64,000 nt of DNA from Acetobacteraceae bacterium (GTDB taxonomy: Bacteria > Pseudomonadota > Alphaproteobacteria > Acetobacterales > Acetobacteraceae): contig CANJJS010000006.1 in the NCBI GenBank assembly GCA_947474705.1, positions 1 through 64,000 on the forward strand, in the 5' to 3' direction. Shown here in pieces: positions 1 to 64,000 of the stretch. The notes under the pieces were generated by a model. That model did not search any database and was not told the DNA's origin. It saw only the letters and a program-made list of their open reading frames with translations. The position numbers were made by a program, and so were the translations under genes. How positions within the stretch are numbered: position 1 is the first letter of the stretch; every line of letters starts with the position of its first letter.

Positions 1-2
1 CG

Positions 3-131
3 CGTTTGCGGGAGGGCGGCATCCTCATCGCCGACAATCTGAGCCCGCAGAAAGCGCGGATATTGCTGTCCCTGGCGCTGACGAAAACCGGGGACGCGGA
101 CGAGATCGCGCGCATTTTCCGGACCTACTGA
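3..131 (+). CDS. C-terminal end of an unidentified protein (5' truncated)
   Basis: The third frame is open from the window edge to a TGA two bases before the ATG of the next methyltransferase gene. About 42 residues are visible, including LREGGILIADN, which resembles the late strand of a Rossmann-type methyltransferase. The rest (LALTKTGDADEIARIFRTY) does not let me name the family. The 2-base gap to the next gene suggests co-transcription. The start and most of the gene lie outside the window, so the product is left unassigned. Confidence 0.55.
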   Translation, partial: RLREGGILIADNLSPQKARILLSLALTKTGDADEIARIFRTY

Positions 132-133
132 GC

Positions 134-949
134 ATGGCATTCGACCCAGAGGCGGTGCGGGCGTTCGAACGGGCCGGTTTCGACCGCGCCGCGGCGGCGT
201 ACGAGACCGCCTTCGCGCCGGCGACACGGTGCTGCATTCCGCGTTTGCTCGATGCCGCCGGGGTGGCCTCCGGGATGGATGTGCTCGATCTGTGTTGCGG
301 TCCCGGTTTCGCGGGGGCGGAGGCGCTGTCGCGCGGCGCGCGGGTCACGGGCCTGGATTTTTCCGAAGCGATGTTACGGGAGGGGCGGGCGCGTTATCCT
401 GGCATGACCTTCGTTCATGGCGACGCGGAATGTCCGCCGTTGGAGCCCGGCCGTTTCGATGCCGCGGTGTCGAATTTCGGCGTCCATCACGTCCCCCGGC
501 CCGGTCTGGCCCTGGCCGCGATGCATCGCGTGCTGCGGCCGGGCGGACGGTTCGCGTTCACGATCTGGGCCGCGCCGGACGAGAACATCGCCTTCGGGCT
601 CATCGCCAACGCCGTGCGGGCGTTTGGCGACATGAGCCTCTCCACCGCGCCGCCGCCGGGCGGAGGGCTGTCGTCCGGCGGCGATTGCCTGATGCTGCTC
701 CATGAAGCGGGGTTCGCGGATACGGGCGCCCATCTCGTCCGCGGCGTCTGGCGGCATGCGGACGCCGGGGCGATGCTGGCGGCGATGCGGGATGGCACGG
801 CGCGCAATGCCGCGATGCTGGCGGCGCAACCGGCGGATCGGATGCCGGCGATCGAGGCGGGGCTCGCGGCGGCCGCCGCGCCATGGCGGGACGGGGAGGG
901 GCTGGCGGTGCCCATCGCCTGCGTGGTCGCGTACGGAACCCGGCCCTGA
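134..949 (+). CDS. class I SAM-dependent methyltransferase
   Basis: 271 residues. It should transfer a methyl group from S-adenosylmethionine; the substrate cannot be told from sequence. Motif I, VLDLCCGPG, is near residues 50-58, the acidic end of strand 2 is VTGLDFSEAM (71-80), motif II GDAECPPLE follows near 96, and VLRPGGRFAFTIW (133-145) is the post-motif typical of the UbiE/Methyltransf_11 group. The C-terminal third is rich in Ala and Met. The ATG starts 2 bases after the preceding stop, so translation is probably coupled. Its 3' end is overlapped by the TonB-family reading frame. Confidence 0.85.
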   Translation: MAFDPEAVRAFERAGFDRAAAAYETAFAPATRCCIPRLLDAAGVASGMDVLDLCCGPGFAGAEALSRGARVTGLDFSEAMLREGRARYPGMTFVHGDAECPPLEPGRFDAAVSNFGVHHVPRPGLALAAMHRVLRPGGRFAFTIWAAPDENIAFGLIANAVRAFGDMSLSTAPPPGGGLSSGGDCLMLLHEAGFADTGAHLVRGVWRHADAGAMLAAMRDGTARNAAMLAAQPADRMPAIEAGLAAAAAPWRDGEGLAVPIACVVAYGTRP

Positions 950-1851
950 AGCGACGGTCAGGGACAGGATGGATTGGCGCCGGGTTCGCGGCTTCCCTGC
1001 TGCTGCACGCCGCGCTGCTGGCGGGGCTGGTGCTGAAATGGCCGGAACCGCCGGAGGAATTGCTGCCGCCGCCGGCACAGGTGACGATGGCGTTCATGGG
1101 GGGGAAGCCGGAAGGGCCGAGTGCGCCGGAGCTCCCGCTGATTCCGGTGCCGGAGAGCGCCCCGCCCGCGGATGCCGGAGGGCTCTCGCAGGCGCCGCTG
1201 TCGCCGCCGCGCGATCTACCGCCGGAACCGCGTTCGCCGGAACCTCCTCCCCCGGAGGCGCCCCCACTGCAACCGCCCCCGCCGGAGCCGCCCCCGCCGG
1301 AGCCGCCCCCGCCTGAGCCGCCCCCGCCTGAGCCGCCCCCGCCGGAGCCGCTTCCGCCGCCTCCGCCCCGGCCTCCGGTGCCTCCGCCGCCGCGTCCCCC
1401 GGCGCGCGTGGCGCCGAAGCCGCCCGAGTTTCCCGCCCCGATGGATTTTTCGCTCGCGCCGTCCAGGCCGGACGCGCCGCCAGGTCAGCCGCGCCTGACG
1501 CTCGGCATTCCCCGGCGCGGCCCCATGGATTCCAGTCCGTTTTCGCTGGATACGGATGCGGAGGTCGGGCCCGATTGGCGTAACGCGCTCAGCGACTGGG
1601 TCCACACGCACGCCTATTATCCCCGGCAGGCGGCGAGGATGGGTCAGGACGGGGCGTCTCGCGTCGTCGTCACGGTGTTACCGAACGGCAAGGTGATCGA
1701 TGTGGAATTGGAGAAAAGCTCCGGCTCGCCCTGGCTGGATATCGCGCTTTTGGGTTTGTTTCGGGGCGCGCGCATTCCGCCGCTGCCGCAATCGGCGGGC
1801 GACAGGCCGGTGACGTTTCATTTCACGATGAACTACATTTTGATTCGGTAG
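883..1851 (+). CDS. TonB-family energy transducer
   Basis: Periplasm-spanning protein expected to couple inner-membrane proton-motive force to outer-membrane receptors. A hydrophobic anchor lies around residues 31-46 (GAGFAASLLLHAALLAGLVL). A long Pro/Glu linker with repeated PPPEP units covers roughly 60-190. A TonB C-terminal domain (about 230-322) contains YYPRQAARMG, then VVTVLPNGKVIDVELEKSSG, the usual TonB_C core. The only ATG (883) overlaps the methyltransferase gene by 67 bases; an alternative start is CTG at 946, overlapping its stop. No exbB or exbD is in view, so partners must be encoded elsewhere. The exact start is uncertain, the family is not. Confidence 0.85.
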   Translation: MAGRGGAGGAHRLRGRVRNPALKRRSGTGWIGAGFAASLLLHAALLAGLVLKWPEPPEELLPPPAQVTMAFMGGKPEGPSAPELPLIPVPESAPPADAGGLSQAPLSPPRDLPPEPRSPEPPPPEAPPLQPPPPEPPPPEPPPPEPPPPEPPPPEPLPPPPPRPPVPPPPRPPARVAPKPPEFPAPMDFSLAPSRPDAPPGQPRLTLGIPRRGPMDSSPFSLDTDAEVGPDWRNALSDWVHTHAYYPRQAARMGQDGASRVVVTVLPNGKVIDVELEKSSGSPWLDIALLGLFRGARIPPLPQSAGDRPVTFHFTMNYILIR

Positions 1852-1999
1852 AAAATCCGCCACGGCTGCCCCAGCCCCCCGCGCCGGGGTTTCCAGGGAT
1901 CGTGGCTGGCCAGGCGGGCGATTGACGCGTATCTCTCGGGCGGATTTCCGATGGTCCGGACGGCGTCCGGACCGCAACACCGCTCGCCATGGAGGCTTC

Positions 2000-3178
2000 A
2001 TGACAACGTCCCCCGGTCCGCTCGCCCGCTTCAAGGTCATCGATCTGACCCGCGTCCGCGCCGGGCCCACGGCGGTGCGCCAACTCGCCGACTGGGGCGC
2101 CGATGTCATCAAGATCGAGGCCCCGGAAGGCGACTCCGGCCTTGGCGGCGAGCGTCACGGTCCGGACTTTCAGAACCTGCACCGTAACAAGCGCAGCCTG
2201 ACCCTGAACCTGAAAGCGCCGGAGGGCGTCGAGGTTCTTCAACGTCTGGTCGCCCAGTCCGACGTCGTCGTCGAAAATTACCGTCCCGACGTCAAATTCC
2301 GCCTGGGCGTCGACTACGAATCGTTGAAGAAAATCAACAAACGGATTGTCTACGCCTCCATCTCCGGTTTCGGCCAGGACGGCCCCTACCGCGAACGGCC
2401 CGGCTTCGATCAGATCGCGCAGGGGATGGGCGGGCTGATGTCGATCACGGGTTTGCCGGGACAGGGGCCGGTGCGCGTCGGTATCCCCGTCGCCGACCTG
2501 ACCGCGGGCATCTTCGCCGCCATGGGCATTCTGGTCGCGCTGCTGGAACGCGAAACCTCGGGCGAGGGCCAGTGGGTCACCAGCTCCCTTCTGGGCGCGC
2601 AGATCGCCATGCTCGATTTCCAGGCGGCGCGCTGGACGATCGCCAAGGAAGTGCCGGAACAGGCGGGCAACAACCACCCGACCTCCATCCCCACCGGCGT
2701 CTTCGCCACCAAGGACGGCCACATCAACATCGCCGCCGCCGGCAACGACATCTACCGCCGCTGCTGCGTCGCCCTGGGCCGGCCCGAACTGGCCACCGAT
2801 CCGCGTTTCGCGACCGGCAAATCCCGCTCCGACAAGCGCGACGAACTGAACGCGATCATCGAGGCGATCACGGTCAACCAGACGTCGGCCGAATGGATCG
2901 AGAAACTGAACGCCGAGGGCGTGCCCTGCGGCCCGATCTATAAGATGAACGAGGTCTTCGACGATCCGCAGGTGAAACATTTGGGGATCGCCCGCAAAGT
3001 CCACCACAAAACCTTGGGCGACGTGGAAGTCATCGGCCAGGCGATCGAACTCAGCCGCACCCCGTGGTCGATCCGCTCCGCCACCCCCGAACCGGGCGAG
3101 CACACCGAGGCCGTGCTGGCCGAACTCGGCTACGCGGCGGCGGACATCGCGGCCCTGCGCGCGAAGAAGGTGGTCTGA
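2000..3178 (+). CDS. family III CoA-transferase (CaiB/BaiF type)
   Basis: 392 residues, the normal length for the family. These enzymes move CoA between carboxylic acids through an aspartyl-CoA mixed anhydride. The candidate catalytic Asp is D166 in GIPVADLTAG. Other family marks are FKVIDLTRVRAGP at the N-terminus, GADVIKIEAP (33-42), NKRSLTLNLK (63-72) and GFGQDGPY (123-130). ATG 2000 is chosen over an upstream in-frame ATG (1922) because GGAGG sits at 1991-1995 and the homologous N-terminus begins there. The next gene starts 2 bases after the stop, so the two are probably one transcript. The acid substrate is unknown. Confidence 0.9.
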   Translation: MTTSPGPLARFKVIDLTRVRAGPTAVRQLADWGADVIKIEAPEGDSGLGGERHGPDFQNLHRNKRSLTLNLKAPEGVEVLQRLVAQSDVVVENYRPDVKFRLGVDYESLKKINKRIVYASISGFGQDGPYRERPGFDQIAQGMGGLMSITGLPGQGPVRVGIPVADLTAGIFAAMGILVALLERETSGEGQWVTSSLLGAQIAMLDFQAARWTIAKEVPEQAGNNHPTSIPTGVFATKDGHINIAAAGNDIYRRCCVALGRPELATDPRFATGKSRSDKRDELNAIIEAITVNQTSAEWIEKLNAEGVPCGPIYKMNEVFDDPQVKHLGIARKVHHKTLGDVEVIGQAIELSRTPWSIRSATPEPGEHTEAVLAELGYAAADIAALRAKKVV

Positions 3179-3180
3179 CG

Positions 3181-4020
3181 ATGTTGCCTCGGATCGTCGA
3201 CGGGGCCTCCCGCGTGTTGGGCATCGTGGGCGATCCGATCGCGCAGGTGCGCTCGCCGCCATTGTGGAGCGCGTTGTTCCGGCATAACGGAATGAACGCG
3301 ATCTGCGTGCCCTTCCATATTTTCGCGCCCGCGCTGCCCGCCTTCGTGGACGGGCTCCGCGGCGTGGAAAACCTGATCGGCCTGCTGGTAACGATCCCGC
3401 ATAAAACCGCCGCGGCCCGTATCGCGGACGAACTGACCCCGCGGGCCCGGAAAATCGGCACCTCGAACCTGCTGCGGCCCATCCCGGACCGGAAATGGGA
3501 AGGCGACAACCTCGACGGTCTGGGGTTCACCCGGGCCCTGGCGGCCGCCGGGCAGCGCATCGCCGGGCGCCGCGCCCTCGTGGTGGGCGCGGGCGGGGTT
3601 GGCAGCGCGATTGCCTTCGCGTTGGCGGAAGAGGGCGCGGCGCATGTCGCGATTTTCGACGTTGACGCGGACAGGGCCGGAGATTTGTCCCGGCGGATCG
3701 AAACGGATGGGGGTGTGGGGTCTTCGGTCGTGCCTCCAAAGGCCGCGGGCTTCGATCTGGTGGTGAATGCCACGCCCCTGGGCATGAAACCCGGCGACAA
3801 CATGCCGATCGATCTGACCGGTCTCGCGCCTGGGTCGCTTGTCGGCGACGTGGTGATTTCGGAGACGCCGACGCCGTTACTTCGGGCGGCCCAGACGTTG
3901 GGATGCCATGTGCAACCTGGGGCGGCGACGACCGACCATCAGGTCGCGGCGATGGCGGAATTTCTGGGGTTGTCCGGTGGCGACTGGTCCGTCGCGGCGA
4001 TTCAGGCGGCTCTGGCCTGA
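3181..4020 (+). CDS. shikimate/quinate dehydrogenase-like protein (AroE family)
   Basis: 279 residues, AroE-sized, an NAD(P)-dependent reductase of 3-dehydroshikimate or a related cyclic keto acid. The N-terminal substrate domain shows VLGIVGDPIAQVRSP (12-26) and VTIPHK, whose Lys75 matches the catalytic Lys. GDNLDG puts Asp112 where family members have the NTDG aspartate. The nucleotide domain carries GAGGVGSAIA and then FDVDADRAGDLSRR. Standard AroE has SKSP where this has QVRSP, so it may be a specialised paralogue acting with the upstream CoA-transferase rather than the housekeeping enzyme. Confidence 0.85.
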   Translation: MLPRIVDGASRVLGIVGDPIAQVRSPPLWSALFRHNGMNAICVPFHIFAPALPAFVDGLRGVENLIGLLVTIPHKTAAARIADELTPRARKIGTSNLLRPIPDRKWEGDNLDGLGFTRALAAAGQRIAGRRALVVGAGGVGSAIAFALAEEGAAHVAIFDVDADRAGDLSRRIETDGGVGSSVVPPKAAGFDLVVNATPLGMKPGDNMPIDLTGLAPGSLVGDVVISETPTPLLRAAQTLGCHVQPGAATTDHQVAAMAEFLGLSGGDWSVAAIQAALA

Positions 4021-4097
4021 CCGCCGGGCGACCCGGGAGCTCCGCAAGAGAGACCCCGGGACAATCGCTGGCATGAGCACGCGCTCTTTTCCACGTT

Positions 4098-4118
4098 ATG
4101 GCCCGGCCCTTTCGGGCC
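4098..4118. terminator. hairpin between convergent genes
   Basis: A 7-bp stem (TGGCCCG/CGGGCCA) with a 7-base loop lies between the stops of the AroE-like gene and the chemoreceptor gene on the opposite strand. There is no clear T-run, so it could act as a weak bidirectional terminator. This is inferred from its position. Confidence 0.4.
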
Positions 4119-4150
4119 ACCGGGAGCGGTACGGCCCGCCGTCCCCACGG

Positions 4151-6151
4151 TTACGCCGCTTTCACGCGCTGTAGAAACTCCTCCATTTCCGTTGACAATT
4201 CGCGGGATTGCCGCGCGACGCCCCCGGCGGCATCCAGCACCAAAGCGGCCTGTTCGCCAGCGCTGGTGGCGGCGGTCTGGACCGTGGCGATGTGGCTGGA
4301 CACATCCGCGGTGCCCTCCGCCGCCTGTTGCACATTCCGGGCGATTTCCTGCGTGGACGCATGCTGCTCTTCCACCGCGCCGGCGATGGCGATGGCGATC
4401 TGGCTGACTTCCTCGATCGTGCCGGAAATCGATTGGATCGCCGCGACCGCTTCCTCGGTGGCGCCGCGAATGCCGGCGACCTGCGCGGCGATTTCCTCCG
4501 TCGCCTTGGCCGTCTGCGCGGCCAGCGATTTCACCTCGCTCGCCACCACCGCGAAGCCTTTGCCCGCCTCGCCCGCGCGCGCCGCTTCGATGGTCGCGTT
4601 CAGCGCCAGCAAATTGGTTTGACTGGCGATATCGTTGATCAACTGGACGACGTCGCCGACCTTGCGGGCACCTTCGGACAGGCCGCGCACGACCTCGTCC
4701 GTCCGGCGTGCTTCCGAGACCGCTTTTTCGGTCGTGACCGTGGACCGTTCCACCTGACGCCCGATTTCCGAGATGGACGACGCGAGTTCTTCGGCCGCGG
4801 ACGCGACGGTCCGCACATTCACGGTCGCCTGTTCCGCCGCCGAGGCGACGGACAGCGACTGGGCGTTGGTCTCGCCGGCGGTGTCGCGCATGGCGCGTGC
4901 CGTTGTCTCCATGCCAGCGGCGGCGGTGGAAAGATGCTGGACCATGGTGCCCACCCTCTGCTCGAACCCATGTGTCAGCTCTTCCAGAGCTTCGGCGCGC
5001 CGGGCTTTGGCGCGTTGATCCTCCTCCTGCTCGGAGGCCAGGCGGGCGGCTTCGATGCCGTTATGCCGGAAGACTTCCACCGCGCGCGCCATGTCGCCGA
5101 TTTCGTCGGCCCGGTCGCGTTGCGGGATTTCCGCTTCCAGGTCCCCCGCCGCCAGCCGGGTCATGACACGGGTGATCCCGTCCAGCGGGCGCGCGATCCC
5201 ACGGCCGATGAAGAACGCCAGCAACAGACCTGCCAAGGTCGCGACGGCGCCCGCGCCAAGCTGGAGCGTCGCGCGGTCGTCGGAGGTGGTTTTCACGTCC
5301 TCGGCGAGGTCGTTCAAGGATAGCCGATGGGTCGCGCCTTGTTCGCCAAGGTCTTTCTGCATCTCGTTCAGGCGCGGCGACATGGTCTTTTCGAACAATT
5401 CGGCGCCGGTCTGCACTGCTGGCGCGGTGGTCGAGAAGGTGTTGCGATAATTGATCATCGCCATGCGAACCTGGGGCTCGAGGCCCCGGTTATTGGCGTC
5501 CGTCAGGGCCAGGTAGATGTCCAGCGCCGACCGCATATGGGAAAAATCGTTCTGGAACGCGGCCATCGCGTTGGCGTCGCGGGTGGCGAAGAAGGCGAGA
5601 CTGGTCAGGCGCATCGCCGCGGCAAGGCGTTCCGCGCGTTCCGCGGCGTAGACGAGATCGGTGGCTTCGATCCCGCTGGCGGCTTCGGTCAAGCGTGTGG
5701 CGAGGTCGGACAATGTGTGGCCGGCCGCGAGGAGTTTGGCCTGGCCCGCGAACCCCGCGCGGATCAGGCCGATCAGGGTTTCGGCGTCGGCGGTTTGTTG
5801 TTTCAGCCGCGCGCCCACTCGTTCGTAAATCGCGCGTGCGTCCGGGTCCGATGTTTCCTGAGCCAGGCGCGCGAGCAGGTCGGCGGCATGGGTTTGGGCC
5901 AGTTTCAGGCGGGTCAGGGATTCGTCGTCGGCCGTGTAGACGAAGCGAAGCTGTGTTCTACGAATGACTTCCAGGTCGGCGATCGCCTGCATCAGCTTGT
6001 CGTGTCCCAGGCCGACCCGCGCGATTTCGGAGGCGACGCCGCCGACGCTGTTCAGGTTCCAGGCGCCGAAACCGGCGATCGTCAGAGTAAGGAGCACAAG
6101 TAAGCCGAAACCGGCGTGGAGCCGGGTGCGGAGTTTCATTTTCATTGCCAT
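4151..6151 (-). CDS. methyl-accepting chemotaxis protein
   Basis: 666-residue membrane chemoreceptor. A short basic cytoplasmic start ([10 protein letters not shown]) is followed by TM1 at about 14-31. A mostly helical periplasmic domain spans about 32-298; its length fits the helical bimodular (HBM) class of sensor, but the ligand is unknown. TM2 is about 299-317, followed by HAMP (about 316-370). The signalling domain has the conserved hairpin tip [16 protein letters not shown] at about 508-523. ATG 6151 is chosen because TM1 follows directly; upstream in-frame codons are Arg-rich non-coding translation. No che genes are nearby, so it is an orphan receptor in this window. Confidence 0.92.
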
Positions 6152-6252
6152 CGTGCATTGTCCAGGCGATTGACAGGCGCGAAGGTCCCATGGGGATATG
6201 AAAGAAGGGTTAATTTTCGGCCGCTTTTTTCTCGCGCGGGCGCCGGGCCGGG

Positions 6253-7137
6253 TCAGTCCTTGGCGATTTCGGTTTCGGGGTCGGGTTCCAGGTCGACGCT
6301 GACGGCCAAATGGTGTGAGCCGCCGCCCAGAATGACGCCTTGCACCGGGCTGACATCGGCGTAATCGCGGCCCCATCCCAGCAGGACATGTTCGTCGTGG
6401 ACCAGGATTCCGTTGGTGGGATCGAGGTCGATCCAGCCGTGTTCGGGGCCGAGCCAGGCGCCAACCCAGGCGTGGGATTGATCGGCGCCCTGGCGGCGTG
6501 GCTGACCGGGCGGCGGGCGGGTGCGGATATAGCCGGAATTATACCGTGCCGGCAGGCCCAGCCCGCGCAGGGCGCTGACCATCGCGTGCGAAAAATCCTG
6601 ACATACGCCTTCGCGCGTTTGCATGGTCCGCGAGACCGGTGTGGAGACCGTGGTGACACCCGCGCGGAATTTGAATTCCTGGAAGATGCGCCGGTTCAGG
6701 TCCGTCAGCGATTCGAGGATGGGACGCCCAGGAGGGAAGGAAATGGAGGCGTAATCGCGCGATTCCGGGATGGCTGGGGCCAGGGCGCTGTCGAAGCGGA
6801 ATTCCGCGGCGCCGCCCGCTTCGACGCCGCGGGCCGCGGCCACGACGGTTTCCCAGGGCGGGGTGCGGTCCGGCGGTGGCGGGTAGGAGACTTCGACGAC
6901 GGATTCGGCGGCGACGGAGAAATCGGCGTGCGGGCGGTCGAGGAACAGCCAGGTCACGACGTTGCCAAAATGATCTTCGGCGTCGCGGCGTCTGGCGCCG
7001 GATGGTTCGGCGTCGATCCGTTCCGACAAGATCTTTTGCCAGGGCATGGGCCGGGGGCGCAGGTGCAGCATGTGCGCGGCCAGATCGACCGGGCTGCCGT
7101 AAGAATAGCTGCTGATATGGGTGACCTTGTATTTCAT
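6253..7137 (-). CDS. transglutaminase-like cysteine protease family protein
   Basis: 294 residues with a bacterial transglutaminase N-terminal beta domain ([24 protein letters not shown]) and a transglutaminase/papain-like core. The catalytic triad is visible: Cys179 in GVCQDFSHA, His222 in [10 protein letters not shown] and Asp239 in DLDPTNG. Such proteins are predicted to cleave or transfer amide bonds rather than crosslink. Its ATG shares four bases (ATGA) with the stop of the ATP-grasp/alpha-E gene upstream. With the DUF2126 gene this forms the conserved amidoligase neighbourhood described for circularly permuted ATP-grasp proteins. Confidence 0.88.
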
Positions 7138-9629
7138 GCCGCGCCGGAAATATCCATGGGGTCGCTGTCCGGGGTCAGGCTGCGCGCGACCGGCAGTAAG
7201 GTGAAGTAACGCCGGGAGACTCGTTCCGAGACGGACGCGACCAGTCCCTCGATCTCCGTCAGGCGGGTTCCCAGGCGCGCGGCGGCGGCTGTTTGGTTTG
7301 GCGCGTGCGCGACGTCCGCGACGATGTTCCGGGCTTCGCGCAGCGCGCGATCGACGGAGGCGAGAAGTGAGTCGCCTTCCTCCGTCAGTTGGCGCAACAG
7401 GTCGCGCATCGCCAGCAACTGGAACGAGAGTCCGCGGGGGTTGCCTTCGTCCGCCAGGATCAGGTCGAGCGCGGGCGCGGGCTGGATCGCCGCGAGGTAG
7501 CGGGCGCGATAGGTGATGACGGAGTCGCGCAGTTCCAGCGCCAGTTGCAGACCGGCCTCGACGCGTCCTGGCTGGGCTGTTCCGCCGGGTTGCGCCAGCA
7601 GGCAGCCGAGTTGTTCGAGAATGGCGTGGGCGCGTTCGACCCGGCGGCCGAAATCGAAAAACAGGCGTCCGCCGCCGCGCACCATGTTTTCCGCCGCTAG
7701 GCCCGCGATGGCGGCGGCGAATTGCAGGATGTCGGCGGTCAGCGCGGCGGCATGTTCGACCGCCCGTGGATCGGCGTCGGGCGGCAGGCGGCGCATGGTT
7801 TCCGTCAGCGTGTGCAGCGACCGCGTCAGGATCGTATGGACCTCTCCGGTCAGCCGGTCGCGGAGTTGCGCGGCGAGGTTGGCGACCCGGCCCAGTTGCC
7901 CTCGCATCGCCCCGTCGCCGCGAAAGACGCTGAGTACGGCGCCGTTGCGCGCGGCGGTGCCGTGATCGAAGGTGTCTTCCTTCCGCAGCATGCCGGCGGC
8001 GCGCAGGCAGGCGCTGAGCAATTCGATGTCCGCCCGTTCGCGCGGCGTCGCCGAGGGCCGGGTGACCCGGGGGATCAAGGCGCGCCGGAGACGCGCGGCC
8101 TCTTCCAGCCGTTCCAGATACCGGCCCAGCCAGTAGAAATTGTCGGCGACGCGGCTGGGGAGATCGCCGGCGGTGCGGCGGATGGCCATGGGGCGGGCGT
8201 CGGCGGCTGGCACGAAGCGGGCGATCGCGGCCTCGTCGGGCAGGACCCAGACGTCCTTGGACACCGCGTCGCGCGGCAGCCGGCCGGCGATCGCGTCCTC
8301 GTCGGACAGGGCTCGCGCCAGACCGCCGGGCATGGCGCGCCAGGCGGTGCCGTCATGGGCCAGGAACATGCGTAGCACCACCGGCCGGGCTTCCAGCCCA
8401 TGCGGCGTGGCGCAGGGCGCGACGGAGGGGGAGGGGGCCATGAACGCGGCCCAATCCGCCGGTTTCGCCATGATCTTCGCCGCCAGTTCGTCGCGCTGGT
8501 CCGGCTTCAGATGGGTCGGCACCACCGGCACCGAGGCGCCGTCGGTGGCGTGGCGGATGACCCAGCCCTCCAGGTCGCGCATCACGGTCCGAAGGTTCGC
8601 GCCGTCGCCCAGCCACAAGGTCGCCTGGCTGGGGGTCAGCAGGTCCTGGCCCAACAGCCGGCGGGCGATGCCTGGCAGGAACGCGGCGAGGCCGGGCGAC
8701 TCGGCCAGCGCCGAGCCGGGATGGTTGACGATCGCGACGGCGCCGTCGCGCATCGCGTCCAGTAAGCCGGGCGGGCCGGCGCTGTGCGCCAGTTCCAAGG
8801 GGTCCATGCGGTTGCCGGGCTGGCGGCGCCACAACACCCCGATGCGTTCCAGGCCGCGCAGTGTCTTCAGAAACACCAGCCCGCCGCGCACCGTCAGATC
8901 GCCCGGCTCGACCAGCCCGATCGAGAGTTCCCGCGCCAGCAGCACATGCTCGAACCAAAGCGAGTCGGCGTGGCCGCCGGACAGCAGCGCGATACCGCCC
9001 TCGCCGTCCGGTGCCAGCGCGCGCAGGGATTCGCCCATCGAATCGAGGAACGGACGTAACGGTTCGATCTGCTGATGCTGGAAGATTTCCGGGACGATCC
9101 GGGCGAGGTTGCGGCGATTCTCCAGGGCGTAAGCGAGGCCGCGGCCCTGGTCCGTGCGGTCCGCCAGCACCCGCCAGACGCCGTCCGGTCCACGCATCAA
9201 ATCGGCCGCGTAAATCTGCAAATGCCGCGTGCCAGCCGCGCCGCGAATCCGCAAAGGCCGTAAGAAACCCGGGTTCCCGTAAATCAGTTCCGCCGGGATC
9301 GCGCCCGAGGCGGCCAGTGTCCCGGGCCCGTAGACATCGGCGAGCAACGCGTCGAGCAGGCGCGCGCGCTGTGCCAGGCCGGCCTCCAGGCTGGCGAATT
9401 CCTCCGCCGACAAAATCAGCGGGATCGGATCGCAGCGCCAGTTGACCTGTTGCTCGCCAGGCAAAATCGCGGCGATGCCATCCTCGGCGAAGGCACGCTC
9501 CAGCAATCGGGCGCGCTCCGCCAATGTGTCGTGGCCGAGACTGAACAAGGTGCCAAACACGCCGCGCCAATGGGGGCGCACGTTGCTGGCGCCGTCGACC
9601 ATCTCATCGAGGGGAGCGGAATCCGTCAT
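7134..9629 (-). CDS. circularly permuted ATP-grasp plus alpha-E domain protein
   Basis: 831 residues fusing two units that are separate genes in many bacteria. The N-terminal half is a circularly permuted ATP-grasp ligase domain (DUF404/407 type), with ILPGEQQVNWRCDPIPLIL and WRVLADRTDQGRGLAYALENR. The C-terminal half is a helical alpha-E (DUF403) domain beginning near LPSRVADNFYWLGRYLERLE. The family is predicted to form amide bonds on peptides or proteins using ATP; no substrate is known. ATG 9629 is preferred to an in-frame ATG at 9674 because homologous sequence begins around here and the upstream translation runs into a repeat element. It overlaps the transglutaminase gene by 4 bases. 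Confidence 0.87.
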   Translation of the reverse strand: MTDSAPLDEMVDGASNVRPHWRGVFGTLFSLGHDTLAERARLLERAFAEDGIAAILPGEQQVNWRCDPIPLILSAEEFASLEAGLAQRARLLDALLADVYGPGTLAASGAIPAELIYGNPGFLRPLRIRGAAGTRHLQIYAADLMRGPDGVWRVLADRTDQGRGLAYALENRRNLARIVPEIFQHQQIEPLRPFLDSMGESLRALAPDGEGGIALLSGGHADSLWFEHVLLARELSIGLVEPGDLTVRGGLVFLKTLRGLERIGVLWRRQPGNRMDPLELAHSAGPPGLLDAMRDGAVAIVNHPGSALAESPGLAAFLPGIARRLLGQDLLTPSQATLWLGDGANLRTVMRDLEGWVIRHATDGASVPVVPTHLKPDQRDELAAKIMAKPADWAAFMAPSPSVAPCATPHGLEARPVVLRMFLAHDGTAWRAMPGGLARALSDEDAIAGRLPRDAVSKDVWVLPDEAAIARFVPAADARPMAIRRTAGDLPSRVADNFYWLGRYLERLEEAARLRRALIPRVTRPSATPRERADIELLSACLRAAGMLRKEDTFDHGTAARNGAVLSVFRGDGAMRGQLGRVANLAAQLRDRLTGEVHTILTRSLHTLTETMRRLPPDADPRAVEHAAALTADILQFAAAIAGLAAENMVRGGGRLFFDFGRRVERAHAILEQLGCLLAQPGGTAQPGRVEAGLQLALELRDSVITYRARYLAAIQPAPALDLILADEGNPRGLSFQLLAMRDLLRQLTEEGDSLLASVDRALREARNIVADVAHAPNQTAAAARLGTRLTEIEGLVASVSERVSRRYFTLLPVARSLTPDSDPMDISGAA

Positions 9630-9705
9630 GCTATCGATGACGCACCCTGCCCGCCCGGCGCGTGGTTTGTCCATGGGGTTTGGAGAGGACTGAGGCTGGG
9701 GAGGC

Positions 9706-9950
9706 GCCGGGGCGCCGCCCCGGACCCCGCGAGGGCTCCGCCCTTCGAACCCGCCAGGGGATCGTCCCCTGGACCGCGATCGATTTGGCGGGTTGTTCAG
9801 GGAGGCCCATGCGAGGGCGTTGACATGTCCGAGATGGCCCGCCCTGAACAACCCGCCACCTCGGGGTTCCAAGGGCGAGCCCCCAAGGCCCATTGGGGTG
9901 GGGTCGAGGGGCGAAGCCCCTCGTGGGGTCCGGGGCAGCGCCCCGGGGTT
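9706..9950. repeat. modular palindromic repeat, copy A
   Basis: Fills most of the 352-base gap between the DUF2126 gene and the ATP-grasp gene. Left flank: small hairpins (GGCGCCGCC core, GAGGGCTCCGCCCTT, CAGGGGATCGTCCCCTGG) and then GCGATCGATTT. The central hairpin has a 16-bp perfect arm, GGCGGGTTGTTCAGGG at 9787-9802, against 9842-9857; it extends inward to 24 bp with two mismatches. The right flank carries mirrored GGGCGAGCCC and GGGGCGAAGCCCC hairpins. In reverse complement the loop ends in CCTCGCAT as in copies D (reverse complement) and E. It separates two genes of one strand, so it may affect their co-transcription. Confidence 0.85.
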
Positions 9951-9981
9951 TCCCCAGACACAGACCCCTCGACCCCATGGC

Positions 9982-12900
9982 TCAGGCCAGGCGGCGCAGG
10001 TCGAGGGTGCGGGGGTGTTCGCGGGAGCGGGCGAGGGTGGGTTCGGGCATGGTGCCCGGTGTGTGACCGAAGGGGAAGAATCGGGCGCGGCGGCGGGCTT
10101 CGGCTTCGTTGGCGTTGACGGGCCGGTGGTCGTAGTGGCGTCCGCCGGGGTGGGCGACGTGGTATGTCATGCCGCCAAGCGAGCGGCCGGTCCAGCGGTC
10201 GAACACGTCGAAGATCAGGGGCACCTGCGGCCCCACGGTGGGGTGCAGGGCGCTGGGCGGGTTCCAGGCCTTGAAGCGGACGCCGCCGACATACTCGCCC
10301 TCCCGCTCCGTGGCGTTCAGCGGCACGGCGCGGCCGTTGCAGGCGAGGACGAAGCGTTCCTCGACCCAGCCGGCGACCCGGGCCTGCACGCGCTCGACGG
10401 AACTGTCGACGTAACGGACGGTGCCGGAGGCGCCGGTTTCCTCGCCCAGCACGTGCCAGGGTTCCAGCGCGGCGCGGAGTTCGACCTCGGCGTCGTGGAC
10501 GGGGACGGACCCGATATGGGGGAAGCGGAAGGCGAAATGGGGCGCGAACCAGGCGGTGTCGAGGGCGTGGCCGCGGGCGTGGAGTTCGTCGAGGGCATGG
10601 GAAAAATCGCGCTCGACGTAGTGGGGCAGCATGAAGTCGTCGTGCACGCGGGTGCCCCAGCGGATCAACTGACGCTCGTAGGGGTGTTCCCAGAAGGCGG
10701 CGACGGCGGCGCGCATGAGCAGCATTTGCGCGGCGGCCATGCGGGTGCCCGGCGGCATTTCCAGCGCCCGGAATTCCACCAGGCCGCGGCGGCCGGAGGC
10801 GGAATCGGGCGTGTAGAGTTTGTCGATGCAGAACTCGGTCCGATGCGCGTTGCCGGTCATGTCCGTGAGGATGTTGCGGAAGAGGCGATCCGTCATCCAG
10901 GGCGGCACGCTCTGTCCGGCCTGAATTTGCGAGAAGGCGATTTCCATCTCGGCGAGACTGTCCTGGCGTGCCTCGTCGATACGCGGGTGCTGGCTGGTCG
11001 GCCCGATGAACTGGCCGGAGAACAGGAAGGACAGGCTGGGGTGGTTATGCCAGAATCCCAGCAGCGACTTCAGCAGATCGGGACGGCGTAGGAAGGGCGA
11101 ATCCTCGGGCCGGGCGCCGCCCATGACCACGTGATTGCCGCCGCCGGTGCCGACATGGCGGCCGTCAAGGTCGAATTTCTCCGTGGCGAGGCCGCACAGG
11201 CGGGCTTCCTCGTAGAGTTCCTCGGTCTGTTGGACCTGTTCCGGCCAGGATTTCACCGGGTGGACGTTGACCTCGATGACGCCGGGGTCGGGGGTGACGG
11301 AGAAGGTGGTCAGGCGCGGGTCTTCCGGCGGCAGGTAGCCTTCCAGCACGACCGGGCGTTTGGTTTCGGCGGCGGTGTCCTCGATGGCGGCCAGCAGGTC
11401 GAGCCAGTCTTCCAGCGCGAACAAAGGCGGCAGGAAGATGTGGAGTTTGCCCTCGCGCGGTTCGACCGCGAGCGCGGTGCGGACGACATCGGGTTCGCCC
11501 CGCCCGGCGACGGGGAGTTCCTGCGCGACCGGGCGAAAGCCTTCGATGCCGGAACGGGTCTGAGGTTCCTCGCGCCGGGACCGGCGGAGAAAGGCCTGGT
11601 GCGGGGGAAGCGGGTCGCGCGGCGCGAAGGGATCGGGCGCCATGTCGGCGTCCACTGGCGTGTCGCCCGCCCAGGGGAGGGCTTCCAGGGGGAGGCGGAG
11701 GCCGATGGGGGAGTCGCCGGGGATGAGGAACATTTCGCCGCCGCGAAAAAACCAGCGGCCGGATTGCCAGCGCCGCGTGCCCGACTCGAGGACACGGCGC
11801 AGCGGCAGCACGCTGCCTACGATCGCATGCGGTCCCTGGCCGAACACTTTCGCGAGGCGGGCGCGTTCCAGTTCGTCGCCCAGTTTGGAGTCCTCGGCGA
11901 TCACGTTCGCGGGCAGGCGGTGTTCGCGCCAGAGATAGTAATGCGTGTCCTCGCGCGCGGGGATGACCAAGGCGGGATCGACCTGAAGCCGTTCGGCGAG
12001 GCGCCCGGCGAAGTCGGCGGCGCCCGCGGGGGTGACGTTATCCTTGAAGGGTTCGGTGGCCAGCAGCGATTCGTCGCGCCAGACCGGTTCGCCATCGGCG
12101 CGCCACAGGCAGTGGAACGCCCAACGGGGGAGTTGCTCGCCGGGGTATTGTTTGCCCATGACGTGCTGGAGCGCGGCGCCTTTGGTCCAGCGGGTCTGGA
12201 GGCGGCGGAGCAACCGGTCGGCGTAGCGGCGTTTGGTGGGGCCGGTGGCCTCGGTGTTCCACTCGGGCGCGTCGAGGTCGGTGGCGGAGACGAAGGTGGG
12301 TTCGCCGCCCATGGTCAGGCGGGTGTCGCCCTTGGCCAAGGCGCGATCGACGGCGGCGCCTTTGTCCAGGATCGCCCGCCACTGCGCCTCAGTGTACGGT
12401 TTCGTCACGCGCGGGGTTTCCAGCACGCGGGTCACCGACATCTCGAACCCGAACTCGGTTTCGCATTTTTCCACCATGCCGCTGATCGGCGCGGCGGAGG
12501 TCGGGTCGGGGCTGGCGGCCAGCGGGATATGGCCCTCGCCCGCGAGCAGGCCGGAGGTCGCGTCGAGTCCGATCCAGCCCGCGCCGGGGAGGTAGACCTC
12601 GCTCCAGGCGTGCAGATCGGTGAAGTCGGCGATGGGACCTTGCGGACCGTCCAGCGGCCGGACGTCGGGGGCGAGCTGGATCAGGTAACCGGAGACGAAA
12701 CGGGCGGCGAAACCCAGATTGCGCGCCAGTTGCACCATGAGCCAGGCGGAATCCCGGCAGGAGCCGCGGCCGAGCGTCAGCGTTTCCTCGGGCGTTTGCA
12801 CGCCGGGCTCCATGCGCACGACATACTCGATGCGTTCTTGCACAAGCTGATTCAGTTCCGTCAGCATCGTGACGGTGTGGCGTGCGGCGCGCGGGATTTC

Positions 12901-13296
12901 CGCGAGCAGCTTCGTCAGCGCCGGTCCGGGTTTATCGGCGCGCAGGTACGGGCCGAGCTCGTGATCCAGCGCGGGATCGTAGGCGAAGGGCCAGGTCTCC
13001 GCCTCCGGTTCCAGGAAGAAATCGAACGGATTGATCGTCACCATGTCCGCGACGAGATCGACGGTCACATCGAAATGCGTCACCCGCTCCGGAAACACCA
13101 CGCGCGCCAAATGATTGCCCTGCGGGTCCTGCTGCCAGTTCAGAAAATGCGGCTTTGGCTCGACCCGCAGTTCGTACGACAGGATCGGCGTCCGCGCGTG
13201 CGGCGCCGGGCGGAGCCGGATGGTTTGCGGACCCGGTTGCACCAGCCGGTCGTAGCGGTAAGTGGTGCGATGCGTGAGGGCGACGTGCAGGGGCAT
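9982..13296 (-). CDS. transglutaminase-like / DUF2126 family protein
   Basis: 1104 residues, the usual size of this two-part family. The N-terminal 280 residues are a transglutaminase-like module: Cys180 in GRGSCRDSAW, His229 in DLHAWSEV and Asp245 in IGLDATSG form the expected triad. The remaining 800 residues are the DUF2126 region, with GGEPTFVSATD, VNVHPVKSWPEQ, the GTGGGNHVVMGG motif and HNHPSLSFLFSGQF; this part has been proposed to be a COOH-NH2 ligase-like fold. ATG 13296 (MPLHVALTHRTTYRY) is chosen because upstream in-frame codons lack homology. It is first in the minus-strand set with the ATP-grasp/alpha-E and transglutaminase genes. Confidence 0.88.
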   Translation of the reverse strand: MPLHVALTHRTTYRYDRLVQPGPQTIRLRPAPHARTPILSYELRVEPKPHFLNWQQDPQGNHLARVVFPERVTHFDVTVDLVADMVTINPFDFFLEPEAETWPFAYDPALDHELGPYLRADKPGPALTKLLAEIPRAARHTVTMLTELNQLVQERIEYVVRMEPGVQTPEETLTLGRGSCRDSAWLMVQLARNLGFAARFVSGYLIQLAPDVRPLDGPQGPIADFTDLHAWSEVYLPGAGWIGLDATSGLLAGEGHIPLAASPDPTSAAPISGMVEKCETEFGFEMSVTRVLETPRVTKPYTEAQWRAILDKGAAVDRALAKGDTRLTMGGEPTFVSATDLDAPEWNTEATGPTKRRYADRLLRRLQTRWTKGAALQHVMGKQYPGEQLPRWAFHCLWRADGEPVWRDESLLATEPFKDNVTPAGAADFAGRLAERLQVDPALVIPAREDTHYYLWREHRLPANVIAEDSKLGDELERARLAKVFGQGPHAIVGSVLPLRRVLESGTRRWQSGRWFFRGGEMFLIPGDSPIGLRLPLEALPWAGDTPVDADMAPDPFAPRDPLPPHQAFLRRSRREEPQTRSGIEGFRPVAQELPVAGRGEPDVVRTALAVEPREGKLHIFLPPLFALEDWLDLLAAIEDTAAETKRPVVLEGYLPPEDPRLTTFSVTPDPGVIEVNVHPVKSWPEQVQQTEELYEEARLCGLATEKFDLDGRHVGTGGGNHVVMGGARPEDSPFLRRPDLLKSLLGFWHNHPSLSFLFSGQFIGPTSQHPRIDEARQDSLAEMEIAFSQIQAGQSVPPWMTDRLFRNILTDMTGNAHRTEFCIDKLYTPDSASGRRGLVEFRALEMPPGTRMAAAQMLLMRAAVAAFWEHPYERQLIRWGTRVHDDFMLPHYVERDFSHALDELHARGHALDTAWFAPHFAFRFPHIGSVPVHDAEVELRAALEPWHVLGEETGASGTVRYVDSSVERVQARVAGWVEERFVLACNGRAVPLNATEREGEYVGGVRFKAWNPPSALHPTVGPQVPLIFDVFDRWTGRSLGGMTYHVAHPGGRHYDHRPVNANEAEARRRARFFPFGHTPGTMPEPTLARSREHPRTLDLRRLA

Positions 13297-13487
13297 TTTT
13301 TGACTCTGGCGAGGGATCGTCGCGGTTATGTTGCGCCGCACAATCGCGGTATGCAAGTGGCGGATTCCAAGCGGCTCATCCAACGCCTTTTCGGCAGCGG
13401 CGGCGAGCCCGCCTGACCGCGCGCGCCAAGGTGACAGCCGCCGCGCGATCCCGTATGGCCACGCCCCAACGTTGATCGATTGTCGCG

Positions 13488-14885
13488 ATGGCGCAGGCCG
13501 AGCTTACCACGCATCAGGACGGATTGCCTCCCAACCAGCGGCTGGCCGCCATGGTCGCGGTGGCGATCGCCGTCAGTATTTCCGTTCTCGTCGGCTCGAT
13601 CGCCAATGTCGCGCTCCCGACGATCGCCCATGACCTGGGCGTCACCCCCGCCGAGTCGATCTGGGTGGTGAACGCTTACCAGCTCGCGGTCACGGTCTCC
13701 CTGATGCCCTGCGCCTCTCTGGGCGACGTTTATGGACACCGGCGCGTCTACGCATGGGGGCTGGTGCTTTACACGCTGGGGTCGCTGCTCTGCGCGATCG
13801 CGCCCTCTTTGAACTCGCTGATCGCGGCCCGGGTGCTGCAAGGTCTTGGCGGCGCCGGAATCATGAGCGTCAATGGCGCGCTGATCCGCTTCATCTTCCC
13901 CCGCGCGCAACTGGGCCGGGGCATCGGATACAACGTGCTGACGGTCGCGGCGTCCTCGGCGGCGGGGCCATCGGTGGCGGCGGCCATCATGGCGGTGTCG
14001 TCGTGGCCCTGGCTGTTCGCGGCACAGGTGCCCTTCGGCGCGGTGTCCCTGTGGCTGTCGCTGAAATACCTGCCGTACACCCCGGCGTCCGGGCACAAAT
14101 TCGACCCCAAAAGCGCCGTTCTCAATGCCATCGCGCTGGGAACTTTCATCCCGGGCCTCGATGCGCTCGGCCGCGGTGGATCGAAGGCGATCGCCGCCGT
14201 CCAAATGGGCATCGGCGCCATTGTCGGCACGGTCTTCGTGCGGCGGCAACTGACGCTGCGGGCGCCGATGCTGCCGGTGGATTTGTTCGCGCGGCCGGTG
14301 TTCGCGCTGTCCGTCGCCACGGCGGCCTGCGTGCACGGGGCGCAAATGATCGCGCTGATCTCGCTACCATTTTACTTCCAGTATGTCGGCGGCATGTCGC
14401 CGATCCAGATCGGCGTGCTGATCACGCCCTGGCCCGCGGTGCTGGTGATCGTCGCGCCGATCGCCGGCCGGCTCGCCGACCGGTATCCCGCCGGGCTTTT
14501 GGGCGGGCTGGGCCTGTCGGTGATGACCGGCGGACTGCTGCTGGTGCTGTCGATGCCGGCGGACGCGGGGTGGTGGAACATCGCCTGGCGGCTGGCGATC
14601 TGCGGCACCGGCTTCGGCTTCTTCCAGGCGCCCAATAACCGCCTGATCATCGGCAGCGCGCCGCCGGACCGGGTGGGCGCGGGCAGCGGCATGGTCTCCA
14701 CCGCCCGCCTGATCGGCCAGACGACCGGCAGCGCCCTGGTCGCCGTGGTTCTGGGTTTGACTCACGACCGGCCGGACGCGGTGGCGTTCGGGACCCATGC
14801 CTGTATCGCGATGGCGGCGGGTTTCGCGGGGCTTGGCGCCATCCTCAGTTGGGCGCGGTTGAAGCCGGGGAAACCGGGCGCGTAA
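13488..14885 (+). CDS. MFS drug-efflux transporter, DHA2 (EmrB/QacA) type
   Basis: 465 residues with about 14 hydrophobic segments, an inner-membrane proton antiporter probably exporting drugs or metabolites. Typical DHA2 marks are a first helix with SVLVGSIANVALPTIAHDLG, then WVVNAYQLAVTVSLMPCASL, motif A-like GDVYGHRRVYAWG and the motif C-like VLQGLGGAGIMSVNGALIR. No membrane-fusion partner (EmrA-like) is adjacent, and no regulator gene is beside it. It is divergent from the DUF2126 gene, with 191 bases between. Confidence 0.9.
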   Translation: MAQAELTTHQDGLPPNQRLAAMVAVAIAVSISVLVGSIANVALPTIAHDLGVTPAESIWVVNAYQLAVTVSLMPCASLGDVYGHRRVYAWGLVLYTLGSLLCAIAPSLNSLIAARVLQGLGGAGIMSVNGALIRFIFPRAQLGRGIGYNVLTVAASSAAGPSVAAAIMAVSSWPWLFAAQVPFGAVSLWLSLKYLPYTPASGHKFDPKSAVLNAIALGTFIPGLDALGRGGSKAIAAVQMGIGAIVGTVFVRRQLTLRAPMLPVDLFARPVFALSVATAACVHGAQMIALISLPFYFQYVGGMSPIQIGVLITPWPAVLVIVAPIAGRLADRYPAGLLGGLGLSVMTGGLLLVLSMPADAGWWNIAWRLAICGTGFGFFQAPNNRLIIGSAPPDRVGAGSGMVSTARLIGQTTGSALVAVVLGLTHDRPDAVAFGTHACIAMAAGFAGLGAILSWARLKPGKPGA

Positions 14886-15024
14886 GCCGGTTGTTCACGA
14901 CGGCCGAGACGACCGAAGAACGCCGGCCGGACAGGCGCCCCGGCCTTTGCGACGGGGGAGAGAGCTTCTCGCCCATTCGATCCTCCCGCCGGGGGCAATC
15001 GCGAACCATTCCCCCCGCAGGGTA

Positions 15025-15942
15025 TCACGGTAACCGCGCCAGCCGCTCCCCCAGCAGATCGAAAAACCCGTCCCCGTCCAGCGTCTCCAGCACCGTCGCG
15101 TTGAACGGATCGCCGGTGCGGTTCCAGCGGTCGATCGCGGTCCGGCCCCGCCCGATGCCAGGCCCCAGATCGACGCGCGCCGAGCAGGTCCGGGCGGTGA
15201 ACAACGACGGCTGGATCAGCCAGGCGATCGCGCAGGGGTCGTGCAATGGCGGGGCGGGCAGGCGGCGGGACCGGGGCACCGTCGCCTGAATGTCGCATAC
15301 GGTCTGGAGGCAGCGCCCGCCCCCCCGCGCGCGCAACGCCGCCAGCCGTTCCGGCGTCGCCAGCGCCTGGGCCGTCAGTTCCAGCGTGGCGAAAACCACC
15401 GGACGGCCACAGGCCAGAAGCACGGACAGCGCCTCGGGATCGTTCAGCGCGTTGAACTCGGCCGCCGGGGTCGCGTTGCCCTCGGCCCATGCCCCGGACA
15501 TGAGAACGATCGAGGCGACGTTGGCGGCCAGCGCCGGTTCCGTCGTCAACGCCAGCGCCAGGTTGGTGACGGGCGCGATACCAACCAGGGTCACCGGTTC
15601 GGGCGAGGTCCGCAGGATGCGCCGGATCGCGTCCGCCGCGAGTTCCGGATGCGGCGCGCCGCCATCCGGCAGCGCGATGCCGCCGAGACCGTCGATGCCA
15701 TGCACCCGCGGCTCGTTGAAGAAGGCACCGAGAATGGGGCGGTCCGCGCCCTTATGGACCGGCACTTGCGATCCGGCGAGCCGTGTCAGCGCCAGCGTAT
15801 TCGCCAGGGTCCGGTCCAGACCCACATTGCCGCCCGCGACCGTGATCGCCAGCACATCGAGTTCCGGCGACGCCAGCGCGAGCAGCACCGCGAACGCGTC
15901 GTCCGTGCCTGGGTCGCAGTCGAGAACGATCGGGATGGGCAT
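15025..15942 (-). CDS. nucleoside hydrolase (inosine-uridine preferring type)
   Basis: 305 residues. Hydrolyses the N-glycosidic bond of ribonucleosides to ribose and base in the cytoplasm. The calcium-binding signature DCDPGTDDAF is at residues 8-17 (Asp8, Asp10, Asp14 and Asp15). TVAGGNVGLDRTLANTLAL and the HDPCAIAWL segment near 225 are also family marks. It lies 63 bases downstream of fabH on the same strand, an unusual neighbour for the fatty-acid block, so it may be a read-through addition. The base specificity cannot be told. Confidence 0.9.
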   Translation of the reverse strand: MPIPIVLDCDPGTDDAFAVLLALASPELDVLAITVAGGNVGLDRTLANTLALTRLAGSQVPVHKGADRPILGAFFNEPRVHGIDGLGGIALPDGGAPHPELAADAIRRILRTSPEPVTLVGIAPVTNLALALTTEPALAANVASIVLMSGAWAEGNATPAAEFNALNDPEALSVLLACGRPVVFATLELTAQALATPERLAALRARGGGRCLQTVCDIQATVPRSRRLPAPPLHDPCAIAWLIQPSLFTARTCSARVDLGPGIGRGRTAIDRWNRTGDPFNATVLETLDGDGFFDLLGERLARLP

Positions 15943-16005
15943 CGGAAAGCTCCGGAAAGCCGCGCGGGGAACAGCCCTCGCGAGCGGCGGAAACCAGCGG
16001 CCGCG

Positions 16006-16974
16006 TTACATCCGGACCAGCGCGGAGCCCCAGACCAGGCCGCCGCCCAGCGCTTCCAGCAGGACCATGTCGCCCGGCTTGATCCGTCCGTCCTGGCAGG
16101 CTTCGTTCAACGCGAGCGGCACCGACGCGGCGGACGTATTGGCGTGGCGGTCCACCGTGACCACAACCCGCTCGGCCGCCAAACCCAGCTTGCGGCCCAT
16201 GCCGTCGATGATCCGCTGATTCGCCTGATGCGGCACCAGCCAGTCGATGTCGGCGCGGGTGAGGTTGTTGGCGTTCAGCGCCTCGTCCACCGCCTCGGCG
16301 AGCCGGGTGACGGCATGGCGGAAAACCTCGCGCCCGTTCATGACGAGGTGCCCAGGCTTGCCGCGCTGGCCGACCGCGCCATCGACGTAAAGGATATCGC
16401 CCAGAGTGCCTTGGGCGTGGAGATGGGTGCTGAGGATGCCGCGATCCGTGCCGCTTCCGTCGCCCGCCCGCAAAAACACCGCGCCGGCGCCGTCGCCGAA
16501 CAACACGCAGGTGCCGCGATCCTCCCAGTTCAAAATCCGCGAATAGACCTCGCTGCCAATGACCAGCACACCCTTGGCCTGCCCCGCGCGGATCATCCCA
16601 TCGGCCACGGACAGCGCGTAAATGAACCCGGCGCAGGCCGCCGCGACATCGAACCCGAATCCGCCTTTGACGCCCAGCGCCGCCATGACCCGCACGGCGG
16701 TGGACGGAAAGGCCTGATCCGGCGTGCTGGTCGCGAGAATGACCGCGTCCACGTCCGCCACCTCCGCACCCGCATGCGCCAGCGCCGCCCGCGCGGCCTC
16801 GGTGCCCATGAAGGTCGCGGTCTCGTGCGGACCGGCGAAATGGCGCTGTTTGATGCCGGTGCGCTCGCGGATCCATTCGTCGGAGGTATCGACGGTGCGC
16901 GCCAGCTCGTCGTTGGTGACAATGCGCTCGGGGAGATAACCGCCTGCACCGGCGAGAATGGAACGAATGGGCAT
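16006..16974 (-). CDS. fabH: 3-oxoacyl-[ACP] synthase III
   Basis: 322 residues. Starts type II fatty-acid synthesis by condensing an acyl-CoA with malonyl-ACP. The KAS III triad is clear: Cys114 in VAAACAGF, His249 in WLVPHQANQR and Asn279 in HANTSAAS. The N-terminus SILAGAGGYLPERIVTNDEL and the DEWIRERTGIKQRH loop are standard. ATG 16974 is chosen because homology begins there; codons further upstream read through the plsX end. It is third in the rpmF-plsX-fabH order that is conserved across Proteobacteria, 43 bases after plsX. Confidence 0.97.
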   Translation of the reverse strand: MPIRSILAGAGGYLPERIVTNDELARTVDTSDEWIRERTGIKQRHFAGPHETATFMGTEAARAALAHAGAEVADVDAVILATSTPDQAFPSTAVRVMAALGVKGGFGFDVAAACAGFIYALSVADGMIRAGQAKGVLVIGSEVYSRILNWEDRGTCVLFGDGAGAVFLRAGDGSGTDRGILSTHLHAQGTLGDILYVDGAVGQRGKPGHLVMNGREVFRHAVTRLAEAVDEALNANNLTRADIDWLVPHQANQRIIDGMGRKLGLAAERVVVTVDRHANTSAASVPLALNEACQDGRIKPGDMVLLEALGGGLVWGSALVRM

Positions 16975-17017
16975 CGATTGTCCGGCCGGGGTGTTCGGGG
17001 TGACGAGGGAAAACGGG

Positions 17018-18085
17018 TCAGGCGGTCGCGAGTCGGCGATCCCCTTCGTTTTTGTCCCCTCCGCTGCGCTTGTCCAGCCCGATACGCGCGAGATCTTCGC
17101 GGATATGGTCGTTGAAGCGGTGCACGACCATGTCCATGGCCACATCGACCGCGTGCGCGAAGCCCTTGGCATCCGTGCCGCCGTGCGATTTCACGACCAC
17201 CCCGTTCAGCCCGACCATGACCGCGCCGTTATAGCGCCTCGGGTCGAGCCACTCCCGCAGCCGGTCAAGGCCGGGACGCGCGAGCAAATAGGCGATCTTG
17301 GAGGCGATCCCGCGGGTAAACACCTGACGCAGCAACTCGCCGATCAACTTCAGCGCGCCTTCGCCGGTCTTCAGCGCGACATTGCCGGTGAACCCGTCTG
17401 TGACGACCACGTCGGTGGTCCCCGCCGTGATGTCGTGACCCTCCACGAACCCATGGAACCGGGGACCGATATGGCTGGCGCGCAGAATCTCGGCGGCCTG
17501 GCGGACGGTGTCGTCGCCCTTCATCTCCTCGGCGCCGACATTAAGAAGGCCGATCGAGGGGGCGGTCAGGCCGAGCACGGTGCGCGCGAAGGCATCGCCC
17601 ATGATCGCGAACTCGACGAGGTTGCGGACATCGCAGCGCACATTCGCCCCGAGATCGAGCATCACCACGTCGCCGCGCGCGGACGGCGCGATGCCCGCCA
17701 TGGCGGGACGGTCGATCCCCGGCAGCGATTTCAACACGATCTTCGCCAGCGTCAGCAGCGCGCCGGTATTGCCCGCCGAGACCAGACCGGCGGCTTCCTT
17801 GTTGGCGACCGCGTCGATGGCGAGCCGCATTGACGACTGGCGGCTGCGTAGCGCCACTGTCGGCTTCATCTCGTTGGTGATGGTCTCGGCCGCGTGGCGG
17901 ATGGAGCAGACCGCCTTGGCGCGCCGGCGTTTCGCCAGCGCGCCGGTCAGCACGCTCTGATCGCCGAACAGCAAAAACCGCGCCTTCGGATGACGCTCGG
18001 CGGCCAGTTCCAGACCGTCGAGCACCATGTCCGGCGCGTTGTCGCCGCCCATGGCGTCAATCGCCAGGGTGTACGAGCCGCTCAA
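17018..18085 (-). CDS. plsX: phosphate acyltransferase PlsX
   Basis: 355 residues. Converts acyl-ACP to acyl-phosphate, the donor for PlsY in phospholipid synthesis; peripheral membrane protein. It has the N-terminal IAIDAMGGD-type signature (LAIDAMGGDNAPDMVLDG), VSAGNTGALL at about 103-112 and VVTDGFTGNVALKTGEG. The start is a TTG at 18085: no in-frame ATG precedes the conserved AIDAMGG block, and out-of-frame ATG codons upstream give no homology. No strong Shine-Dalgarno sequence is visible, so initiation may be weak or coupled to rpmF. It lies 58 bases downstream of rpmF. Confidence 0.96.
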   Translation of the reverse strand: MSGSYTLAIDAMGGDNAPDMVLDGLELAAERHPKARFLLFGDQSVLTGALAKRRRAKAVCSIRHAAETITNEMKPTVALRSRQSSMRLAIDAVANKEAAGLVSAGNTGALLTLAKIVLKSLPGIDRPAMAGIAPSARGDVVMLDLGANVRCDVRNLVEFAIMGDAFARTVLGLTAPSIGLLNVGAEEMKGDDTVRQAAEILRASHIGPRFHGFVEGHDITAGTTDVVVTDGFTGNVALKTGEGALKLIGELLRQVFTRGIASKIAYLLARPGLDRLREWLDPRRYNGAVMVGLNGVVVKSHGGTDAKGFAHAVDVAMDMVVHRFNDHIREDLARIGLDKRSGGDKNEGDRRLATA

Positions 18086-18143
18086 GGCCAGGAGAACTTG
18101 CTGGAGGCGCTCATGCGCGCAAACGCCTCGCGCGGTCCGGAAT

Positions 18144-18347
18144 TCAGATCCGGACGGCGTGCTGGAGCGTCTTACCCGCGGCGACCACTTCCCGGCCGTC
18201 GTAGTGACCGCAATGGCTGCACACGTGGTGCGGGCGCTTCAGTTCGCCGCAGTTGCCGCATTCGTTGTGCGCTTCCGTGGGCAGAGCCTGATGGCTGCGC
18301 CGCATGCCCGCGCGGGAGGGCGACGTCTTACGTTTCGGAACAGCCAT
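18144..18347 (-). CDS. rpmF: 50S ribosomal protein L32
   Basis: 67 residues, component of the large ribosomal subunit. It starts [20 protein letters not shown], the L32 signature. Four cysteines at 30, 33, 43 and 46 (CGNC...CSHC) make it the zinc-ribbon (C+) form rather than the cysteine-less paralogue used under zinc starvation. First gene of the rpmF-plsX-fabH block, so its promoter should lie in the 18348-18460 region next to repeat copy B. Confidence 0.97.
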
Positions 18348-18463
18348 GCTACCAGGTCCTTCTTCCTCGGGTTAAAAACCCGGAATACGTGTGAGCCGCG
18401 CCGTCTAGCAGAGAGGTTCTGGCGCCGCAAGGCGGATATCGCCGCGGGCCTGAGCCCGGTGGA

Positions 18464-18694
18464 AGCCCCAGGGCTTCGCCCCGGACCCCACGGGGGCGCT
18501 GCCCCTCGACCCCGCCAAGGCAGGGCCTTGGATGCCAACTCCTTGGGGGAGAGGATGAAGGGGGGCCTACACGGACGTTGAAACGTCGTGGATGGCCCCC
18601 CTTCATCCTCTCCCCCAATTAACCGGGTCCAGGGCCCCCGCCCTGGTGGGTTCGACGGGCAACGCCCTCGCGGGGCCCGGGGCGGAGCCCCGGT
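18464..18694. repeat. modular palindromic repeat, copy B
   Basis: Occupies the 407-base divergent gap between rpmF and the PEP-mutase family gene. The central hairpin has perfect 25-bp arms, 18543-18567 and 18594-18618 (TTGGGGGAGAGGATGAAG plus GGGGGCC). The 26-base loop contains an inner GACGT-TGAA-ACGTC hairpin. The right flank, AATTAACCGGGTCCAGGGCCCCCG, matches the left flank of copy D in reverse complement, so B and D form one subfamily in opposite orientation. Outer modules are GGGCTTCGCCC and GGGGCGGAGCCCC hairpins. Confidence 0.85.
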
Positions 18695-18754
18695 CTTTCC
18701 TCCGCCCCTCCGCCCGGATACGCTCGCGTCAACCTTAAAGTGGGAGAGAACGCC

Positions 18755-19609
18755 ATGCACTGGACAGATCGCCGCGAACGCTACCGGGAAGTCATCGGTG
18801 GCAACGAATGCATTCACCCCGGCTCCGTCTTCGACGCGATTTCCGCCCGCATCGCCGAGGAAATCGGCTTCGAGGTCGGGATGTTCGCCGGGTCCATCGG
18901 CTCGTTCTCCGTGCTCGGCGCGCCCGATCTGATCGTGCTGACGCTGACCGAATTCGCCGCGCAGGCTTATCGCATCAATCGCGCGGGCAAGCTGCCGCTG
19001 ATGGTCGACGCCGATCATGGCTACGGCAACGCGCTGAACGTGATGCGCACGATCCAGGAGCTGGAAACAGCGGGGGTCGCGGGCATCATGATCGAGGACA
19101 CGGTGCTGCCGCGCACCTTCCGCGAAAAATCGCCCATGCTGATTTCGCTCGAGGAAGGCATCGGCAAAATGCGCGCCGCTTTGGCCGCGCGCGAGGACAA
19201 ATCCCTCACCATCATTGGCCGCACCTCGGCGGCGCAGATCGCGGACTGGAAGGAAGCGGTCAAACGCGCCAAGGCTTACGAGAAAGAAGGCGTCGACGCG
19301 ATGTTCTTCGCGGGCGGCATCACCAGGGAATTGCTGGAAGCGTTGAAGGCCGAGGTCAAAATCCCGATCATGCTGGGCGGCGGAGTCGCGGGCATGGACA
19401 AGGCGTATCTCGGTTCCATGGGCGTGCGAATCGCGTTGCAGGGGCATCAGCCCTTCTCGGCCGCGGTGCAGGCCGTCTACGACACGCTGAAGGCACTGCG
19501 CGACGGAACCAAACCGTCGGACCTGAAAGGGATCGCCTCGGCGGAGCGGATGGAGAAAGTCACCCGCGCCGGAGATTACAAGACCTGGACCGAGAAGTTC
19601 CTCACCTGA
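18755..19609 (+). CDS. isocitrate lyase/PEP mutase family enzyme (oxaloacetate decarboxylase-like)
   Basis: 284 residues of the PEP mutase/isocitrate lyase superfamily, TIM-barrel enzymes that make or break C-C or C-P bonds of 2-oxo acids with Mg2+. The metal and substrate loop MVDADHGYGNALNVMRTI and the GIMIEDTVLPRTF strand are visible. The sequence is closest in character to the oxaloacetate decarboxylase branch, since the KKCGH-type lyase loop of isocitrate lyase is absent. ATG 18755 is used with GGGAGAG 7 bases upstream; an in-frame GTG at 18740 is less likely. It is a single-gene unit ending in a strong hairpin. Confidence 0.85.
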   Translation: MHWTDRRERYREVIGGNECIHPGSVFDAISARIAEEIGFEVGMFAGSIGSFSVLGAPDLIVLTLTEFAAQAYRINRAGKLPLMVDADHGYGNALNVMRTIQELETAGVAGIMIEDTVLPRTFREKSPMLISLEEGIGKMRAALAAREDKSLTIIGRTSAAQIADWKEAVKRAKAYEKEGVDAMFFAGGITRELLEALKAEVKIPIMLGGGVAGMDKAYLGSMGVRIALQGHQPFSAAVQAVYDTLKALRDGTKPSDLKGIASAERMEKVTRAGDYKTWTEKFLT

Positions 19610-19618
19610 ACCGCCTTC

Positions 19619-19648
19619 GGGCCTCCGCGCCGCGTGTCGCGGAGGCCC
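19619..19648 (+). terminator. strong hairpin after the PEP-mutase family gene
   Basis: Perfect 11-bp stem GGGCCTCCGCG/CGCGGAGGCCC with an 8-base loop, 10 bases after the stop codon. It lacks a T-run, as many terminators in GC-rich alphaproteobacteria do. It separates this gene from the glycan operon that starts at 19755. Confidence 0.6.
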
Positions 19649-19754
19649 ACCGCGTCTGTAACCGGCGCGATCCGTAACCGGACTGACGGAATTCCCCATG
19701 TAGCCTGGCACCGCCGCCCAAATTTTCCGGGCGCCGGGAGCATGGGTCGGAACA

Positions 19755-20588
19755 ATGCCGGACACGATGGAACGATTGTCGCGCGTTTCCGCGGCCTGGC
19801 GGGGCGCGTGCCCGGCGTGCCGGGCGCCGGAGGCGGGGACGGGCGAATACCGGGATTGCATGGGTTGTGGCTCGGTCTGGGTGCCATCGCGGCGCGATTA
19901 CCGTTACGACGACGAATATCCGGCGTTTCGCGGCCACCACGACGACGCCATCGCCGCCTGCAAAATAAAAACATTCGAACGCTGGCAACGCCGCCTCGAA
20001 ACACCGCTCGCCGGGAAGAACGTACTGGAAGTGGGCTTCGGCGGCGGCGCCACGCTGGCCTGGATGCGCGATCGGGGCGCGACGGTGTCCGGCGTGGAAC
20101 CAGTCGCCGCCAATCGCGCCGCCGCCGCCGCGCTTGGCGTGCCGCCCGCGCGAATCGCCGCCCGCCTGGACGACATCGCCGGCGAAGACTTCGATCTTGT
20201 CTTCTACCTTGATTCTTTCGAGCATGAAACGGAACCGTCCCGCCACCTGGAAAAACTGAACCGCCTGACACGGCCGGGCGCGCGCGCGCTGCTGGTCCTC
20301 CCGGTCGCCGATTGCCTGTCCCGCCGCGTCATGGGCCGCTGGTGGCCCCACGACATCCGCGATCACTGGGTCTTTTATTCCACCCTGGGCCTCACACGCC
20401 TCTGGGACCACCATGGCTGGTCGCTGGAATCGACATTTCATCCAAGTAAATATATCAGCGGCCTGACCATCGCCCGCCACGTCGAACTCAAGACCCGCGT
20501 GCCACTGCCCGCCGCGCCGCTGCGTTCGACCGCCATTTGGCTGAATTTCGGCGAGCGCGGCCTGATCTTCCAGAAAACCGCCGAATGA
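19755..20588 (+). CDS. SAM methyltransferase with N-terminal zinc ribbon
   Basis: 277 residues. Two CxxC pairs (Cys19/Cys22 and Cys35/Cys38) form a probable zinc ribbon before the methyltransferase core. Motif I is VLEVGFGGGATL near 96-107, followed by VSGVEPVAANR. The layout resembles Methyltransf_23-type enzymes found in polysaccharide clusters. First gene of a six-gene plus-strand operon; its stop overlaps the next ATG by 4 bases. The likely target is a sugar or lipid intermediate of a surface glycan, inferred from the neighbours only. Confidence 0.85.
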   Translation: MPDTMERLSRVSAAWRGACPACRAPEAGTGEYRDCMGCGSVWVPSRRDYRYDDEYPAFRGHHDDAIAACKIKTFERWQRRLETPLAGKNVLEVGFGGGATLAWMRDRGATVSGVEPVAANRAAAAALGVPPARIAARLDDIAGEDFDLVFYLDSFEHETEPSRHLEKLNRLTRPGARALLVLPVADCLSRRVMGRWWPHDIRDHWVFYSTLGLTRLWDHHGWSLESTFHPSKYISGLTIARHVELKTRVPLPAAPLRSTAIWLNFGERGLIFQKTAE

Positions 20589-21793
20589 CCCTCCAAACCA
20601 AGCGTCGCGTCGACTACTGGGCTGGCGGCCTGCTGCTGGCCCTGCTGTTCCCGCTGGTGCGGCTTCTGGGCCTGACGATGCGCCGCGACCATTCCACCGC
20701 GCAACGCAAGGGTTGCGCGGTCGTGAAACTGGTGGGCGCGGGCAGTTTGTTTCTCGCGATGCCGTCGATGCGAGAAATTCGCGCGCAATTCCCCGCCGGA
20801 CGCTTTCATCTCGTCGGCTCGCCCGCCGTCGTCCGCGTGGCACGGGAATTCGGCTGGTTCGACTCATATTGGGTCATCGACGATTCCTCCCTGCTCCGCC
20901 TGATCGTTTCCACCGCGACCGTGCTGTGGCGCATGGGACGGCACTGCGATCACGCGATCGATCTGGAAGTCCATTCCCGCTTCACGACCCTCTTGACCGT
21001 GCTGTCCACGGTGCGCAACCGCATCGGCTTCGTCGACGAAATCGTCTTCTGGCGGCGCGGCTTTTACACCCACATGACATTCTTCAACGTCCACGGCCCG
21101 GTTTATGTTTTCTACGACCTGCTGGCGAAATGGTTCGGCGTGGACACAGTCCCCGTCACCGCCTTCAATACCGGCTTCCGCCAACAGACCCTGGCCGCGC
21201 CCATGCCCGAAGGCATTTCGCCACGCGCGCCCTTCGTCGCCATCGGCCACGCCTGCTCCGACCTCAGCCGCGAACGCCAGCTTCGGCCCGAAGAGTGGAA
21301 ACGCCTGCTTCACCCCGTGTTACTCGCCGGACACGAAATCGTGCTTCTGGGTGGACCCGGAGACGCCGGCGCGGCGGACGCGATCGTCGCGGCGCTGGGA
21401 CGCGGCACCAATCTCTGCGGACGCCTGTCCGTCGTGCAATCCGCGCAAATCGTCGCGCGCGCGTCGGCCTATTATGGGATCGACTCCATGCTGCTGCATT
21501 TGGCGCGCGCGCAGTCCGTGCCGGTGGTCGCGGCCTTCGGACCGACCGACCCCGGCGTTCTGCTGCGCCCATTGGGCGGACGGGAACGCGTCGGCTTCGC
21601 GAAACTGCCCTGTGCGCCCTGCATCCATGTCAACGAAACCCCGCCCTGCCAGGGCCGCCGCACCTGCATGGCGCTGGCGCTGGACAGTCTGCTGTCTCCC
21701 CCGGACCAGGCCCAGGCCTCCGTGCCGCCGGTGGGCTGGGACGTCGACCCCGGCGCGTCCCGGGTGCGAGAGATTTCCGTCGCCTGTTCCTGA
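20585..21793 (+). CDS. glycosyltransferase family 9 (heptosyltransferase-like)
   Basis: 402 residues. GT9 enzymes transfer heptose or a related sugar from a nucleotide donor to the lipopolysaccharide core at the inner face of the membrane. The first domain contains GCAVVKLVGAGSLFLAMPSMREI, the GT9 start after a hydrophobic segment (20-37) that may anchor it. The second domain has EIVLLGGPGDAGAADAIVAALG and the donor-site region YYGIDSMLLHLARAQSVPVVAAFGPTDP, written here only as YYGIDSMLLHLA followed by FGPTDP. Its start shares ATGA with the preceding stop. Acceptor and sugar are unknown. Confidence 0.85.
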   Translation: MTLQTKRRVDYWAGGLLLALLFPLVRLLGLTMRRDHSTAQRKGCAVVKLVGAGSLFLAMPSMREIRAQFPAGRFHLVGSPAVVRVAREFGWFDSYWVIDDSSLLRLIVSTATVLWRMGRHCDHAIDLEVHSRFTTLLTVLSTVRNRIGFVDEIVFWRRGFYTHMTFFNVHGPVYVFYDLLAKWFGVDTVPVTAFNTGFRQQTLAAPMPEGISPRAPFVAIGHACSDLSRERQLRPEEWKRLLHPVLLAGHEIVLLGGPGDAGAADAIVAALGRGTNLCGRLSVVQSAQIVARASAYYGIDSMLLHLARAQSVPVVAAFGPTDPGVLLRPLGGRERVGFAKLPCAPCIHVNETPPCQGRRTCMALALDSLLSPPDQAQASVPPVGWDVDPGASRVREISVACS

Positions 21794-21845
21794 CCGCCAA
21801 ACGATCGAAACCCGCGCGTAGCGGCCAGCCCCTTATATCGGCGCC

Positions 21846-23177
21846 ATGCCAGAACCTATCCGTGGACGCGCCCATGCCTTCCTGTTCGTGCTGCTGTGCG
21901 GCGCCGGACTCTTCTGGTCCCTGGCCGGGATTGTTGGGGCGGGCAACGAACTGTCCAACGTCGACCGTTACTCCGAAGCCAACGCCTTGCGCGAGGTCCG
22001 CAATTTCCTGGAACACGGCCTGACGCGCCATGCCGGACTCGGAAATGTCGTTTACCCCGGCCTTTACCCCAATGACGGCTTCGCCCGCGAACCCGAGGTC
22101 GCCCGGCTGTCGGTGACGGAGGAAGGCGTCTACACGCATTATCCCCCCGGCCCCGAATATCTGCTTTACGCCGCCGCCAAACTTCTGGGCCCCGAACCGG
22201 TCTGGCGCCTGCGCCTGCTGCCTGTTGCCCTTGGTTGCGCGGCGCTTTTCTTCCTGGGGTTGTCCGTCCGCGCCCGCTTCGGCGATGCCGCCGCCTGGCT
22301 GACCATGGGCACTTTGGCCCTGACCCCCGCGGTGTCCGATGGCTTCGCCGGTCTGCACTACCAGGGCTACGCCACGGCGTTGACGATGGTCGAAATCGGC
22401 CTGACCCTGCGCGCCGGCTGCCCGGCCGCGTCCTTGGCCCCCTTCGCGCTTCTGGGCTTCGCGCAGGGCTGGCTGTCCTTCGACTACGCGTTCCTGGTCG
22501 CGCTCGTGCCACTGTCCCTGGAACTGTGCCTCCCATGCATCGACGCCGCCCATCGCCCGGACTGGCGCACCGCCTGGGCCCGCGCGATCCTCGCCGGGGC
22601 GGGCTTCGCCGCCGCGCACGGCCTGCATTTCCTCCAGGTCGCGGCCTATTGGGGGTCGTTCGAGGCCGCGTCGCGCGACTTCGGCGGCGCGGCCGCCCAT
22701 CGCGCCGCGGCCGGTGTCCCGGAAGCCGCCCTCGACCGCGTCTTCTTCAGTCTGGGCAATCTGAAACTCTATCTTTATGGTCTGCACCCGCTGAACACCG
22801 GCCTGTCTTTGCCTGAGGCCGAAACACCCGAAAACTGGTCCATGTTCCGCTTTCTGGGTTTGGCGCTCGGTCCCTGGTGGGTGGCCATCACCCTGGCCGC
22901 GATGCTCCGCGATGCCATCAGGCCAGGCCCGGATGCCCGAAAATTCCGAATGGACTGGTATCGCGCGAGCCTGACCTCTATCCTGACATCGTCGGTCTGG
23001 ATTCTGGCGATGGCGAATCACGCGGGCCATCACCGGCATTTCCTCTACCGCCATTTGTTTTTCGCGTTCTTTGTCGCGGTTCTGTTCGGCGCCGTCCGGC
23101 TCGCCCGCCAGTGGGAGAGGGCGCGGGCCGCCGGGCACCGTGGCCTGGCTTTCTCCTTTCTGGGCGGATATCGATGA
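21846..23177 (+). CDS. polytopic membrane protein, probable GT-C glycosyltransferase
   Basis: 443 residues with about 9-10 hydrophobic segments. The first external loop after TM1 has DRYSEANALREVRNFLEHG and then THYPPGPEYLLYAAAKLLG, which resembles the acidic first loop of GT-C (GT39/ArnT-like) transferases that use polyprenyl-phosphate sugars. I do not recognise a named family. It lies between a GT9 gene (52 bases upstream) and a methyltransferase whose ATG overlaps its stop by 4 bases, so a role in modifying an exported glycan or lipid is inferred. Confidence 0.7.
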   Translation: MPEPIRGRAHAFLFVLLCGAGLFWSLAGIVGAGNELSNVDRYSEANALREVRNFLEHGLTRHAGLGNVVYPGLYPNDGFAREPEVARLSVTEEGVYTHYPPGPEYLLYAAAKLLGPEPVWRLRLLPVALGCAALFFLGLSVRARFGDAAAWLTMGTLALTPAVSDGFAGLHYQGYATALTMVEIGLTLRAGCPAASLAPFALLGFAQGWLSFDYAFLVALVPLSLELCLPCIDAAHRPDWRTAWARAILAGAGFAAAHGLHFLQVAAYWGSFEAASRDFGGAAAHRAAAGVPEAALDRVFFSLGNLKLYLYGLHPLNTGLSLPEAETPENWSMFRFLGLALGPWWVAITLAAMLRDAIRPGPDARKFRMDWYRASLTSILTSSVWILAMANHAGHHRHFLYRHLFFAFFVAVLFGAVRLARQWERARAAGHRGLAFSFLGGYR

Positions 23178-23893
23178 CGCACCCACCCAAGGCCGAATTC
23201 GACGCCTACGCGGAGGGCTACGATTCCGGCATGAACGCCCCGCTGAAAGGGCTGGCCGGCGCGGGACCCGACGACTTCATCGCCGTGAAACTCCGCTGGC
23301 TGCTGCGCTGGTGGCCGGATCTGGCCACCCGATCCGATCTGTCGATCCTGGATTACGGCTGCGGCGCCGGGACGCTGATGCGGCTGATGCGAAACGCCGG
23401 CATTCCCGGCGCGATGACCGGCACCGATATTTCCACCGGGATGCTGCGCGAAGCCGCGCGCGCCTGGCCCAGCGGCACGCCCCAGCCGGCGTTACACGCC
23501 CAGAATGGCGCCGAAACCGGCCTCCCCGGCGCGGCCTTCGATCTCGCCGTCATCAGCGCGGTCCTGCACCACGTCCCCCTCGACGCCCGCGCGGCGGTCT
23601 ACGCCGAATTGCGCCGCGTCCTGAAACCCGGCGGCCGTCTGGTGGTGTTCGAACATAACCCCTGGAACCCCGTCACCCGCTTCGTCGTCGCGCGCACCCC
23701 GATCGACGCCGACGCGATCCTGCTGCCACGGACGGAAGTGTCCGCGTCCCTCCGCGAAGGGGGATGGCGCGACATCCACGCCTCCGACCTCATGTTCCTC
23801 CCGCCACGCCTTGGCGCCGTCGCGACCGCGGTCGAGCGCGCGTTCTCCTGGCTGCCTCTGGGCGGACAATACGCGGTGACCGCGCGGGCATGA
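23174..23893 (+). CDS. class I SAM-dependent methyltransferase
   Basis: 239 residues of the Methyltransf_11/25 type. Motif I is ILDYGCGAGTLMRLM, followed by GTDISTGMLREAARAW, then FDLAVISAVLHHVPLDARA and VLKPGGRLVVFEHNPWNP, a typical layout for small-molecule or lipid methylases. ATG 23174 sits inside the preceding stop (ATGA), and its own stop overlaps the next ATG in the same way. Translation of the three genes is therefore probably coupled. The target is inferred to be a glycan or polyprenyl-linked intermediate. Confidence 0.85.
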   Translation: MTHPPKAEFDAYAEGYDSGMNAPLKGLAGAGPDDFIAVKLRWLLRWWPDLATRSDLSILDYGCGAGTLMRLMRNAGIPGAMTGTDISTGMLREAARAWPSGTPQPALHAQNGAETGLPGAAFDLAVISAVLHHVPLDARAAVYAELRRVLKPGGRLVVFEHNPWNPVTRFVVARTPIDADAILLPRTEVSASLREGGWRDIHASDLMFLPPRLGAVATAVERAFSWLPLGGQYAVTARA

Positions 23894-25455
23894 GCGGCCG
23901 TGGCCTGACCGCGCGGGAGGTTCCGCCAGGCGGAGCGCCGTTCTTCGGCGCACCGTTCAACGCCTTCGCGCTTTCGTCCGGCGGGCGCATCGACTTCGCC
24001 TGCGCCGCGTTGCTGGCCGTCCTGACTGTCGCGATGCTCCTGCCGGGCATTCTGACACTGCCGATGGAGTTGTGGGACGAAAGCCGCAACGCCATCGGCG
24101 CATGGGAAATGGCGGCGAGCGGGGACTGGATCGTCACGCGGTTCGATGGCCAACCGGACCTCTGGAGCACGAAACCGCCGCTGCTGATCTGGGCGATCGC
24201 GGCGTTCATGCGCGCCGGGCTGGACCCGTTGCTGGCGACACGTTTGCCGTCGTTGCTGGCCACGATTGGCGGCGTGACCGGGATTTATTGGGCTTGCGGC
24301 ACCCTGGCGCGCGACCGTCTCGCGGGTCTTCTGGGCGGATTGTTCGCGCTGTGCTCGGTCTTGTATATCGGCGATCACGCCGGACGCACCGGCGACTTCG
24401 ACGCCCCGCTGGCCCTGTTCACCCTGGGCTTTGTCCTGTGTACCGGCCAGTATATCGACGCGGAAACCGGCCGGGGCGGACACTGGATCGCCGCGGGCGC
24501 GGGCCTGTTCGCTCTCGCCGCCTTGACCAAAGGCGTCGCCGCCGGGTTCGCGGTGCCCGGCCTCCTCGCTTATGCCATCGCGCGCGGGCGTCTGGTCGCG
24601 ATCTTGCGCGACTGGCGTCTTTGGGCGTCGGCGATTGCCGCCTGCGCGGTCCTCGCGCTGTGGTGCGCGATTCGGGAACAGGCCGCGCCAGGTTTCTTCG
24701 CCGCGATGTGGGCGAACGACGTGGGGGGGCGCGTAACGATCGCCCAGGACGATCACGAGGAGGGATGGTACTTTTATGCGATGGTGCTGGCACAGGCGGC
24801 GGAACCGATTGTGCTGCTGCTGCCCGCCTTGTTCGTGGTCCGGAAGGACCCGGATCCCACCCGCCGGCGCCTGTGCCTGCTGACTGGCCTCGCGGCGGCC
24901 TCCATCCTTCTTACGATCACCTGCGCGCGCACCAAACTTTATTGGTATGCCGTGCCCATGGTGCCGCTGCTCGCGATCGCCACCGCCATCGCCCTCACGA
25001 CGGTGTCGCGCACCTATGGTTCGCCGATCAAAAGCGCCGGTCTGCTGCGTCCGATCGCTTTCCTGCTGCTGATGACCTTCTGGTACCAAAACATCCGCGC
25101 CCCCGCCGCGGACAGCCCCTATGCGCCGGATCAGGTCTGGTACGGTCCGTTCCTGGCGGAATTGCGCGCGAGGACGAAACTTGACGGCGCCATCGTCGTC
25201 GATGGCGGGATGGGAAACGCGGCGGGGTTCGTCAATTACAACCCGATCGCCATGTTCCACACCGCCACAGCCACGCGGTTTGGCGAGCATATCCGTCTGG
25301 CCACCCCATCCGCCGCAATCGTCCCCGGGACAACCGTCGTCACCTGCGATCCCGCCGAGCGAGACAAATTCCGCGCCGATCCCACCTTCGCGACGATCCA
25401 CGCCAATGCGAGATGCCTCGCCGGATCGTTCCGTTTCACGACGCCGGCGAGGTAG
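23890..25455 (+). CDS. GT39/ArnT-family membrane glycosyltransferase
   Basis: 521 residues with an N-terminal cytoplasmic tail and about 11-12 predicted membrane segments. The first periplasmic loop has the ArnT-like pattern ELWDESRNAIGAWEMAASGD, then STKPPLLIW, matching the DE-R and KPP motifs of transferases that use undecaprenyl-phosphate sugars to decorate lipid A or glycans in the periplasm. The preceding stop overlaps its ATG, and the GT2 gene starts 6 bases after its stop. The pairing of a polyprenyl-phosphate glycosyltransferase (GT2) with an ArnT-like enzyme supports a lipid A or glycan modification route. The sugar is unknown. Confidence 0.85.
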   Translation: MSGRGLTAREVPPGGAPFFGAPFNAFALSSGGRIDFACAALLAVLTVAMLLPGILTLPMELWDESRNAIGAWEMAASGDWIVTRFDGQPDLWSTKPPLLIWAIAAFMRAGLDPLLATRLPSLLATIGGVTGIYWACGTLARDRLAGLLGGLFALCSVLYIGDHAGRTGDFDAPLALFTLGFVLCTGQYIDAETGRGGHWIAAGAGLFALAALTKGVAAGFAVPGLLAYAIARGRLVAILRDWRLWASAIAACAVLALWCAIREQAAPGFFAAMWANDVGGRVTIAQDDHEEGWYFYAMVLAQAAEPIVLLLPALFVVRKDPDPTRRRLCLLTGLAAASILLTITCARTKLYWYAVPMVPLLAIATAIALTTVSRTYGSPIKSAGLLRPIAFLLLMTFWYQNIRAPAADSPYAPDQVWYGPFLAELRARTKLDGAIVVDGGMGNAAGFVNYNPIAMFHTATATRFGEHIRLATPSAAIVPGTTVVTCDPAERDKFRADPTFATIHANARCLAGSFRFTTPAR

Positions 25456-25461
25456 CCCACG

Positions 25462-26403
25462 ATGTTCCTGTCCGTTGTCGCGCCCTGCTTTAACGAAGCC
25501 GCCGGTCTCGCCGAGTTTCACCGGCGGGTGTCCGCTGCCTGCGGCGGCCTCGCCTCCTGGGAACTCATCCTCGTTAACGACGGTTCGACCGATGCCACCT
25601 GGGATGGCATGACCGGTCTCGCCCGCCGCGATCCCCACGTGGTCTGTGTCAATCTCGCCAGGAACTACGGACACCAGATCGCCCTGACCGCCGGACTGCG
25701 CCATTGTCAGGGCGAATATATCCTGATTTTGGACGCGGACCTGCAGGATCCCCCGGAACTCCTGGACGACATGTTGCGGCTGATGCGCGAACAAGACGCC
25801 GATGTCGTCTATGGCCAGCGCCGCGCGCGCACCGGCGAAACCTGGTTCAAAACCCAGACCGCCTCGCTGTTCTACCGCCTGATGCGCCGCCTCGTGGATA
25901 TCGAAATACCCCTGGATACCGGCGACTTCCGCCTGATGAACCGGCGCACCGCCGCCGTGTTGAACGACATGCCGGAACAACACCGCTTCATCCGCGGCAT
26001 GGTGAGCTGGATCGGCCTGAAACAATTGCCGATTCTTTACGACCGGGACGCGCGTCACGCGGGCGAAACAAATTATCCACTGCACAAAATGATCCGCCTC
26101 GCGCTGGACGCGATCACCGGATTTTCGGTGATCCCCCTGCGCCTCGCCTCCATGACCGGCACCGCGATCGGCGGGATCGGCCTGCTGCTGCTGATCTATA
26201 CGATCGGCGGGTGGATGACCGGACGCGTCGTGGAAGGCTGGACCAGCCTGATGATCGTCATGCTGATTCTGGGCGGCGCGCAATTGTTGCTGCTTGGGAT
26301 CTTCGGCGAATATCTCGGGCGGCTCTATCTGGAATCGAAGCGGCGGCCGCTGTTCGTGGTCGATCGCGTCGTGACCGGCCAAACCCTGCCGCGAGACCCT
26401 TGA
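25462..26403 (+). CDS. GT2 polyprenyl-phosphate glycosyltransferase (ArnC/GtrB/DPM1-like)
   Basis: 313 residues. Should load a sugar onto undecaprenyl phosphate at the inner membrane. The GT-A domain (1-220) begins LSVVAPCFNEAAGLAEF and holds the metal motif LDADLQDPPELL. Two C-terminal transmembrane helices (about 230-255 and 262-285) and the LESKRRPLF tail are typical of the GtrB/ArnC branch. It likely supplies the donor for the GT-C enzyme just upstream. It is last in the glycan operon; the next gene starts 69 bases on. Confidence 0.9.
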   Translation: MFLSVVAPCFNEAAGLAEFHRRVSAACGGLASWELILVNDGSTDATWDGMTGLARRDPHVVCVNLARNYGHQIALTAGLRHCQGEYILILDADLQDPPELLDDMLRLMREQDADVVYGQRRARTGETWFKTQTASLFYRLMRRLVDIEIPLDTGDFRLMNRRTAAVLNDMPEQHRFIRGMVSWIGLKQLPILYDRDARHAGETNYPLHKMIRLALDAITGFSVIPLRLASMTGTAIGGIGLLLLIYTIGGWMTGRVVEGWTSLMIVMLILGGAQLLLLGIFGEYLGRLYLESKRRPLFVVDRVVTGQTLPRDP

Positions 26404-26472
26404 CACGGCGCCCATCCTGTCGCGCAGTCTCCGCCGGGACGACGCTCCAGAGCCAACAAAAGGACACCGGCG

Positions 26473-27675
26473 ATGAAATTCGGAATCTTCTATGAACTGC
26501 AATTGCCGCGGCCCTGGGGGGCCGACGACGAACGGCAATTGTTCCAGAACGCGCTAAGCCAGGTCGAACTCGCCGACAAGCTGGGCTACGATTACGCCTG
26601 GGAAGTCGAACATCACTTCCTGGAAGAATACTCGCACTCGCCCTCGCCGGAAGTCTTCCTTGGCGCCGCCAGCCAGCGCACCAAAAACATCCGCCTTGGC
26701 CACGGCATCGTGCAACTGACCACCAACCCGCCGCAACGCGTCGCGGAACGGATCGCCTGTCTCGATCTCGTGTCCAACGGCCGCGTCGAATTCGGCACCG
26801 GCGAGTCCGGGTCCATCACCGAACTCGGCGCCTTCGACCGGAGCATGGAAACGAAACGCGAGATCTGGGAAGACGCGCTCCGCTGCATCATCCCGATGTT
26901 CGAGGACAAAGGCGTCGAACTGAACACGAAATGGCACAAGATGCCGCTTCGTAACGTGCTGCCGAAACCCGTGCAAAAACCTCACCCGCCGCTGTGGGTC
27001 GCCTGCTCCCAACTCGAAACCCTGGAAATGGCGGGACGCCGGGGCATCGGCGCGCTTGGCTTCCAGTTCCTTTCCGCCGACGCCGCTTTCGCCTGGGTTC
27101 ACGCCTACTACAACGCTTTCACCAAGCGGCAAGAAAAGCTGTGCGATTATCAGACCAATCCGAACATCGCGCTGGTGTCCTACTTCATGTGCGCGAAAAC
27201 GGACGAAGAAGCCCGTAAACGCGCGGAAGGCGCCACTTTCTTTCAGTTCGCGTTGCGGTATTTCGGCTCGTCCTCGGGACGCAAACGGCCCGACCCCTAC
27301 ACCGTGAATATCTGGGACGAGTACAACAAGTGGAAAGCCGCCAACCCCGACGCCGCCGCCCGCGCGCTGGCCGGCGGACTGATCGGCTCGCCCGATACCA
27401 TCCGGCGTAAACTGCGGCGCTTCAAATCGTCGAACATCGACCAGGTGATTCTGCTTAATCAGGCGGGCCGCAACACGCACGAACATATCTGCGAAAGCCT
27501 GGAACTGTTCGCGAACGAGGTCATGCCGGAATTCCACGCCGACGAACCCGCGCACCAGGAATGGAAACAAAAAGTCCTGGCCGGCGAAATCCAACTGGAG
27601 GAAATCGACACCCAACCCTTCCGCGACCGCTTCGGTCCGAACTCGATCCAGCCGACGGCTCAAGCCGCGGAGTGA
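26473..27675 (+). CDS. LLM-class flavin-dependent oxidoreductase
   Basis: 400 residues of the bacterial luciferase-like TIM-barrel family, FMN-dependent monooxygenases. Visible blocks are MKFGIFYELQLPRPW, NIRLGHGIVQLTTNPPQRVAERIA, which is typical for the flavin-binding region, and GRVEFGTGESGS. The C-terminal half has LIGSPDTIRRKLRRF, a common LLM motif. The substrate cannot be told. It is preceded by an AAGGACACCGGCG spacer and followed within 10 bases by repeat copy C, which separates it from a convergent serine hydrolase gene. Confidence 0.88.
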   Translation: MKFGIFYELQLPRPWGADDERQLFQNALSQVELADKLGYDYAWEVEHHFLEEYSHSPSPEVFLGAASQRTKNIRLGHGIVQLTTNPPQRVAERIACLDLVSNGRVEFGTGESGSITELGAFDRSMETKREIWEDALRCIIPMFEDKGVELNTKWHKMPLRNVLPKPVQKPHPPLWVACSQLETLEMAGRRGIGALGFQFLSADAAFAWVHAYYNAFTKRQEKLCDYQTNPNIALVSYFMCAKTDEEARKRAEGATFFQFALRYFGSSSGRKRPDPYTVNIWDEYNKWKAANPDAAARALAGGLIGSPDTIRRKLRRFKSSNIDQVILLNQAGRNTHEHICESLELFANEVMPEFHADEPAHQEWKQKVLAGEIQLEEIDTQPFRDRFGPNSIQPTAQAAE

Positions 27676-27683
27676 GGGTGCGC

Positions 27684-27913
27684 CGGGGCTCTGCCCCGGA
27701 CCCCGCGAGGGCTCCGCCCTTCGAACCCGCCAGGGGAACGTCCCCTGGACCGCGATCGATTTTGGCCATGAATGAGAAAGGGCCTACTCGGACGTTGAAA
27801 CGTCTCGGTAGGCCCTTTCTCATTCATGGCCAAACCCCGGGGTTCCAAGGGCGAGCCCTTGGCGGGGTTCGAAGGGGCAGAGCCCCTCGCGGGGTCTGGG
27901 GCAGCGCCCCAGG
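27684..27913. repeat. modular palindromic repeat, copy C
   Basis: Sits between two convergent genes, ending 8 bases before the serine hydrolase stop. The central hairpin has perfect 26-bp arms, 27762-27787 and 27808-27833, beginning TTGGCCATGAATGAGAAAGG. The 20-base loop holds the inner palindrome GACGTTGAAACGTC. Left flank: GGGGCTCTGCCCC, GAGGGCTCCGCCCTT, CAGGGGAACGTCCCCTGG, then GCGATCGATTT as in copies A and E. Right flank: GGGCGAGCCC, GGGGCAGAGCCCC and GGGGCAGCGCCCC hairpins. It might serve as a bidirectional terminator here. Confidence 0.88.
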
Positions 27914-27920
27914 TGCCGCC

Positions 27921-29108
27921 TCAGTCCGCGATCGCGGCGTAGACCAGGTCGCGGAACAGCAGCCGGTAGTATTCGCGTTGCACCGGCGCCTGGATCATCA
28001 GCACCCCGAACAGGCGTTCCGCCGGATCGACCCAGAAGGAGGTGCCCGCCGCGCCGCTCCAGTAATAATTGCCGACCGTGCCGGGGAACGTGGCCATGCC
28101 CGCGTGGGTGCGCACGGCGAAACCCAGGCCGAAGCCGTGGCCGGGCGGGAGTGTGTCGAGCGGGCGCGGAACGGACTCGCCAAGGTGATCGGAGGTCATG
28201 AGTTCCAGGGTTTTGCGCCCGATGTAGCGTGTGTTGTCCAGCCGACCGTTGTTCAGCAGCATGGCGCAGAAACGGGCGTAGTCCATCGCGGTGGAGGCAA
28301 GACCGCCGCCGCCGGATTCAAAGATGGCGGTGCGCTTCATGTCGAGCAGCGCGATATCCGTGCCGCTTTCCGGGTCTTTGGCGAAGGGCTCGGCGATACG
28401 GCCGTGGTCCTTTTCGGGAACGGAGAAGGTGGCGTCCACCATGCCCAGAGGGGAGATCAGGCGCTCGTTGAGGAAGACGCCGAGGGTCTGGCCGGAAATG
28501 ACCTCGATCAGCCGGCCCAACACGTCGGTGGAACGGCTATATTCCCAGCGCGAGCCGGGCTGGTGCATCAGCGGCAGGGAGGCGAGTGTCGCGGCCTGTT
28601 CGGCGTTGGTCTGCCGCAGGCGGGAGACCCGCGACTGAATGTAGGCTTTATGCACAAGGGAGTTGCCGCGGAATTCGTAGGTCAGGCCCGAGGTATGGCG
28701 CAACAGGTCCTGGACGGTGATGGAGCGGTTGCGCGGAACCGTCGTCAGCGTGTCGCCGGAGATGATTCCGACCTGTGTGGCGGCGAATTCCGGGATGTAT
28801 TTCTCGATGGGGTCGCTCAGCAGCAGGCGGCCTTCTTCCCACAGCATCATGATGCCGGTGGAAACCATCGGTTTCGTCATCGAATAAATACGAAAAATCG
28901 AGTCTTTCGCCATCGGCTGCCCGGTCGCGGGGTTCTGGCTACCGAAAGCCTCGAAATACGCGACTTTGCCGTGGCGGGCGACCAGGGCGACGGCGCCGGG
29001 CACGTGTCCGGCGGCGACGCGGTCCTGGAGCGCGCTGGACAGGCGGCCCAGAGCGGCGGTGGAGAGGCCGACGTCCTCGGGCTTGCAGGCGGGGAGGGGA
29101 GGGGACAT
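27921..29108 (-). CDS. serine hydrolase of the beta-lactamase (class C/esterase) family
   Basis: 395 residues. Family members are penicillin-binding-like esterases, DD-peptidases or lactamases. The nucleophile motif SxxK is SMTK at 76-79, in IFRIYSMTKPMVSTG. The Tyr of the second motif is in WEYSRSTDVLGRL (YSR where class C lactamases have YAN). No signal peptide is evident, suggesting a cytoplasmic esterase rather than a periplasmic lactamase. ATG 29108 has a purine-rich AAAGGAAAC just upstream. It is 20 bases downstream of the SDR gene on the same strand, so probably a two-gene operon. Confidence 0.87.
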   Translation of the reverse strand: MSPPLPACKPEDVGLSTAALGRLSSALQDRVAAGHVPGAVALVARHGKVAYFEAFGSQNPATGQPMAKDSIFRIYSMTKPMVSTGIMMLWEEGRLLLSDPIEKYIPEFAATQVGIISGDTLTTVPRNRSITVQDLLRHTSGLTYEFRGNSLVHKAYIQSRVSRLRQTNAEQAATLASLPLMHQPGSRWEYSRSTDVLGRLIEVISGQTLGVFLNERLISPLGMVDATFSVPEKDHGRIAEPFAKDPESGTDIALLDMKRTAIFESGGGGLASTAMDYARFCAMLLNNGRLDNTRYIGRKTLELMTSDHLGESVPRPLDTLPPGHGFGLGFAVRTHAGMATFPGTVGNYYWSGAAGTSFWVDPAERLFGVLMIQAPVQREYYRLLFRDLVYAAIAD

Positions 29109-29128
29109 GGATGTTTCCTTTTTTGGTA

Positions 29129-29944
29129 TCAGTTGGAACGGATGATGCCGCCGTCGATGGCGATGACCTGGCCGGTGACGTAGTCCGAGAGGTCGGTGCA
29201 GAAGAATTCGACGACTTTCGCGCAGTCCTCGACGCCGCCCAGCCGGCGCAGGGCGATGGATTCGGTGCGGTCCCGGTTCGACCCGGCCTGGTTCGGCATC
29301 ACGGTGGCGACGATGCGTCCCGTCGTGATGATCCCTGGCGCGATGCAATTCGCGTTAATTCCGAACGGGCCCAGGTCCTGCGCCAGATATTTCGTGTAAT
29401 GCGCGATCGCCGCTTTCGCCGCGCCATAATGGGCGTAGCCGCCGTCGGGGGACGGGCCGAGCCCGGCGATCGAGCTGACGGTGACGATTTTGCCGGAACG
29501 TTGTTCTTTCATGAACGGCGCGACGGCGTTGACGCTGTAGACGGTGCCGTAAAGGTTCATGCTGGTGACGAGGTGCAGCAGGCTCGAATCGAGTGTGCTG
29601 GCCTTGGTGTCCACGGGCCGTCCGCGGCCGCCGCCGGCGTTGGCGACCAGGATGTCGATCCGCCCGAAGGCTTTCATCGCCTGTTCGGCCATGGCGTTCA
29701 CGGCGGCTTCGTTCGTGACGTCCATTTCGATGCCGATCGATTCGCCGCCGCCGGCGATAATTTCCGCCATGGTGGTTTCGGCGGTCATGGCTTTCGCTTC
29801 GGCGTCGAATTCCGTGTAGGATTTCAGGTCGATGTCGGTGATCACGATTTTCGCGCCAAGACTGGCGAGGCGGCGGGCGTAGGCGCGGCCCAGTCCGCGG
29901 GCGCCGCCGGTGACGATGGCGACTTTTCCGTCGAGTTTACCCAT
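29129..29944 (-). CDS. short-chain dehydrogenase/reductase
   Basis: 271 residues, NAD(P)-dependent oxidoreductase. The cofactor motif TGGARGLG is at 12-19, with NAGGG downstream. The catalytic Ser is in VTVSSIAGLG and the YxxxK motif is HYGAAKAA. The insert between strand 2 and helix C (SYTEFDAEAKAMTAE) is longer than in most SDRs. The C-terminal GQVIAIDGGI is standard. It lies directly upstream of the serine hydrolase gene, so the two may act on the same ester/alcohol substrate (inference). Confidence 0.9.
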   Translation of the reverse strand: MGKLDGKVAIVTGGARGLGRAYARRLASLGAKIVITDIDLKSYTEFDAEAKAMTAETTMAEIIAGGGESIGIEMDVTNEAAVNAMAEQAMKAFGRIDILVANAGGGRGRPVDTKASTLDSSLLHLVTSMNLYGTVYSVNAVAPFMKEQRSGKIVTVSSIAGLGPSPDGGYAHYGAAKAAIAHYTKYLAQDLGPFGINANCIAPGIITTGRIVATVMPNQAGSNRDRTESIALRRLGGVEDCAKVVEFFCTDLSDYVTGQVIAIDGGIIRSN

Positions 29945-30011
29945 GTGCGTTTCCTTCGTTACTGGTCGATCGTGTCGCGCGCGCGTTCCCGCGCGGCTGT
30001 GTCCCGCGCGA

Positions 30012-30410
30012 TCATGCCTTACGCGCGGCGCGGCGCAACCGCGGCTTTTCCTCTTGTGTCGTGCGGTCCAGGATGCCGTGCAGCGCCGCGACCGTGTCCG
30101 GCGGCAGTTGATGCAGCGTCCGTGCCAGCCGGTTCGCCAGCGCGGTTTGTTCCGCTGTCAGCCCGCCGGTATCGATTCGCACTTTCGGCCGCGACAGCCG
30201 CGCGAGGCCGGACATTTCGTCGGCCTCGTCCCAGATCAGGCCGAAATATTCGTTGACCTGGTGGACCAGGCCGGCGGAGGGCGTGCCGCGGCGGCCGTGT
30301 TCCAGCGCGGAGAGATAGGCCGACGAAACCTGGAGTTCAGCCGCGAGGTGTTTCTGCGTCAGGCCGCGTTCGGCCCGCAACTGGCGCAGCCGCGACCCGA
30401 AGGGGGTCAT
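30012..30410 (-). CDS. XRE-family transcriptional regulator
   Basis: 132 residues. A Cro/cI-type helix-turn-helix occupies 6-60: SRLRQLRAERGLTQKHLAAE, then VSSAYLSALEHGRRGTPS. The C-terminal half (about 75-132) is helical and basic, probably for dimer formation, and I do not recognise a ligand domain. Its ATG overlaps the stop of the Smr-domain gene (ATGA), making it the terminal member of the minus-strand block that starts at the thioredoxin gene. Target genes are unknown. Confidence 0.88.
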   Translation of the reverse strand: MTPFGSRLRQLRAERGLTQKHLAAELQVSSAYLSALEHGRRGTPSAGLVHQVNEYFGLIWDEADEMSGLARLSRPKVRIDTGGLTAEQTALANRLARTLHQLPPDTVAALHGILDRTTQEEKPRLRRAARKA

Positions 30411-30946
30411 GTTTTCGGGCGGCGCAGCAGCAGGCGCACGGAGCCGGTGTTGGCGGCGTGCGGATGCGCGGCGGCCAGCACCATCGGGCGGATGTCTGGC
30501 AGGTTGAGCCAGAGGGGGAACTCGCGCCGGATCACCCCGCCGCCCTCGCCGCCGCCTTTGCCCGTGACGATTTCCACGCAGCGGAGCCGGTCGGTATGCG
30601 CCGCGCGCAGGAACGATCGCAGCGCGTGGAACGCGCCCTGTGCCGTCATCCCGTGCAGATCGAGTTTTCGTGGCACGCCCATTTTGCCGCGCTGGAAGCG
30701 TTGCCAGGTGGAGGTATCCAGGCCCGCGGGTTGCCCGCCGACGCCAAGCGGACCGGCGCGCACGGGCCGTGGCGGGGGCGCCGCGGCCAGCCGGACCACG
30801 GGCTCGGCGGACTCCAGGACGGGCTCCGGCGGCGGCGCGATCGGACGGCGCCCGCGCAGGGGGGCGATCCGGTGGGCGAAGCGCGCCCATTCCGCCTCCT
30901 CGGTGTCTGTCAGCGCCCGCGCGCGTCGTCCGGCCCCGAAGGCCAT
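30407..30946 (-). CDS. Smr/MutS2-domain protein
   Basis: 179 residues. The C-terminal Smr domain, a predicted nuclease or nucleic-acid-binding fold, shows the hallmark LDLHGMTAQGAFHALRSFL and the ITGKG-like VTGKGGGEGGGVIRREF. The N-terminal half is Pro/Arg-rich and probably flexible. The family has been linked to RNA quality control at collided ribosomes and to DNA repair; the role here is unproven. The gene ends inside the XRE start codon and begins 4 bases after the DUF971 stop. Confidence 0.88.
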   Translation of the reverse strand: MAFGAGRRARALTDTEEAEWARFAHRIAPLRGRRPIAPPPEPVLESAEPVVRLAAAPPPRPVRAGPLGVGGQPAGLDTSTWQRFQRGKMGVPRKLDLHGMTAQGAFHALRSFLRAAHTDRLRCVEIVTGKGGGEGGGVIRREFPLWLNLPDIRPMVLAAAHPHAANTGSVRLLLRRPKT

Positions 30947-30950
30947 GGTC

Positions 30951-31298
30951 TCACCGGCTCAGGCCGCGCGCGGCCAGCGCGGCGAGGTAGTCCGCCCATT
31001 TCCGTTCGTGCCCGGCGCCGAGTTCGAACAGGTAATCCCAGGAGAAGATGCCGCTGTCGTGGCCGTCGTCGAAGACAAGGCGGACGGCGTAATGCCCGAC
31101 CTGTTCCACCGCCGAGATCCCGACATTCTTCTTGCCGCCGACATACATGCGCTGTCCCGGACCGTGGCCCTGAACCTCGGCGGAGGGGCTTTCGACGCGC
31201 AGATATTCCGCCGGAAGATCGAAGGCCGCCCCATCGTCGAAGGCGACCTTAAGCAGATTCTCCGCGCGGATCAGGCGAATGTCGGTGGGAATGGGCAT
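30951..31298 (-). CDS. DUF971-domain protein
   Basis: 115 residues. DUF971 is the small domain found at the N-terminus of gamma-butyrobetaine hydroxylase and as a stand-alone protein in iron-sulfur contexts. Characteristic pieces are DIRLIRAENLLKVAFDDG, LPAEYLRVESPSAEV and DGHDSGIFSWDYLFELG. The molecular function of the stand-alone form is not established. It overlaps the Trm112-like gene by one base and lies in the conserved thioredoxin/Lon-N/Trm112 block. Confidence 0.88.
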   Translation of the reverse strand: MPIPTDIRLIRAENLLKVAFDDGAAFDLPAEYLRVESPSAEVQGHGPGQRMYVGGKKNVGISAVEQVGHYAVRLVFDDGHDSGIFSWDYLFELGAGHERKWADYLAALAARGLSR

Positions 31299-31492
31299 CA
31301 GGCGTCCAGCTTGCGGGCTTCGTCGATCAGCATGATCGGGATGCCGTCGCGCACGGGGTAGGCGAGGCCGGCCTTGCGGCTGATCAACTCGCCGGCGGCG
31401 CGGTCGTACTCCAGCGGCCCCTTGGTCAGCGGGCAGACCAGAATTTCCAGCAGCCGCGGATCGAGCGGGGCCTGGTGCGCGAGATCGGACAT
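31298..31492 (-). CDS. Trm112-like small protein
   Basis: 64 residues. Contains the Trm112/UPF0434 core [32 protein letters not shown] and a DEAR end. Eukaryotic Trm112 activates methyltransferases; the bacterial protein has no proven role. ATG 31492 is preferred to an upstream ATG at 31507 because AGGAGAG sits 5 bases before it. Only one Cys is present, so it does not have the four-Cys zinc site of some homologues. Neighbours are a Lon-N-type protein upstream and DUF971 downstream. Confidence 0.88.
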
Positions 31493-31507
31493 AAGCTCTC
31501 CTGGCAT

Positions 31508-32170
31508 TCAGCTCACGGTATGGCTCGACGACCCGCCCGGTTCCGCCGCGCCCATGCGCAGCAGCGCCAGCAGCGTATCGGCCCGGTCCGCGTCGGTCGG
31601 GGCTTCCAGCAGCGCCTGTTTTTCCACGGGTTCGAAGGGGCAGACCATGGCGAGCGTCACGACCAGTGCCTCGTCGGGCAGACGGTTGATGGCGTCCCAG
31701 TTGGGTTCCACCCCGCGTTGCCCGAAATACCCTTTCAGCGCCGCCAGCATGACCTCCCGGTCGAATGTCGTCTCGGGCGCCTCCGCCATATCCGCCCGGT
31801 AGCGGGAAAAATCGCCGATCACGCGGCGGTAGCCTCTGACACCGTCGATTTCGCTCACGATCGAGAAGCGGGCGAGGCCGGTCAGCGTGATCAGCAGGCG
31901 GCCGTCCTCGGTCTCGCTGAACGAGGACAGGCGGCCCAGACAGCCGATCCGGTAAAGGCCGGGGCCGGCGGCGGTCTCGGGCAACGACAGGTCGGGCTGG
32001 ATCATCGCGAACATCCGGCCATGGGCCAGCGCGTCCTCGGTCATCGCGAGGTAGCGGCGCTCGAAAATGTTCAGCGGCAACCGCCCGCGCGGCAGCAGCA
32101 GCGCGCCGGGCAGCGGAAAGACCGCGAACTCGGCGGGCAGGTCTTCGAAGCGGGTCTGGAACCCGGCCAT
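31508..32170 (-). CDS. Lon N-terminal substrate-binding domain protein
   Basis: 220 residues. It consists of the Lon substrate-recognition domain (FPLPGALLLPRGRLPLNIFE at about 18-37, YLAMTEDALAHGRMFAMI, IGCLGRLSSFSETEDGR) without the ATPase or protease domains. Stand-alone versions are common in alphaproteobacteria next to a YbbN-like thioredoxin gene, as here, and may present substrates or act as chaperone adaptors (inference). The start is 1 base after the thioredoxin stop, consistent with tight coupling. Confidence 0.9.
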   Translation of the reverse strand: MAGFQTRFEDLPAEFAVFPLPGALLLPRGRLPLNIFERRYLAMTEDALAHGRMFAMIQPDLSLPETAAGPGLYRIGCLGRLSSFSETEDGRLLITLTGLARFSIVSEIDGVRGYRRVIGDFSRYRADMAEAPETTFDREVMLAALKGYFGQRGVEPNWDAINRLPDEALVVTLAMVCPFEPVEKQALLEAPTDADRADTLLALLRMGAAEPGGSSSHTVS

Positions 32171-32171
32171 G

Positions 32172-33119
32172 TCAGCTAAACAAGATCGCGGACAGGCGGC
32201 GGCGGGCGGCGCCCGTCGCGGGTTCGTCGAAGCCCCAGGCTTCGAAGAATTTTAATAATTGCAACCGGGCGGCGTCCTCGTTCCATTTCCGGTCGCGGCG
32301 CATGATTTCCAGCAGGGCGTCGGCGGCGGCTTCGCGTTCGTCCATGGCGTTCAGGGCTGTCGCGAGGTCGTAGCGAGCCTGATGGTCCTTGGGGTCGGAT
32401 TCCAGCCGGGCTTTCAGCGAATCCAACTGGGACCGGGCCGCGCGGCCCTCGGAGGCCAGGGCCAGCGCGCTGCGGGCGCCGGCGATCTCGGCGTGCTCGG
32501 CGAGTTTCTCCGGCACTTTCGACAATGCGTCGGCGGCCTGTTCCTCGCGGCCCAAGGCGATGAGGGCGCGGATGAGGCCGCCCCAGGCGTCGCCGTTTTC
32601 GGGTTCCTGTTGCAGCAGGGCGCTGAACATTTCGCCGGCGCCCTCGGCGTCGCCTTCTTCCATCGCGGTGCGGGCCTCGGCCAGCAGGTCGGCGGAGGGC
32701 ATGGACCCGCCGGCGGACTTAAGCAGGCCCTCGACGAAGCGCTTCACTTCCGATTCGGGTTGCGCGCCCTGGAAGATGTCGGCGATCTGGCCCTGCCAGA
32801 AGGCGGCCACGGTCGGTACCGATTGCATGGGCAGGCCGAGCTGCGCGAGCTGGCGGACGAGACTCTGGTTGGCGTCGATGTCGATTTTGACCAGCTTCAC
32901 GCGCCCGCCGGCGGCGGTGACGACCTTTTCCAGCGTCGGGGTCAGTTGCTTGCAGGGGCCGCACCAGGTGGCCCAGAAATCGACGAGAACCGGGACGGTC
33001 TTCGAGGCCTCGATCACGTCGGCCATGAAGGTTTTTTGATCGCCGTCGACGATCGTGCCGGCGGGCGTTCCGGCGGGCGCGCCGCCGCCCGAAGGGGTCT
33101 GGCCGATGATGTGGTCCAT
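32172..33119 (-). CDS. YbbN/CnoX-type thioredoxin with TPR tail
   Basis: 315 residues. A thioredoxin fold at about 20-135 with WCGPC (Cys53, Cys56) in VDFWATWCGPCKQL. The C-terminal half is helical TPR-like, with AMEEGDAEGAGEMFSALLQQ and DHQARYDLATALNAMDEREA. In E. coli the homologue is a chaperone-like redox protein working with DnaK and GroEL; its active site is SxxC there, while here both cysteines are present. First gene of the minus-strand block reaching to the XRE regulator. Confidence 0.9.
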   Translation of the reverse strand: MDHIIGQTPSGGGAPAGTPAGTIVDGDQKTFMADVIEASKTVPVLVDFWATWCGPCKQLTPTLEKVVTAAGGRVKLVKIDIDANQSLVRQLAQLGLPMQSVPTVAAFWQGQIADIFQGAQPESEVKRFVEGLLKSAGGSMPSADLLAEARTAMEEGDAEGAGEMFSALLQQEPENGDAWGGLIRALIALGREEQAADALSKVPEKLAEHAEIAGARSALALASEGRAARSQLDSLKARLESDPKDHQARYDLATALNAMDEREAAADALLEIMRRDRKWNEDAARLQLLKFFEAWGFDEPATGAARRRLSAILFS

Positions 33120-33389
33120 GAAGCAGTCGTCCTCTTTCTACGATCGGTTCGCGTTGGCCGGGCGCGGCCTGGGCCGGAGACTCGTCCTGAATCGGATAAA
33201 TGTCGCGCCGCGCGCGGATTGCAAGCGGCTTCGCGCCGGGCGAGACCATGCCGTCCGGCGCGCGCGGCGTCCAGGGGCCCGGTCTTTCGTCCGCCGGCGC
33301 CGGTCTTGTTCTTCGGCCGCTGGTCCCGGGTGTGGCGTCCGGGCGCGGAATCCGCCACACAGCGCGTTGAATGGGATGATGGAGGTCGT

Positions 33390-33722
33390 GTGAACTTGCA
33401 TTGGGGCGCCTTGGCCGTGGCGATCGCGACCACGATGTTCGGCCAGACGCTGCTCAAGGCCGGGGCCTCGGCGCCGAATTTCGTCGCGCAATTGTTCGAC
33501 ATCCGGACCATGGCGGGTTTGGTGCTGTATGGCGGCTCCGCGCTCCTGTACATTATCGCGCTGCGGAAAATCCCCATGTCGGTGGCGTTGCCCTGCACCG
33601 CGGTGTCCTATATCGCCGCCGCGCTCATTGGTTACTACGTGTTCGGCGAGTCCATGGGCATTCCCAAGATCGCCGGCATCGCCATGATTTGTCTGGGTGT
33701 CATCATGCTCGCGACGGGCTGA
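33390..33722 (+). CDS. small DMT-superfamily membrane protein (EmrE/ArnE-like)
   Basis: 110 residues with four transmembrane helices: WGALAVAIATTMFGQTLLKA, MAGLVLYGGSALLYIIAL, VALPCTAVSYIAAALIGYYV and IAGIAMICLGVIMLA. Small multidrug resistance-like or flippase-subunit-like half-transporters have this size and work as dimers. Start is GTG at 33390 with GGAGG at 33381-33385. The conserved membrane Glu14 of EmrE is not present in helix 1, so it is more like the ArnE/ArnF flippase branch (inference). It stands alone, divergent from the thioredoxin gene. Confidence 0.8.
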   Translation: MNLHWGALAVAIATTMFGQTLLKAGASAPNFVAQLFDIRTMAGLVLYGGSALLYIIALRKIPMSVALPCTAVSYIAAALIGYYVFGESMGIPKIAGIAMICLGVIMLATG

Positions 33723-33731
33723 CGCCGCGGG

Positions 33732-36700
33732 TCAGGCCGCGCGGGCGCTGCTGCCGTACCGCGGATAGGCGCGCATCGGCTCCAGATGGAGCGCCACATC
33801 CATTGCCGTCGCGCCCGCGAACCAGGCGGCGGGCAGCCGCGCGTCGCCGTCGGTCCAACGAAACTCGTTCTCCGGCTCGTAAGGATGGAACCCTTCCGCC
33901 AGGGCCGGGTCCGCCATGTCGAAAACATGAGCCTGTGCGCCGCGGGTCAGCGCGATTCCGCGGACGGCGACGCCCAGGCGCCGCGGATCGCGCAGGAGGG
34001 CCATTTCGGCGGGCGAACCGGCGCGCGATATCAGGCGTAGCTCCGATACCCCGGCGGGAACCTGGAAGCGGTAATGGCCGTCCGAGATGGCGGCGGGATC
34101 GATCCGCCGCCCATCCGCCAGCAAATGCGCGTCTGGGTCCGCCGCTTCCGCCAATGTCCGGCGCGCTGGCGCCCGGTCCAGGAACCGGCGCCATGCCGCG
34201 TCCACGATGGGTCCGCCGGTCGCCACCTCCGCGAAGGCGGGCTTCGGCGGGCCGTCCCAATCGGGATTGGCGTTTTGGAACAGCCAGCGGTTGCCGTCGT
34301 CGCGATAGGTTTCCGCCGCCGCGCCGTTGGCGATCAGGATGTCGTGCGATTCGAGTTCGATGTGATAGAACTCGACTTCGCGCCGGTGGTCGTCCCATTC
34401 GATGTTGCGGTGATTGACCAGGAATTCGGCCGGGATCAGCACACCGTCGATGTGGAACGAGTGGCCCTTGGTCACGCGCAGATCGTAATACGGGACATTG
34501 TCCGCGAAGGCGCCGCGCCGCACCACCACCGGAGTCGCGTCGCTCCGCTTTCCCGGCTGGACCAGCACTTTTCCGGTGCCGATCCACAGAATCGGGCGCG
34601 CGGTGCCGGACAAGGTCACGATCAGGTCGCCGGTTTTCAGGTCCTGCACCCGGACCTCGCCGTGGGGCGTGCGGATCAGCGTGTCGCGCAGGAAGCACGG
34701 CGCCTCCGTCGTCGTGACGACGCCGGAGCCCGTCACAGCGAAGGCGCCGCCGGAGAAGTCGCGGCCCGTGTCCAGCACGATGTCCACGGGGGCGTTGCCG
34801 GAGCGCTGAATTTCCAGCGTGTTACCGTTGACGATGCCGGCGGAGGTCGCGTCGGTCACCCCGGTCAGCGCGATGGTGTCCCCGGCCTGGAACCCCAGCA
34901 CGGTGCCCGCGAATTGCGTGGGATCGATCGTCAGCACGCCGCTGTTGGCGGTGAAAACAATCGTTTGGCCAGATGTCACGGTCCCGGCGACCGTCACCGC
35001 GCCGTCCGCCTGGATGAACTCGACGCCGGTGCCGGAAAGACTATCGACCGCCAGCGTGGAGGGATCGACGACGATGGTGCCGTTATTGACGATGGCGCCG
35101 CCATTCAAGGCCGCGTTCACCAGGGTTAGCGTGCCCGCGTTGGTCAGCGTGCCGGCATTTGTCAACGTCGTCCCGCTGGTCAGGGTGTTCGCCCCGGCGA
35201 AAACCCAGTTGGCGCCCGCGTCGATCGTCTCCCGCGCGAAATTGACGAATTGCGATCCGAGACCCGTCAGCGTGCCGGACGATGCCGCGGAGGCCAGCTC
35301 CAGCGTGCTGATCGCCGTGGCGCCGATCGTGTTGCCGCCGTCCACCTTGCCAACGAATACCGCGCCCGGCACGAATATCGCCCGGTTCGCGAAGCCCGTC
35401 CCCAGATGGACCGCGTAATCGCCGCCCGCCAGCGTCCCGGCGTTGGACACGGTGCCCGCGCCGCCTTCCAGGTGGACGGCCTGATTGTTGCCGGACACGC
35501 GCCCGCCGGCCTGGTTGACCACCGATCCCCCGATTTGCAGCTCGATCCCGTACGACATCGAGGTCGCGACGTTGTTCGCCGCGATGGAACCCATGTTGAC
35601 CACGGTCCCCACGCCGCCCGCGATCTGGACGCCGAAATAGTTGCCCGCGATCGAACCGCCCGCGAGGTTAAAGACGGTGCCGTCGCCGCCAATGGCCACG
35701 GCGGCCTGATCGGTCGCGGCGATCAGGCCGCCGTTGGACACGGTGCCGCCGCCGCTCGCGATCATGGCGCCCAACTGCTGGCCCAGGATCGTGCCGCCGG
35801 ACAGGTTCGAAACCGTCCCCTGAGCCCGTAAATACACGCCGATCCCGAACGTCCCCGCCGCCGTCACCAGGCCCGCGTTCGCCACCGACCCCCCGGCCCC
35901 TTGGGCCACGATCCCTCCATTCGCACCGGAGATCGTTCCGCCCGCGGCGTTGGAAATCGCGCCGCCATCCGCGCTGTAGATGCCGGCGCCAAACGTCCCG
36001 GTGCCCCTCACCAGCCCCGCGTTCGCCGCTGTCCCCTGCGACCCATCCAGCCGGATCCCGGCCTGGTCGCCGGAAATCGTGCCCCCGGCGGCGTTCGTGA
36101 CCCGGCCTAGCGTGTCCACCCGGACACCCGCGACGACCGAGCCAAGGATGAACCCCGCGTTACTGACGAAGGCGCTGTCGCCGTTGGTGAGAATCCCCGA
36201 GTAGTACCCGGCGATCGTGCCGCCGGCCTGGTTGATCACGCTGCCGCCGCCCGCCAGCGTGATCGCCTGGCTCTGCGTGCCGGGCACGACGATATCGGTC
36301 AGCGTGCCCGCGTTCGTCAGCGTGACGCCGGCGGCGATCCCGTCCGTCCCGTCGAAAATCCATTTCGCCCCGGTATCCACCTGGATCTGGGCGAAGTTCA
36401 GGAATTGCGTGCCAAGCGCGGTCAGTGTCCCGATGGCGGCGGCCGAGCCAAGTTCCAGCGTGCTGGCCGCCGTGGCACCGATCGTGTTGCCGCCATCGAC
36501 GACGCCCGAGAACACCGCGCCCGGATCGAAGATCACGCGTTCCGCGAAACCCGCCGCCAGCGTCACCGCGATCGTCGAACCCGCGATCGTGCCGGCGTTG
36601 CGCACGGTCAGTCCGGCATAAACGCCCTGTATGCCCCGCACGCCAGAGATCGTGCCGCCGGCCTGGTTGACAATCGTGCCGCCCGCCATCGCGAGAACGC

Positions 36701-39560
36701 CCCAATCGCCGCCGGGGGTGCCATTGGTGCCGGCGATGCGTCCCGCGTTGGTCAGAGTGACCGCGCTCCCGGCGGCGCGAACGCCCGCCCCGCCGGAGAT
36801 CGTGCCCGTGCTCTGGTTGGAGACGGTGCCGCCGAGATTGACCACCAAGGCCGCCCCGCTCGCGGTGTCGCCCAGAATTAGCCCGGCGTTCGTCACCGCG
36901 ACCGCGGTTCCGGTCGCCTCCAGCGCGTGCTGTCCGGAGATGGTGCCGGTGCTCCGGTTCGTGAGTGTCGTTCCGGCCGGGATCGCCGCGCCTATGATCG
37001 TCCCCAGGATACGGCCGGCGTTGTCGATGAGGCCGGCCGCGCCGGCGACAAGGCCGAAATTGCCGGAAATCGTGCCCGTGCTGAGATTGGCGACGGTGCC
37101 GAAGCCCGGCCCACCGAAAATATACAGTCCGGCATTGCTCCCGTCGATGCGGCCGGCGTTGCTGACGGTCCCTCCGGCGGCGATCGCCGCGGCGCGGTAG
37201 ACGCCGGAGATCGTGGCGCCCAGGGCGTTGGTCAAGGCACCGCCGGCCTGAAGCAGGACCCCGGTCGCGCCTGGGCCGCCGGCGCCCGCGATCGAGCCCG
37301 CGTTGACGACGGTCGCGGCGTTGAATCGCGCCTCGACGCCGATCGCGCCGGAGATCGTACCGGAGGCCTCGTTCGTGACGGTCCCGCTCGCGAACAGCCG
37401 GGCGCCGAAGCCGTTGACGGTGCTGCCCGCGATGGTTCCGGCGTTGGCGAGAGTCAGGCCCAGTCCGAGCGTGGCGCTGTAGCCGAAGACGCCGTAGAGG
37501 CCGGACACGCGGCCGGTGCTTTGGTTGGTGACCGTGCCGCCCTCGCGCAGCCGGATGCCCGCGCCGGAGGTTGGGTTCGCGGCGATCGAGCCCGCGTTCG
37601 CCACCGACAGCCCGGCGCCGCCGCCGAAGATCGCGTTATAACCGGAGATCGTCCCGGTGGTCTGGTTCGCGAGCGTGCCGCTGTCCGCGAACTGGACGCC
37701 GACGCCGGCGTTGGAGGCGGTGCCGCCCACGATCCGTCCGGCGTTGTCGACGGTCAGGCCCGCGACGCCGAAGACCCCGGACTCGCCGGCGATGGTGCCG
37801 GTGTTCTGGTTGGTGACCGACCCTGTGCCACCGCCGAATTTCACCCCGATGACGCCGCCGCCGATGCTGCCGGCATTGCCGACGGTGGAGAGACCGGCGG
37901 CGGCGTAAACGCCATTGTAGCCCCCCAGAATCCCCGCGCCCGCCGCGTTCGTCACCGTCCCGCCGCTTCGCAGGTAAATGCCAACGCCGGTGGTGGCGGA
38001 GGCACCGATCGAACCCGCGTTGACGATCGTCGCGTCTCCGCCCGCCAGACCCGCGACCGCGGTTTGCCCGGCGGAGATCGTGCCGGTCGAGGTGTTCGAC
38101 AGGATCGCGGCGGGCGCCACCGAGACCGGGCCGGTCAGCAGCCCGGCGTTGATCAGTGTGCCGGCATCGATCAGCGTGCCAAGAACGGAGAAGGCGGCCC
38201 CGGCTTCGATGGTGTTGGCGCCTGTGAGTGTCCAGGCCGCGCCGGTGTCCACCGTGCCCTGCGCGAAGCGGGTGAACTGCGTGCCAAGTCCGGTCAGTGT
38301 TCCGGCGGAGGCGCCGGATGAGAGTTCCAGTATGCTGGAAGATGTCGCCCCTATGGTGTTGCCGCCATCGACCGCGCCGGTGAAGACCGCGCCGGGCACC
38401 GCGACGACACGGTGCGCGAAACCCGCCGCGAACAGCACCGCGCCGGCGGACCCGGAGATCGTTCCGGCGTTGGTGACCGTCGCCGCGCCGCCATAGGCCC
38501 GGACACCGAACAGCGCGCCGGCGATGGTGCCGCTGGCCTGGTTTTCCGCCTGTCCCCCCGCGGAGAACAGGATGCCGCTGGCGGCCGATCCGGCGATCCG
38601 GCCCGCGTTGACGACGGAGACCGGCACATAATTGACCGCGATGCCGCCGGTATTGCCCACGATCGTGGCGCCCGCGGTATTGGAAACGGTTCCGCCGGCA
38701 CGGACGATCGCGCCGTAACCGGTCCCGGCGATCAGGCCGCCATTGCCGATGTTCGCCGCCGCGCCCTGGATGTCGATTCCGGCGGAACCGGAGAGTGTGC
38801 CCCCGGCGCTGTTGGCGAATGTTCCTCCGTTGAGAAAACGGGCGCCAATTCCCGTGAGCGCGAGCATGACTCCGGCGTTCTCGATCGTGGCGGCGGTTCC
38901 AGTGGCGTAAATCGCCTCCGCGCCCGAGATCGTGCCGCCAGCCGAATTGGTGACGTTGCCCCCGCCGGCGATCCGGATGCCATACTGGCCCGCGGTGACG
39001 ATCGACCCGGCGTTGACCACGGTTCCCGCGCCGCCAGACAGTTGGACGCCGAAATTCCCGCCGCCGATGGTCGCTCCGGCCCTGTTTTCCACGCGTCCGA
39101 TGCCGCCCAGCGAGACGCCGCCCGAAATCGCGCCGGAATTGTCCACGGTTCCTGGGCCGCCCGCGATCCGGATGCCCTCGGTGGTGCCGGTTATCGACCC
39201 CGTGGCGTCGTTGACGACCCGCCCGCCCGCGTTCATCCGGATGGCGGCGTAAACCGACGCGGAGATCGATCCCGCGTTGACCACGGTTCCGAGTCCGGCG
39301 GCAAACACGATCCCGAAGGATGTCCCGGCGATCGCGCCGCTCGCGAGATTGGACACGGTGCCCGCGCTGTTCAGGTACACCGCCGCGCCTGCCGTTCCGC
39401 TCGCGATCGTTCCGGCATTGACGATTGTCCAGCCGGCGCCGTACGCGGGCGCATACAGCCCCGCTTGCAGCAGTCCCGCGACGTCGATGGTGGCGGGATC
39501 GTCGGTCGATCCGGTCAGTGAGACCAGACTCGCATAGGTCGACGAAAGGGTGCGTGCCAT
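33732..39560 (-). CDS. giant repeat protein with C-terminal Hint (hedgehog/intein) domain
   Basis: 1942 residues. Residues about 30-1480 are dozens of short degenerate repeats built around N-A-G-x-I-x-G and G-G-x-(V/I)-x-N-x-x-x-G-x-I-x-G, expected to form a right-handed beta-helix surface protein. A longer punctuation module containing PGAVF, VDGGNTIGAT and STLEL occurs three times (about 381-470, 1004-1090 and 1389-1480), dividing it into macro-domains. The Hint_2-type domain starts at Cys1622 (CFLRDTLIRTPHGEV, VQDLKTGD) and has VTKGHSFHIDGVLIPAEFLV. About 150 residues follow to the end. No Sec signal peptide is seen, so type I or another secretion route is likely. GGAGGA precedes the ATG. 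Confidence 0.88.
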   Translation of the reverse strand: MARTLSSTYASLVSLTGSTDDPATIDVAGLLQAGLYAPAYGAGWTIVNAGTIASGTAGAAVYLNSAGTVSNLASGAIAGTSFGIVFAAGLGTVVNAGSISASVYAAIRMNAGGRVVNDATGSITGTTEGIRIAGGPGTVDNSGAISGGVSLGGIGRVENRAGATIGGGNFGVQLSGGAGTVVNAGSIVTAGQYGIRIAGGGNVTNSAGGTISGAEAIYATGTAATIENAGVMLALTGIGARFLNGGTFANSAGGTLSGSAGIDIQGAAANIGNGGLIAGTGYGAIVRAGGTVSNTAGATIVGNTGGIAVNYVPVSVVNAGRIAGSAASGILFSAGGQAENQASGTIAGALFGVRAYGGAATVTNAGTISGSAGAVLFAAGFAHRVVAVPGAVFTGAVDGGNTIGATSSSILELSSGASAGTLTGLGTQFTRFAQGTVDTGAAWTLTGANTIEAGAAFSVLGTLIDAGTLINAGLLTGPVSVAPAAILSNTSTGTISAGQTAVAGLAGGDATIVNAGSIGASATTGVGIYLRSGGTVTNAAGAGILGGYNGVYAAAGLSTVGNAGSIGGGVIGVKFGGGTGSVTNQNTGTIAGESGVFGVAGLTVDNAGRIVGGTASNAGVGVQFADSGTLANQTTGTISGYNAIFGGGAGLSVANAGSIAANPTSGAGIRLREGGTVTNQSTGRVSGLYGVFGYSATLGLGLTLANAGTIAGSTVNGFGARLFASGTVTNEASGTISGAIGVEARFNAATVVNAGSIAGAGGPGATGVLLQAGGALTNALGATISGVYRAAAIAAGGTVSNAGRIDGSNAGLYIFGGPGFGTVANLSTGTISGNFGLVAGAAGLIDNAGRILGTIIGAAIPAGTTLTNRSTGTISGQHALEATGTAVAVTNAGLILGDTASGAALVVNLGGTVSNQSTGTISGGAGVRAAGSAVTLTNAGRIAGTNGTPGGDWGVLAMAGGTIVNQAGGTISGVRGIQGVYAGLTVRNAGTIAGSTIAVTLAAGFAERVIFDPGAVFSGVVDGGNTIGATAASTLELGSAAAIGTLTALGTQFLNFAQIQVDTGAKWIFDGTDGIAAGVTLTNAGTLTDIVVPGTQSQAITLAGGGSVINQAGGTIAGYYSGILTNGDSAFVSNAGFILGSVVAGVRVDTLGRVTNAAGGTISGDQAGIRLDGSQGTAANAGLVRGTGTFGAGIYSADGGAISNAAGGTISGANGGIVAQGAGGSVANAGLVTAAGTFGIGVYLRAQGTVSNLSGGTILGQQLGAMIASGGGTVSNGGLIAATDQAAVAIGGDGTVFNLAGGSIAGNYFGVQIAGGVGTVVNMGSIAANNVATSMSYGIELQIGGSVVNQAGGRVSGNNQAVHLEGGAGTVSNAGTLAGGDYAVHLGTGFANRAIFVPGAVFVGKVDGGNTIGATAISTLELASAASSGTLTGLGSQFVNFARETIDAGANWVFAGANTLTSGTTLTNAGTLTNAGTLTLVNAALNGGAIVNNGTIVVDPSTLAVDSLSGTGVEFIQADGAVTVAGTVTSGQTIVFTANSGVLTIDPTQFAGTVLGFQAGDTIALTGVTDATSAGIVNGNTLEIQRSGNAPVDIVLDTGRDFSGGAFAVTGSGVVTTTEAPCFLRDTLIRTPHGEVRVQDLKTGDLIVTLSGTARPILWIGTGKVLVQPGKRSDATPVVVRRGAFADNVPYYDLRVTKGHSFHIDGVLIPAEFLVNHRNIEWDDHRREVEFYHIELESHDILIANGAAAETYRDDGNRWLFQNANPDWDGPPKPAFAEVATGGPIVDAAWRRFLDRAPARRTLAEAADPDAHLLADGRRIDPAAISDGHYRFQVPAGVSELRLISRAGSPAEMALLRDPRRLGVAVRGIALTRGAQAHVFDMADPALAEGFHPYEPENEFRWTDGDARLPAAWFAGATAMDVALHLEPMRAYPRYGSSARAA

Positions 39561-39827
39561 TGGACGATTCCTCCGAGTCTGGCGGGCGGCGGCGTCTTGC
39601 GGCCGGGGCGCCTCGTCCGGATGGAGCGATCGTTAACATTTCATTGCTGACAAGAGCAAGTGTCGTGTCGAATCGCCAACGAGAGAATGGCTGGCGAGAC
39701 GTTCGCCGCGAATGTGACATTTGGAAAAAACGCACTCGCCTTGGAATGGCGCTTCCGCGCCGCCCCCTCTTGCTCCGTCTCCGATCTGGTTTATCTCCCC
39801 ACCCAACCCTCGGGAGGAGACTGACCC

Positions 39828-40778
39828 ATGCGCATCGGCTTCAATCTGCCCATTTCCGGCCCCATGTCCGACGCCGCCGCGATGGCGCGCGTCGCCAAAC
39901 TCGGCGAGGAACTGGGCTTCGAATACCTTACCCTCACCGACCACATCGCGTTGCCCGACGTTGCTTCGCCGGGTTATCCTTATTCCGAGTCCGGCGAATT
40001 CTACTCGCCCGACCCCGGCGTCCGGCACGAGCAACTGACCGCCGCCGCGTGGATCGCGGCGAAAACGGACAAAATCCGCCTGGTGCTGGCGGTGATGGTG
40101 GTGCCGCACCGGCCCGCGATCCTGGCGGCGAAGATGCTGACCACGATCGACGTGCTGTCCGGCGGGCGGCTCGACATCGGCATAGGCGCGGGCTGGCAGA
40201 AGGTGGAAATCGACGCCGTCGCCACCACGCCCTTCGCCGAGCGCGGCGCGGTCACGGACGAATATATCGACGCCTTCAAGGCCGTCTGGACCCAGAAGCA
40301 CGTCAAATTCGACGGCAAATACACCAAAATCGACGGTCTCCTGGTCGATCCGAAACCGGTTCAGACCCCGCACCCGCCGATCTGGGTCGGCGGCGAAACC
40401 GGTCCGTCCATGCGCCGCGCCGCCCGCGTTGGCGACGTCTGGTATCCGATCGGCAGCAACAAATCGCACATGCTGGACACGCTGCCGCGGCTGGAAGCCG
40501 GGATCGGCAAATTGCAAGACATGGTGGCGAAGGCGGGCCGCGATCCCAACAGCGTCGGCACCGCCTACCGCGTCAAACGCCACGGCCAGCCCGCGCCGCT
40601 GGCGTCCGATGGCAACCGGAAATTGTTCACGGGCTCGATCGACAATGTTCTCGAAGACATCGCCGCGCTGCGAAAGCTTGGCGTTGTCGCGCTGGATTTC
40701 GATTTCGAGGGGCGGGACACGGACAAGGCCGTGGATGATATGACAAAATTCCAGAAGGAAGTGTTGGCGCGGATTTAA
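39828..40778 (+). CDS. LLM-class flavin/F420-type oxidoreductase
   Basis: 316 residues, luciferase-like TIM barrel. Visible blocks are MRIGFNLPISGPM, LGFEYLTLTDHIALP, then IRLVLAVMVVPHRPAILAAK, GGRLDIGIGAGWQKVE and VQTPHPPIWVGGETGPSMRR. This pattern matches the TIGR03619-like branch, often annotated as F420-dependent, although the cofactor cannot be told from sequence. GGAGGA lies 10 bases before the ATG. It is divergent from the giant Hint protein, with 267 AT-richer bases between that should hold both promoters. It is not closely similar to the other LLM gene in the window. Confidence 0.88.
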   Translation: MRIGFNLPISGPMSDAAAMARVAKLGEELGFEYLTLTDHIALPDVASPGYPYSESGEFYSPDPGVRHEQLTAAAWIAAKTDKIRLVLAVMVVPHRPAILAAKMLTTIDVLSGGRLDIGIGAGWQKVEIDAVATTPFAERGAVTDEYIDAFKAVWTQKHVKFDGKYTKIDGLLVDPKPVQTPHPPIWVGGETGPSMRRAARVGDVWYPIGSNKSHMLDTLPRLEAGIGKLQDMVAKAGRDPNSVGTAYRVKRHGQPAPLASDGNRKLFTGSIDNVLEDIAALRKLGVVALDFDFEGRDTDKAVDDMTKFQKEVLARI

Positions 40779-40798
40779 ATCCATGCCCTGATAGGGGC

Positions 40799-42319
40799 AT
40801 GCAGACCGATATCCCGAACGAACCCACACCGGACCTCGACCCCGGCCTCTGCCACGACAGAGGCCGGGAACTCCAGTTACAGGGCCGCCCGGCCGAAGCC
40901 GCCGCCTGGTATCGCGCCGCCCTGGCGCAAGCCCCCGAACGCCCGGAAAGCTGGGCCAATCTTGGCCTGATTTTCCTGGCTCAGGGACAGCCCGCCGAGG
41001 CCATGGCGTGCGAACGCGAGGCCCTGCGCCACGATCCGCTCCGGGTCGACGCCCATAACAATCTCGGCATCGCCGCGCACGCGATGAACGTGCTGGCGGA
41101 GGCGGAGAACCATTTCCGGGGCGCGCTCCGCCTCGACCCCGGCCATGCCAATGCGACCCTGAACCTTGGCGTGATCCGCCATTCCCTCGGATCGGCCGCC
41201 GAGGCGGAAACCCTCTATCGCCGCGCCCGCGAACTGGGCGCGGACCCCGCCCGCGCCAATAACAATCTCGCCATGTGCCTCGCCGAACAGGAGCGCCTGG
41301 ACGAAGCCGAGGCCGCCTGCCGCGCCGCCCTCGCGGCCGAGCCTGGGTTTCCCGAAGCCGAGGTCAATCTCGCGATGCTGCTGTTGATGCGGGGACGCCT
41401 GCGCGAAGCATGGCCGTATTACGAAGCGCGCTGGCGGGTGCCGCCTTTGGCCGGGCTGCCCGCCCGGTCGACCGCGCCGCGCTGGACCGGCGCGGAGGAT
41501 TTAAACGAGAAGAAAATCCTTGTGGAAGCGGAGCAGGGCTTCGGCGATACGCTGCAATTCTGCCGTTACGCGGCATGTCTGGCCGAACGCGGCGCCCATG
41601 TGACGATGGCGGTGCCCGAACCCCTCGCGCGCATCGCCGCCACGGTGCCCGGCGTTCACGCGGTGGTCACGGACGGCGGGTCCCTGCCGCCGCACGACTT
41701 CCAGTGCCCCGCGATGAGCCTGCCTCTGGCGTTCTCCACCAGTGTTGAAACGATCCCCGCGCCGGTCCCCTATATTTCCGCGCGGCCCGAAGAAACCGCC
41801 GGGTGGCGCGAACGTCTGAGGGCGGCGGGCGCGGGCCGAAAACTCAGGGTCGGCCTGGTGTGGGCGGGCGGGCGGCGTCCGGAGCAACCCCAGGCCGCGG
41901 CGATCGACCGCCGCCGCTCGCTGGCCCTGACGTCCTTCGCGCCACTGGCGGAGGCCGGGGAATGCGCCTTCGTGTCGTTGCAGGCGGGCCCGCCGGAAAA
42001 ACAGGCGGACACGGCACCGTTCCCGCTGCTGCGTTTCACGGAGGACCTCGTCGATTTCGCCGCCACGGCGGCCCTGGTGGAGGCCCTCGATCTGGTGATC
42101 GCCGCCGATACCGCCGTCGCGCATCTCGCGGGCGCGCTGGGCAAGCCGGTCTGGGTGCTCAGCCGCTTCGACGCCTGTTGGCGCTGGTTGCGCGGGCGCG
42201 ACGATACCCCGTGGTACCCCACGATGCGATTGTTCCGCCAAACGGAGCCCGGCGAATGGGACAGTGTCGTCCGGCGGGTCGCCGCGGCGCTGGCGCGGGC
42301 CGCCAGGACAATCGGATGA
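40799..42319 (+). CDS. TPR protein fused to a GT9-like glycosyltransferase domain
   Basis: 506 residues. The first 210 are five or six tetratricopeptide repeats, for example SWANLGLIFLAQGQPAEAM and DAHNNLGIAAHAMNVLAEAE. The rest resembles the heptosyltransferase/GT9-like fold seen in flagellar and glycan TPR-glycosyltransferases: ILVEAEQGFGDTLQFCRYA, GLVWAGG and LDLVIAADTAVAHLAGALGK. TPRs may bind the protein target. Target and sugar are unknown. The gene starts 20 bases after the LLM gene stop with a short GGGG upstream, and is followed by repeat copy D. Confidence 0.88.
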   Translation: MQTDIPNEPTPDLDPGLCHDRGRELQLQGRPAEAAAWYRAALAQAPERPESWANLGLIFLAQGQPAEAMACEREALRHDPLRVDAHNNLGIAAHAMNVLAEAENHFRGALRLDPGHANATLNLGVIRHSLGSAAEAETLYRRARELGADPARANNNLAMCLAEQERLDEAEAACRAALAAEPGFPEAEVNLAMLLLMRGRLREAWPYYEARWRVPPLAGLPARSTAPRWTGAEDLNEKKILVEAEQGFGDTLQFCRYAACLAERGAHVTMAVPEPLARIAATVPGVHAVVTDGGSLPPHDFQCPAMSLPLAFSTSVETIPAPVPYISARPEETAGWRERLRAAGAGRKLRVGLVWAGGRRPEQPQAAAIDRRRSLALTSFAPLAEAGECAFVSLQAGPPEKQADTAPFPLLRFTEDLVDFAATAALVEALDLVIAADTAVAHLAGALGKPVWVLSRFDACWRWLRGRDDTPWYPTMRLFRQTEPGEWDSVVRRVAAALARAARTIG

Positions 42320-42334
42320 AGGAAAGAAAGCCTT

Positions 42335-42585
42335 GGGGCTCCGCCCCAAACCCCGCGAGGGGCGTTGCCCCTTCGAACCCCACCAGGGCGGGGGCCCCCC
42401 GCCTTCGCAGGGACAGGCCTGGACCCGTTTAATTGGGGGAGAAGAAGAAGGGGGCCATGCGAGGCGGTTGCAACGTCCGTGTAGGCCCCCTTCTTCATCT
42501 CCCCCAAACAGACGGCATCCAAGGCCCTGCCTTGGCGGGGGTTGAGGGGGCAGCGCCCCCCACGGGGTCCGGGGCGGAGCCCTGG
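42335..42585. repeat. modular palindromic repeat, copy D
   Basis: Fills the 366-base gap between two plus-strand genes. The central arms are 24 bp, 42433-42456 and 42484-42507, with one mismatch (TTGGGGGAGAAGAAGAAGGG followed by GGCC). The 27-base loop read in reverse complement is TACACGGACGTTG followed by CAACCGCCTCGCAT, close to copy E. The left flank matches the right flank of copy B in reverse complement but contains about 20 extra bases around GCCTTCGCAGGGACAGG, an apparent insertion or deletion between copies. Outer hairpins are GGGGCTCCGCCCC and GGGGCGTTGCCCC. Confidence 0.85.
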
Positions 42586-42685
42586 GGTTCTCTTCCTTCG
42601 CCCGATTGGCCCGCGCGGTTCGCGATCCACGATTGATCTCCCGTGGTCCGGGTGGCAGGCTCGTCACTCGAAACAGGAGGCGTCG

Positions 42686-43519
42686 ATGTTGAGCAATCGT
42701 CTGGAAATCCGGCCCATGGCCGGCGCGGTCGGCGCCGAAATCGGCGGAATCGATCTGGCGGACCTGTCCGATGGGACGGTTTCGGAGATTGGCGGCGCGC
42801 TGGCGGAATATGGCGTGGTGGTGTTCCGCGATCAGACCCTGACGGAAGAGCAGCATATCGCCGCCGCCCGCCGGTTCGGCCAGATCGATATCAACCGCTT
42901 CTTCGCGAAGACCGAGCGTCATCCGGAAATCGCGTTGGTCGTGAAAGAGCCTGACCAGACCGTGAATATCGGCGGCGGGTGGCACACGGATCACAGCTAC
43001 GACCAGCTCCCCGCGCTGGGCTCGATGCTGTACGCGCGCGAGGTTCCGCCCGCCGGCGGCGACACCATGTTTTCCAGCATGTATGCCGCTTACGACGCAC
43101 TGTCCGACGGGTTGAAGGAAACCCTGTCCGGTTTGCGCGCGGTCCACTCCAGCCGTCACGTCTTCGGTAAGAACCGGGACGGGTTGAAAGGCCGCGTCGG
43201 CAATCCCGAACTGGCGACACAGGACGCGGTCCACCCCGTGGCGATCGTGCATCCCGCAAGCGGACGTAAGGCGTTATACGTCAATCCCGGGTTCACGTTG
43301 CGCTTCGATGGCTGGACCGCCGAGGAATCGGCGCCGCTGCTCAGCTATCTTTATAAACACGCGACACGGCCGGAGTTTACCTGCCGCCTGAACTGGCGGA
43401 ACGGATCTCTGGCGTTCTGGGACAATCGTTCCACCTGGCATTATGCTCTGAACGACTATCAGGGCGAACGCCGGCTGATGCATCGCATCACCATCGCCGG
43501 CGGGCCGCTGCACGGCTGA
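42686..43519 (+). CDS. TauD/TfdA-family Fe(II)/2-oxoglutarate dioxygenase
   Basis: 277 residues. Hydroxylates small organic acids such as taurine or aryloxyalkanoates with 2-oxoglutarate and O2. The iron ligands are His100 and Asp102 in GGWHTDHSYD, with His252 in RSTWHYALNDY; the 2-oxoglutarate-binding Arg lies near 263-266 in RRLMHRI. The start at 42686 has AGGAGG 6 bases upstream. The substrate cannot be determined. It is a single gene, ending in a palindromic terminator. Confidence 0.92.
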   Translation: MLSNRLEIRPMAGAVGAEIGGIDLADLSDGTVSEIGGALAEYGVVVFRDQTLTEEQHIAAARRFGQIDINRFFAKTERHPEIALVVKEPDQTVNIGGGWHTDHSYDQLPALGSMLYAREVPPAGGDTMFSSMYAAYDALSDGLKETLSGLRAVHSSRHVFGKNRDGLKGRVGNPELATQDAVHPVAIVHPASGRKALYVNPGFTLRFDGWTAEESAPLLSYLYKHATRPEFTCRLNWRNGSLAFWDNRSTWHYALNDYQGERRLMHRITIAGGPLHG

Positions 43520-43538
43520 CGCGCTTTCGTCTCATTCC

Positions 43539-43564
43539 GCCGGGGATCGCGCGCGATCCCCGGC
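43539..43564. terminator. 26-bp perfect palindrome between convergent genes
   Basis: GCCGGGGATCGCG is followed immediately by its reverse complement, giving a 26-bp perfect palindrome 19 bases after the TauD-type stop and 7 bases before the hydrolase stop on the other strand. The position suits a bidirectional terminator; there is no T-run. Confidence 0.6.
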
Positions 43565-43571
43565 GTCCCTG

Positions 43572-44453
43572 CTATTTCATTCCTGTAATGGAAGAACTCA
43601 TCGCCCGCGGGTCCCGCGCCGGCCAGCGTCCCGCGTCCACCTGAGCCACGAAATCCGCCACCAGCCGGTTGAACTGGTCGGGGTCTTCGATATTGATCGT
43701 GTGTCCGCAGTTCGGCATCACCGACAGCGCCGCCGAGGGAATGTTCCGCTTCATCAACAATGCCGGTTGCAGGCACGGCCAGTCCTCGTCCCCGGTCAAC
43801 ACCAGGGTCGGAACCGTCAGCTTCTTCATGTCGTCGACGAGCTCGTACAAGGACGGACGCTCGCCCTGCACGCCGAGCTGCGTGTTCCGCGCGCCGATTT
43901 TGGAATGTTCCGCCAGTTGTTGTTTGAATTCGGCGAATCCGCGGGGGTTCTTGTTCTCGAACTGCACCCGGGTCGGACCGTAGGCGTATTGTTCCGCGAA
44001 AGCTTCGATCGGGTTGTCGTCGATGAATTTCGCGATGACCCGAACTTCCGCGCGAAATTTGTCCCGTTCCCCGGCTTCCGCGCCATACCCGCAGCCCGCG
44101 ACGGTCAGCGACAAAGCCCGGTCCGGATGGCGAAAGCCGAAATGCAGTGTCGCGAACCCGCCCATCGACAACCCGACGATATGCGCCTTTTCGATCTTCA
44201 GCCCGTCCAGAATGGACGCGATATCGTCAGCCGCGCGATACTGGGAGTATTTCGACACGTCGTCCGGCACGTCGGACGGCGGATAGCCCCGCGCGCCGTA
44301 AGTAATGGCGCGGTAACGCTGCCCGAAAAATCGCATTTGCGGTTCCCACGCCCGGTGATCGCCCGCGTATTCGTGGACGAAGATCATCGGCGTGCCGGTG
44401 CCGGTTTCCTCGTACCAGAGGCGTATACCGTCGTCTGTCTGGGCGTATGGCAT
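43572..44453 (-). CDS. alpha/beta hydrolase
   Basis: 293 residues of the alpha/beta hydrolase fold, an esterase, lactonase or related enzyme. The nucleophile elbow is GLSMGG with Ser96. The oxyanion-hole region is MIFVHEYAGDHRAWEPQMR (HEYAG where many have HGxxG). The acid is probably in LTGDEDWPC and the catalytic His in MPNCGHTINIEDPDQFN. ATG 44453 is used because homology starts at MPYAQTDDGIRLWYE. It is divergent from the Nudix gene with 106 bases between. Confidence 0.9.
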   Translation of the reverse strand: MPYAQTDDGIRLWYEETGTGTPMIFVHEYAGDHRAWEPQMRFFGQRYRAITYGARGYPPSDVPDDVSKYSQYRAADDIASILDGLKIEKAHIVGLSMGGFATLHFGFRHPDRALSLTVAGCGYGAEAGERDKFRAEVRVIAKFIDDNPIEAFAEQYAYGPTRVQFENKNPRGFAEFKQQLAEHSKIGARNTQLGVQGERPSLYELVDDMKKLTVPTLVLTGDEDWPCLQPALLMKRNIPSAALSVMPNCGHTINIEDPDQFNRLVADFVAQVDAGRWPARDPRAMSSSITGMK

Positions 44454-44559
44454 GCGAACAGCGCTCCTTCGCGGATTTGATCCGCCACCATGCCGCGCCC
44501 GGCGGCGGGCGCAAAGGCCCCGCTCTTGATCCGGGCCGCGCCCGGACGCACCATGGCAC

Positions 44560-45114
44560 ATGGCAAATTTCGAAACCCGTGTTCCAGAGGGCGATAACCG
44601 CGAACGGGCGATTTGCGCCGATTGCGGTCATATCGATTATCGCAACCCCAAGGTCGTCGTCGGCGCGGTCGTGACATCGGGCGGCAAAATCCTGATGTGC
44701 CGCCGCGCCATCGAACCGCGGCGCGGGTATTGGACCTTGCCCGCCGGATACATGGAACTCGGCGAGACGCTGGAGGAAGGCGCCGCCCGCGAGGCGATGG
44801 AAGAAGCCATGGCGGATATCCGCCTGGATGGCATCCTTGGCGTCTTCAGCGTCGCGCGCATCGGCCAGGTGCAGGTGATTTTTCGGGGCGGATTCGCCGA
44901 TCCGGACAACCCCGTCTTCGCCGCCGGTCCGGAGAGCCTGGAGGTGGCGTTATTCGCCTGGGAGGACATCCCCTGGCCGGAGATCGCGTTTCCGACGGTG
45001 CATTGGGCGTTGAACGCCTGGAACGAGCGGCGGACCGGCCCCTTGGGCGTGCCGGCCGGCAATCCGGCGGAGGATCCGCGCGGCGTGCACCGGTTGACGC
45101 CCAGGGTTGGTTGA
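44560..45114 (+). CDS. Nudix hydrolase with zinc-ribbon start
   Basis: 184 residues. Hydrolyses nucleoside diphosphates linked to other groups; an NADH pyrophosphatase-like or ADP-ribose-type substrate is possible. A CxxC pair (Cys19/Cys22) in ICADCGHIDYRNP suggests half of a zinc ribbon. The Nudix box covers about 63-87: GYMELGETLEEG, then AAREAMEEAMADI. The metal-binding REAMEE core is intact, but the late Gly of the consensus is replaced by Met. The C-terminal region after 160 is low-complexity and Pro-rich. Confidence 0.9.
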   Translation: MANFETRVPEGDNRERAICADCGHIDYRNPKVVVGAVVTSGGKILMCRRAIEPRRGYWTLPAGYMELGETLEEGAAREAMEEAMADIRLDGILGVFSVARIGQVQVIFRGGFADPDNPVFAAGPESLEVALFAWEDIPWPEIAFPTVHWALNAWNERRTGPLGVPAGNPAEDPRGVHRLTPRVG

Positions 45115-45172
45115 GCCGGGTGTGCCGTTAACGAAATATTCATAAATTCGCGCGATGCTTCGCTTCACGGCC

Positions 45173-45191
45173 GCGGGGCCTTTTGCCCCGC
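45173..45191 (+). terminator. hairpin downstream of the Nudix gene
   Basis: Stem GCGGGGC/GCCCCGC with the loop CTTTT, 58 bases after the Nudix stop and 21 bases before the next start. It could terminate the Nudix transcript or form a leader hairpin for the following small gene. The sequence alone does not separate the two. Confidence 0.4.
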
Positions 45192-45212
45192 CGCCAGGCG
45201 GAGGACGAAGCG

Positions 45213-45524
45213 ATGCGCGCGAAATCGGGGCCCGGTACCCGCGACCGGTTTAACAAACGTTCAACCATTGGTTTGCCGGACGGCGCGGGCGGCACGATCG
45301 CCGGGTGCGCGTTGCAACCATTGGATTTGATGGCGGTTTTCGCGCGGGCCGGCCAAGGGGCCCCGATGGGGGGCCCGACGGGGGACGCGATGCCCGGCGC
45401 GGCGCGGGAAGCGCCGGCGGTATACCGCGCGCCCATGTCCCGTGAGGACGGGGTCAGGCTGTCCGACGGCAGCCGGATCGTCTTCGCGTCGCTCCGGACC
45501 GAGGATATGTTCGCGGACGCCTGA
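45213..45524 (+). CDS. small hypothetical protein
   Basis: 103 residues, no recognised family. ATG 45213 follows CGGAGGACGAAGCG, a good ribosome-binding site. The centre is Gly/Ala-rich; the C-terminal part (APMSREDGVRLSDGSRIVFASLR) is more protein-like. It stands just upstream of the universal stress protein gene, and its stop codon lies inside an FNR-type box, which argues that this promoter region was fitted around the gene end. It could alternatively be spurious; an antisense frame is also open here but lacks a start signal. Confidence 0.5.
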   Translation: MRAKSGPGTRDRFNKRSTIGLPDGAGGTIAGCALQPLDLMAVFARAGQGAPMGGPTGDAMPGAAREAPAVYRAPMSREDGVRLSDGSRIVFASLRTEDMFADA

Positions 45525-45534
45525 TCCAGATCAA
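45521..45534. promoter_or_regulatory. FNR/FixK-type box upstream of the universal stress protein gene
   Basis: CTGATCCAGATCAA matches the FNR/FixK consensus TTGATNNNNATCAA at nine of ten specified positions. It is 61 bases upstream of the uspA-family ATG, a distance compatible with class II activation. Oxygen- or redox-controlled expression of the stress protein is inferred. Confidence 0.6.
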
Positions 45535-45595
45535 TGCGCCGCGCGGCGTCCGGCGCGACACTACTCCCCGTCAATAACAATGCATGGGGACAAAG

Positions 45596-46453
45596 ATGTT
45601 CAAGGACATCCTGGTTCATCTCGACGATGGGCCGCGCGCGGCGGCGCGGCTCGCCGTCGCGGCCGATCTCGCGCGGCGGCATGGCGCCTACCTGACCGGT
45701 TTGTTTGTCGGTGGGATCCCCTCTCAGGATTTGTTCTTCGGGACCGGCATGCCCATGGGCGCGGGGGGCGGGCTGGACCGGCTGCTCGCGTCGCTACGCA
45801 CCGCGAACGCCGAACGGGCGGAGATCGCGGCCCGGTTGTTTCGGGAGCGCCAGGAGCGGGACGGGTTGAACGGCGAATGGCGCGTGGCCGATGGCGACAT
45901 GGCGGAGGTTCTCGCGCTGCATGCCCGCTATGCCGACCTCACCGTTCTCGGGCAGCCCGATCCGGAGAACGATCGCGATGGCGCGGGCATGGAGGCCGTG
46001 TTCACGCATGTGCTGATGACGGCGGGACGGCCGGTGCTCGCGGTGCCGCATTCCGGCACGTTCGAACGCATCGGCGAGCGTGTGCTGGTCGCCTGGAACG
46101 CGTCGCGGGAGGCCACGCGCGCGGTGAATGACGCGTTGCCGCTGCTGCGGATGGCGTCGAAAGTGACGGTGCTGGCGATCGATCCGAAACACGGGATCGA
46201 TGGGCACGGCGACGTGCCGGCGGCCGATATTTGTCTGCATCTGGCGCGGCACGGCGTGAAGGCGGAGGCCGCGCATACCGTCGCCAAGGGCATGGGCGAC
46301 GGCGATGTGCTGCTGTCCTATGCCGCCGATCTCGGCGCCGACACGATTGTCTGTGGCGGCTACGGCCATTCCCGCATCCGCGAAATGGTGTTCGGCGGCG
46401 TCACGCGGGCGTTGTTGGAAGAAATGACCGTGCCAGTGTTCATCTCTCACTGA
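45596..46453 (+). CDS. universal stress protein, tandem UspA domains
   Basis: 285 residues with two UspA-like domains. Domain 1 (1-150) starts MFKDILVHLDDGPRAAARL. Domain 2 (about 158-285) has VLVAWNASREATRAVNDALPL and the ATP-binding pattern GGYGHSRIREMVFGGVTRALL split as GGYGHSRIREMVF and GGVTRALL. Such proteins help survival in stress or anaerobiosis. ATG 45596 has GGGGACAAAG before it; an in-frame ATG at 45584 is possible. The upstream FNR-type box suggests low-oxygen induction. Its end overlaps the convergent DUF3445 gene by 14 bases. Confidence 0.9.
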   Translation: MFKDILVHLDDGPRAAARLAVAADLARRHGAYLTGLFVGGIPSQDLFFGTGMPMGAGGGLDRLLASLRTANAERAEIAARLFRERQERDGLNGEWRVADGDMAEVLALHARYADLTVLGQPDPENDRDGAGMEAVFTHVLMTAGRPVLAVPHSGTFERIGERVLVAWNASREATRAVNDALPLLRMASKVTVLAIDPKHGIDGHGDVPAADICLHLARHGVKAEAAHTVAKGMGDGDVLLSYAADLGADTIVCGGYGHSRIREMVFGGVTRALLEEMTVPVFISH

Positions 46454-47345
46454 TGGCGCGGCTATCGAGCCAGGCCAGCAGTGCCTCGCGGAACATCGGC
46501 AGGCTTTTGTAATGCGCCGTCGCCTCCGGTAATGCCCGGACGGCGGCGGCGAGGCGCAGGGCGTCTTCGGGCGCGCCGATCGCTGTTTCCAGCGGGTAAA
46601 CATGCACCCGAATGCCGAACAGCACGGCGCCGCACGCCGGCATTTTTCGAAACGTCTGCCGCTCCACCCGCAGATAAAGCCGGTCCCCCGCGTTGGACGC
46701 GTCGATCGAGGCGTCATGGGCGGTGCGCCATTTGCCGGTGGGCTGAAACAACGTGGGATCGTCCAGCAACGACCAGTTGAGCCGCATGGCGACACGGCCC
46801 GGTTGCAAAAACGCCATGAACCGGTCGACCGGACGGGCCAGCCGCTCGGCGTAGAGCGGCACCGCCGCGTGAACGTCGGCCAGCGGAAGGCCCAGCTTTT
46901 CCCGCAGCCGCCAGCGGCTGGGAAAGCACAGCACCGCCGCCGTCAGCCGTGGCCCCTCCGGCGAGGCCTCCACGACGCACAAATCCTCCTGCGTCAGGCG
47001 GCCCGCCAGTTCCAGCGGATCGTAGGCGTCGATCGCCAGCTTCTCGCCCGTCAGATGGTTCCGGATCGTCCCGCGCGTCCGTGAAAACCAGTCCGGATGC
47101 GCTCGGGTCAGATTTTCGAGCACCAGTTCGCGTGTTTCCGCCCGCGCCGCTTCGGAGCCCGCGACCGCGCCCGAGACCTCGGCCCGCCGCAGCGCCAGCA
47201 ACCGCCGCCGCTCCGCCATTTCGGCGGGATACAAAGCGTCGATTTCGAACCAGTCCGCCGGGCCGATCGAGGTCAGCCCCATCGCCATCCGGTACGGACC
47301 GGGCTCGAACGCGCGATAAAATTTTTCGGCCGGTAATGGCGTCAA
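46440..47345 (-). CDS. heme-dependent oxidative N-demethylase family protein (DUF3445)
   Basis: 301 residues. Family members are heme proteins; one described member demethylates secondary amines oxidatively. Visible marks are FEPGPYRMAMGLTSIGPADW, then RTRGTIRNHLTGEKLAID, LAGRLTQEDLCVVE and FLQPGRVAMRLNWSLLDDP. The start is probably the TTG at 47345, which overlaps the SDR stop as TTGA; an ATG at 47288 would cut off the conserved FYRAFEPGPY block. Its own end overlaps the stress-protein gene on the other strand. Probably one transcript with the SDR upstream. Confidence 0.82.
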   Translation of the reverse strand: MTPLPAEKFYRAFEPGPYRMAMGLTSIGPADWFEIDALYPAEMAERRRLLALRRAEVSGAVAGSEAARAETRELVLENLTRAHPDWFSRTRGTIRNHLTGEKLAIDAYDPLELAGRLTQEDLCVVEASPEGPRLTAAVLCFPSRWRLREKLGLPLADVHAAVPLYAERLARPVDRFMAFLQPGRVAMRLNWSLLDDPTLFQPTGKWRTAHDASIDASNAGDRLYLRVERQTFRKMPACGAVLFGIRVHVYPLETAIGAPEDALRLAAAVRALPEATAHYKSLPMFREALLAWLDSRAISER

Positions 47346-48088
47346 TACATCACGTCCCCGCCGTTCGGCGACAAGGTCGCGCCGACATAGAACCCGCCGT
47401 CGGGACCCGCGAGCAGCAGCGCGGTCGCGGCGATTTCCTCGGGACGTCCGAACCGGCCCACGGGCAAGGCGGCGATGAAGGCCTGGCGATCCGCCTCCTC
47501 CATCGTCGCGGTCAGATCGGTGACGATCGGGCCCGGCGCGATCGCGTTCACCCGGACGCCCTTCGGCGCGGCTTCCCAGGACAGCGCCCGCGTGAAGCCC
47601 ATGATCCCCGCCTTGGCGGCCGAGTAAATGGCGGAGTTCGGCGCCCCTTTCAGGCCGCGCTGCGAGGCGACATTGATTATGCATCCCGCGCCCCTCGCCG
47701 CCATCGCCGGGTAAACCGCCTGCGCCATGAAGAACATGCCCTTCAGATGCACCGAGACGATCCGGTCGAAATCGTCCTCGGTGTAAGCTTCGAATGGTTT
47801 GCGGATGTTCATGCCGGCGTTGTTGAACAGGATGTCGATCGGGCCGAGCACGCCCGCGGCCAGTTCGGCGAAGGATTTGCCGGCTTTTATGTCGGACACA
47901 TCGACCGGGCGGTGCAGCGCCTTGCGTCCCATCGCCCGGATCTCGGCCGCCACGGTCTCCGCCTGAACATCGTCGTTCAGATGGCAGAAGGCGATGTCCG
48001 CGCCCTCCGCCGCGAAGGCGCGCGCCGTCGCCCGTCCGATGCCACGCGAACCGCCCGTGACGAGCGCGATTTTTCCCGCGAGTTTCAT
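47342..48088 (-). CDS. short-chain dehydrogenase/reductase
   Basis: 248 residues of the classical FabG-like SDR type. Cofactor motif TGGSRGIG (11-18), FNNAGMNI, catalytic Ser in INVASQRGL and Tyr/Lys in IYSAAKAG. The C-terminal GATLSPNGGDVMY departs slightly from the usual GGxxxx end. The substrate is unknown. The stop codon is shared with the DUF3445 TTG start, so the two gene products are made together. The 5' end is 63 bases from panC, transcribed the other way. Confidence 0.9.
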   Translation of the reverse strand: MKLAGKIALVTGGSRGIGRATARAFAAEGADIAFCHLNDDVQAETVAAEIRAMGRKALHRPVDVSDIKAGKSFAELAAGVLGPIDILFNNAGMNIRKPFEAYTEDDFDRIVSVHLKGMFFMAQAVYPAMAARGAGCIINVASQRGLKGAPNSAIYSAAKAGIMGFTRALSWEAAPKGVRVNAIAPGPIVTDLTATMEEADRQAFIAALPVGRFGRPEEIAATALLLAGPDGGFYVGATLSPNGGDVMY

Positions 48089-48151
48089 GCTGGTCTCCCA
48101 TGCCGACACGCCATCTTGCCTCCGTCCGCCAAGGGAACCAAGGTCCCGGCC

Positions 48152-48988
48152 ATGCAAGTCGCCCGAACCCTTCCCGAACTCCGCGCCGCCACCGCCGCCT
48201 TGCGCGCCCGCCATGGCGCGCTCGCGCTGGTCCCGACCATGGGCGCGCTGCACGCGGGCCACCGCGCGCTGGTTCTGGCCGCCGTGGCCTCCGGCGCCGC
48301 GACCGTGGCGTCGATCTTCGTCAATCCGCTGCAATTCGGCGCCAACGAGGATTTGTCGCGCTATCCCCGCGACGAGGACGGCGATCTGGCCGCCTTGCGC
48401 GCCAGCGGCTGCGCGCTGGTTTGGATGCCTGGCGTCGAAACCATGTATCCGCCGGGCGGCGCGACCACCATCGAACCCACCGGCGCGGCGGAGAACTGGG
48501 AGGGCATGGCCCGTCCGGGCCATTTCCGGGGGGTCGCCACGGTCTGCGCCAAGCTGTTCGGTCAGGTGCGCGCCGATCGCGCCTATTTCGGCGAAAAGGA
48601 CTGGCAGCAATTGCAGGTCGTGACCCGTATGGCCGCCGATCTGCACCTGCCGCTGGAGATCGTGCCGGTGGAAACCGTCCGCGAATCCGACGGCCTCGCG
48701 ATGTCGTCGCGCAACCGGTTTCTGTCGGCGGAAGAACGCGGCCGGGCGCCGTTGCTGTATGCCGCCATGACCGCGGCCGCCACCGAACTGGCCGCCGGAG
48801 CGGACGCCGCGGCGCCCCTCGCCGCCGCCCGCCAGTCCCTGACCGCGGCCGGTTTCGACGTGGACTACCTCGCGCTGGTCGACGGACCGTCCCTGCGCGA
48901 AATCCCCCGCGCCGCGCCGGACTGCCGCCTGATCGCCGCCGCGCGGCTCGGCACGGTGCGCCTGCTGGATAACCGGGGGATTGGCTGA
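48152..48988 (+). CDS. panC: pantothenate synthetase
   Basis: 278 residues. Joins pantoate and beta-alanine with ATP in coenzyme A synthesis, in the cytoplasm. The nucleotide motif HxGH is at 35-38 in VPTMGALHAGHRALV. SIFVNPLQFGANEDLSRYPR, AYFGEKDWQQLQV and AMSSRNRFLSAEER are diagnostic PanC blocks; the last replaces the class I KMSKS loop. panB is not adjacent. It is followed by repeat copy E. Confidence 0.97.
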   Translation: MQVARTLPELRAATAALRARHGALALVPTMGALHAGHRALVLAAVASGAATVASIFVNPLQFGANEDLSRYPRDEDGDLAALRASGCALVWMPGVETMYPPGGATTIEPTGAAENWEGMARPGHFRGVATVCAKLFGQVRADRAYFGEKDWQQLQVVTRMAADLHLPLEIVPVETVRESDGLAMSSRNRFLSAEERGRAPLLYAAMTAAATELAAGADAAAPLAAARQSLTAAGFDVDYLALVDGPSLREIPRAAPDCRLIAAARLGTVRLLDNRGIG

Positions 48989-49012
48989 GCCGGAGTGCCG
49001 GCGGAAAGGCTG

Positions 49013-49242
49013 GGGCTCTGCCCCAGACCCCGCGAGGGCTTCGCCCCTCGACCCCACCAGGGGAACGTCCCCTGGACCGCGATCGATTTTGGGCGGTTGT
49101 TAAGGGAGGGCCTTCCACGGACGTTGATACAGCCTCGCATGGCCCTCCCTTAACAACCGCCCAAACCCCGGGGTTCCAAGGGCGAGCCCTTGGCGGGGTT
49201 CGAAGGGGCAGAGCCCCGCGCGGGGTTTGGGGCGGAGCCCCA
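49013..49242. repeat. modular palindromic repeat, copy E
   Basis: Lies in the 340-base gap between panC and the GMC oxidoreductase gene, both plus strand. The central hairpin has perfect 24-bp arms, 49089-49112 and 49141-49164, starting TTGGGCGGTTGTTAAGGG. The 28-base loop begins TTCCACGGACGTTG and ends CCTCGCAT. Left flank contains GGGGCTCTGCCCC, CAGGGGAACGTCCCCTGG and GCGATCGATTTT, as in copies A and C. Right flank: GGGCGAGCCC, GGGGCAGAGCCCC and GGGGCGGAGCCCC hairpins. Confidence 0.88.
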
Positions 49243-49328
49243 ACGTCTCCACCGGGCACTCAGGGCTGGCCATTTCCGCCGTCATCCGCTTGACTGCGCC
49301 GGATCGACCAAACGGGGGAACGGACACC

Positions 49329-50936
49329 GTGGCTGTTAGCGGAGAATACGACTTCATCATCGTCGGCGCGGGTTCGGCCGGCTGCGTGCTGGCCAACCGG
49401 CTCAGCGAGGATCCGAACACCCGTGTCCTGTTGCTGGAGGCGGGTGGCGAGGATTCCGATCCCTGGATTCATGTTCCCGCCGGCTTTTACCGCAACATCT
49501 ACAACCCCAAGGTCGCCTGGTATTACGAGACCGAGCCCGTTCCCGAGATGAACAACCGGCGGATTTCCTGGCCGCGCGGGAAGACGCTGGGCGGGTCGTC
49601 CTCGATCAACGGTCTGATCTATATCCGTGGCCAGAGCCAGGATTTCGACATGTGGCGGCAGATGGGCAATGCCGGCTGGTCCTACGACGATGTTCTTCCC
49701 TACTTTAAAAAGGCCGAAGACCAGGAGGACGGCGCCAACGCGTTCCATGGCGCCGGCGGGCCGTTGGGGGTTTCCAGCCTGCGCACCGATCATCCGCTGC
49801 ACGATGCCTTCATGGAGGCGGCGCGGGAGTGCGGATATCCGTTCAATCCGGACTTCAACGGCGCCGCGCAGGAAGGCGTCGGGCCGCTGCAACTGACGGT
49901 GAAGGGGCGCCGCCGCTGTTCCGCCGCCGTCGGCTATCTCAATCCCATTAAGAGCCGTTCCAACCTGCGGATCGAGGTCCGGGCCCTGAGCCATAAGGTG
50001 CTCATGGAGGGCAAGCGCGCCGTCGGCGTCCGCTATATGCAAAATGGCGAATTGCATGACGCGAAGGCGCGGCGCGAGGTGCTGTTGTGCGGCGGCGCGA
50101 TCAACTCCCCGCAATTGCTGCAACTTTCGGGAATCGGGCCGGGCGGTCTGTTGCAATCCTGCGGCATTCCCGTGGTCCACGATCTCGCGGGCGTCGGCGA
50201 GAACCTGCAGGACCATATTGGCGGGCGGATGATTTACCGTTGCATCGACAGCACGGTGACCATGAACGAAATCTATCACTCCTGGACGCGCCGGTTGATC
50301 GCGGGCATGGAATATGTGTTCGCGCGCAAGGGGCCGTTGATGACCGGCGCGGGCCCGATCGGGATGTTCGTGAAGACGCGGCCGGAGCTGGAAAGTCCCG
50401 ACGTGCAATATCAGTTCCTCGCGGGCAGCGCGGAGCGGACGGGCGACCCGATGCACGATTTCCCCGGCTGCACCTTGGTGGCGATTCCCTGCCGTCCCGA
50501 AAGCCGGGGCTGGCTGCGTATCACGTCGGCCGATCCCAACAATCCGCCGGCGATGCAGCCCAATTATTTGTCAACCCAGCGCGACAAGGAAACCATCGTC
50601 GCGGCGCTGAAAGTGACCCGCGCGATCTTCGCCACGGAGCAGATGCGCCGCTGGTGTACCGAGGAATACATGCCGGGCCCCCAGGCCACCTCCGACGAGG
50701 ACCTGCTCAACCATGTCCGCGCCACGGCGGGCACCACGTTCCACCAGACCAGCACCTGCATGATGGGGCCGGGGACGATGGCGGTGGTCGGCAACGATCT
50801 GAAAGTGAAGGGCACCCAGGGGCTGCGGGTCGTCGATGCCTCCATCATGCCCACGGTGGTGTCCGGCAACACCAACGCCACGGTCATCATGATCGCGGAA
50901 AAAGGCGCCGATATGATCCTTGGAAAGGCGGCCTGA
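49329..50936 (+). CDS. GMC-family FAD oxidoreductase (choline dehydrogenase-like)
   Basis: 535 residues. Oxidises an alcohol with FAD. The FAD-binding motif is [20 protein letters not shown] (9-28). GMC signature 1 is [18 protein letters not shown] and signature 2 is [15 protein letters not shown]. The active-site His is in [12 protein letters not shown], with the N-T-N of [13 protein letters not shown] near the end. Start is GTG at 49329, preceded by GGGGGAACGG. The next gene, an SDR, begins 4 bases after the stop, suggesting joint oxidation of an alcohol substrate, though that SDR lacks its active-site Tyr. Confidence 0.9.
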
Positions 50937-50940
50937 CCCC

Positions 50941-51693
50941 ATGAGCGGACCTTTTACCGGCAAAGTCGTCCTCGTCACCGGCGCGGGCAAGAACATCGGC
51001 AAGGCCATGGCGCTGGATTTCGCGCGGGAAGGGGCTTCGGTGATCGTCAACGGCCGCGCCGATCGCGCGCTGGTCGATGCCACCGTCGCGGAGATCAATC
51101 AGGCGGGCGGTCAGGCCATTGGCGCTTTGGCCGATGTGACCAAACCGGACGAGGTCGCCCGCATGGTCGACTCGGCCGTCGCGGCCTTCGGCGGTCTGGA
51201 CATTGTCGTCAGCAACGCGGGCCTGCGCCGTCAGACACCGTTTCTGGACATGAGTTTTTCGGAATGGCGGGAAATTCTTTCCGTGGCCCTCGACGGCGCC
51301 TTCATCCTGGCCAAGGCGGTGGTGCCCCACATGATCCCACGCGGCGGTGGGGCGTTGATTTCGCTGTCCGGTATCTCGACGCATGTCGGCACGCCGAACC
51401 GCTGCCATGTCTCCGCCTCGAAGTCGGGGCTGGAGGGGTTGATGCGGGCGCTGGCGATCGAACTCGCCCCGCACAACATCACCGCGAACTGCGTCGCGCC
51501 GGGTGCCGTCGATACCGTGCGCGGTCCGACCGCCGGCGCGGCGCCCAGTTTCCTCGCCGATCGCGGGATACCGCTGGGCCGCAAGGCCACCGTGTCGGAA
51601 ATTTCCGCCGCTGTGCGCTTCCTCGCCGGACCGGATGGAGGTTACATCACCGGACAGGTGCTGCATGTGAATGGCGGCGTGTTTCTGACCTGA
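50941..51693 (+). CDS. SDR-fold protein lacking the catalytic tyrosine
   Basis: 250 residues with a normal SDR cofactor site (TGAGKNIGKA at 13-22, SNAGLRRQTP) and a normal C-terminus (GQVLHVNGGVFL). The catalytic stretch reads CHVSASKSGLEGL: the lysine is present, but the position of the Tyr in YxxxK is Val (gtc codon). The Ser region is ISLSGISTHVG. It could bind NAD(P) without ordinary SDR catalysis, or use another residue. It sits 4 bases after the GMC gene and 26 bases before cbtB in one plus-strand run. Confidence 0.88.
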   Translation: MSGPFTGKVVLVTGAGKNIGKAMALDFAREGASVIVNGRADRALVDATVAEINQAGGQAIGALADVTKPDEVARMVDSAVAAFGGLDIVVSNAGLRRQTPFLDMSFSEWREILSVALDGAFILAKAVVPHMIPRGGGALISLSGISTHVGTPNRCHVSASKSGLEGLMRALAIELAPHNITANCVAPGAVDTVRGPTAGAAPSFLADRGIPLGRKATVSEISAAVRFLAGPDGGYITGQVLHVNGGVFLT

Positions 51694-51719
51694 TCCTGTT
51701 CGCCAAGAAGGAGGCCGAT

Positions 51720-51896
51720 ATGCTGGCTCTGACGCAACGTTTCGTCGATTTTTCGGTTCTGACGCGCAATCTGCCCGCGCTGGCCCTGCTCGGGTTCGGG
51801 GCGGCGATGTTGTATGGGGTGGGCTTCTCCAGCATCGAAGCGGTGCACAACGCCGCGCACGACACGCGCCATGCGACCGGCTTCCCTTGCCACTGA
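51720..51896 (+). CDS. cbtB: cobalt transporter subunit CbtB
   Basis: 58 residues. One transmembrane helix (NLPALALLGFGAAMLYGVGF at about 17-36) and a His-rich C-terminus HNAAHDTRHATGFPCH, which is the CbtB hallmark and the likely metal ligand. It works with CbtA in cobalt uptake for cobalamin synthesis. Start ATG 51720 has AAGGAGG 6 bases upstream. cbtA follows after 24 bases. CbtAB genes are often under a cobalamin riboswitch, but the 26-base gap upstream leaves no room for one here. Confidence 0.9.
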   Translation: MLALTQRFVDFSVLTRNLPALALLGFGAAMLYGVGFSSIEAVHNAAHDTRHATGFPCH

Positions 51897-51920
51897 CCGC
51901 CTGTCGCTGAGTCTCTGGGC

Positions 51921-52625
51921 ATGGACCGGTTCCGGCGCCTGTTTACGATCGCGCTGCTGGCGGGCACCGCCGCGGGGTTGATCCTGTTTGTCGTCCATCA
52001 CGTGGCGATCGTCCCCCTGATCGATGCGGCCGAGCAACTGGAAGAAGCCGCCGCGCACGCCGAGGCCGCCGCCGGGCATGTCCACGAAGAGTCGGGCTGG
52101 CAGCCCGAGCCCGGCTTCCAGCGCATCGGCCTGACCGCCGTCACCACCGTTCTGACGAGCATCGGCTTCGCCTCGGTTCTGCTGGCCGCGATGTCGTTTG
52201 GCCGCGCCGCGATCGACGGGCGCCGCGGGTTGCTGTGGGGTCTCGCCGGTTTTACGTGCTTCGCGCTGGCGCCTGCTTTGGGACTGGCGCCGAAACCGCC
52301 GGGCGCGGCGGTTGGCGATCTGGACCTTCGGCAATATTGGTGGCTGGCCACGGTTCTCGCGACCGCCGGGGGGCTCTGGCTCGCGGCGGGGCGGGGCCAC
52401 GCATGGTGGCTCCGCGCGGCCGGAGTCGCGGTCATGGTTGTGCCTCACCTCGCCGGCACCCCGCCGCCCGAGGGGACGGACGCCGTTCCGCCCGCGATGC
52501 TGCGCGACTTCGCGCGGTTGTCGCTGGCCGCCAGTTTGATCTTTTGGGTCAGTCTTGGCGGGTTTTGCGGCGCGTTGTGGCGGCGGATGCCGCCCGGCGG
52601 GCCGAAAATGGAGCCGCCGGGTTAA
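51921..52625 (+). CDS. cbtA: cobalt transporter subunit CbtA
   Basis: 234 residues with about five transmembrane segments: LFTIALLAGTAAGLILFVVH, GLTAVTTVLTSIGFASVLL, GLLWGLAGFTCFALAPALG, YWWLATVLATAGGLWLAAG and LAASLIFWVSLGGFCGALW. The loop after TM1 (HVAIVPLIDAAEQLEEAAAH, then HVHEESG) is Glu/His-rich, as expected for metal handling. GLAPKPPG is a conserved CbtA motif. Directly downstream of cbtB in one transcript; probably terminates before the tRNA promoter. Confidence 0.92.
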   Translation: MDRFRRLFTIALLAGTAAGLILFVVHHVAIVPLIDAAEQLEEAAAHAEAAAGHVHEESGWQPEPGFQRIGLTAVTTVLTSIGFASVLLAAMSFGRAAIDGRRGLLWGLAGFTCFALAPALGLAPKPPGAAVGDLDLRQYWWLATVLATAGGLWLAAGRGHAWWLRAAGVAVMVVPHLAGTPPPEGTDAVPPAMLRDFARLSLAASLIFWVSLGGFCGALWRRMPPGGPKMEPPG

Positions 52626-52685
52626 CGGCGGGCCCGGGGGAGGCGCCCGGTTTCGCGAAATATGCGTCCGGGACGTTGGCGCCAC

Positions 52686-52714
52686 TTGGCCGGACGCCGC
52701 GCCGCCGCTATAGT
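52686..52714 (+). promoter_or_regulatory. sigma-70-type promoter of tRNA-Leu
   Basis: A TTGGCC -35 element (52686-52691) and TATAGT -10 (52709-52714) have exactly 17 bases between them and end 10 bases before the tRNA 5' end, the usual arrangement for a stable RNA promoter. Confidence 0.75.
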
Positions 52715-52724
52715 GCCGGGGTGC

Positions 52725-52807
52725 GCGGGTGTGGCGAAATGGTAACCGCAGCAGACTCAAAATTTGCCGAGCGCAAGCTCTTGTCGGTTCGAGTCCGACC
52801 ACCCGCA
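52725..52807 (+). tRNA. tRNA-Leu (anticodon CAA)
   Basis: The cloverleaf closes fully: acceptor GCGGGTG/CACCCGC with discriminator A, D-stem GCG/CGC, anticodon stem GCAGA/TTTGC with the loop CTCAAAA, long variable arm GAGC-GCAA-GCTC and T-stem GTCGG/CCGAC around TTCGAGT. The long variable arm is typical of class II tRNA-Leu. Anticodon CAA reads the UUG codon. The 3' CCA is not encoded. Confidence 0.97.
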
Positions 52808-52818
52808 TATTCCGTTCC

Positions 52819-53241
52819 CTACATCCCCGGCAGCGGGAACGGCGCGTCCAGCACCACCAGCCGGTTCTGGAACAACCATTCGCCCGCGATTTTCCGTAAT
52901 TGGCAGTCGTAACGGCCCGGCGGACCCATTCGGCTTTGTTCGTCGATGGTGATGATGTTCACCAGGTAGCACGTGGCCCGCGCCTTATCGCCGTCCACGT
53001 CCATCGCCAGGTTCGTCATGATATGCCGCAACTGCGCGCCGCGCCGGTTCAGCGCCGCGAACTGTTCGGAAAACGCCCGGATTCCGGCATGGCCCTCGAA
53101 CTTGCCGATCACCGGGCTTTCCAGCGCGCCATCTTCCGCGAAGCAACTCACGATACCCTCGACATCGCCCGAATCGAGCGCCGTCGCGTAACGAATAAAT
53201 AGATCGTTGATTCCGAAACGATCTTCCAGAGAGGGCTTCAT
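52819..53241 (-). CDS. SnoaL-like / NTF2-fold protein
   Basis: 140 residues of the NTF2-like cone-shaped fold: INDLFIRYATALDSGDVEGI, CFAEDGALESPVIG and WLFQNRLVVLDAPFP. The family includes dehydratases, isomerases and ring-hydroxylating dioxygenase beta-like proteins; most are uncharacterised. The stop is 11 bases from the tRNA 3' end on the opposite strand. It lies 11 bases after the DUF4139 gene on the same strand, so it is likely co-transcribed with it. Confidence 0.85.
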   Translation of the reverse strand: MKPSLEDRFGINDLFIRYATALDSGDVEGIVSCFAEDGALESPVIGKFEGHAGIRAFSEQFAALNRRGAQLRHIMTNLAMDVDGDKARATCYLVNIITIDEQSRMGPPGRYDCQLRKIAGEWLFQNRLVVLDAPFPLPGM

Positions 53242-53252
53242 CGCGATGTCCT

Positions 53253-55262
53253 TTACAAACGCAACGCCGAGACCGCCGCGGCCAGAGCGCGATGCGCCTT
53301 GTCCACGTCTTCCCGCACGTCTTCGATGGTTTTGCGTAGTTGCTCGATTTTGGTCTCGTCCGCGTCCAGTGCCTTGGTCAGCCGCGCGCGTAACGGATCG
53401 GCGGCGGTCACGGCGGCGAGGTTTTTGCGAATACGGTCTTCGTCGTCCAGAACGTCCTGGAGCAGTTTCGTCTGACGGGCCAGTTCGGTCTGTTTCCGTG
53501 TCTTTTCCCGCCGCAGTTCCAGCACCCGGCTCAGTGCCGCGCGGCCAGGCGCGGCGAGTTTACCTTCGTTGGCGATGACGCGGAGCAGGGCCTCGTCGCC
53601 GTCCACCAGCGCGATCGCGCGGTCCAGGGGTTGGTCGAGCCAGGCGGTGACGGTTTTGGTTTCTCCCGCGGCCAGGGCGATCGAGAGGCGGAAGGCGGTC
53701 GCGGTCTGTTCCGCCGGGCCGGTCTTGCCGTCGTCCAGGGTCAGGGTCTGGCCCGGATCGCCCCTTGGTATCTCCACCAGCAAATCCCGTTTCTCCTGCG
53801 CTGGCGCGGTCGCGACGATCTTAAAAACCTGGCGGGTGCGCGCGGAATATCGCAGCACGCCATCGGCGATCCCAAAGGACACGATCGTTTCCGGGGCGGT
53901 CGAATCCTCCACCTCCACATTCGTCCTCAGGTCCTGGGCGAACGACAAAATCCTTGTCTCGCCCATGGGCAAACCGCCGAGACGGGCGTCGCCGGCGAAG
54001 CTGGTGGCGCCCGTGGCGGTGTCGTAAAGGGTCAGGACCCCGGCGGGCAGGCTCTGGCCGCTGTCGTTTCGTAGACGAATTGACGATAAAGGATGCGTTT
54101 TGCCGTCAGGCACCAGGCCGATGCGCGGCGCGGGCAGTTCCCGGTCCAAAATCGGCACATTCGCGGTATGCCCTGCCGGCAGATCGACCGGCTGGCTTAA
54201 CGCGAAGATCGTTTCTTCGGCTGTCTCATCGGCGCGCGCGGTTTCGGCCGGCGGGGCCATCGCGATGGGAGCGGCGTATGGGGCCGGTGCGAGGGCCGGC
54301 GCGGCGGCGGCGCGCTCCATCGTCCGCATGGGCACGGGGGAGGGCGCGGGCGGTGGGGGCGGTGCGGCGGCGGCCCGCGCGCGAGTATCGACATCTGGCA
54401 GCACCTTGCCCAGTATTTCGACGGGAACCTCGGGCCGCTGCACGAAATAGCTGCGATACAGCGATTGCCGGAAGGTCACGGGATTGCCGTATTGCAAGGT
54501 CAGAGCGACGCCTTTCCAGTCGGCGCCGGACTGGTTTTCCAGTGTGGCCCAGCCTTGCAGCCGTGCCTTGCCGGTCTCTGGCGCGCCCAGCACCAGACGG
54601 TAGGTCGCTTTCCACAGCGGCGCGCCGGCGACATAGCCCACGGCCACCGCGCGTTTGCCCTTGCCTTTGAGGCGGATGGTCAGATGCCGGGTCGCCGAGT
54701 TCGATTCGCGCCGCACCGCCTCCAGCGCGCGCTCGATCCGGGCGCGCAACGCGGGATCGGCGATCTGGACGTGGTCGGAGTCCTCCAGCACGAACTGGCG
54801 CATTCCCTCGGCGCCGAGCAGCGTCACCCGGGTTCGTTGCACGCCAATGGCGCCGGTGGTTTCCGTCACGGCTTCCGCGCGCAGGATTCGCCCGGTCATC
54901 GCGCGTGGTCCTTGCACCACGACCTCTGTCCCGCGCAGCGCGTTCAGATACGCGACGGGGGAGGTCAGGGCCTCTGGCCCGAACGGCGCGTCGCCGAAGG
55001 CCTGCGCGATGTTGTCGCGGCCCGGCAGTTCGACGCCGGCGACCCCGCCCGCCGGATCGAACACCGTCAGAGACTTCAGAATATCGTCCGTTTGGCCCAA
55101 GGGCACGTCGAGGCCGAGGGTTTCGTCGCCGTCGGCGGAGGCGCCGTATTCGAAATATCCGATGCCGCCGGAGGACAAAATCACCCGCTTCAGGGTCAGG
55201 TCCGCGGCCATCGCGGGCCCGGACAGGGTGGCGCACACGGAAGCGGCGAGAAACCAGCGCAT
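53253..55262 (-). CDS. exported DUF4139-domain protein
   Basis: 669 residues. A signal peptide MRWFLAASVCATLSGPAMAA (1-20) with an AMA cleavage site. The N-terminal domain runs DLTLKRVILSSGGIGYFEYG, then DILKSLTVFDPAGGVAGVEL; the DUF4139 part spans WKATYRLVLG, NQSGADWKGVALTLQYGNPV and later. A Pro/Ala linker (about 334-375) divides two halves. The C-terminal 100 residues (RVLELRREKTRKQTELARQ and beyond) are a coiled coil. Function of the family is unknown. AAGGAG precedes the ATG. Confidence 0.85.
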   Translation of the reverse strand: MRWFLAASVCATLSGPAMAADLTLKRVILSSGGIGYFEYGASADGDETLGLDVPLGQTDDILKSLTVFDPAGGVAGVELPGRDNIAQAFGDAPFGPEALTSPVAYLNALRGTEVVVQGPRAMTGRILRAEAVTETTGAIGVQRTRVTLLGAEGMRQFVLEDSDHVQIADPALRARIERALEAVRRESNSATRHLTIRLKGKGKRAVAVGYVAGAPLWKATYRLVLGAPETGKARLQGWATLENQSGADWKGVALTLQYGNPVTFRQSLYRSYFVQRPEVPVEILGKVLPDVDTRARAAAAPPPPPAPSPVPMRTMERAAAAPALAPAPYAAPIAMAPPAETARADETAEETIFALSQPVDLPAGHTANVPILDRELPAPRIGLVPDGKTHPLSSIRLRNDSGQSLPAGVLTLYDTATGATSFAGDARLGGLPMGETRILSFAQDLRTNVEVEDSTAPETIVSFGIADGVLRYSARTRQVFKIVATAPAQEKRDLLVEIPRGDPGQTLTLDDGKTGPAEQTATAFRLSIALAAGETKTVTAWLDQPLDRAIALVDGDEALLRVIANEGKLAAPGRAALSRVLELRREKTRKQTELARQTKLLQDVLDDEDRIRKNLAAVTAADPLRARLTKALDADETKIEQLRKTIEDVREDVDKAHRALAAAVSALRL

Positions 55263-55369
55263 TGCGAACTCCTTTGGCCTGGATCGGCCGGACAGGCCAT
55301 TAGCATGGTGGCCTCGGCTTGAGGTCCCCCCGCCTTGACGTTCCATCTCCGGGGTCCAATAAGCGGGGC

Positions 55370-56308
55370 GTGTTTTACCCTCAGAAACATCTCCTCCAGA
55401 TCGAAGGGCTGCAACCGCCCGAGATCGGAGATTTGCTCGACCTGGCCGAGAGCTATGTCCTGCTGAACCGGTCCGGCAAGACGCAGCGGGATTTGCTGCG
55501 CGGCCGGACGCTCATCAATTTGTTTTTCGAGGATTCGACGCGCACGCGGACGTCCTTCGAACTCGCGGGCAAGCGGCTGGGGGCGGATGTGATCAACATG
55601 TCCGTGTCGACCTCGTCCGTGAACAAGGGCGAGACACTGCTGGACACGGCCGCCACGCTGAACGCCATGCATTGCGATCTGCTGGTGGTGCGCCATGGGC
55701 AGTCCGGCGCGCCCCGCCTGCTGGCGGAGGAGGTGGACGCCGCCGTCATCAACGCGGGCGACGGGACGCACGAGCATCCGACTCAGGCGTTGCTGGACGC
55801 GCTGACGATCAAACGCCGCAAAGGGCGGATCGCGGGGTTGCGGGTGGCGATATGTGGGGACATCGCGCATTCGCGGGTGGCGCGGTCGAATATTCATCTT
55901 CTCACGACGCTTGGGGCCGAGGTCCGGCTGGTGGGGCCGCCGACGCTGATGCCGCCGGAGGCCGCGTTGTGGGGCACGACGGTCTTCCACGACATGAAGA
56001 CCGCGCTGGCGGGCGCCGACATCGTGATGATGCTCCGCCTGCAACGCGAACGCATGTCGCGCGGGCCGGTGCCAAGCGAGCGCGAGTATTTCCGCTTCTG
56101 GGGCCTGGATTTCGAAAAGCTGGCTTTCGCGAAAGACGATGCGCTGGTCATGCATCCCGGCCCGATGAACCGTGGCGTCGAGATCGACAGCGCCGTCGCC
56201 GACGACCCGAAGCGCAGCGTGATCCGGGAGCAGGTGGAAATGGGCGTCGCCGTCCGCATGGCGGTTCTGGATACTCTGTCCCGGGGGCATGGCCGCAATG
56301 CCCTCTGA
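55370..56308 (+). CDS. pyrB: aspartate carbamoyltransferase catalytic subunit
   Basis: 312 residues. Transfers carbamoyl from carbamoyl phosphate to aspartate in pyrimidine synthesis. The carbamoyl phosphate loop [13 protein letters not shown] has the STRTRTS motif at 56-62; [13 protein letters not shown] and [13 protein letters not shown] are also diagnostic. GTG 55370 gives the start [14 protein letters not shown], which matches the normal N-terminus; a TTG at 55319 would add 17 unusual residues. The gene overlaps the downstream PyrC homologue by 20 bases, so the two proteins are probably made as a complex. Confidence 0.94.
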
Positions 56309-57572
56309 CACGTTTTTCGCCGATGTCCGCATCGTCGCGGACGGGATCGATGTTCGCGGCGATCTGTTGGTCCGCGACGGCCTGATCGCCGATTTCGGGC
56401 CGTCTTTGGGCCGGCCGGGTGGGGTGAGCGTTATCCACGAAGATGGGGCGGTGCTCTGCCCAGGGCTGGTGGATATGCGGGTCGCTTTGGGCGAACCGGG
56501 GTTTGAATATCGGGAAACGATCGCCTCGGCGACAGCGGCGGCCTCGGCTGGCGGGATCACGACGCTGGCGGCGTTGCCTGACAGCCAGCCAGCCATCGAC
56601 GACCCGGCGCTGGCGCATCTTTTGATCGCCCGGGGCCGCGAGACCGGGGCGGTCACGATTCTCCCCTATGGCGCGGTCACCCGCGGCTGCAAAGGCGAGG
56701 AACTCGCCGAGATCGGCTTGCTGCGCGAGGCCGGCGCGGTGGCCTTTACCGATGGGACGCGGGCGATCGCCTCGACCGGCCTGATGCGGATGGCGTTGGC
56801 CTATGCCCGCGGTTTCGGCGCGCGGATCGTGCAGCATCCGGAGGACCCGTCTCTGGCCCGGGGCGGTAGCGCCACCGAAGGCGAACTCGCCGCGCGGCTG
56901 GGGTTGCCCGCGATCCCCGCGGCGGCGGAGGCGATTCTGGTCGCGCGCGATATCAGGTTGGCGGCGCTGACCGGCGGTGCTGTTCATTTCGCGCATGTCT
57001 CGACCGGCGAGGCCCTGTCGCTGATCCGCCGGGCGAAGGACGAGGGGGTGTCGGTGACCTGCGACACCGCGCCGCCTTACTTCGATCTGAACGAGAACGC
57101 GATTGGCGATTATCGCACATTTGTAAAATTGTCCCCGCCGTTGCGTCGGGAGGAAGAACGGCTGGCGGTGGTCGCGGGCCTCGCCGACGGAACCATCGAC
57201 GCGATTGCGTCCGATCATCAGCCTCGCGATGCCGACGACAAGCGTTTGCCCTTCGCGCAGGCGAGCGCGGGGGGCGTTGGGCTGGCGACGCTTTTGTCGG
57301 TCACACTTGTCCGGGTGCATAATGGCGAACTTTCTCTCGGTGCCGCCGTGTCGTTGCTGACCAGCCGTCCCGCCGCGCTTCTGGGCGTGAATGCCGGGCG
57401 GATCGCGAAGGGCGCGGCGGCGGATTTGTGCCTGTTCCACCCGGATCGGATCTGGAAAGTGAAGTCGGGGACGCTGCCGGGGAAGGCGCAGAACACGCCG
57501 TTCGACGGGCGGGCGCTGGAGGGGACGGTGTTGGGGACGTGGAAGGCGGGGCGGCGGGTTTTTGGGTTGTAG
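56289..57572 (+). CDS. dihydroorotase homologue lacking the HxH metal motif (probable PyrC-like partner of PyrB)
   Basis: 427 residues, full-length for a multi-domain-type dihydroorotase. The position of the zinc motif DxHxHxR reads [19 protein letters not shown], so both histidines are missing. The later site residues remain partly: [21 protein letters not shown] and ASDHQPRD (the last has Asp and His). Family knowledge: inactive PyrC homologues form a complex with PyrB and support its assembly, with a separate catalytic DHOase elsewhere. Overlap with pyrB supports that role. A second ATG at 56298 is possible. I expect a true pyrC outside the window. Confidence 0.85.
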
Positions 57573-57631
57573 GCAACCGCCTCTTGCATTCGCGCGACGC
57601 CAACCGGCCCGGCCCGGCGCCGGCGGTTCTA

Positions 57632-57740
57632 AATGCGAGCCATTCGCAAGTTCGGCGCGTTTACTGGCGTCTCGGCCCGCCGCCAGGTGAGTCGAAAACG
57701 CACCGTTCCGCGGCGGTTTTCAATGCGGGCGAGTCGCGGG
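57632..57740. promoter_or_regulatory. Fur-box-like palindrome and degenerate copy in a gene-poor gap
   Basis: Within the 367-base gap 57573-57939, which has no convincing gene, the 19-mer AATGCGAGCCATTCGCAAG has the TGCGA-N5-TCGCA symmetry seen in alphaproteobacterial Fur boxes. A second copy at 57722-57740, AATGCGGGCGAGTCGCGGG, shares the flanking CGGCGGTT; 22 of 28 aligned bases agree, so the two look like a decayed tandem duplication. No iron-uptake gene follows. Function is uncertain. Confidence 0.35.
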
Positions 57741-57939
57741 TGGCGTTAACCCCCGGCATGGGGTGATACCAGCCGCCCGCGAGATTGACCCATGGCACGC
57801 CCTCTCCTCGTCATGGCTCGCCTCGATCGTGCCGCGGGTTGTCGCGGGGAAGACCAATGCGCCGAGTCTTGCGATCGGGGCGTGGGCCGTGGCGATGATT
57901 TTCGAGGACGCGGCTTCGGTCTGTTGTTTCAGAGAAACG

Positions 57940-58470
57940 TTAGGCGGCTTTCGGCGGGGCGTGGAACGCGGGCGCCGGTGGGCGCGGGAGGCCGGGGAGG
58001 GGTGTGACTGTCTTCCTGTCAGGCAGGGGAGGCTGCCTGGGAACCGGCCGGGCCGGACGCGGTGGCGTGGCCTCGGCGGCCTGGGGTTTCGGGGACCCGG
58101 GCGCGGCGGTCTGGGCGGGTTCGGCGTCCTCCGCCAGCGGGCGCGCGCGGGCGGTTTTCAGGGCGCGGATCGTGGACAGCATGACGCGGCTCATCGCGGC
58201 GAGGGCGGAGACGGCTTTGGGGCTCGCGGCGTCCTGGAGCGCGTCTTTGGTGGCTTTCAGGATGACTTCGTATTGGGCCTGAACCAAAGTGGCGAGCATG
58301 TATTCCATGCCGTCCCTGGGTTCGAAGCCCATGGCGGTGTGCACCATGCGTTTGGTGCGCTCCGCGTTTTCCGCCTGGGTTTCCCCTGGGCGGTCGCACA
58401 AGGCGGCCTTGGTCTGGGCCAAATAATGTTGGGCGAGGCTGGCGGGGATTGGGTGGCAGGGCGTGGTCAT
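57940..58470 (-). CDS. hypothetical helical protein
   Basis: 176 residues, family not recognised. The first 110 residues are helical: HPIPASLAQHYLAQTKAALC, MVHTAMGFEPRDGMEYMLAT and LVQAQYEVILKATKDALQDA. The last 60 are Pro/Ala-rich and probably disordered. Size and layout recall phasin-like proteins, but no motif proves this. ATG 58470 is supported by a GGACCCACCC context without a strong Shine-Dalgarno sequence. It lies beside a GxxExxY cassette and a Fur-like box. Confidence 0.6.
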   Translation of the reverse strand: MTTPCHPIPASLAQHYLAQTKAALCDRPGETQAENAERTKRMVHTAMGFEPRDGMEYMLATLVQAQYEVILKATKDALQDAASPKAVSALAAMSRVMLSTIRALKTARARPLAEDAEPAQTAAPGSPKPQAAEATPPRPARPVPRQPPLPDRKTVTPLPGLPRPPAPAFHAPPKAA

Positions 58471-58602
58471 GGGTGGGTCCCGGGGGCGGTGGATATTGGG
58501 CTAATATTCCTGTTTGAGTTGGGCGCGTCAAAGGGAAAGCGATTGGGGGTTTGTGCCGGTGGGGTCTTTTGGCGGGTTGGGCGTTGGGGGCCTGGGAACG
58601 GG

Positions 58603-59100
58603 TTTAACACGGAGGGCACGGAGGAGACACGGAGGGCCGCGGAGACGCCGTGCCGGTCAGACGACGCAGCGGAGAATTCCGTCTTTCAGGCGTTTGGCGT
58701 GGAAGTTCATGAGCAGGCCGATTTTGAGGTGGCTCATGCGGAGGTCGGTCGGGAGTTGGGCTTTATGGGCGGGGAGTATGGCCGTTACAGCTTTGATTTC
58801 CACGACGACCGCGTCCGCGACGACGATGTCGGCGCGGTAGCCCATGGGGATCGAGCGGCCTTTATAGATGGCGGGAAGAATGACTTCCGTTTGGAAGGGG
58901 ATGCCAGCGTCGTCGCGTTCGTGGCGGAGGCAGGTCTGGTAAAAGGATCCGAGCATGCCTGGGCCGGACTCGCGGTGGACAGCGATGGCGAGGCCGATGA
59001 TCTTTTCGGTCAGGGCACCTTGTTCCAGCATGAAGAACCTCCGTTTCTTCTCCGTCGGTCTCCGTCGGTCTCCGTGTTCTCCGTGGTAAAACTTAATAAA
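58603..59100. repeat. inverted flanks around a GxxExxY gene cassette
   Basis: The left flank (58603-58648) reads TTTAACACGGAGGGCACGGA and further ACGGAG units. The right flank (59045-59100) has CTCCGTCGGTCTCCGTCGG and CTCCGTGTTCTCCGTGG, and in reverse complement gives TTAAGTTTTACCACGGAGA with the same ACGGAG units. The two flanks are imperfect inverted repeats bounding one gene, which suggests a mobile or recombining cassette. No transposase is present. Confidence 0.55.
58657..59031 (-). CDS. GxxExxY-family protein
   Basis: 124 residues, complete. A PD-(D/E)XK-like small protein family named for its motif; function is unknown. The motif here is GMLGSFY (26-32), so the Glu that names the family is Gly. 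The remaining marks are intact: LTEKIIGLAIAVHRESGPG, PFQTEVILPAIYKGRSIPMG, YRADIVVADAVVVEIKAV and KIGLLMNFHAKRLKDGI. The D-VVEIKAV block is the nuclease-like core. ATG 59031 is used because the preceding codons are the repetitive CTCCGT flank. Confidence 0.85.
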   Translation of the reverse strand: MLEQGALTEKIIGLAIAVHRESGPGMLGSFYQTCLRHERDDAGIPFQTEVILPAIYKGRSIPMGYRADIVVADAVVVEIKAVTAILPAHKAQLPTDLRMSHLKIGLLMNFHAKRLKDGILRCVV

Positions 59101-59180
59101 GTCTGAACGGGCGCGCGTTTTCCCGAGGGGCACGATCCTGGCCAGCGCGGCGATCTCGCGCCTGGCGATGACGGATGGCG

Positions 59181-61709
59181 CTATTTCATCGCCGCCAGCT
59201 TCGCCTCCAGTTCCGCGATCCGCTGTTCCGCCATGGGCAAGGCGTAACTGTTCCCGCCGTCGCGGAACACCGAGGCCGCCTCTTTTGTCGCCTCGATCGC
59301 CGACAGCAGCGTGGCACGATCGCCGGTCCGGTCCGCCAGCGCCTCCCACGCGAACCCCATGTTGTAACGCGTGCTGGCCCAGTTCAGCGGCACGCGCGCC
59401 TGGGTCCACTCGGTCAAAGCGAGGCGGAAGGCCGCAACGGCGTCTTCCAGCCGGGCGGTGCCGCTCTCGCGTTGGCCCAGGGTTTGCAGCGCGGCGCCGA
59501 GGTTGTTCTGGGTCGCGGCCCAGTCCAGCGGCACGCGCGCCTGGGTCCACTCGGTCAAAGCGAGGCGGTAGGCGGCGACGGCTTCTTCCAGGCGGGCGGT
59601 GCCGCTCTCGCGTTGGCCCAGGGTTTGCAGCGCGGTGCCGAGGTTGTTCTGGGTCATGGCCCAGTCCAGCGGCACGCGCGCCTGGGTCCGCTCGGTCAAA
59701 GCGAGGCGGTAGGCGGCGACGGCTTCTTCCAGCCGGGCGGTGCCGCTCTCGCGTTCGCCCAGGGTCCACAGCGCGTTGCCGAGGTTGTTCTGGGTCGCGG
59801 CCCAGTCCAGCGGCACGCGCGCCTGGGTCCGCTCGGTCAAGGCGAGCCGGTAGGCGGCGACGGCGTCTTCCAGCCGGGCGGTGCCGCTCTCGCGTTGGCC
59901 CAAGGTCCACAGCGCGAGGCCGAGGTTGTTCTGGGTCCTGGCCCATTGCATCGGCACGCGCGCCTGGGTCTGCTCGGTCAAAGCGAGGCGGTAGGCGACG
60001 ACGGCTTCTTCCAGCCGGGCGGTGCCGCTCTCGCGTTGGCCCAGGGTCCACAGCGCGTTGCCGAGGTTGTTCTGGGTCGCGGCCCAGTCCAGCGGCACGC
60101 GCGCCTGGGTCCACTCGGTCAAAGCGAGGCGGTAGGCGGCGACGGCTTCTTCCAGCCGGGCGGTGCCGCTCTCGCGTTGGCCCAGGGTTTGCAGCGCGGC
60201 GCCGAGGCCGAGTTGGGCGTTGGCCCAGGCGTCGGGGGCGGTGGCGCGGGGGCTGGCTTCGGCGGCGAGGCGGTAGGCGGCGGCGGCCTGGTCCAGCAAG
60301 GAGGGGCCGGGGTCGCGTTCGCCGAGGCGGGTCAGTGCTTTGCCCAGGCGGTACTGGGCGGCGGCCCAGGCGGCGGGAGCGGTTTGGCGGTTGGTCTGGG
60401 CGAGGATGGCGTGGGAACGTTCGATCGCGGCGGTCAGCGCCTGGTTGTCGCCGAACTCCTCGCCCTGGGCGAAGAGCGCGTCGGCGGCGGCGATGGCGTG
60501 GGGGAACGCGGCCTGTGGGTCGAAGGACAGCAGCCGCGCGGCCTCATCGTAGAACCCGGCCGCTTCGCGATAGGCCAATTGCAGGCGGGAGACGCGGCCG
60601 GTTTCCGCCGCCAGCGCCGCGGCGCCGCGGGCGACTTTCTCGCCTTCGGCTTTGGCCATGGCGCGCGCCGCGTCCAGGCCTTTCCTGGCGTCGGCGAGGG
60701 CCAGAACGCCGATGCGGTCGCGGGCGTCCTTCAGCGCGCGGGAAATGTTGGCGTCGAAGTTTTCCTGGGGCGGCGGTGGCTTTTTCGCGTCGGTCAGGAT
60801 GCGCTCGACCTCGGCAGCGAGTTTTTCGTCCTGCACGCGGTCGATGTTGGGGATGTCGGGCCGGAGCAGGTCGCGGATGCGCTTCATCGCCTCCAGCGCG
60901 GCCTGGCCGCCGGTTTCGGCGATCTTTGTTTCCGCCTGGATTCTTTCGATGCGGGCGAGGGCGGCCATGATCTCCGGCTGCCCGGCGACGAGTGTCTGGA
61001 CCCCGGTCTGGGTGGTTTGCGTCGTGGCGGCGATCGTGTCGAGCTTCTTGCCGGTGTGGAGGCTCGACCACACCACCAGCGCCGCCATCGCCGCGACCGC
61101 GACGCCCAGCCCGCCGAACATCCAGGCGCGTTCGCGGCGGATGGCGTCGGTGACGCGGCTCAGCACCTGCCCCACCGTCAGGCCCGTCATCCCCGCGACC
61201 ACTTTCGCCTGGGCGCGCGCCCGTCCGTCGCCGTGCCGCCGCGGGTCGGCGGCGATGACATCGACCGGCGTGTCCAAAATCGCGCCGTCCTCGGCGATCG
61301 CGAAACGATAGGCGGGCGGGAAACATTCTTTGTCCGGGTCGCCGGGTTGGCCTTTCAGGATGATCGCGACGACGGGGCGGTACGGGTATTTCCAGCGGAA
61401 CCAGCGCACTTCCTCATTCACATATGTGCTGACCGCAGCGGCCGGGGAGGCCAGCAGGATCAGCGCGGCGGACCCGTCCAGCGCGGCGCGGGTCATCGCG
61501 GTCAGCTCGCCGCCCGCCGGAAAATCCTGGCGGTCGTGGAAGATCGGGGACAGCGCGTGGGGGACCGGACCGAGGGGCGTTGCCTGCCCGATCAGGCGGA
61601 CATCGATGCGGAATCGTTCCAGCCGCCACCGCCAGAGCCACGCGGCGGCGCGGTCCTTGTGGCTGTAGGACAGAAAGGCGCGATACTTCCAGGGCGGCGG
61701 GTCGGACAT
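59181..61709 (-). CDS. TIR-like domain, transmembrane helix and TPR repeat protein
   Basis: 842 residues. A TIR-like domain at 8-150 starts KYRAFLSYSHKDRAAAWLW and has LILLASPAAAVSTYVNEEVR, where Glu99/Glu100 are candidates for a catalytic Glu. One transmembrane helix at about 197-216 follows a basic stretch. A coiled-coil-like segment (240-470) precedes TPR-type repeats. Six repeats of 47 residues (141 bp) run from about 490 to 775, with TQARVPLDWAATQNNLGNAL and SGTARLEEAVAAYRLALTE. ATG 61709 begins MSDPPPWKYRAF. Signalling or defence is inferred from TIR proteins in general; there is no direct evidence. Confidence 0.85.
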   Translation of the reverse strand: MSDPPPWKYRAFLSYSHKDRAAAWLWRWRLERFRIDVRLIGQATPLGPVPHALSPIFHDRQDFPAGGELTAMTRAALDGSAALILLASPAAAVSTYVNEEVRWFRWKYPYRPVVAIILKGQPGDPDKECFPPAYRFAIAEDGAILDTPVDVIAADPRRHGDGRARAQAKVVAGMTGLTVGQVLSRVTDAIRRERAWMFGGLGVAVAAMAALVVWSSLHTGKKLDTIAATTQTTQTGVQTLVAGQPEIMAALARIERIQAETKIAETGGQAALEAMKRIRDLLRPDIPNIDRVQDEKLAAEVERILTDAKKPPPPQENFDANISRALKDARDRIGVLALADARKGLDAARAMAKAEGEKVARGAAALAAETGRVSRLQLAYREAAGFYDEAARLLSFDPQAAFPHAIAAADALFAQGEEFGDNQALTAAIERSHAILAQTNRQTAPAAWAAAQYRLGKALTRLGERDPGPSLLDQAAAAYRLAAEASPRATAPDAWANAQLGLGAALQTLGQRESGTARLEEAVAAYRLALTEWTQARVPLDWAATQNNLGNALWTLGQRESGTARLEEAVVAYRLALTEQTQARVPMQWARTQNNLGLALWTLGQRESGTARLEDAVAAYRLALTERTQARVPLDWAATQNNLGNALWTLGERESGTARLEEAVAAYRLALTERTQARVPLDWAMTQNNLGTALQTLGQRESGTARLEEAVAAYRLALTEWTQARVPLDWAATQNNLGAALQTLGQRESGTARLEDAVAAFRLALTEWTQARVPLNWASTRYNMGFAWEALADRTGDRATLLSAIEATKEAASVFRDGGNSYALPMAEQRIAELEAKLAAMK
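59395..60240 (-). repeat. six near-identical 141-bp tandem repeats inside the TIR-TPR gene
   Basis: The phrase CTGGGTCCACTCGGTCAAAGC (with 1-2 base changes) recurs every 141 bases, at 59400, 59541, 59682, 59823, 59964 and 60105. Each unit encodes one 47-residue TPR-like repeat in frame. DNA identity is far higher than needed for protein fold, which points to recent duplication or gene conversion and predicts copy-number variation. Confidence 0.9.
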
Positions 61710-62008
61710 GGACGGCTCGCGAAACGGATGAACAACGTTACCACCGAACCGCGCCGCGGCAAGTCCTCCACTCCCGAGGCTCCCGCCGCGCCCGGCCCCC
61801 TCCTTCGCGCCTCCGGCGCCTTCACGATCTTCGCGCGCTTCGAGGTCTTCGCGCCAACACCGCCCCCTCCTTCCGCGCGGACCCCACCGCCAGGCTCCCA
61901 CCCAGAAAAAATCCGCGCGCCCGAAAATCCAACCGGCGCGGTCCCCCGTAACAACGATGTGCCTCCCAATCGCGGCGAAGCACGCAGCCACACACAGGGG
62001 ATAACGCC
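61710..62008. other. non-coding divergent spacer with a low-complexity GAAG/CTTC stretch
   Basis: A 299-base gap between the divergent TIR-TPR and SnoaL-like genes. Its middle (about 61795-61860) is a run of CTTCGCGC-like units (CCTTCGCGCCTCCGGCGCC, CACGATCTTCGCGCGCTTCG) and a CCCCCTCC stretch. I see no tRNA, hairpin terminator or defined promoter. Both genes should have promoters here. Confidence 0.5.
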
Positions 62009-62410
62009 ATGTCTGACAATGTCGCGTTCATCGGCACCATGTATGCCGCCTTCGGCCGGGGCGATCTGCAAACGATCCTGGACAATCTCGATCCGGCCGT
62101 AAGCTGGGAGTCGAATGGCGATCCGGACCGGATGCCCTGGGGGGGCAAGCGGTCGGGCCTCGCCGGCGCGCGGTCGTTTTTCGAGGCTTTGGGCGGCAAT
62201 CTCGACTTCGAATTGTTCGAACCGGGGACGTTTTATCCGTCGGGCGACGCGGTGATCGTGCATGGGCAAACGGTCGCGCGGCACAAGACGGGGGCGCGGG
62301 GGCAGTGGCGGTCGGAATGGGTGCATATTTTCACGCTCCGCGGCGGTAAGATCGTCCGGTTCCAGGAGTTTTACGACACGGCGGCGATGGAGCGGGCGCT
62401 GGCGGGCTGA
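62009..62410 (+). CDS. SnoaL-like / ketosteroid isomerase-related protein
   Basis: 133 residues with the NTF2-type fold: VAFIGTMYAAFGRGDLQTIL, DNLDPAVSWESNGDP and VHIFTLRGGKIVRFQEFYDT. This is the typical layout of uncharacterised SnoaL-like proteins (PF12680). The ATG follows GGGGATAACGCC, a fair ribosome-binding site. It lies between the TIR-TPR gene (divergent) and recA. Its product is not obviously related to either neighbour. Confidence 0.87.
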   Translation: MSDNVAFIGTMYAAFGRGDLQTILDNLDPAVSWESNGDPDRMPWGGKRSGLAGARSFFEALGGNLDFELFEPGTFYPSGDAVIVHGQTVARHKTGARGQWRSEWVHIFTLRGGKIVRFQEFYDTAAMERALAG

Positions 62411-62491
62411 GCGGCGGTCTCTTGGGAAGCGGCGCGGGTGTTCCCGGAAAGTTCTCGCATCCCCCCTGCATACGGGGGTGGGAATCGATGA

Positions 62492-62506
62492 GAACATATG
62501 ATAAAC
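62492..62506 (+). promoter_or_regulatory. LexA-type SOS box upstream of recA
   Basis: GAACATATGATAAAC matches the alphaproteobacterial LexA direct repeat GAAC-N7-GAAC with one mismatch in the second half-site. TATGAT inside it (62497-62502) can serve as a -10 element, so repressor binding would block transcription. It lies 138 bases before the recA start. Confidence 0.6.
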
Positions 62507-62644
62507 AAATCGGGTCGCGAGCGGCGAATCGGGGAATCGGGCGCTTGCGACGCGATTAATGTTTGGGAAATACACGTATTGCGTGTGGTTCCTGGATCAG
62601 ATACACTCGCCGTCGTCAACCTGGATCGAAAGAAAGTCGCGCCC

Positions 62645-63685
62645 ATGGAAAAATCCAAAGCACTCGACGCCGCTGTCGCGCAGATCGAACGCGCCTTCGG
62701 CAAAGGCTCGATCATGCGGATGGGCGCGCGCGCCGAGGGGCAGAATGTCGATGTCGTGCCCACGGGCTCGTTGGGGCTGGATCTCGCGCTGGGGATTGGC
62801 GGGCTGCCGCGGGGGCGGATCATCGAGTTGTACGGGCCGGAAAGCTCGGGCAAAACCACGCTGGCGCTGCATGTGATCGCGGAGGCGCAGAAGCGCGGCG
62901 GGGCCTGCGCGTTCATCGACGCGGAGCACGCGCTGGACCCGACTTACGCCCGCAAGCTCGGCGTCGATCTGGACAATCTTCTTATTAGCCAGCCGGATGC
63001 GGGCGAGCAGGCGTTGGAGATCACGGACACGCTGGTGCGCTCGGGCGCGATCGATGTGCTGGTGATCGACAGCGTGGCGGCGCTGGTGCCGCGGGCCGAG
63101 CTGGAAGGCGAAATGGGCGACAGCCACATGGGCCTGCACGCGCGGCTCATGAGCCAGGCACTACGAAAAATCACGGGGAGCGTGTCGAAGAGTAAGTGTA
63201 TCCTGATATTCCTGAACCAGATTCGGATGAAGATCGGCGTGATGTTCGGCAACCCGGAGACGACGACGGGCGGCAACGCGTTGAAATTCTACGCCTCGAT
63301 CCGGATGGAAATCCGCCGCACCGGGCAGATCAAGGAACGCGACGAGGTCGTGGGCAACCAGACCCGGGTGAAAGTCGTGAAAAACAAGATGGCGCCGCCG
63401 TTCCGGCAGGTCGAGTTCGACATCATGTATGGCGAAGGCGTCAGCCGCACGGGCGAGTTGCTGGACCTCGGCATCAAGGCCGGGGTTGTGGAAAAGTCGG
63501 GCTCCTGGTTCAGCTATTCGTCGCAGCGGGTTGGGCAGGGGCGCGAGAACGCGAAGCAGTTCCTGAAAGATCATCCGGATATCGCCGATGCCATCGAGGC
63601 GAAGGTGCGGGAACAATCGGGCATCGTCGCCAACGCGCTGATGGTCGCGCCGACCGAGGAAGACGAGGCGGAAGCGGCGGAATAA
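62645..63685 (+). CDS. recA: recombinase RecA
   Basis: 346 residues. ATP-dependent strand exchange and LexA co-protease. Walker A is GPESSGKTT (64-72), Walker B is [15 protein letters not shown], and loop L2/L1 regions include [13 protein letters not shown] and [18 protein letters not shown] 62645 ([20 protein letters not shown]) matches the normal RecA start. A LexA-type box with an overlapping -10 lies upstream. The acidic C-terminal tail (EEDEAEAAE) is typical. The gene is followed by repeat copy F. Confidence 0.98.
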
Positions 63686-63711
63686 GATCGAACGGCGGTT
63701 TTGGGGCACGC

Positions 63712-63935
63712 GCTGGGGCGCTGCCCCAGGCCCCGCGAGGGCTCCGCCCTTCGAACCCGCCAAGGGCTCGCCCTTGGAACCCCGGTATTGGTGCTCTGTG
63801 GGAGGGGTTGCGCCGGGACCGTATCGGTCCCGGCGCATCCCCTTCCACAGAGCACCAAATCGATCGCGGTCCAGGGGACGATCCCCTGGTGGGGTCGAGG
63901 GGCGAAGCCCTCGTGGGGTCCGGGGCAACGCCCCG
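63712..63935. repeat. modular palindromic repeat, copy F
   Basis: Begins about 26 bases after the recA stop. The central arms are 33 bp, 63788-63820 and 63826-63858, with two mismatches (TTGGTGCTCTGTGGGAGGGG onward) and only a 5-base loop, GTATC. The conserved GGACGTTG loop of the other copies is absent. The CGATCGCGGTCCAGGGG module lies on the right, so this copy is inverted relative to A, C and E. Outer hairpins: GAGGGCTCCGCCCTT, GGGCTCGCCC and GGGGCAACGCCCC. Confidence 0.85.
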
Positions 63936-63945
63936 GCGCGTCCGC

Positions 63946-64000
63946 TCAAACGTCGTCCGGGCTTAAATGCGCCAGCAGTTCGGCCGCGCGTTCGTGGACC
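63946..64000 (-). CDS. C-terminal end of an unidentified protein (truncated by window edge)
   Basis: On the minus strand an open frame enters from the right edge and stops at TGA (63946-63948); the visible end reads VHERAAELLAHLSPDDV. Only 17 codons can be seen, so no family can be assigned. The stop lies just outside repeat copy F, as the gene borders do for other copies. Confidence 0.4.
   Translation of the reverse strand, partial: VHERAAELLAHLSPDDV

Follow-up and report, generated by a model that had tools for sequence, protein, structure and literature searches.

The window, that is, the whole 64,000-nucleotide stretch analysed here, comes from the genome of a member of the Acetobacteraceae related to the acetic acid bacteria (G000; other genomes are likewise given G numbers and loci L numbers). 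Dozens of intergenic palindromes in this genome have halves that change together and centres that flip, most simply because of strand switching during DNA copying. The elements are dispersed intergenic palindromic repeats, and their variety is unusually informative about mutation. Each has a long central hairpin with three small GC hairpins on one side and three small hairpins on the other, and the whole forms a nested palindrome of about 230 bp.

An earlier note on this DNA had placed six such elements in the window, and all six were confirmed where it had put them (Table 1). The long inverted arms that it described were also recovered in 6/6 by an inverted-repeat tool, with lengths of 25-37 nt and 86-100% complementarity. 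Copy F, which the note had singled out, does stand apart, and it belongs to a second arm type with arms of 32-35 nt and a loop of 2-5 nt. Perfect inverted repeats of at least 16 bp whose gap does not exceed 45 were found at four places in the window, all within elements A, B, C and E, and at none in 20 first-order Markov sequences; when the threshold is 12 bp, there are nine places, six of which are the six elements (Markov mean 0.55, maximum 3).

Table 1. Palindromic elements of the window and the outer flanks of element A
Feature	Positions	Strand	Remarks
Element A, complete	9706..9950	+	central arms ~9785-9810 and 9834-9859
Element A, left outer flank	9670..9705	+	imperfect inverted repeat of 9951-9982; bounds by eye
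Element A, right outer flank	9951..9982	-	imperfect inverted repeat of 9670-9705; bounds by eye
Element B	18464..18694	-	variant frame without ACCGCGATCGAT inner flank; arms 18543-18567 and 18594-18618
Element C	27684..27913	+	between convergent gene stops; arms 27761-27787 and 27808-27834; loop 20 nt
Element D	42335..42585	+	variant frame; arms 42433-42456 and 42484-42507
Element E	49013..49242	+	arms 49088-49112 and 49141-49165 (25/25 paired); 28-nt loop in reversed orientation
Element F	63712..63935	-	second arm type; arms 63788-63821 and 63825-63858; 3-nt loop; 26 nt past recA stop

The whole-genome search with the flank motif that the earlier note had recommended did reveal further copies: the 15-nt inner-flank motif has 47 exact occurrences in G000 and four more with one mismatch, while the reversed pattern, used as a control, gave three matches at up to two mismatches. 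A profile search of the 52 fetched loci and the window gave 59 non-overlapping matches, 47 of them complete and 12 partial, and no match at L127 and L128, two of the four one-mismatch places. According to a simple gene caller, 57 of these 59 copies are clear of called genes and two overlap them by 51 and 25 nt. Their contexts are tandem (26), divergent (17), convergent (7, two of which are pieces at one site, L102) or at edges (9). Among related genomes, the structure model matched in 22/33 genomes of the genus and in 75/250 genomes sampled from the order, spread over 23/58 sampled genera, with at least 643 matches over both strands in the 21 other genomes of the genus, each counted up to a maximum of 96. 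Empty orthologous sites were resolved at the gene level rather than at the base level. At the site of element A, six genomes keep the gene pair and lack the element; in G023 this gene adjoins a partial element that lies at the end of a contig, and therefore element A may not be unique to G000. The L312 element of G031 adjoins a gene that has none in G013, which is not a clean empty site because the other neighbouring gene differs.

The earlier claim that both arms change together is strongly supported. Among 35 aligned G000 copies, the central arms differ by a mean of 33% between copies and by 0.8% within a copy, a contrast reached in 0/10000 permutations, although the repeat finder selects the best repeat and is thus biased toward perfect arms. 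Contrary to the earlier note, the arms of different copies are not wholly unlike, since many G000 arms vary on a small number of patterns, TTTGGCCGGTTGTTAAGGGAGGGCC above all. In an alignment of 94 centres, 29/38 pairs change on both sides, with 596 such cells vs 211 in shuffles; 90.2% of the cells are paired, and part of the remainder is misalignment. Between 49 pairs of nearest neighbours (1-5 of 20 positions differing) there are 103 both-arm changes vs 23 single-arm changes. Transversions account for 53/103 of the former and 6/23 of the latter, a weak excess (Fisher p 0.037). Nine both-arm states are each private to one of the 35 copies, compared to six single-arm mismatches. The comparison of seven ortholog pairs, one of which (L231/L247) lacks an edge, yielded 25 concerted changes, 18 of them from the two most distant pairs.

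Beyond this first reading, the loops flip, inner parts are inverted or replaced between species, and the palindromes extend into unique flanks. The orientation of the central loop relative to its frame is divided 14 vs 12 among the comparable G000 copies (26/47), and loop flipping increases the mean pair score by 3.6, compared to at most 0.73 in 20 shuffled sets. The loops of the H1 hairpins (stems of about 7 bp) have the opposite orientation in 0/76 cases. Sixty relative loci were fetched, of which L219 and L270 (other repeats) and L217, L232, L273 and L275 (no clear central hairpin) were dropped. Between species with a common site (86-93% identity), the differences include in-place inversion of the loop, inversion of the inner part and its replacement by another. 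In L216/L241 the loop matches at 21/26 positions when inverted and 18/26 when direct (score 16 vs 4) and the inner flanks keep their orientation, a result based on a 26-nt, partly palindromic loop. In L218/L236 the loop and both inner flanks are inverted (33/34 and 31/34), and in L231/L247 the inner flanks are exactly inverted (34/34 and 34/34) and the loop is not. Finally, L307 and L313 have near-identical outer hairpins and flanks around inner parts of different subtypes, and at L113/L257, a site common to G000 and G027, each copy has the arms typical of its own genome.

The outer small hairpins are not the limit of the palindrome, which runs on beyond them as locus-specific inverted repeats that often reach into called genes. 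The element ends, which like the flanks were assessed by edge-anchored tests, are inverted repeats, yet largely locus-specific, and in several copies they are purine-rich. In G000, 39/46 copies lie above the 99% level of slid controls; compared to the ends of other copies, 31/46 in G000 and 13/40 in the other genomes of the genus exceed the control, making the case for flank copying weaker against the cross-copy than against the slid control. Copies without a findable outer hairpin or enough flank were excluded (1/47 in G000, 14/54 in the genus, 8/13 extra G031 loci and 19/24 wider loci, two of those 24 being from the genus). Beyond G000 and the initial genus set the flank result is thin: for the extra G031 and wider loci, 4/5 and 3/5 are above the slid controls and 0/5 and 1/5 above the cross-copy controls. 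The gene-boundary test has an upward bias of unquantified size because the alignment path was chosen on the data, and the inverted gene end at L105 was detected by the anchored score only, being unreported by BLAST at E 1.

Several scenarios may explain this pattern, among which template switching at nested inverted repeats during DNA synthesis is probably the best. On passing through an inverted repeat, the nascent strand could move to the other arm, either on its own folded strand or on the sister, and later return. At the central arms, such a switch would copy one arm onto the other and could invert the loop, and the arms would remain complementary while their sequence drifts because one is copied onto the other; at the outer hairpin pair it could invert the inner part, and if it ran past the outer hairpin it would put an inverted copy of one side's flanking DNA on the opposite side. 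Both things expected of template switching were found, namely more both-arm than single-arm changes and spacer inversion between kept arms. In the parts of PMC8604942 considered here, bacterial data are cited in which template switching favoured transversions, the authors' own yeast data show more transitions, and spacer inversions appear only with arms of more than 9 bp. Since the two inner hairpins of one G000 copy usually differ from each other, switches that span the entire element must be infrequent. A further possibility, somewhat less likely than not, is that the elements are nuclei of palindrome growth at which flanking DNA is repeatedly overwritten by inverted copies of the other side, with the palindrome extending into unique flanks and the ends of genes.

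Alternatively, recombination between paralogous copies could swap the inner hairpin as a block, either way round given its palindromic form, and the arms would then change together and look species-specific. Such exchange does also occur, as the inner replacement in L307/L313 indicates, and the arms at the site common to G000 and G027 agree with it; since exchange moves both arms at once, it may explain part of the both-arm changes. Nevertheless, the nine private both-arm states were not made by block exchange from sampled copies and the inverted flanks of locus-unique DNA are left unexplained, so that as a general explanation exchange seems unlikely. The earlier note had hesitated between compensatory selection and hairpin-templated copying; the latter fits better. 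Selection for a folded RNA or an extruded DNA structure, with compensatory second mutations, would account for the strong covariation, for a structure kept in matches from 23 genera and for the position of nearly all copies outside called genes. Yet transversions, which have no G-U intermediate, make up half of the both-arm changes that separate nearest copies, the 45 mismatched arm pairs include 9 G-T and 12 A-C, and the elements have no preferred orientation to genes (14 same and 12 opposite in the 26 tandem contexts). As selection also predicts neither loop inversion nor inverted flank copies, we regard it as improbable. A transposable element of the MITE or REP type, served by an enzyme in trans and producing both the palindromic flanks and the inversions as it transposes, is just as hard to credit. 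The L105 copy is without counterpart at the same gene end in 29/29 other genus genomes with an orthologue read, and the purine-rich, inverted ends of several copies also suit a transposable element, but the inversions happen at fixed sites, no target duplication was established from the gene-level empty sites, and the REP transposase (RAYT, Y1_Tnp; PF01797) is present in 5/33 genomes of the genus.

This transposase is not linked to the elements, and the REP/RAYT model was rejected. No PF01797 protein was found in G031, G032, G016, G013, G027, G023 and G004, each with more than 40 model matches and five of the seven being 64-89% complete, and beside the one PF01797 gene of G000 the element profile gave no match better than E 0.27. 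None of the 47 complete G000 copies has GTAG/CTAC 6 nt or less from the foot of its central hairpin, and 13/47 have it elsewhere in that hairpin; for the CGTC tag and for the small-hairpin feet, the inspection was visual. Intrinsic terminators were rejected on the near lack of T runs and on the gene contexts given above: a scan of elements A, B, C, E and F returned one terminator-like site, in B, and regional counts were 13 and 20 vs 13.8 and 15.1 in shuffles. No Rfam family fits, as a tRNA was the sole Rfam 15 match in the window at the gathering threshold and the 11 matches of element C, nine of them microRNA hairpins, were all below it. In searches against plasmids, L348 had no match and element C had a single 49-nt GC-rich match to Prauserella (E 3e-5), taken as chance. 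Loss of SbcD as a permissive factor does not discriminate carriers from non-carriers, since the curated cut-off is reached in 0/33 genomes and weaker matches occur in 33/33.

Natural instances of template switching are difficult to investigate, since most are isolated events of long ago. The host genome provides about 50 parallel loci where the copying of arms, the inversion of loops and of inner parts, and the copying of flanks can each be counted, and its relatives add hundreds more, so that the palindromes form a natural record of a type of mutation that is difficult to observe by other means. They also call for caution, as strong covariation in a stem, usually read as proof of a functional RNA, may come from copying alone. 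If the flanks truly grow, the tail or head of a gene next to an element would evolve partly by copying from the neighbour across it, a route for the overwriting of gene ends.

Among known repeats, the ERIC/RU-1 type of enterobacteria is likewise intergenic and present in many copies, with a length of 100-170 bp; we know of no arm turnover of this kind in ERIC. Lichenicola cladoniae presumably belongs to the same family as the host. Its genome has a wealth of intergenic palindromes by prediction (PMC12306157 gives 1,369 in the text and 6,569 in a table); the predictions are of short hairpins (default loop of at most 11 nt), and the composite element is not described in the parts of that paper considered. 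The REP/BIME sequences and the GTAG/CGTC families (PMC3733652) are also high-copy intergenic palindromes with variable stems and loops and paired inverted units, but their units measure 20-40 bp, compared to a nested array of about 230 bp here. As far as the consulted portions of PMC3733652 go, CGTC families are missing from Acetobacteraceae, and loop flips and locus-specific inverted flanks are features of the present family not described for REP/BIME. The closest likeness in process is to template-switch (quasipalindrome) mutation, and the earlier view that no mechanism had been described does not stand, as template switching is documented to homogenise arms and invert spacers in the sections of PMC8604942 and PMC8794818 used here. 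Arm homogenisation, both-arm changes and inversion of the spacer or loop are common to both; the events in those sections take place in yeast genes or in rRNA and involve short spacers or loops, whereas the present family is dispersed and recurrent, with loops mostly of 20-28 nt, two nested levels and inverted flanks.

All six elements that the earlier note had claimed in the window were found as described, and long perfect inverted repeats in this stretch are far above the chance level. The genome that holds it measures 5.48 Mb in 205 contigs; judged by one of its genes, the six closest named relatives, at 75-80% identity, are MAGs that carry the label Acetobacteraceae or Asaia. The genome-wide flank search that the note had proposed found further copies: the inner-flank motif has 47 exact occurrences and four with one mismatch, two of which lack a profile hit. 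In the 52 fetched neighbourhoods and the window, the element profile gave 59 hits (47 complete, 12 partial). A covariance model made from the centres of 94 aligned hairpins matches in 22 of the 33 genus genomes, with at least 96 matches (both strands counted) in each of the genomes G000, the one studied here, and G032. In a sample of 250 genomes from across the order, with the scoring of 12 candidates in each, 75 have a match, spread over 23 of 58 genera. Plain BLAST with a single copy found 22 of 59 genomes and 2 of 27 genera.

The element is made up of three small GC hairpins, H1 (GGGGCnnnGCCCC), H2 and H3, a central hairpin, and then H3', H2' and H1'. Typical central arms start with TTGG and end with GGGCC, around a loop that is mostly 20-28 nt long with a core similar to CGGACGTTGAAACGTCCG. 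A second type has arms of 32-35 nt and a loop of 2-5 nt; six of the fetched contigs break off within the central hairpin of a partial copy, five of them in this type. The small hairpins are independent units: of 47 copies, 38 have a regular H1 at either side, and in these the outer two H1 pairs are paired within their own hairpin in 66 of 76 cases, with the left H1 matching the right one in 10 of 38 copies (chance expectation 13.4). Element F and other features of the window are listed in the table.

Coordinates of further features in the window
Feature	Position	Remarks
Gene of 1942 residues	33732-39560	Hint domain
Perfect inverted repeat, at least 14 bp	35664-35754	Inside the 1942-residue gene
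GC-rich perfect hairpin	43500-43590	Flanked by convergent gene ends; possible terminator
Large gene	59181-61709	TIR domain and TPR matches
recA	62645-63685	
Element F	63712-63935	26 nt past the recA stop

Perfect arms occur in 69 of 101 central hairpins (47 from G000 and 54 from relatives), a count made with a repeat finder biased towards perfect repeats, and 45 of 2565 arm pairs are mismatched (12 A-C, 9 G-T, 24 other). The claim that both arms change together was borne out: among the 35 G000 copies that were aligned, the difference between arms is 33% from copy to copy and 0.8% within a copy, a value as low as this being reached in 0 of 10000 permutations. On the alignment 90.2% of cells are paired; shuffling lowers this to 75.0%, and a one-column shift of the partners to 62.5-67.4%. 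Changes on both sides affect 596 cells, versus 211 in shuffles. In 49 nearest-copy pairs, the 103 both-arm changes comprise 53 transversions and 50 transitions and the 23 single-arm changes 6 and 17, respectively (Fisher p 0.037 for the transversion share).

Orthologous sites show events in place. In L218/L236 (86-88% identity), loop and inner flanks are inverted (33/34, 31/34). In L231/L247 (92.7%), the inner flanks are exactly inverted (34/34, 34/34) and the loop keeps its orientation relative to the genes (24/26 direct). The loops of L216/L241 (88.6% over 3.8 kb) match better inverted (21/26) than direct (18/26), with the same inner-flank orientation and both arms altered. In L307/L313 (89% over 7.8 kb) another subtype has replaced the inner part between near-identical outer hairpins and flanks, and L229/L249 (84-89%) share the same orientation. 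More distant pairs have the site occupied in both genomes and unlike arms (L113/L257, 80%; L134/L256, 75%; L089/L250, 69-73%), and both elements within 40 kb of genome G013 are matched by an occupied site in G031. Another palindromic repeat (CTCCCCCTCCCCTTGAGGG...) lies at L307:7460-7600 (G013), with its G031 counterpart in L313, and also near position 810 of L219 (G032). Both arms of the G013 and G031 orthologues differ by roughly matching inner segments, a symmetric change of the same kind as in the main family's arms.

Central loops also flip. Among 26 G000 copies that share a frame and have comparable loops, the two orientations number 14 and 12; reorienting the loops raises mean pair similarity by 3.6, a gain that does not exceed 0.73 in any of 20 shuffled sets. 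None of 76 H1 loops is in the opposite orientation.

The outer flanks are palindromic as well: outward from H1, the left flank resembles the reverse complement of its own right flank more than those of other copies, and 43 of 86 self-matches score above the 99% level set by 2340 cross pairs within the same genome. Anchored scores in G000 have a median of 21; for controls slid by 14-44 nt the median is 1, the 99% level 12 and the highest score 16. The 99% levels of the slid and cross-copy controls are exceeded by 39 and 31 of 46 copies in G000, and by 28 and 13 of 40 in the other genus genomes. Counted from the first called gene boundary, with some selection bias, 22 of 45 copies are still over the 99% control level. 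Concerted changes on both sides affect 25 of the 240 outer positions in six orthologous pairs (7.2 with different-locus arms), 18 of the 25 being in the two most distant pairs. The aligned paths are about 66-76% identical, which counts against an assembly artefact, as that would give near-exact copies. At locus L105 relatives conserve the gene tail, and the simplest account of its inverted match on the non-coding side is therefore that the gene end was copied there. A long inverted duplication on both sides of the element in L261 (G027; 194-637 versus 888-1329; 72.6% over 449 nt, 62% over 150 residues) was read as two convergent related genes.

Element gains occur too. The gene preceding the L105 element has an orthologue of at least 82% in 30 of 33 genus genomes, its own included; of the remaining genomes, two have weak paralogue-like matches only and one has none. 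Two profiles, which divergent types may escape, found no element within 597 nt downstream of this orthologue in the 29 others read. The gene pair of site A occurs without an element in six genomes, and in G023 a partial element adjoins the site A gene.

RAYT, the REP-type transposase, shows no link to the elements in the 33 genus genomes. SbcD has no match over the curated cut-off in these 33 genomes and weaker matches in all of them. No title or abstract opening that describes the element was found in the palindrome and repeat literature on Acetobacteraceae, Roseomonas and Gluconacetobacter or in that on template switching or loop inversion in palindromes, preprints and many subscription papers being outside the scope of both searches. 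Block exchange between copies is shown to occur too, at one site. Template-switch signatures are present at two nested levels. According to PMC8604942, template switching between inverted-repeat arms homogenises the arms and inverts spacers, with spacer inversions observed only for arms above 9 bp; the same paper cites earlier bacterial data in which transversions are favoured, and in its own yeast data transitions outnumber transversions. Similar patterns have been reported for rRNA stems (PMC8794818).
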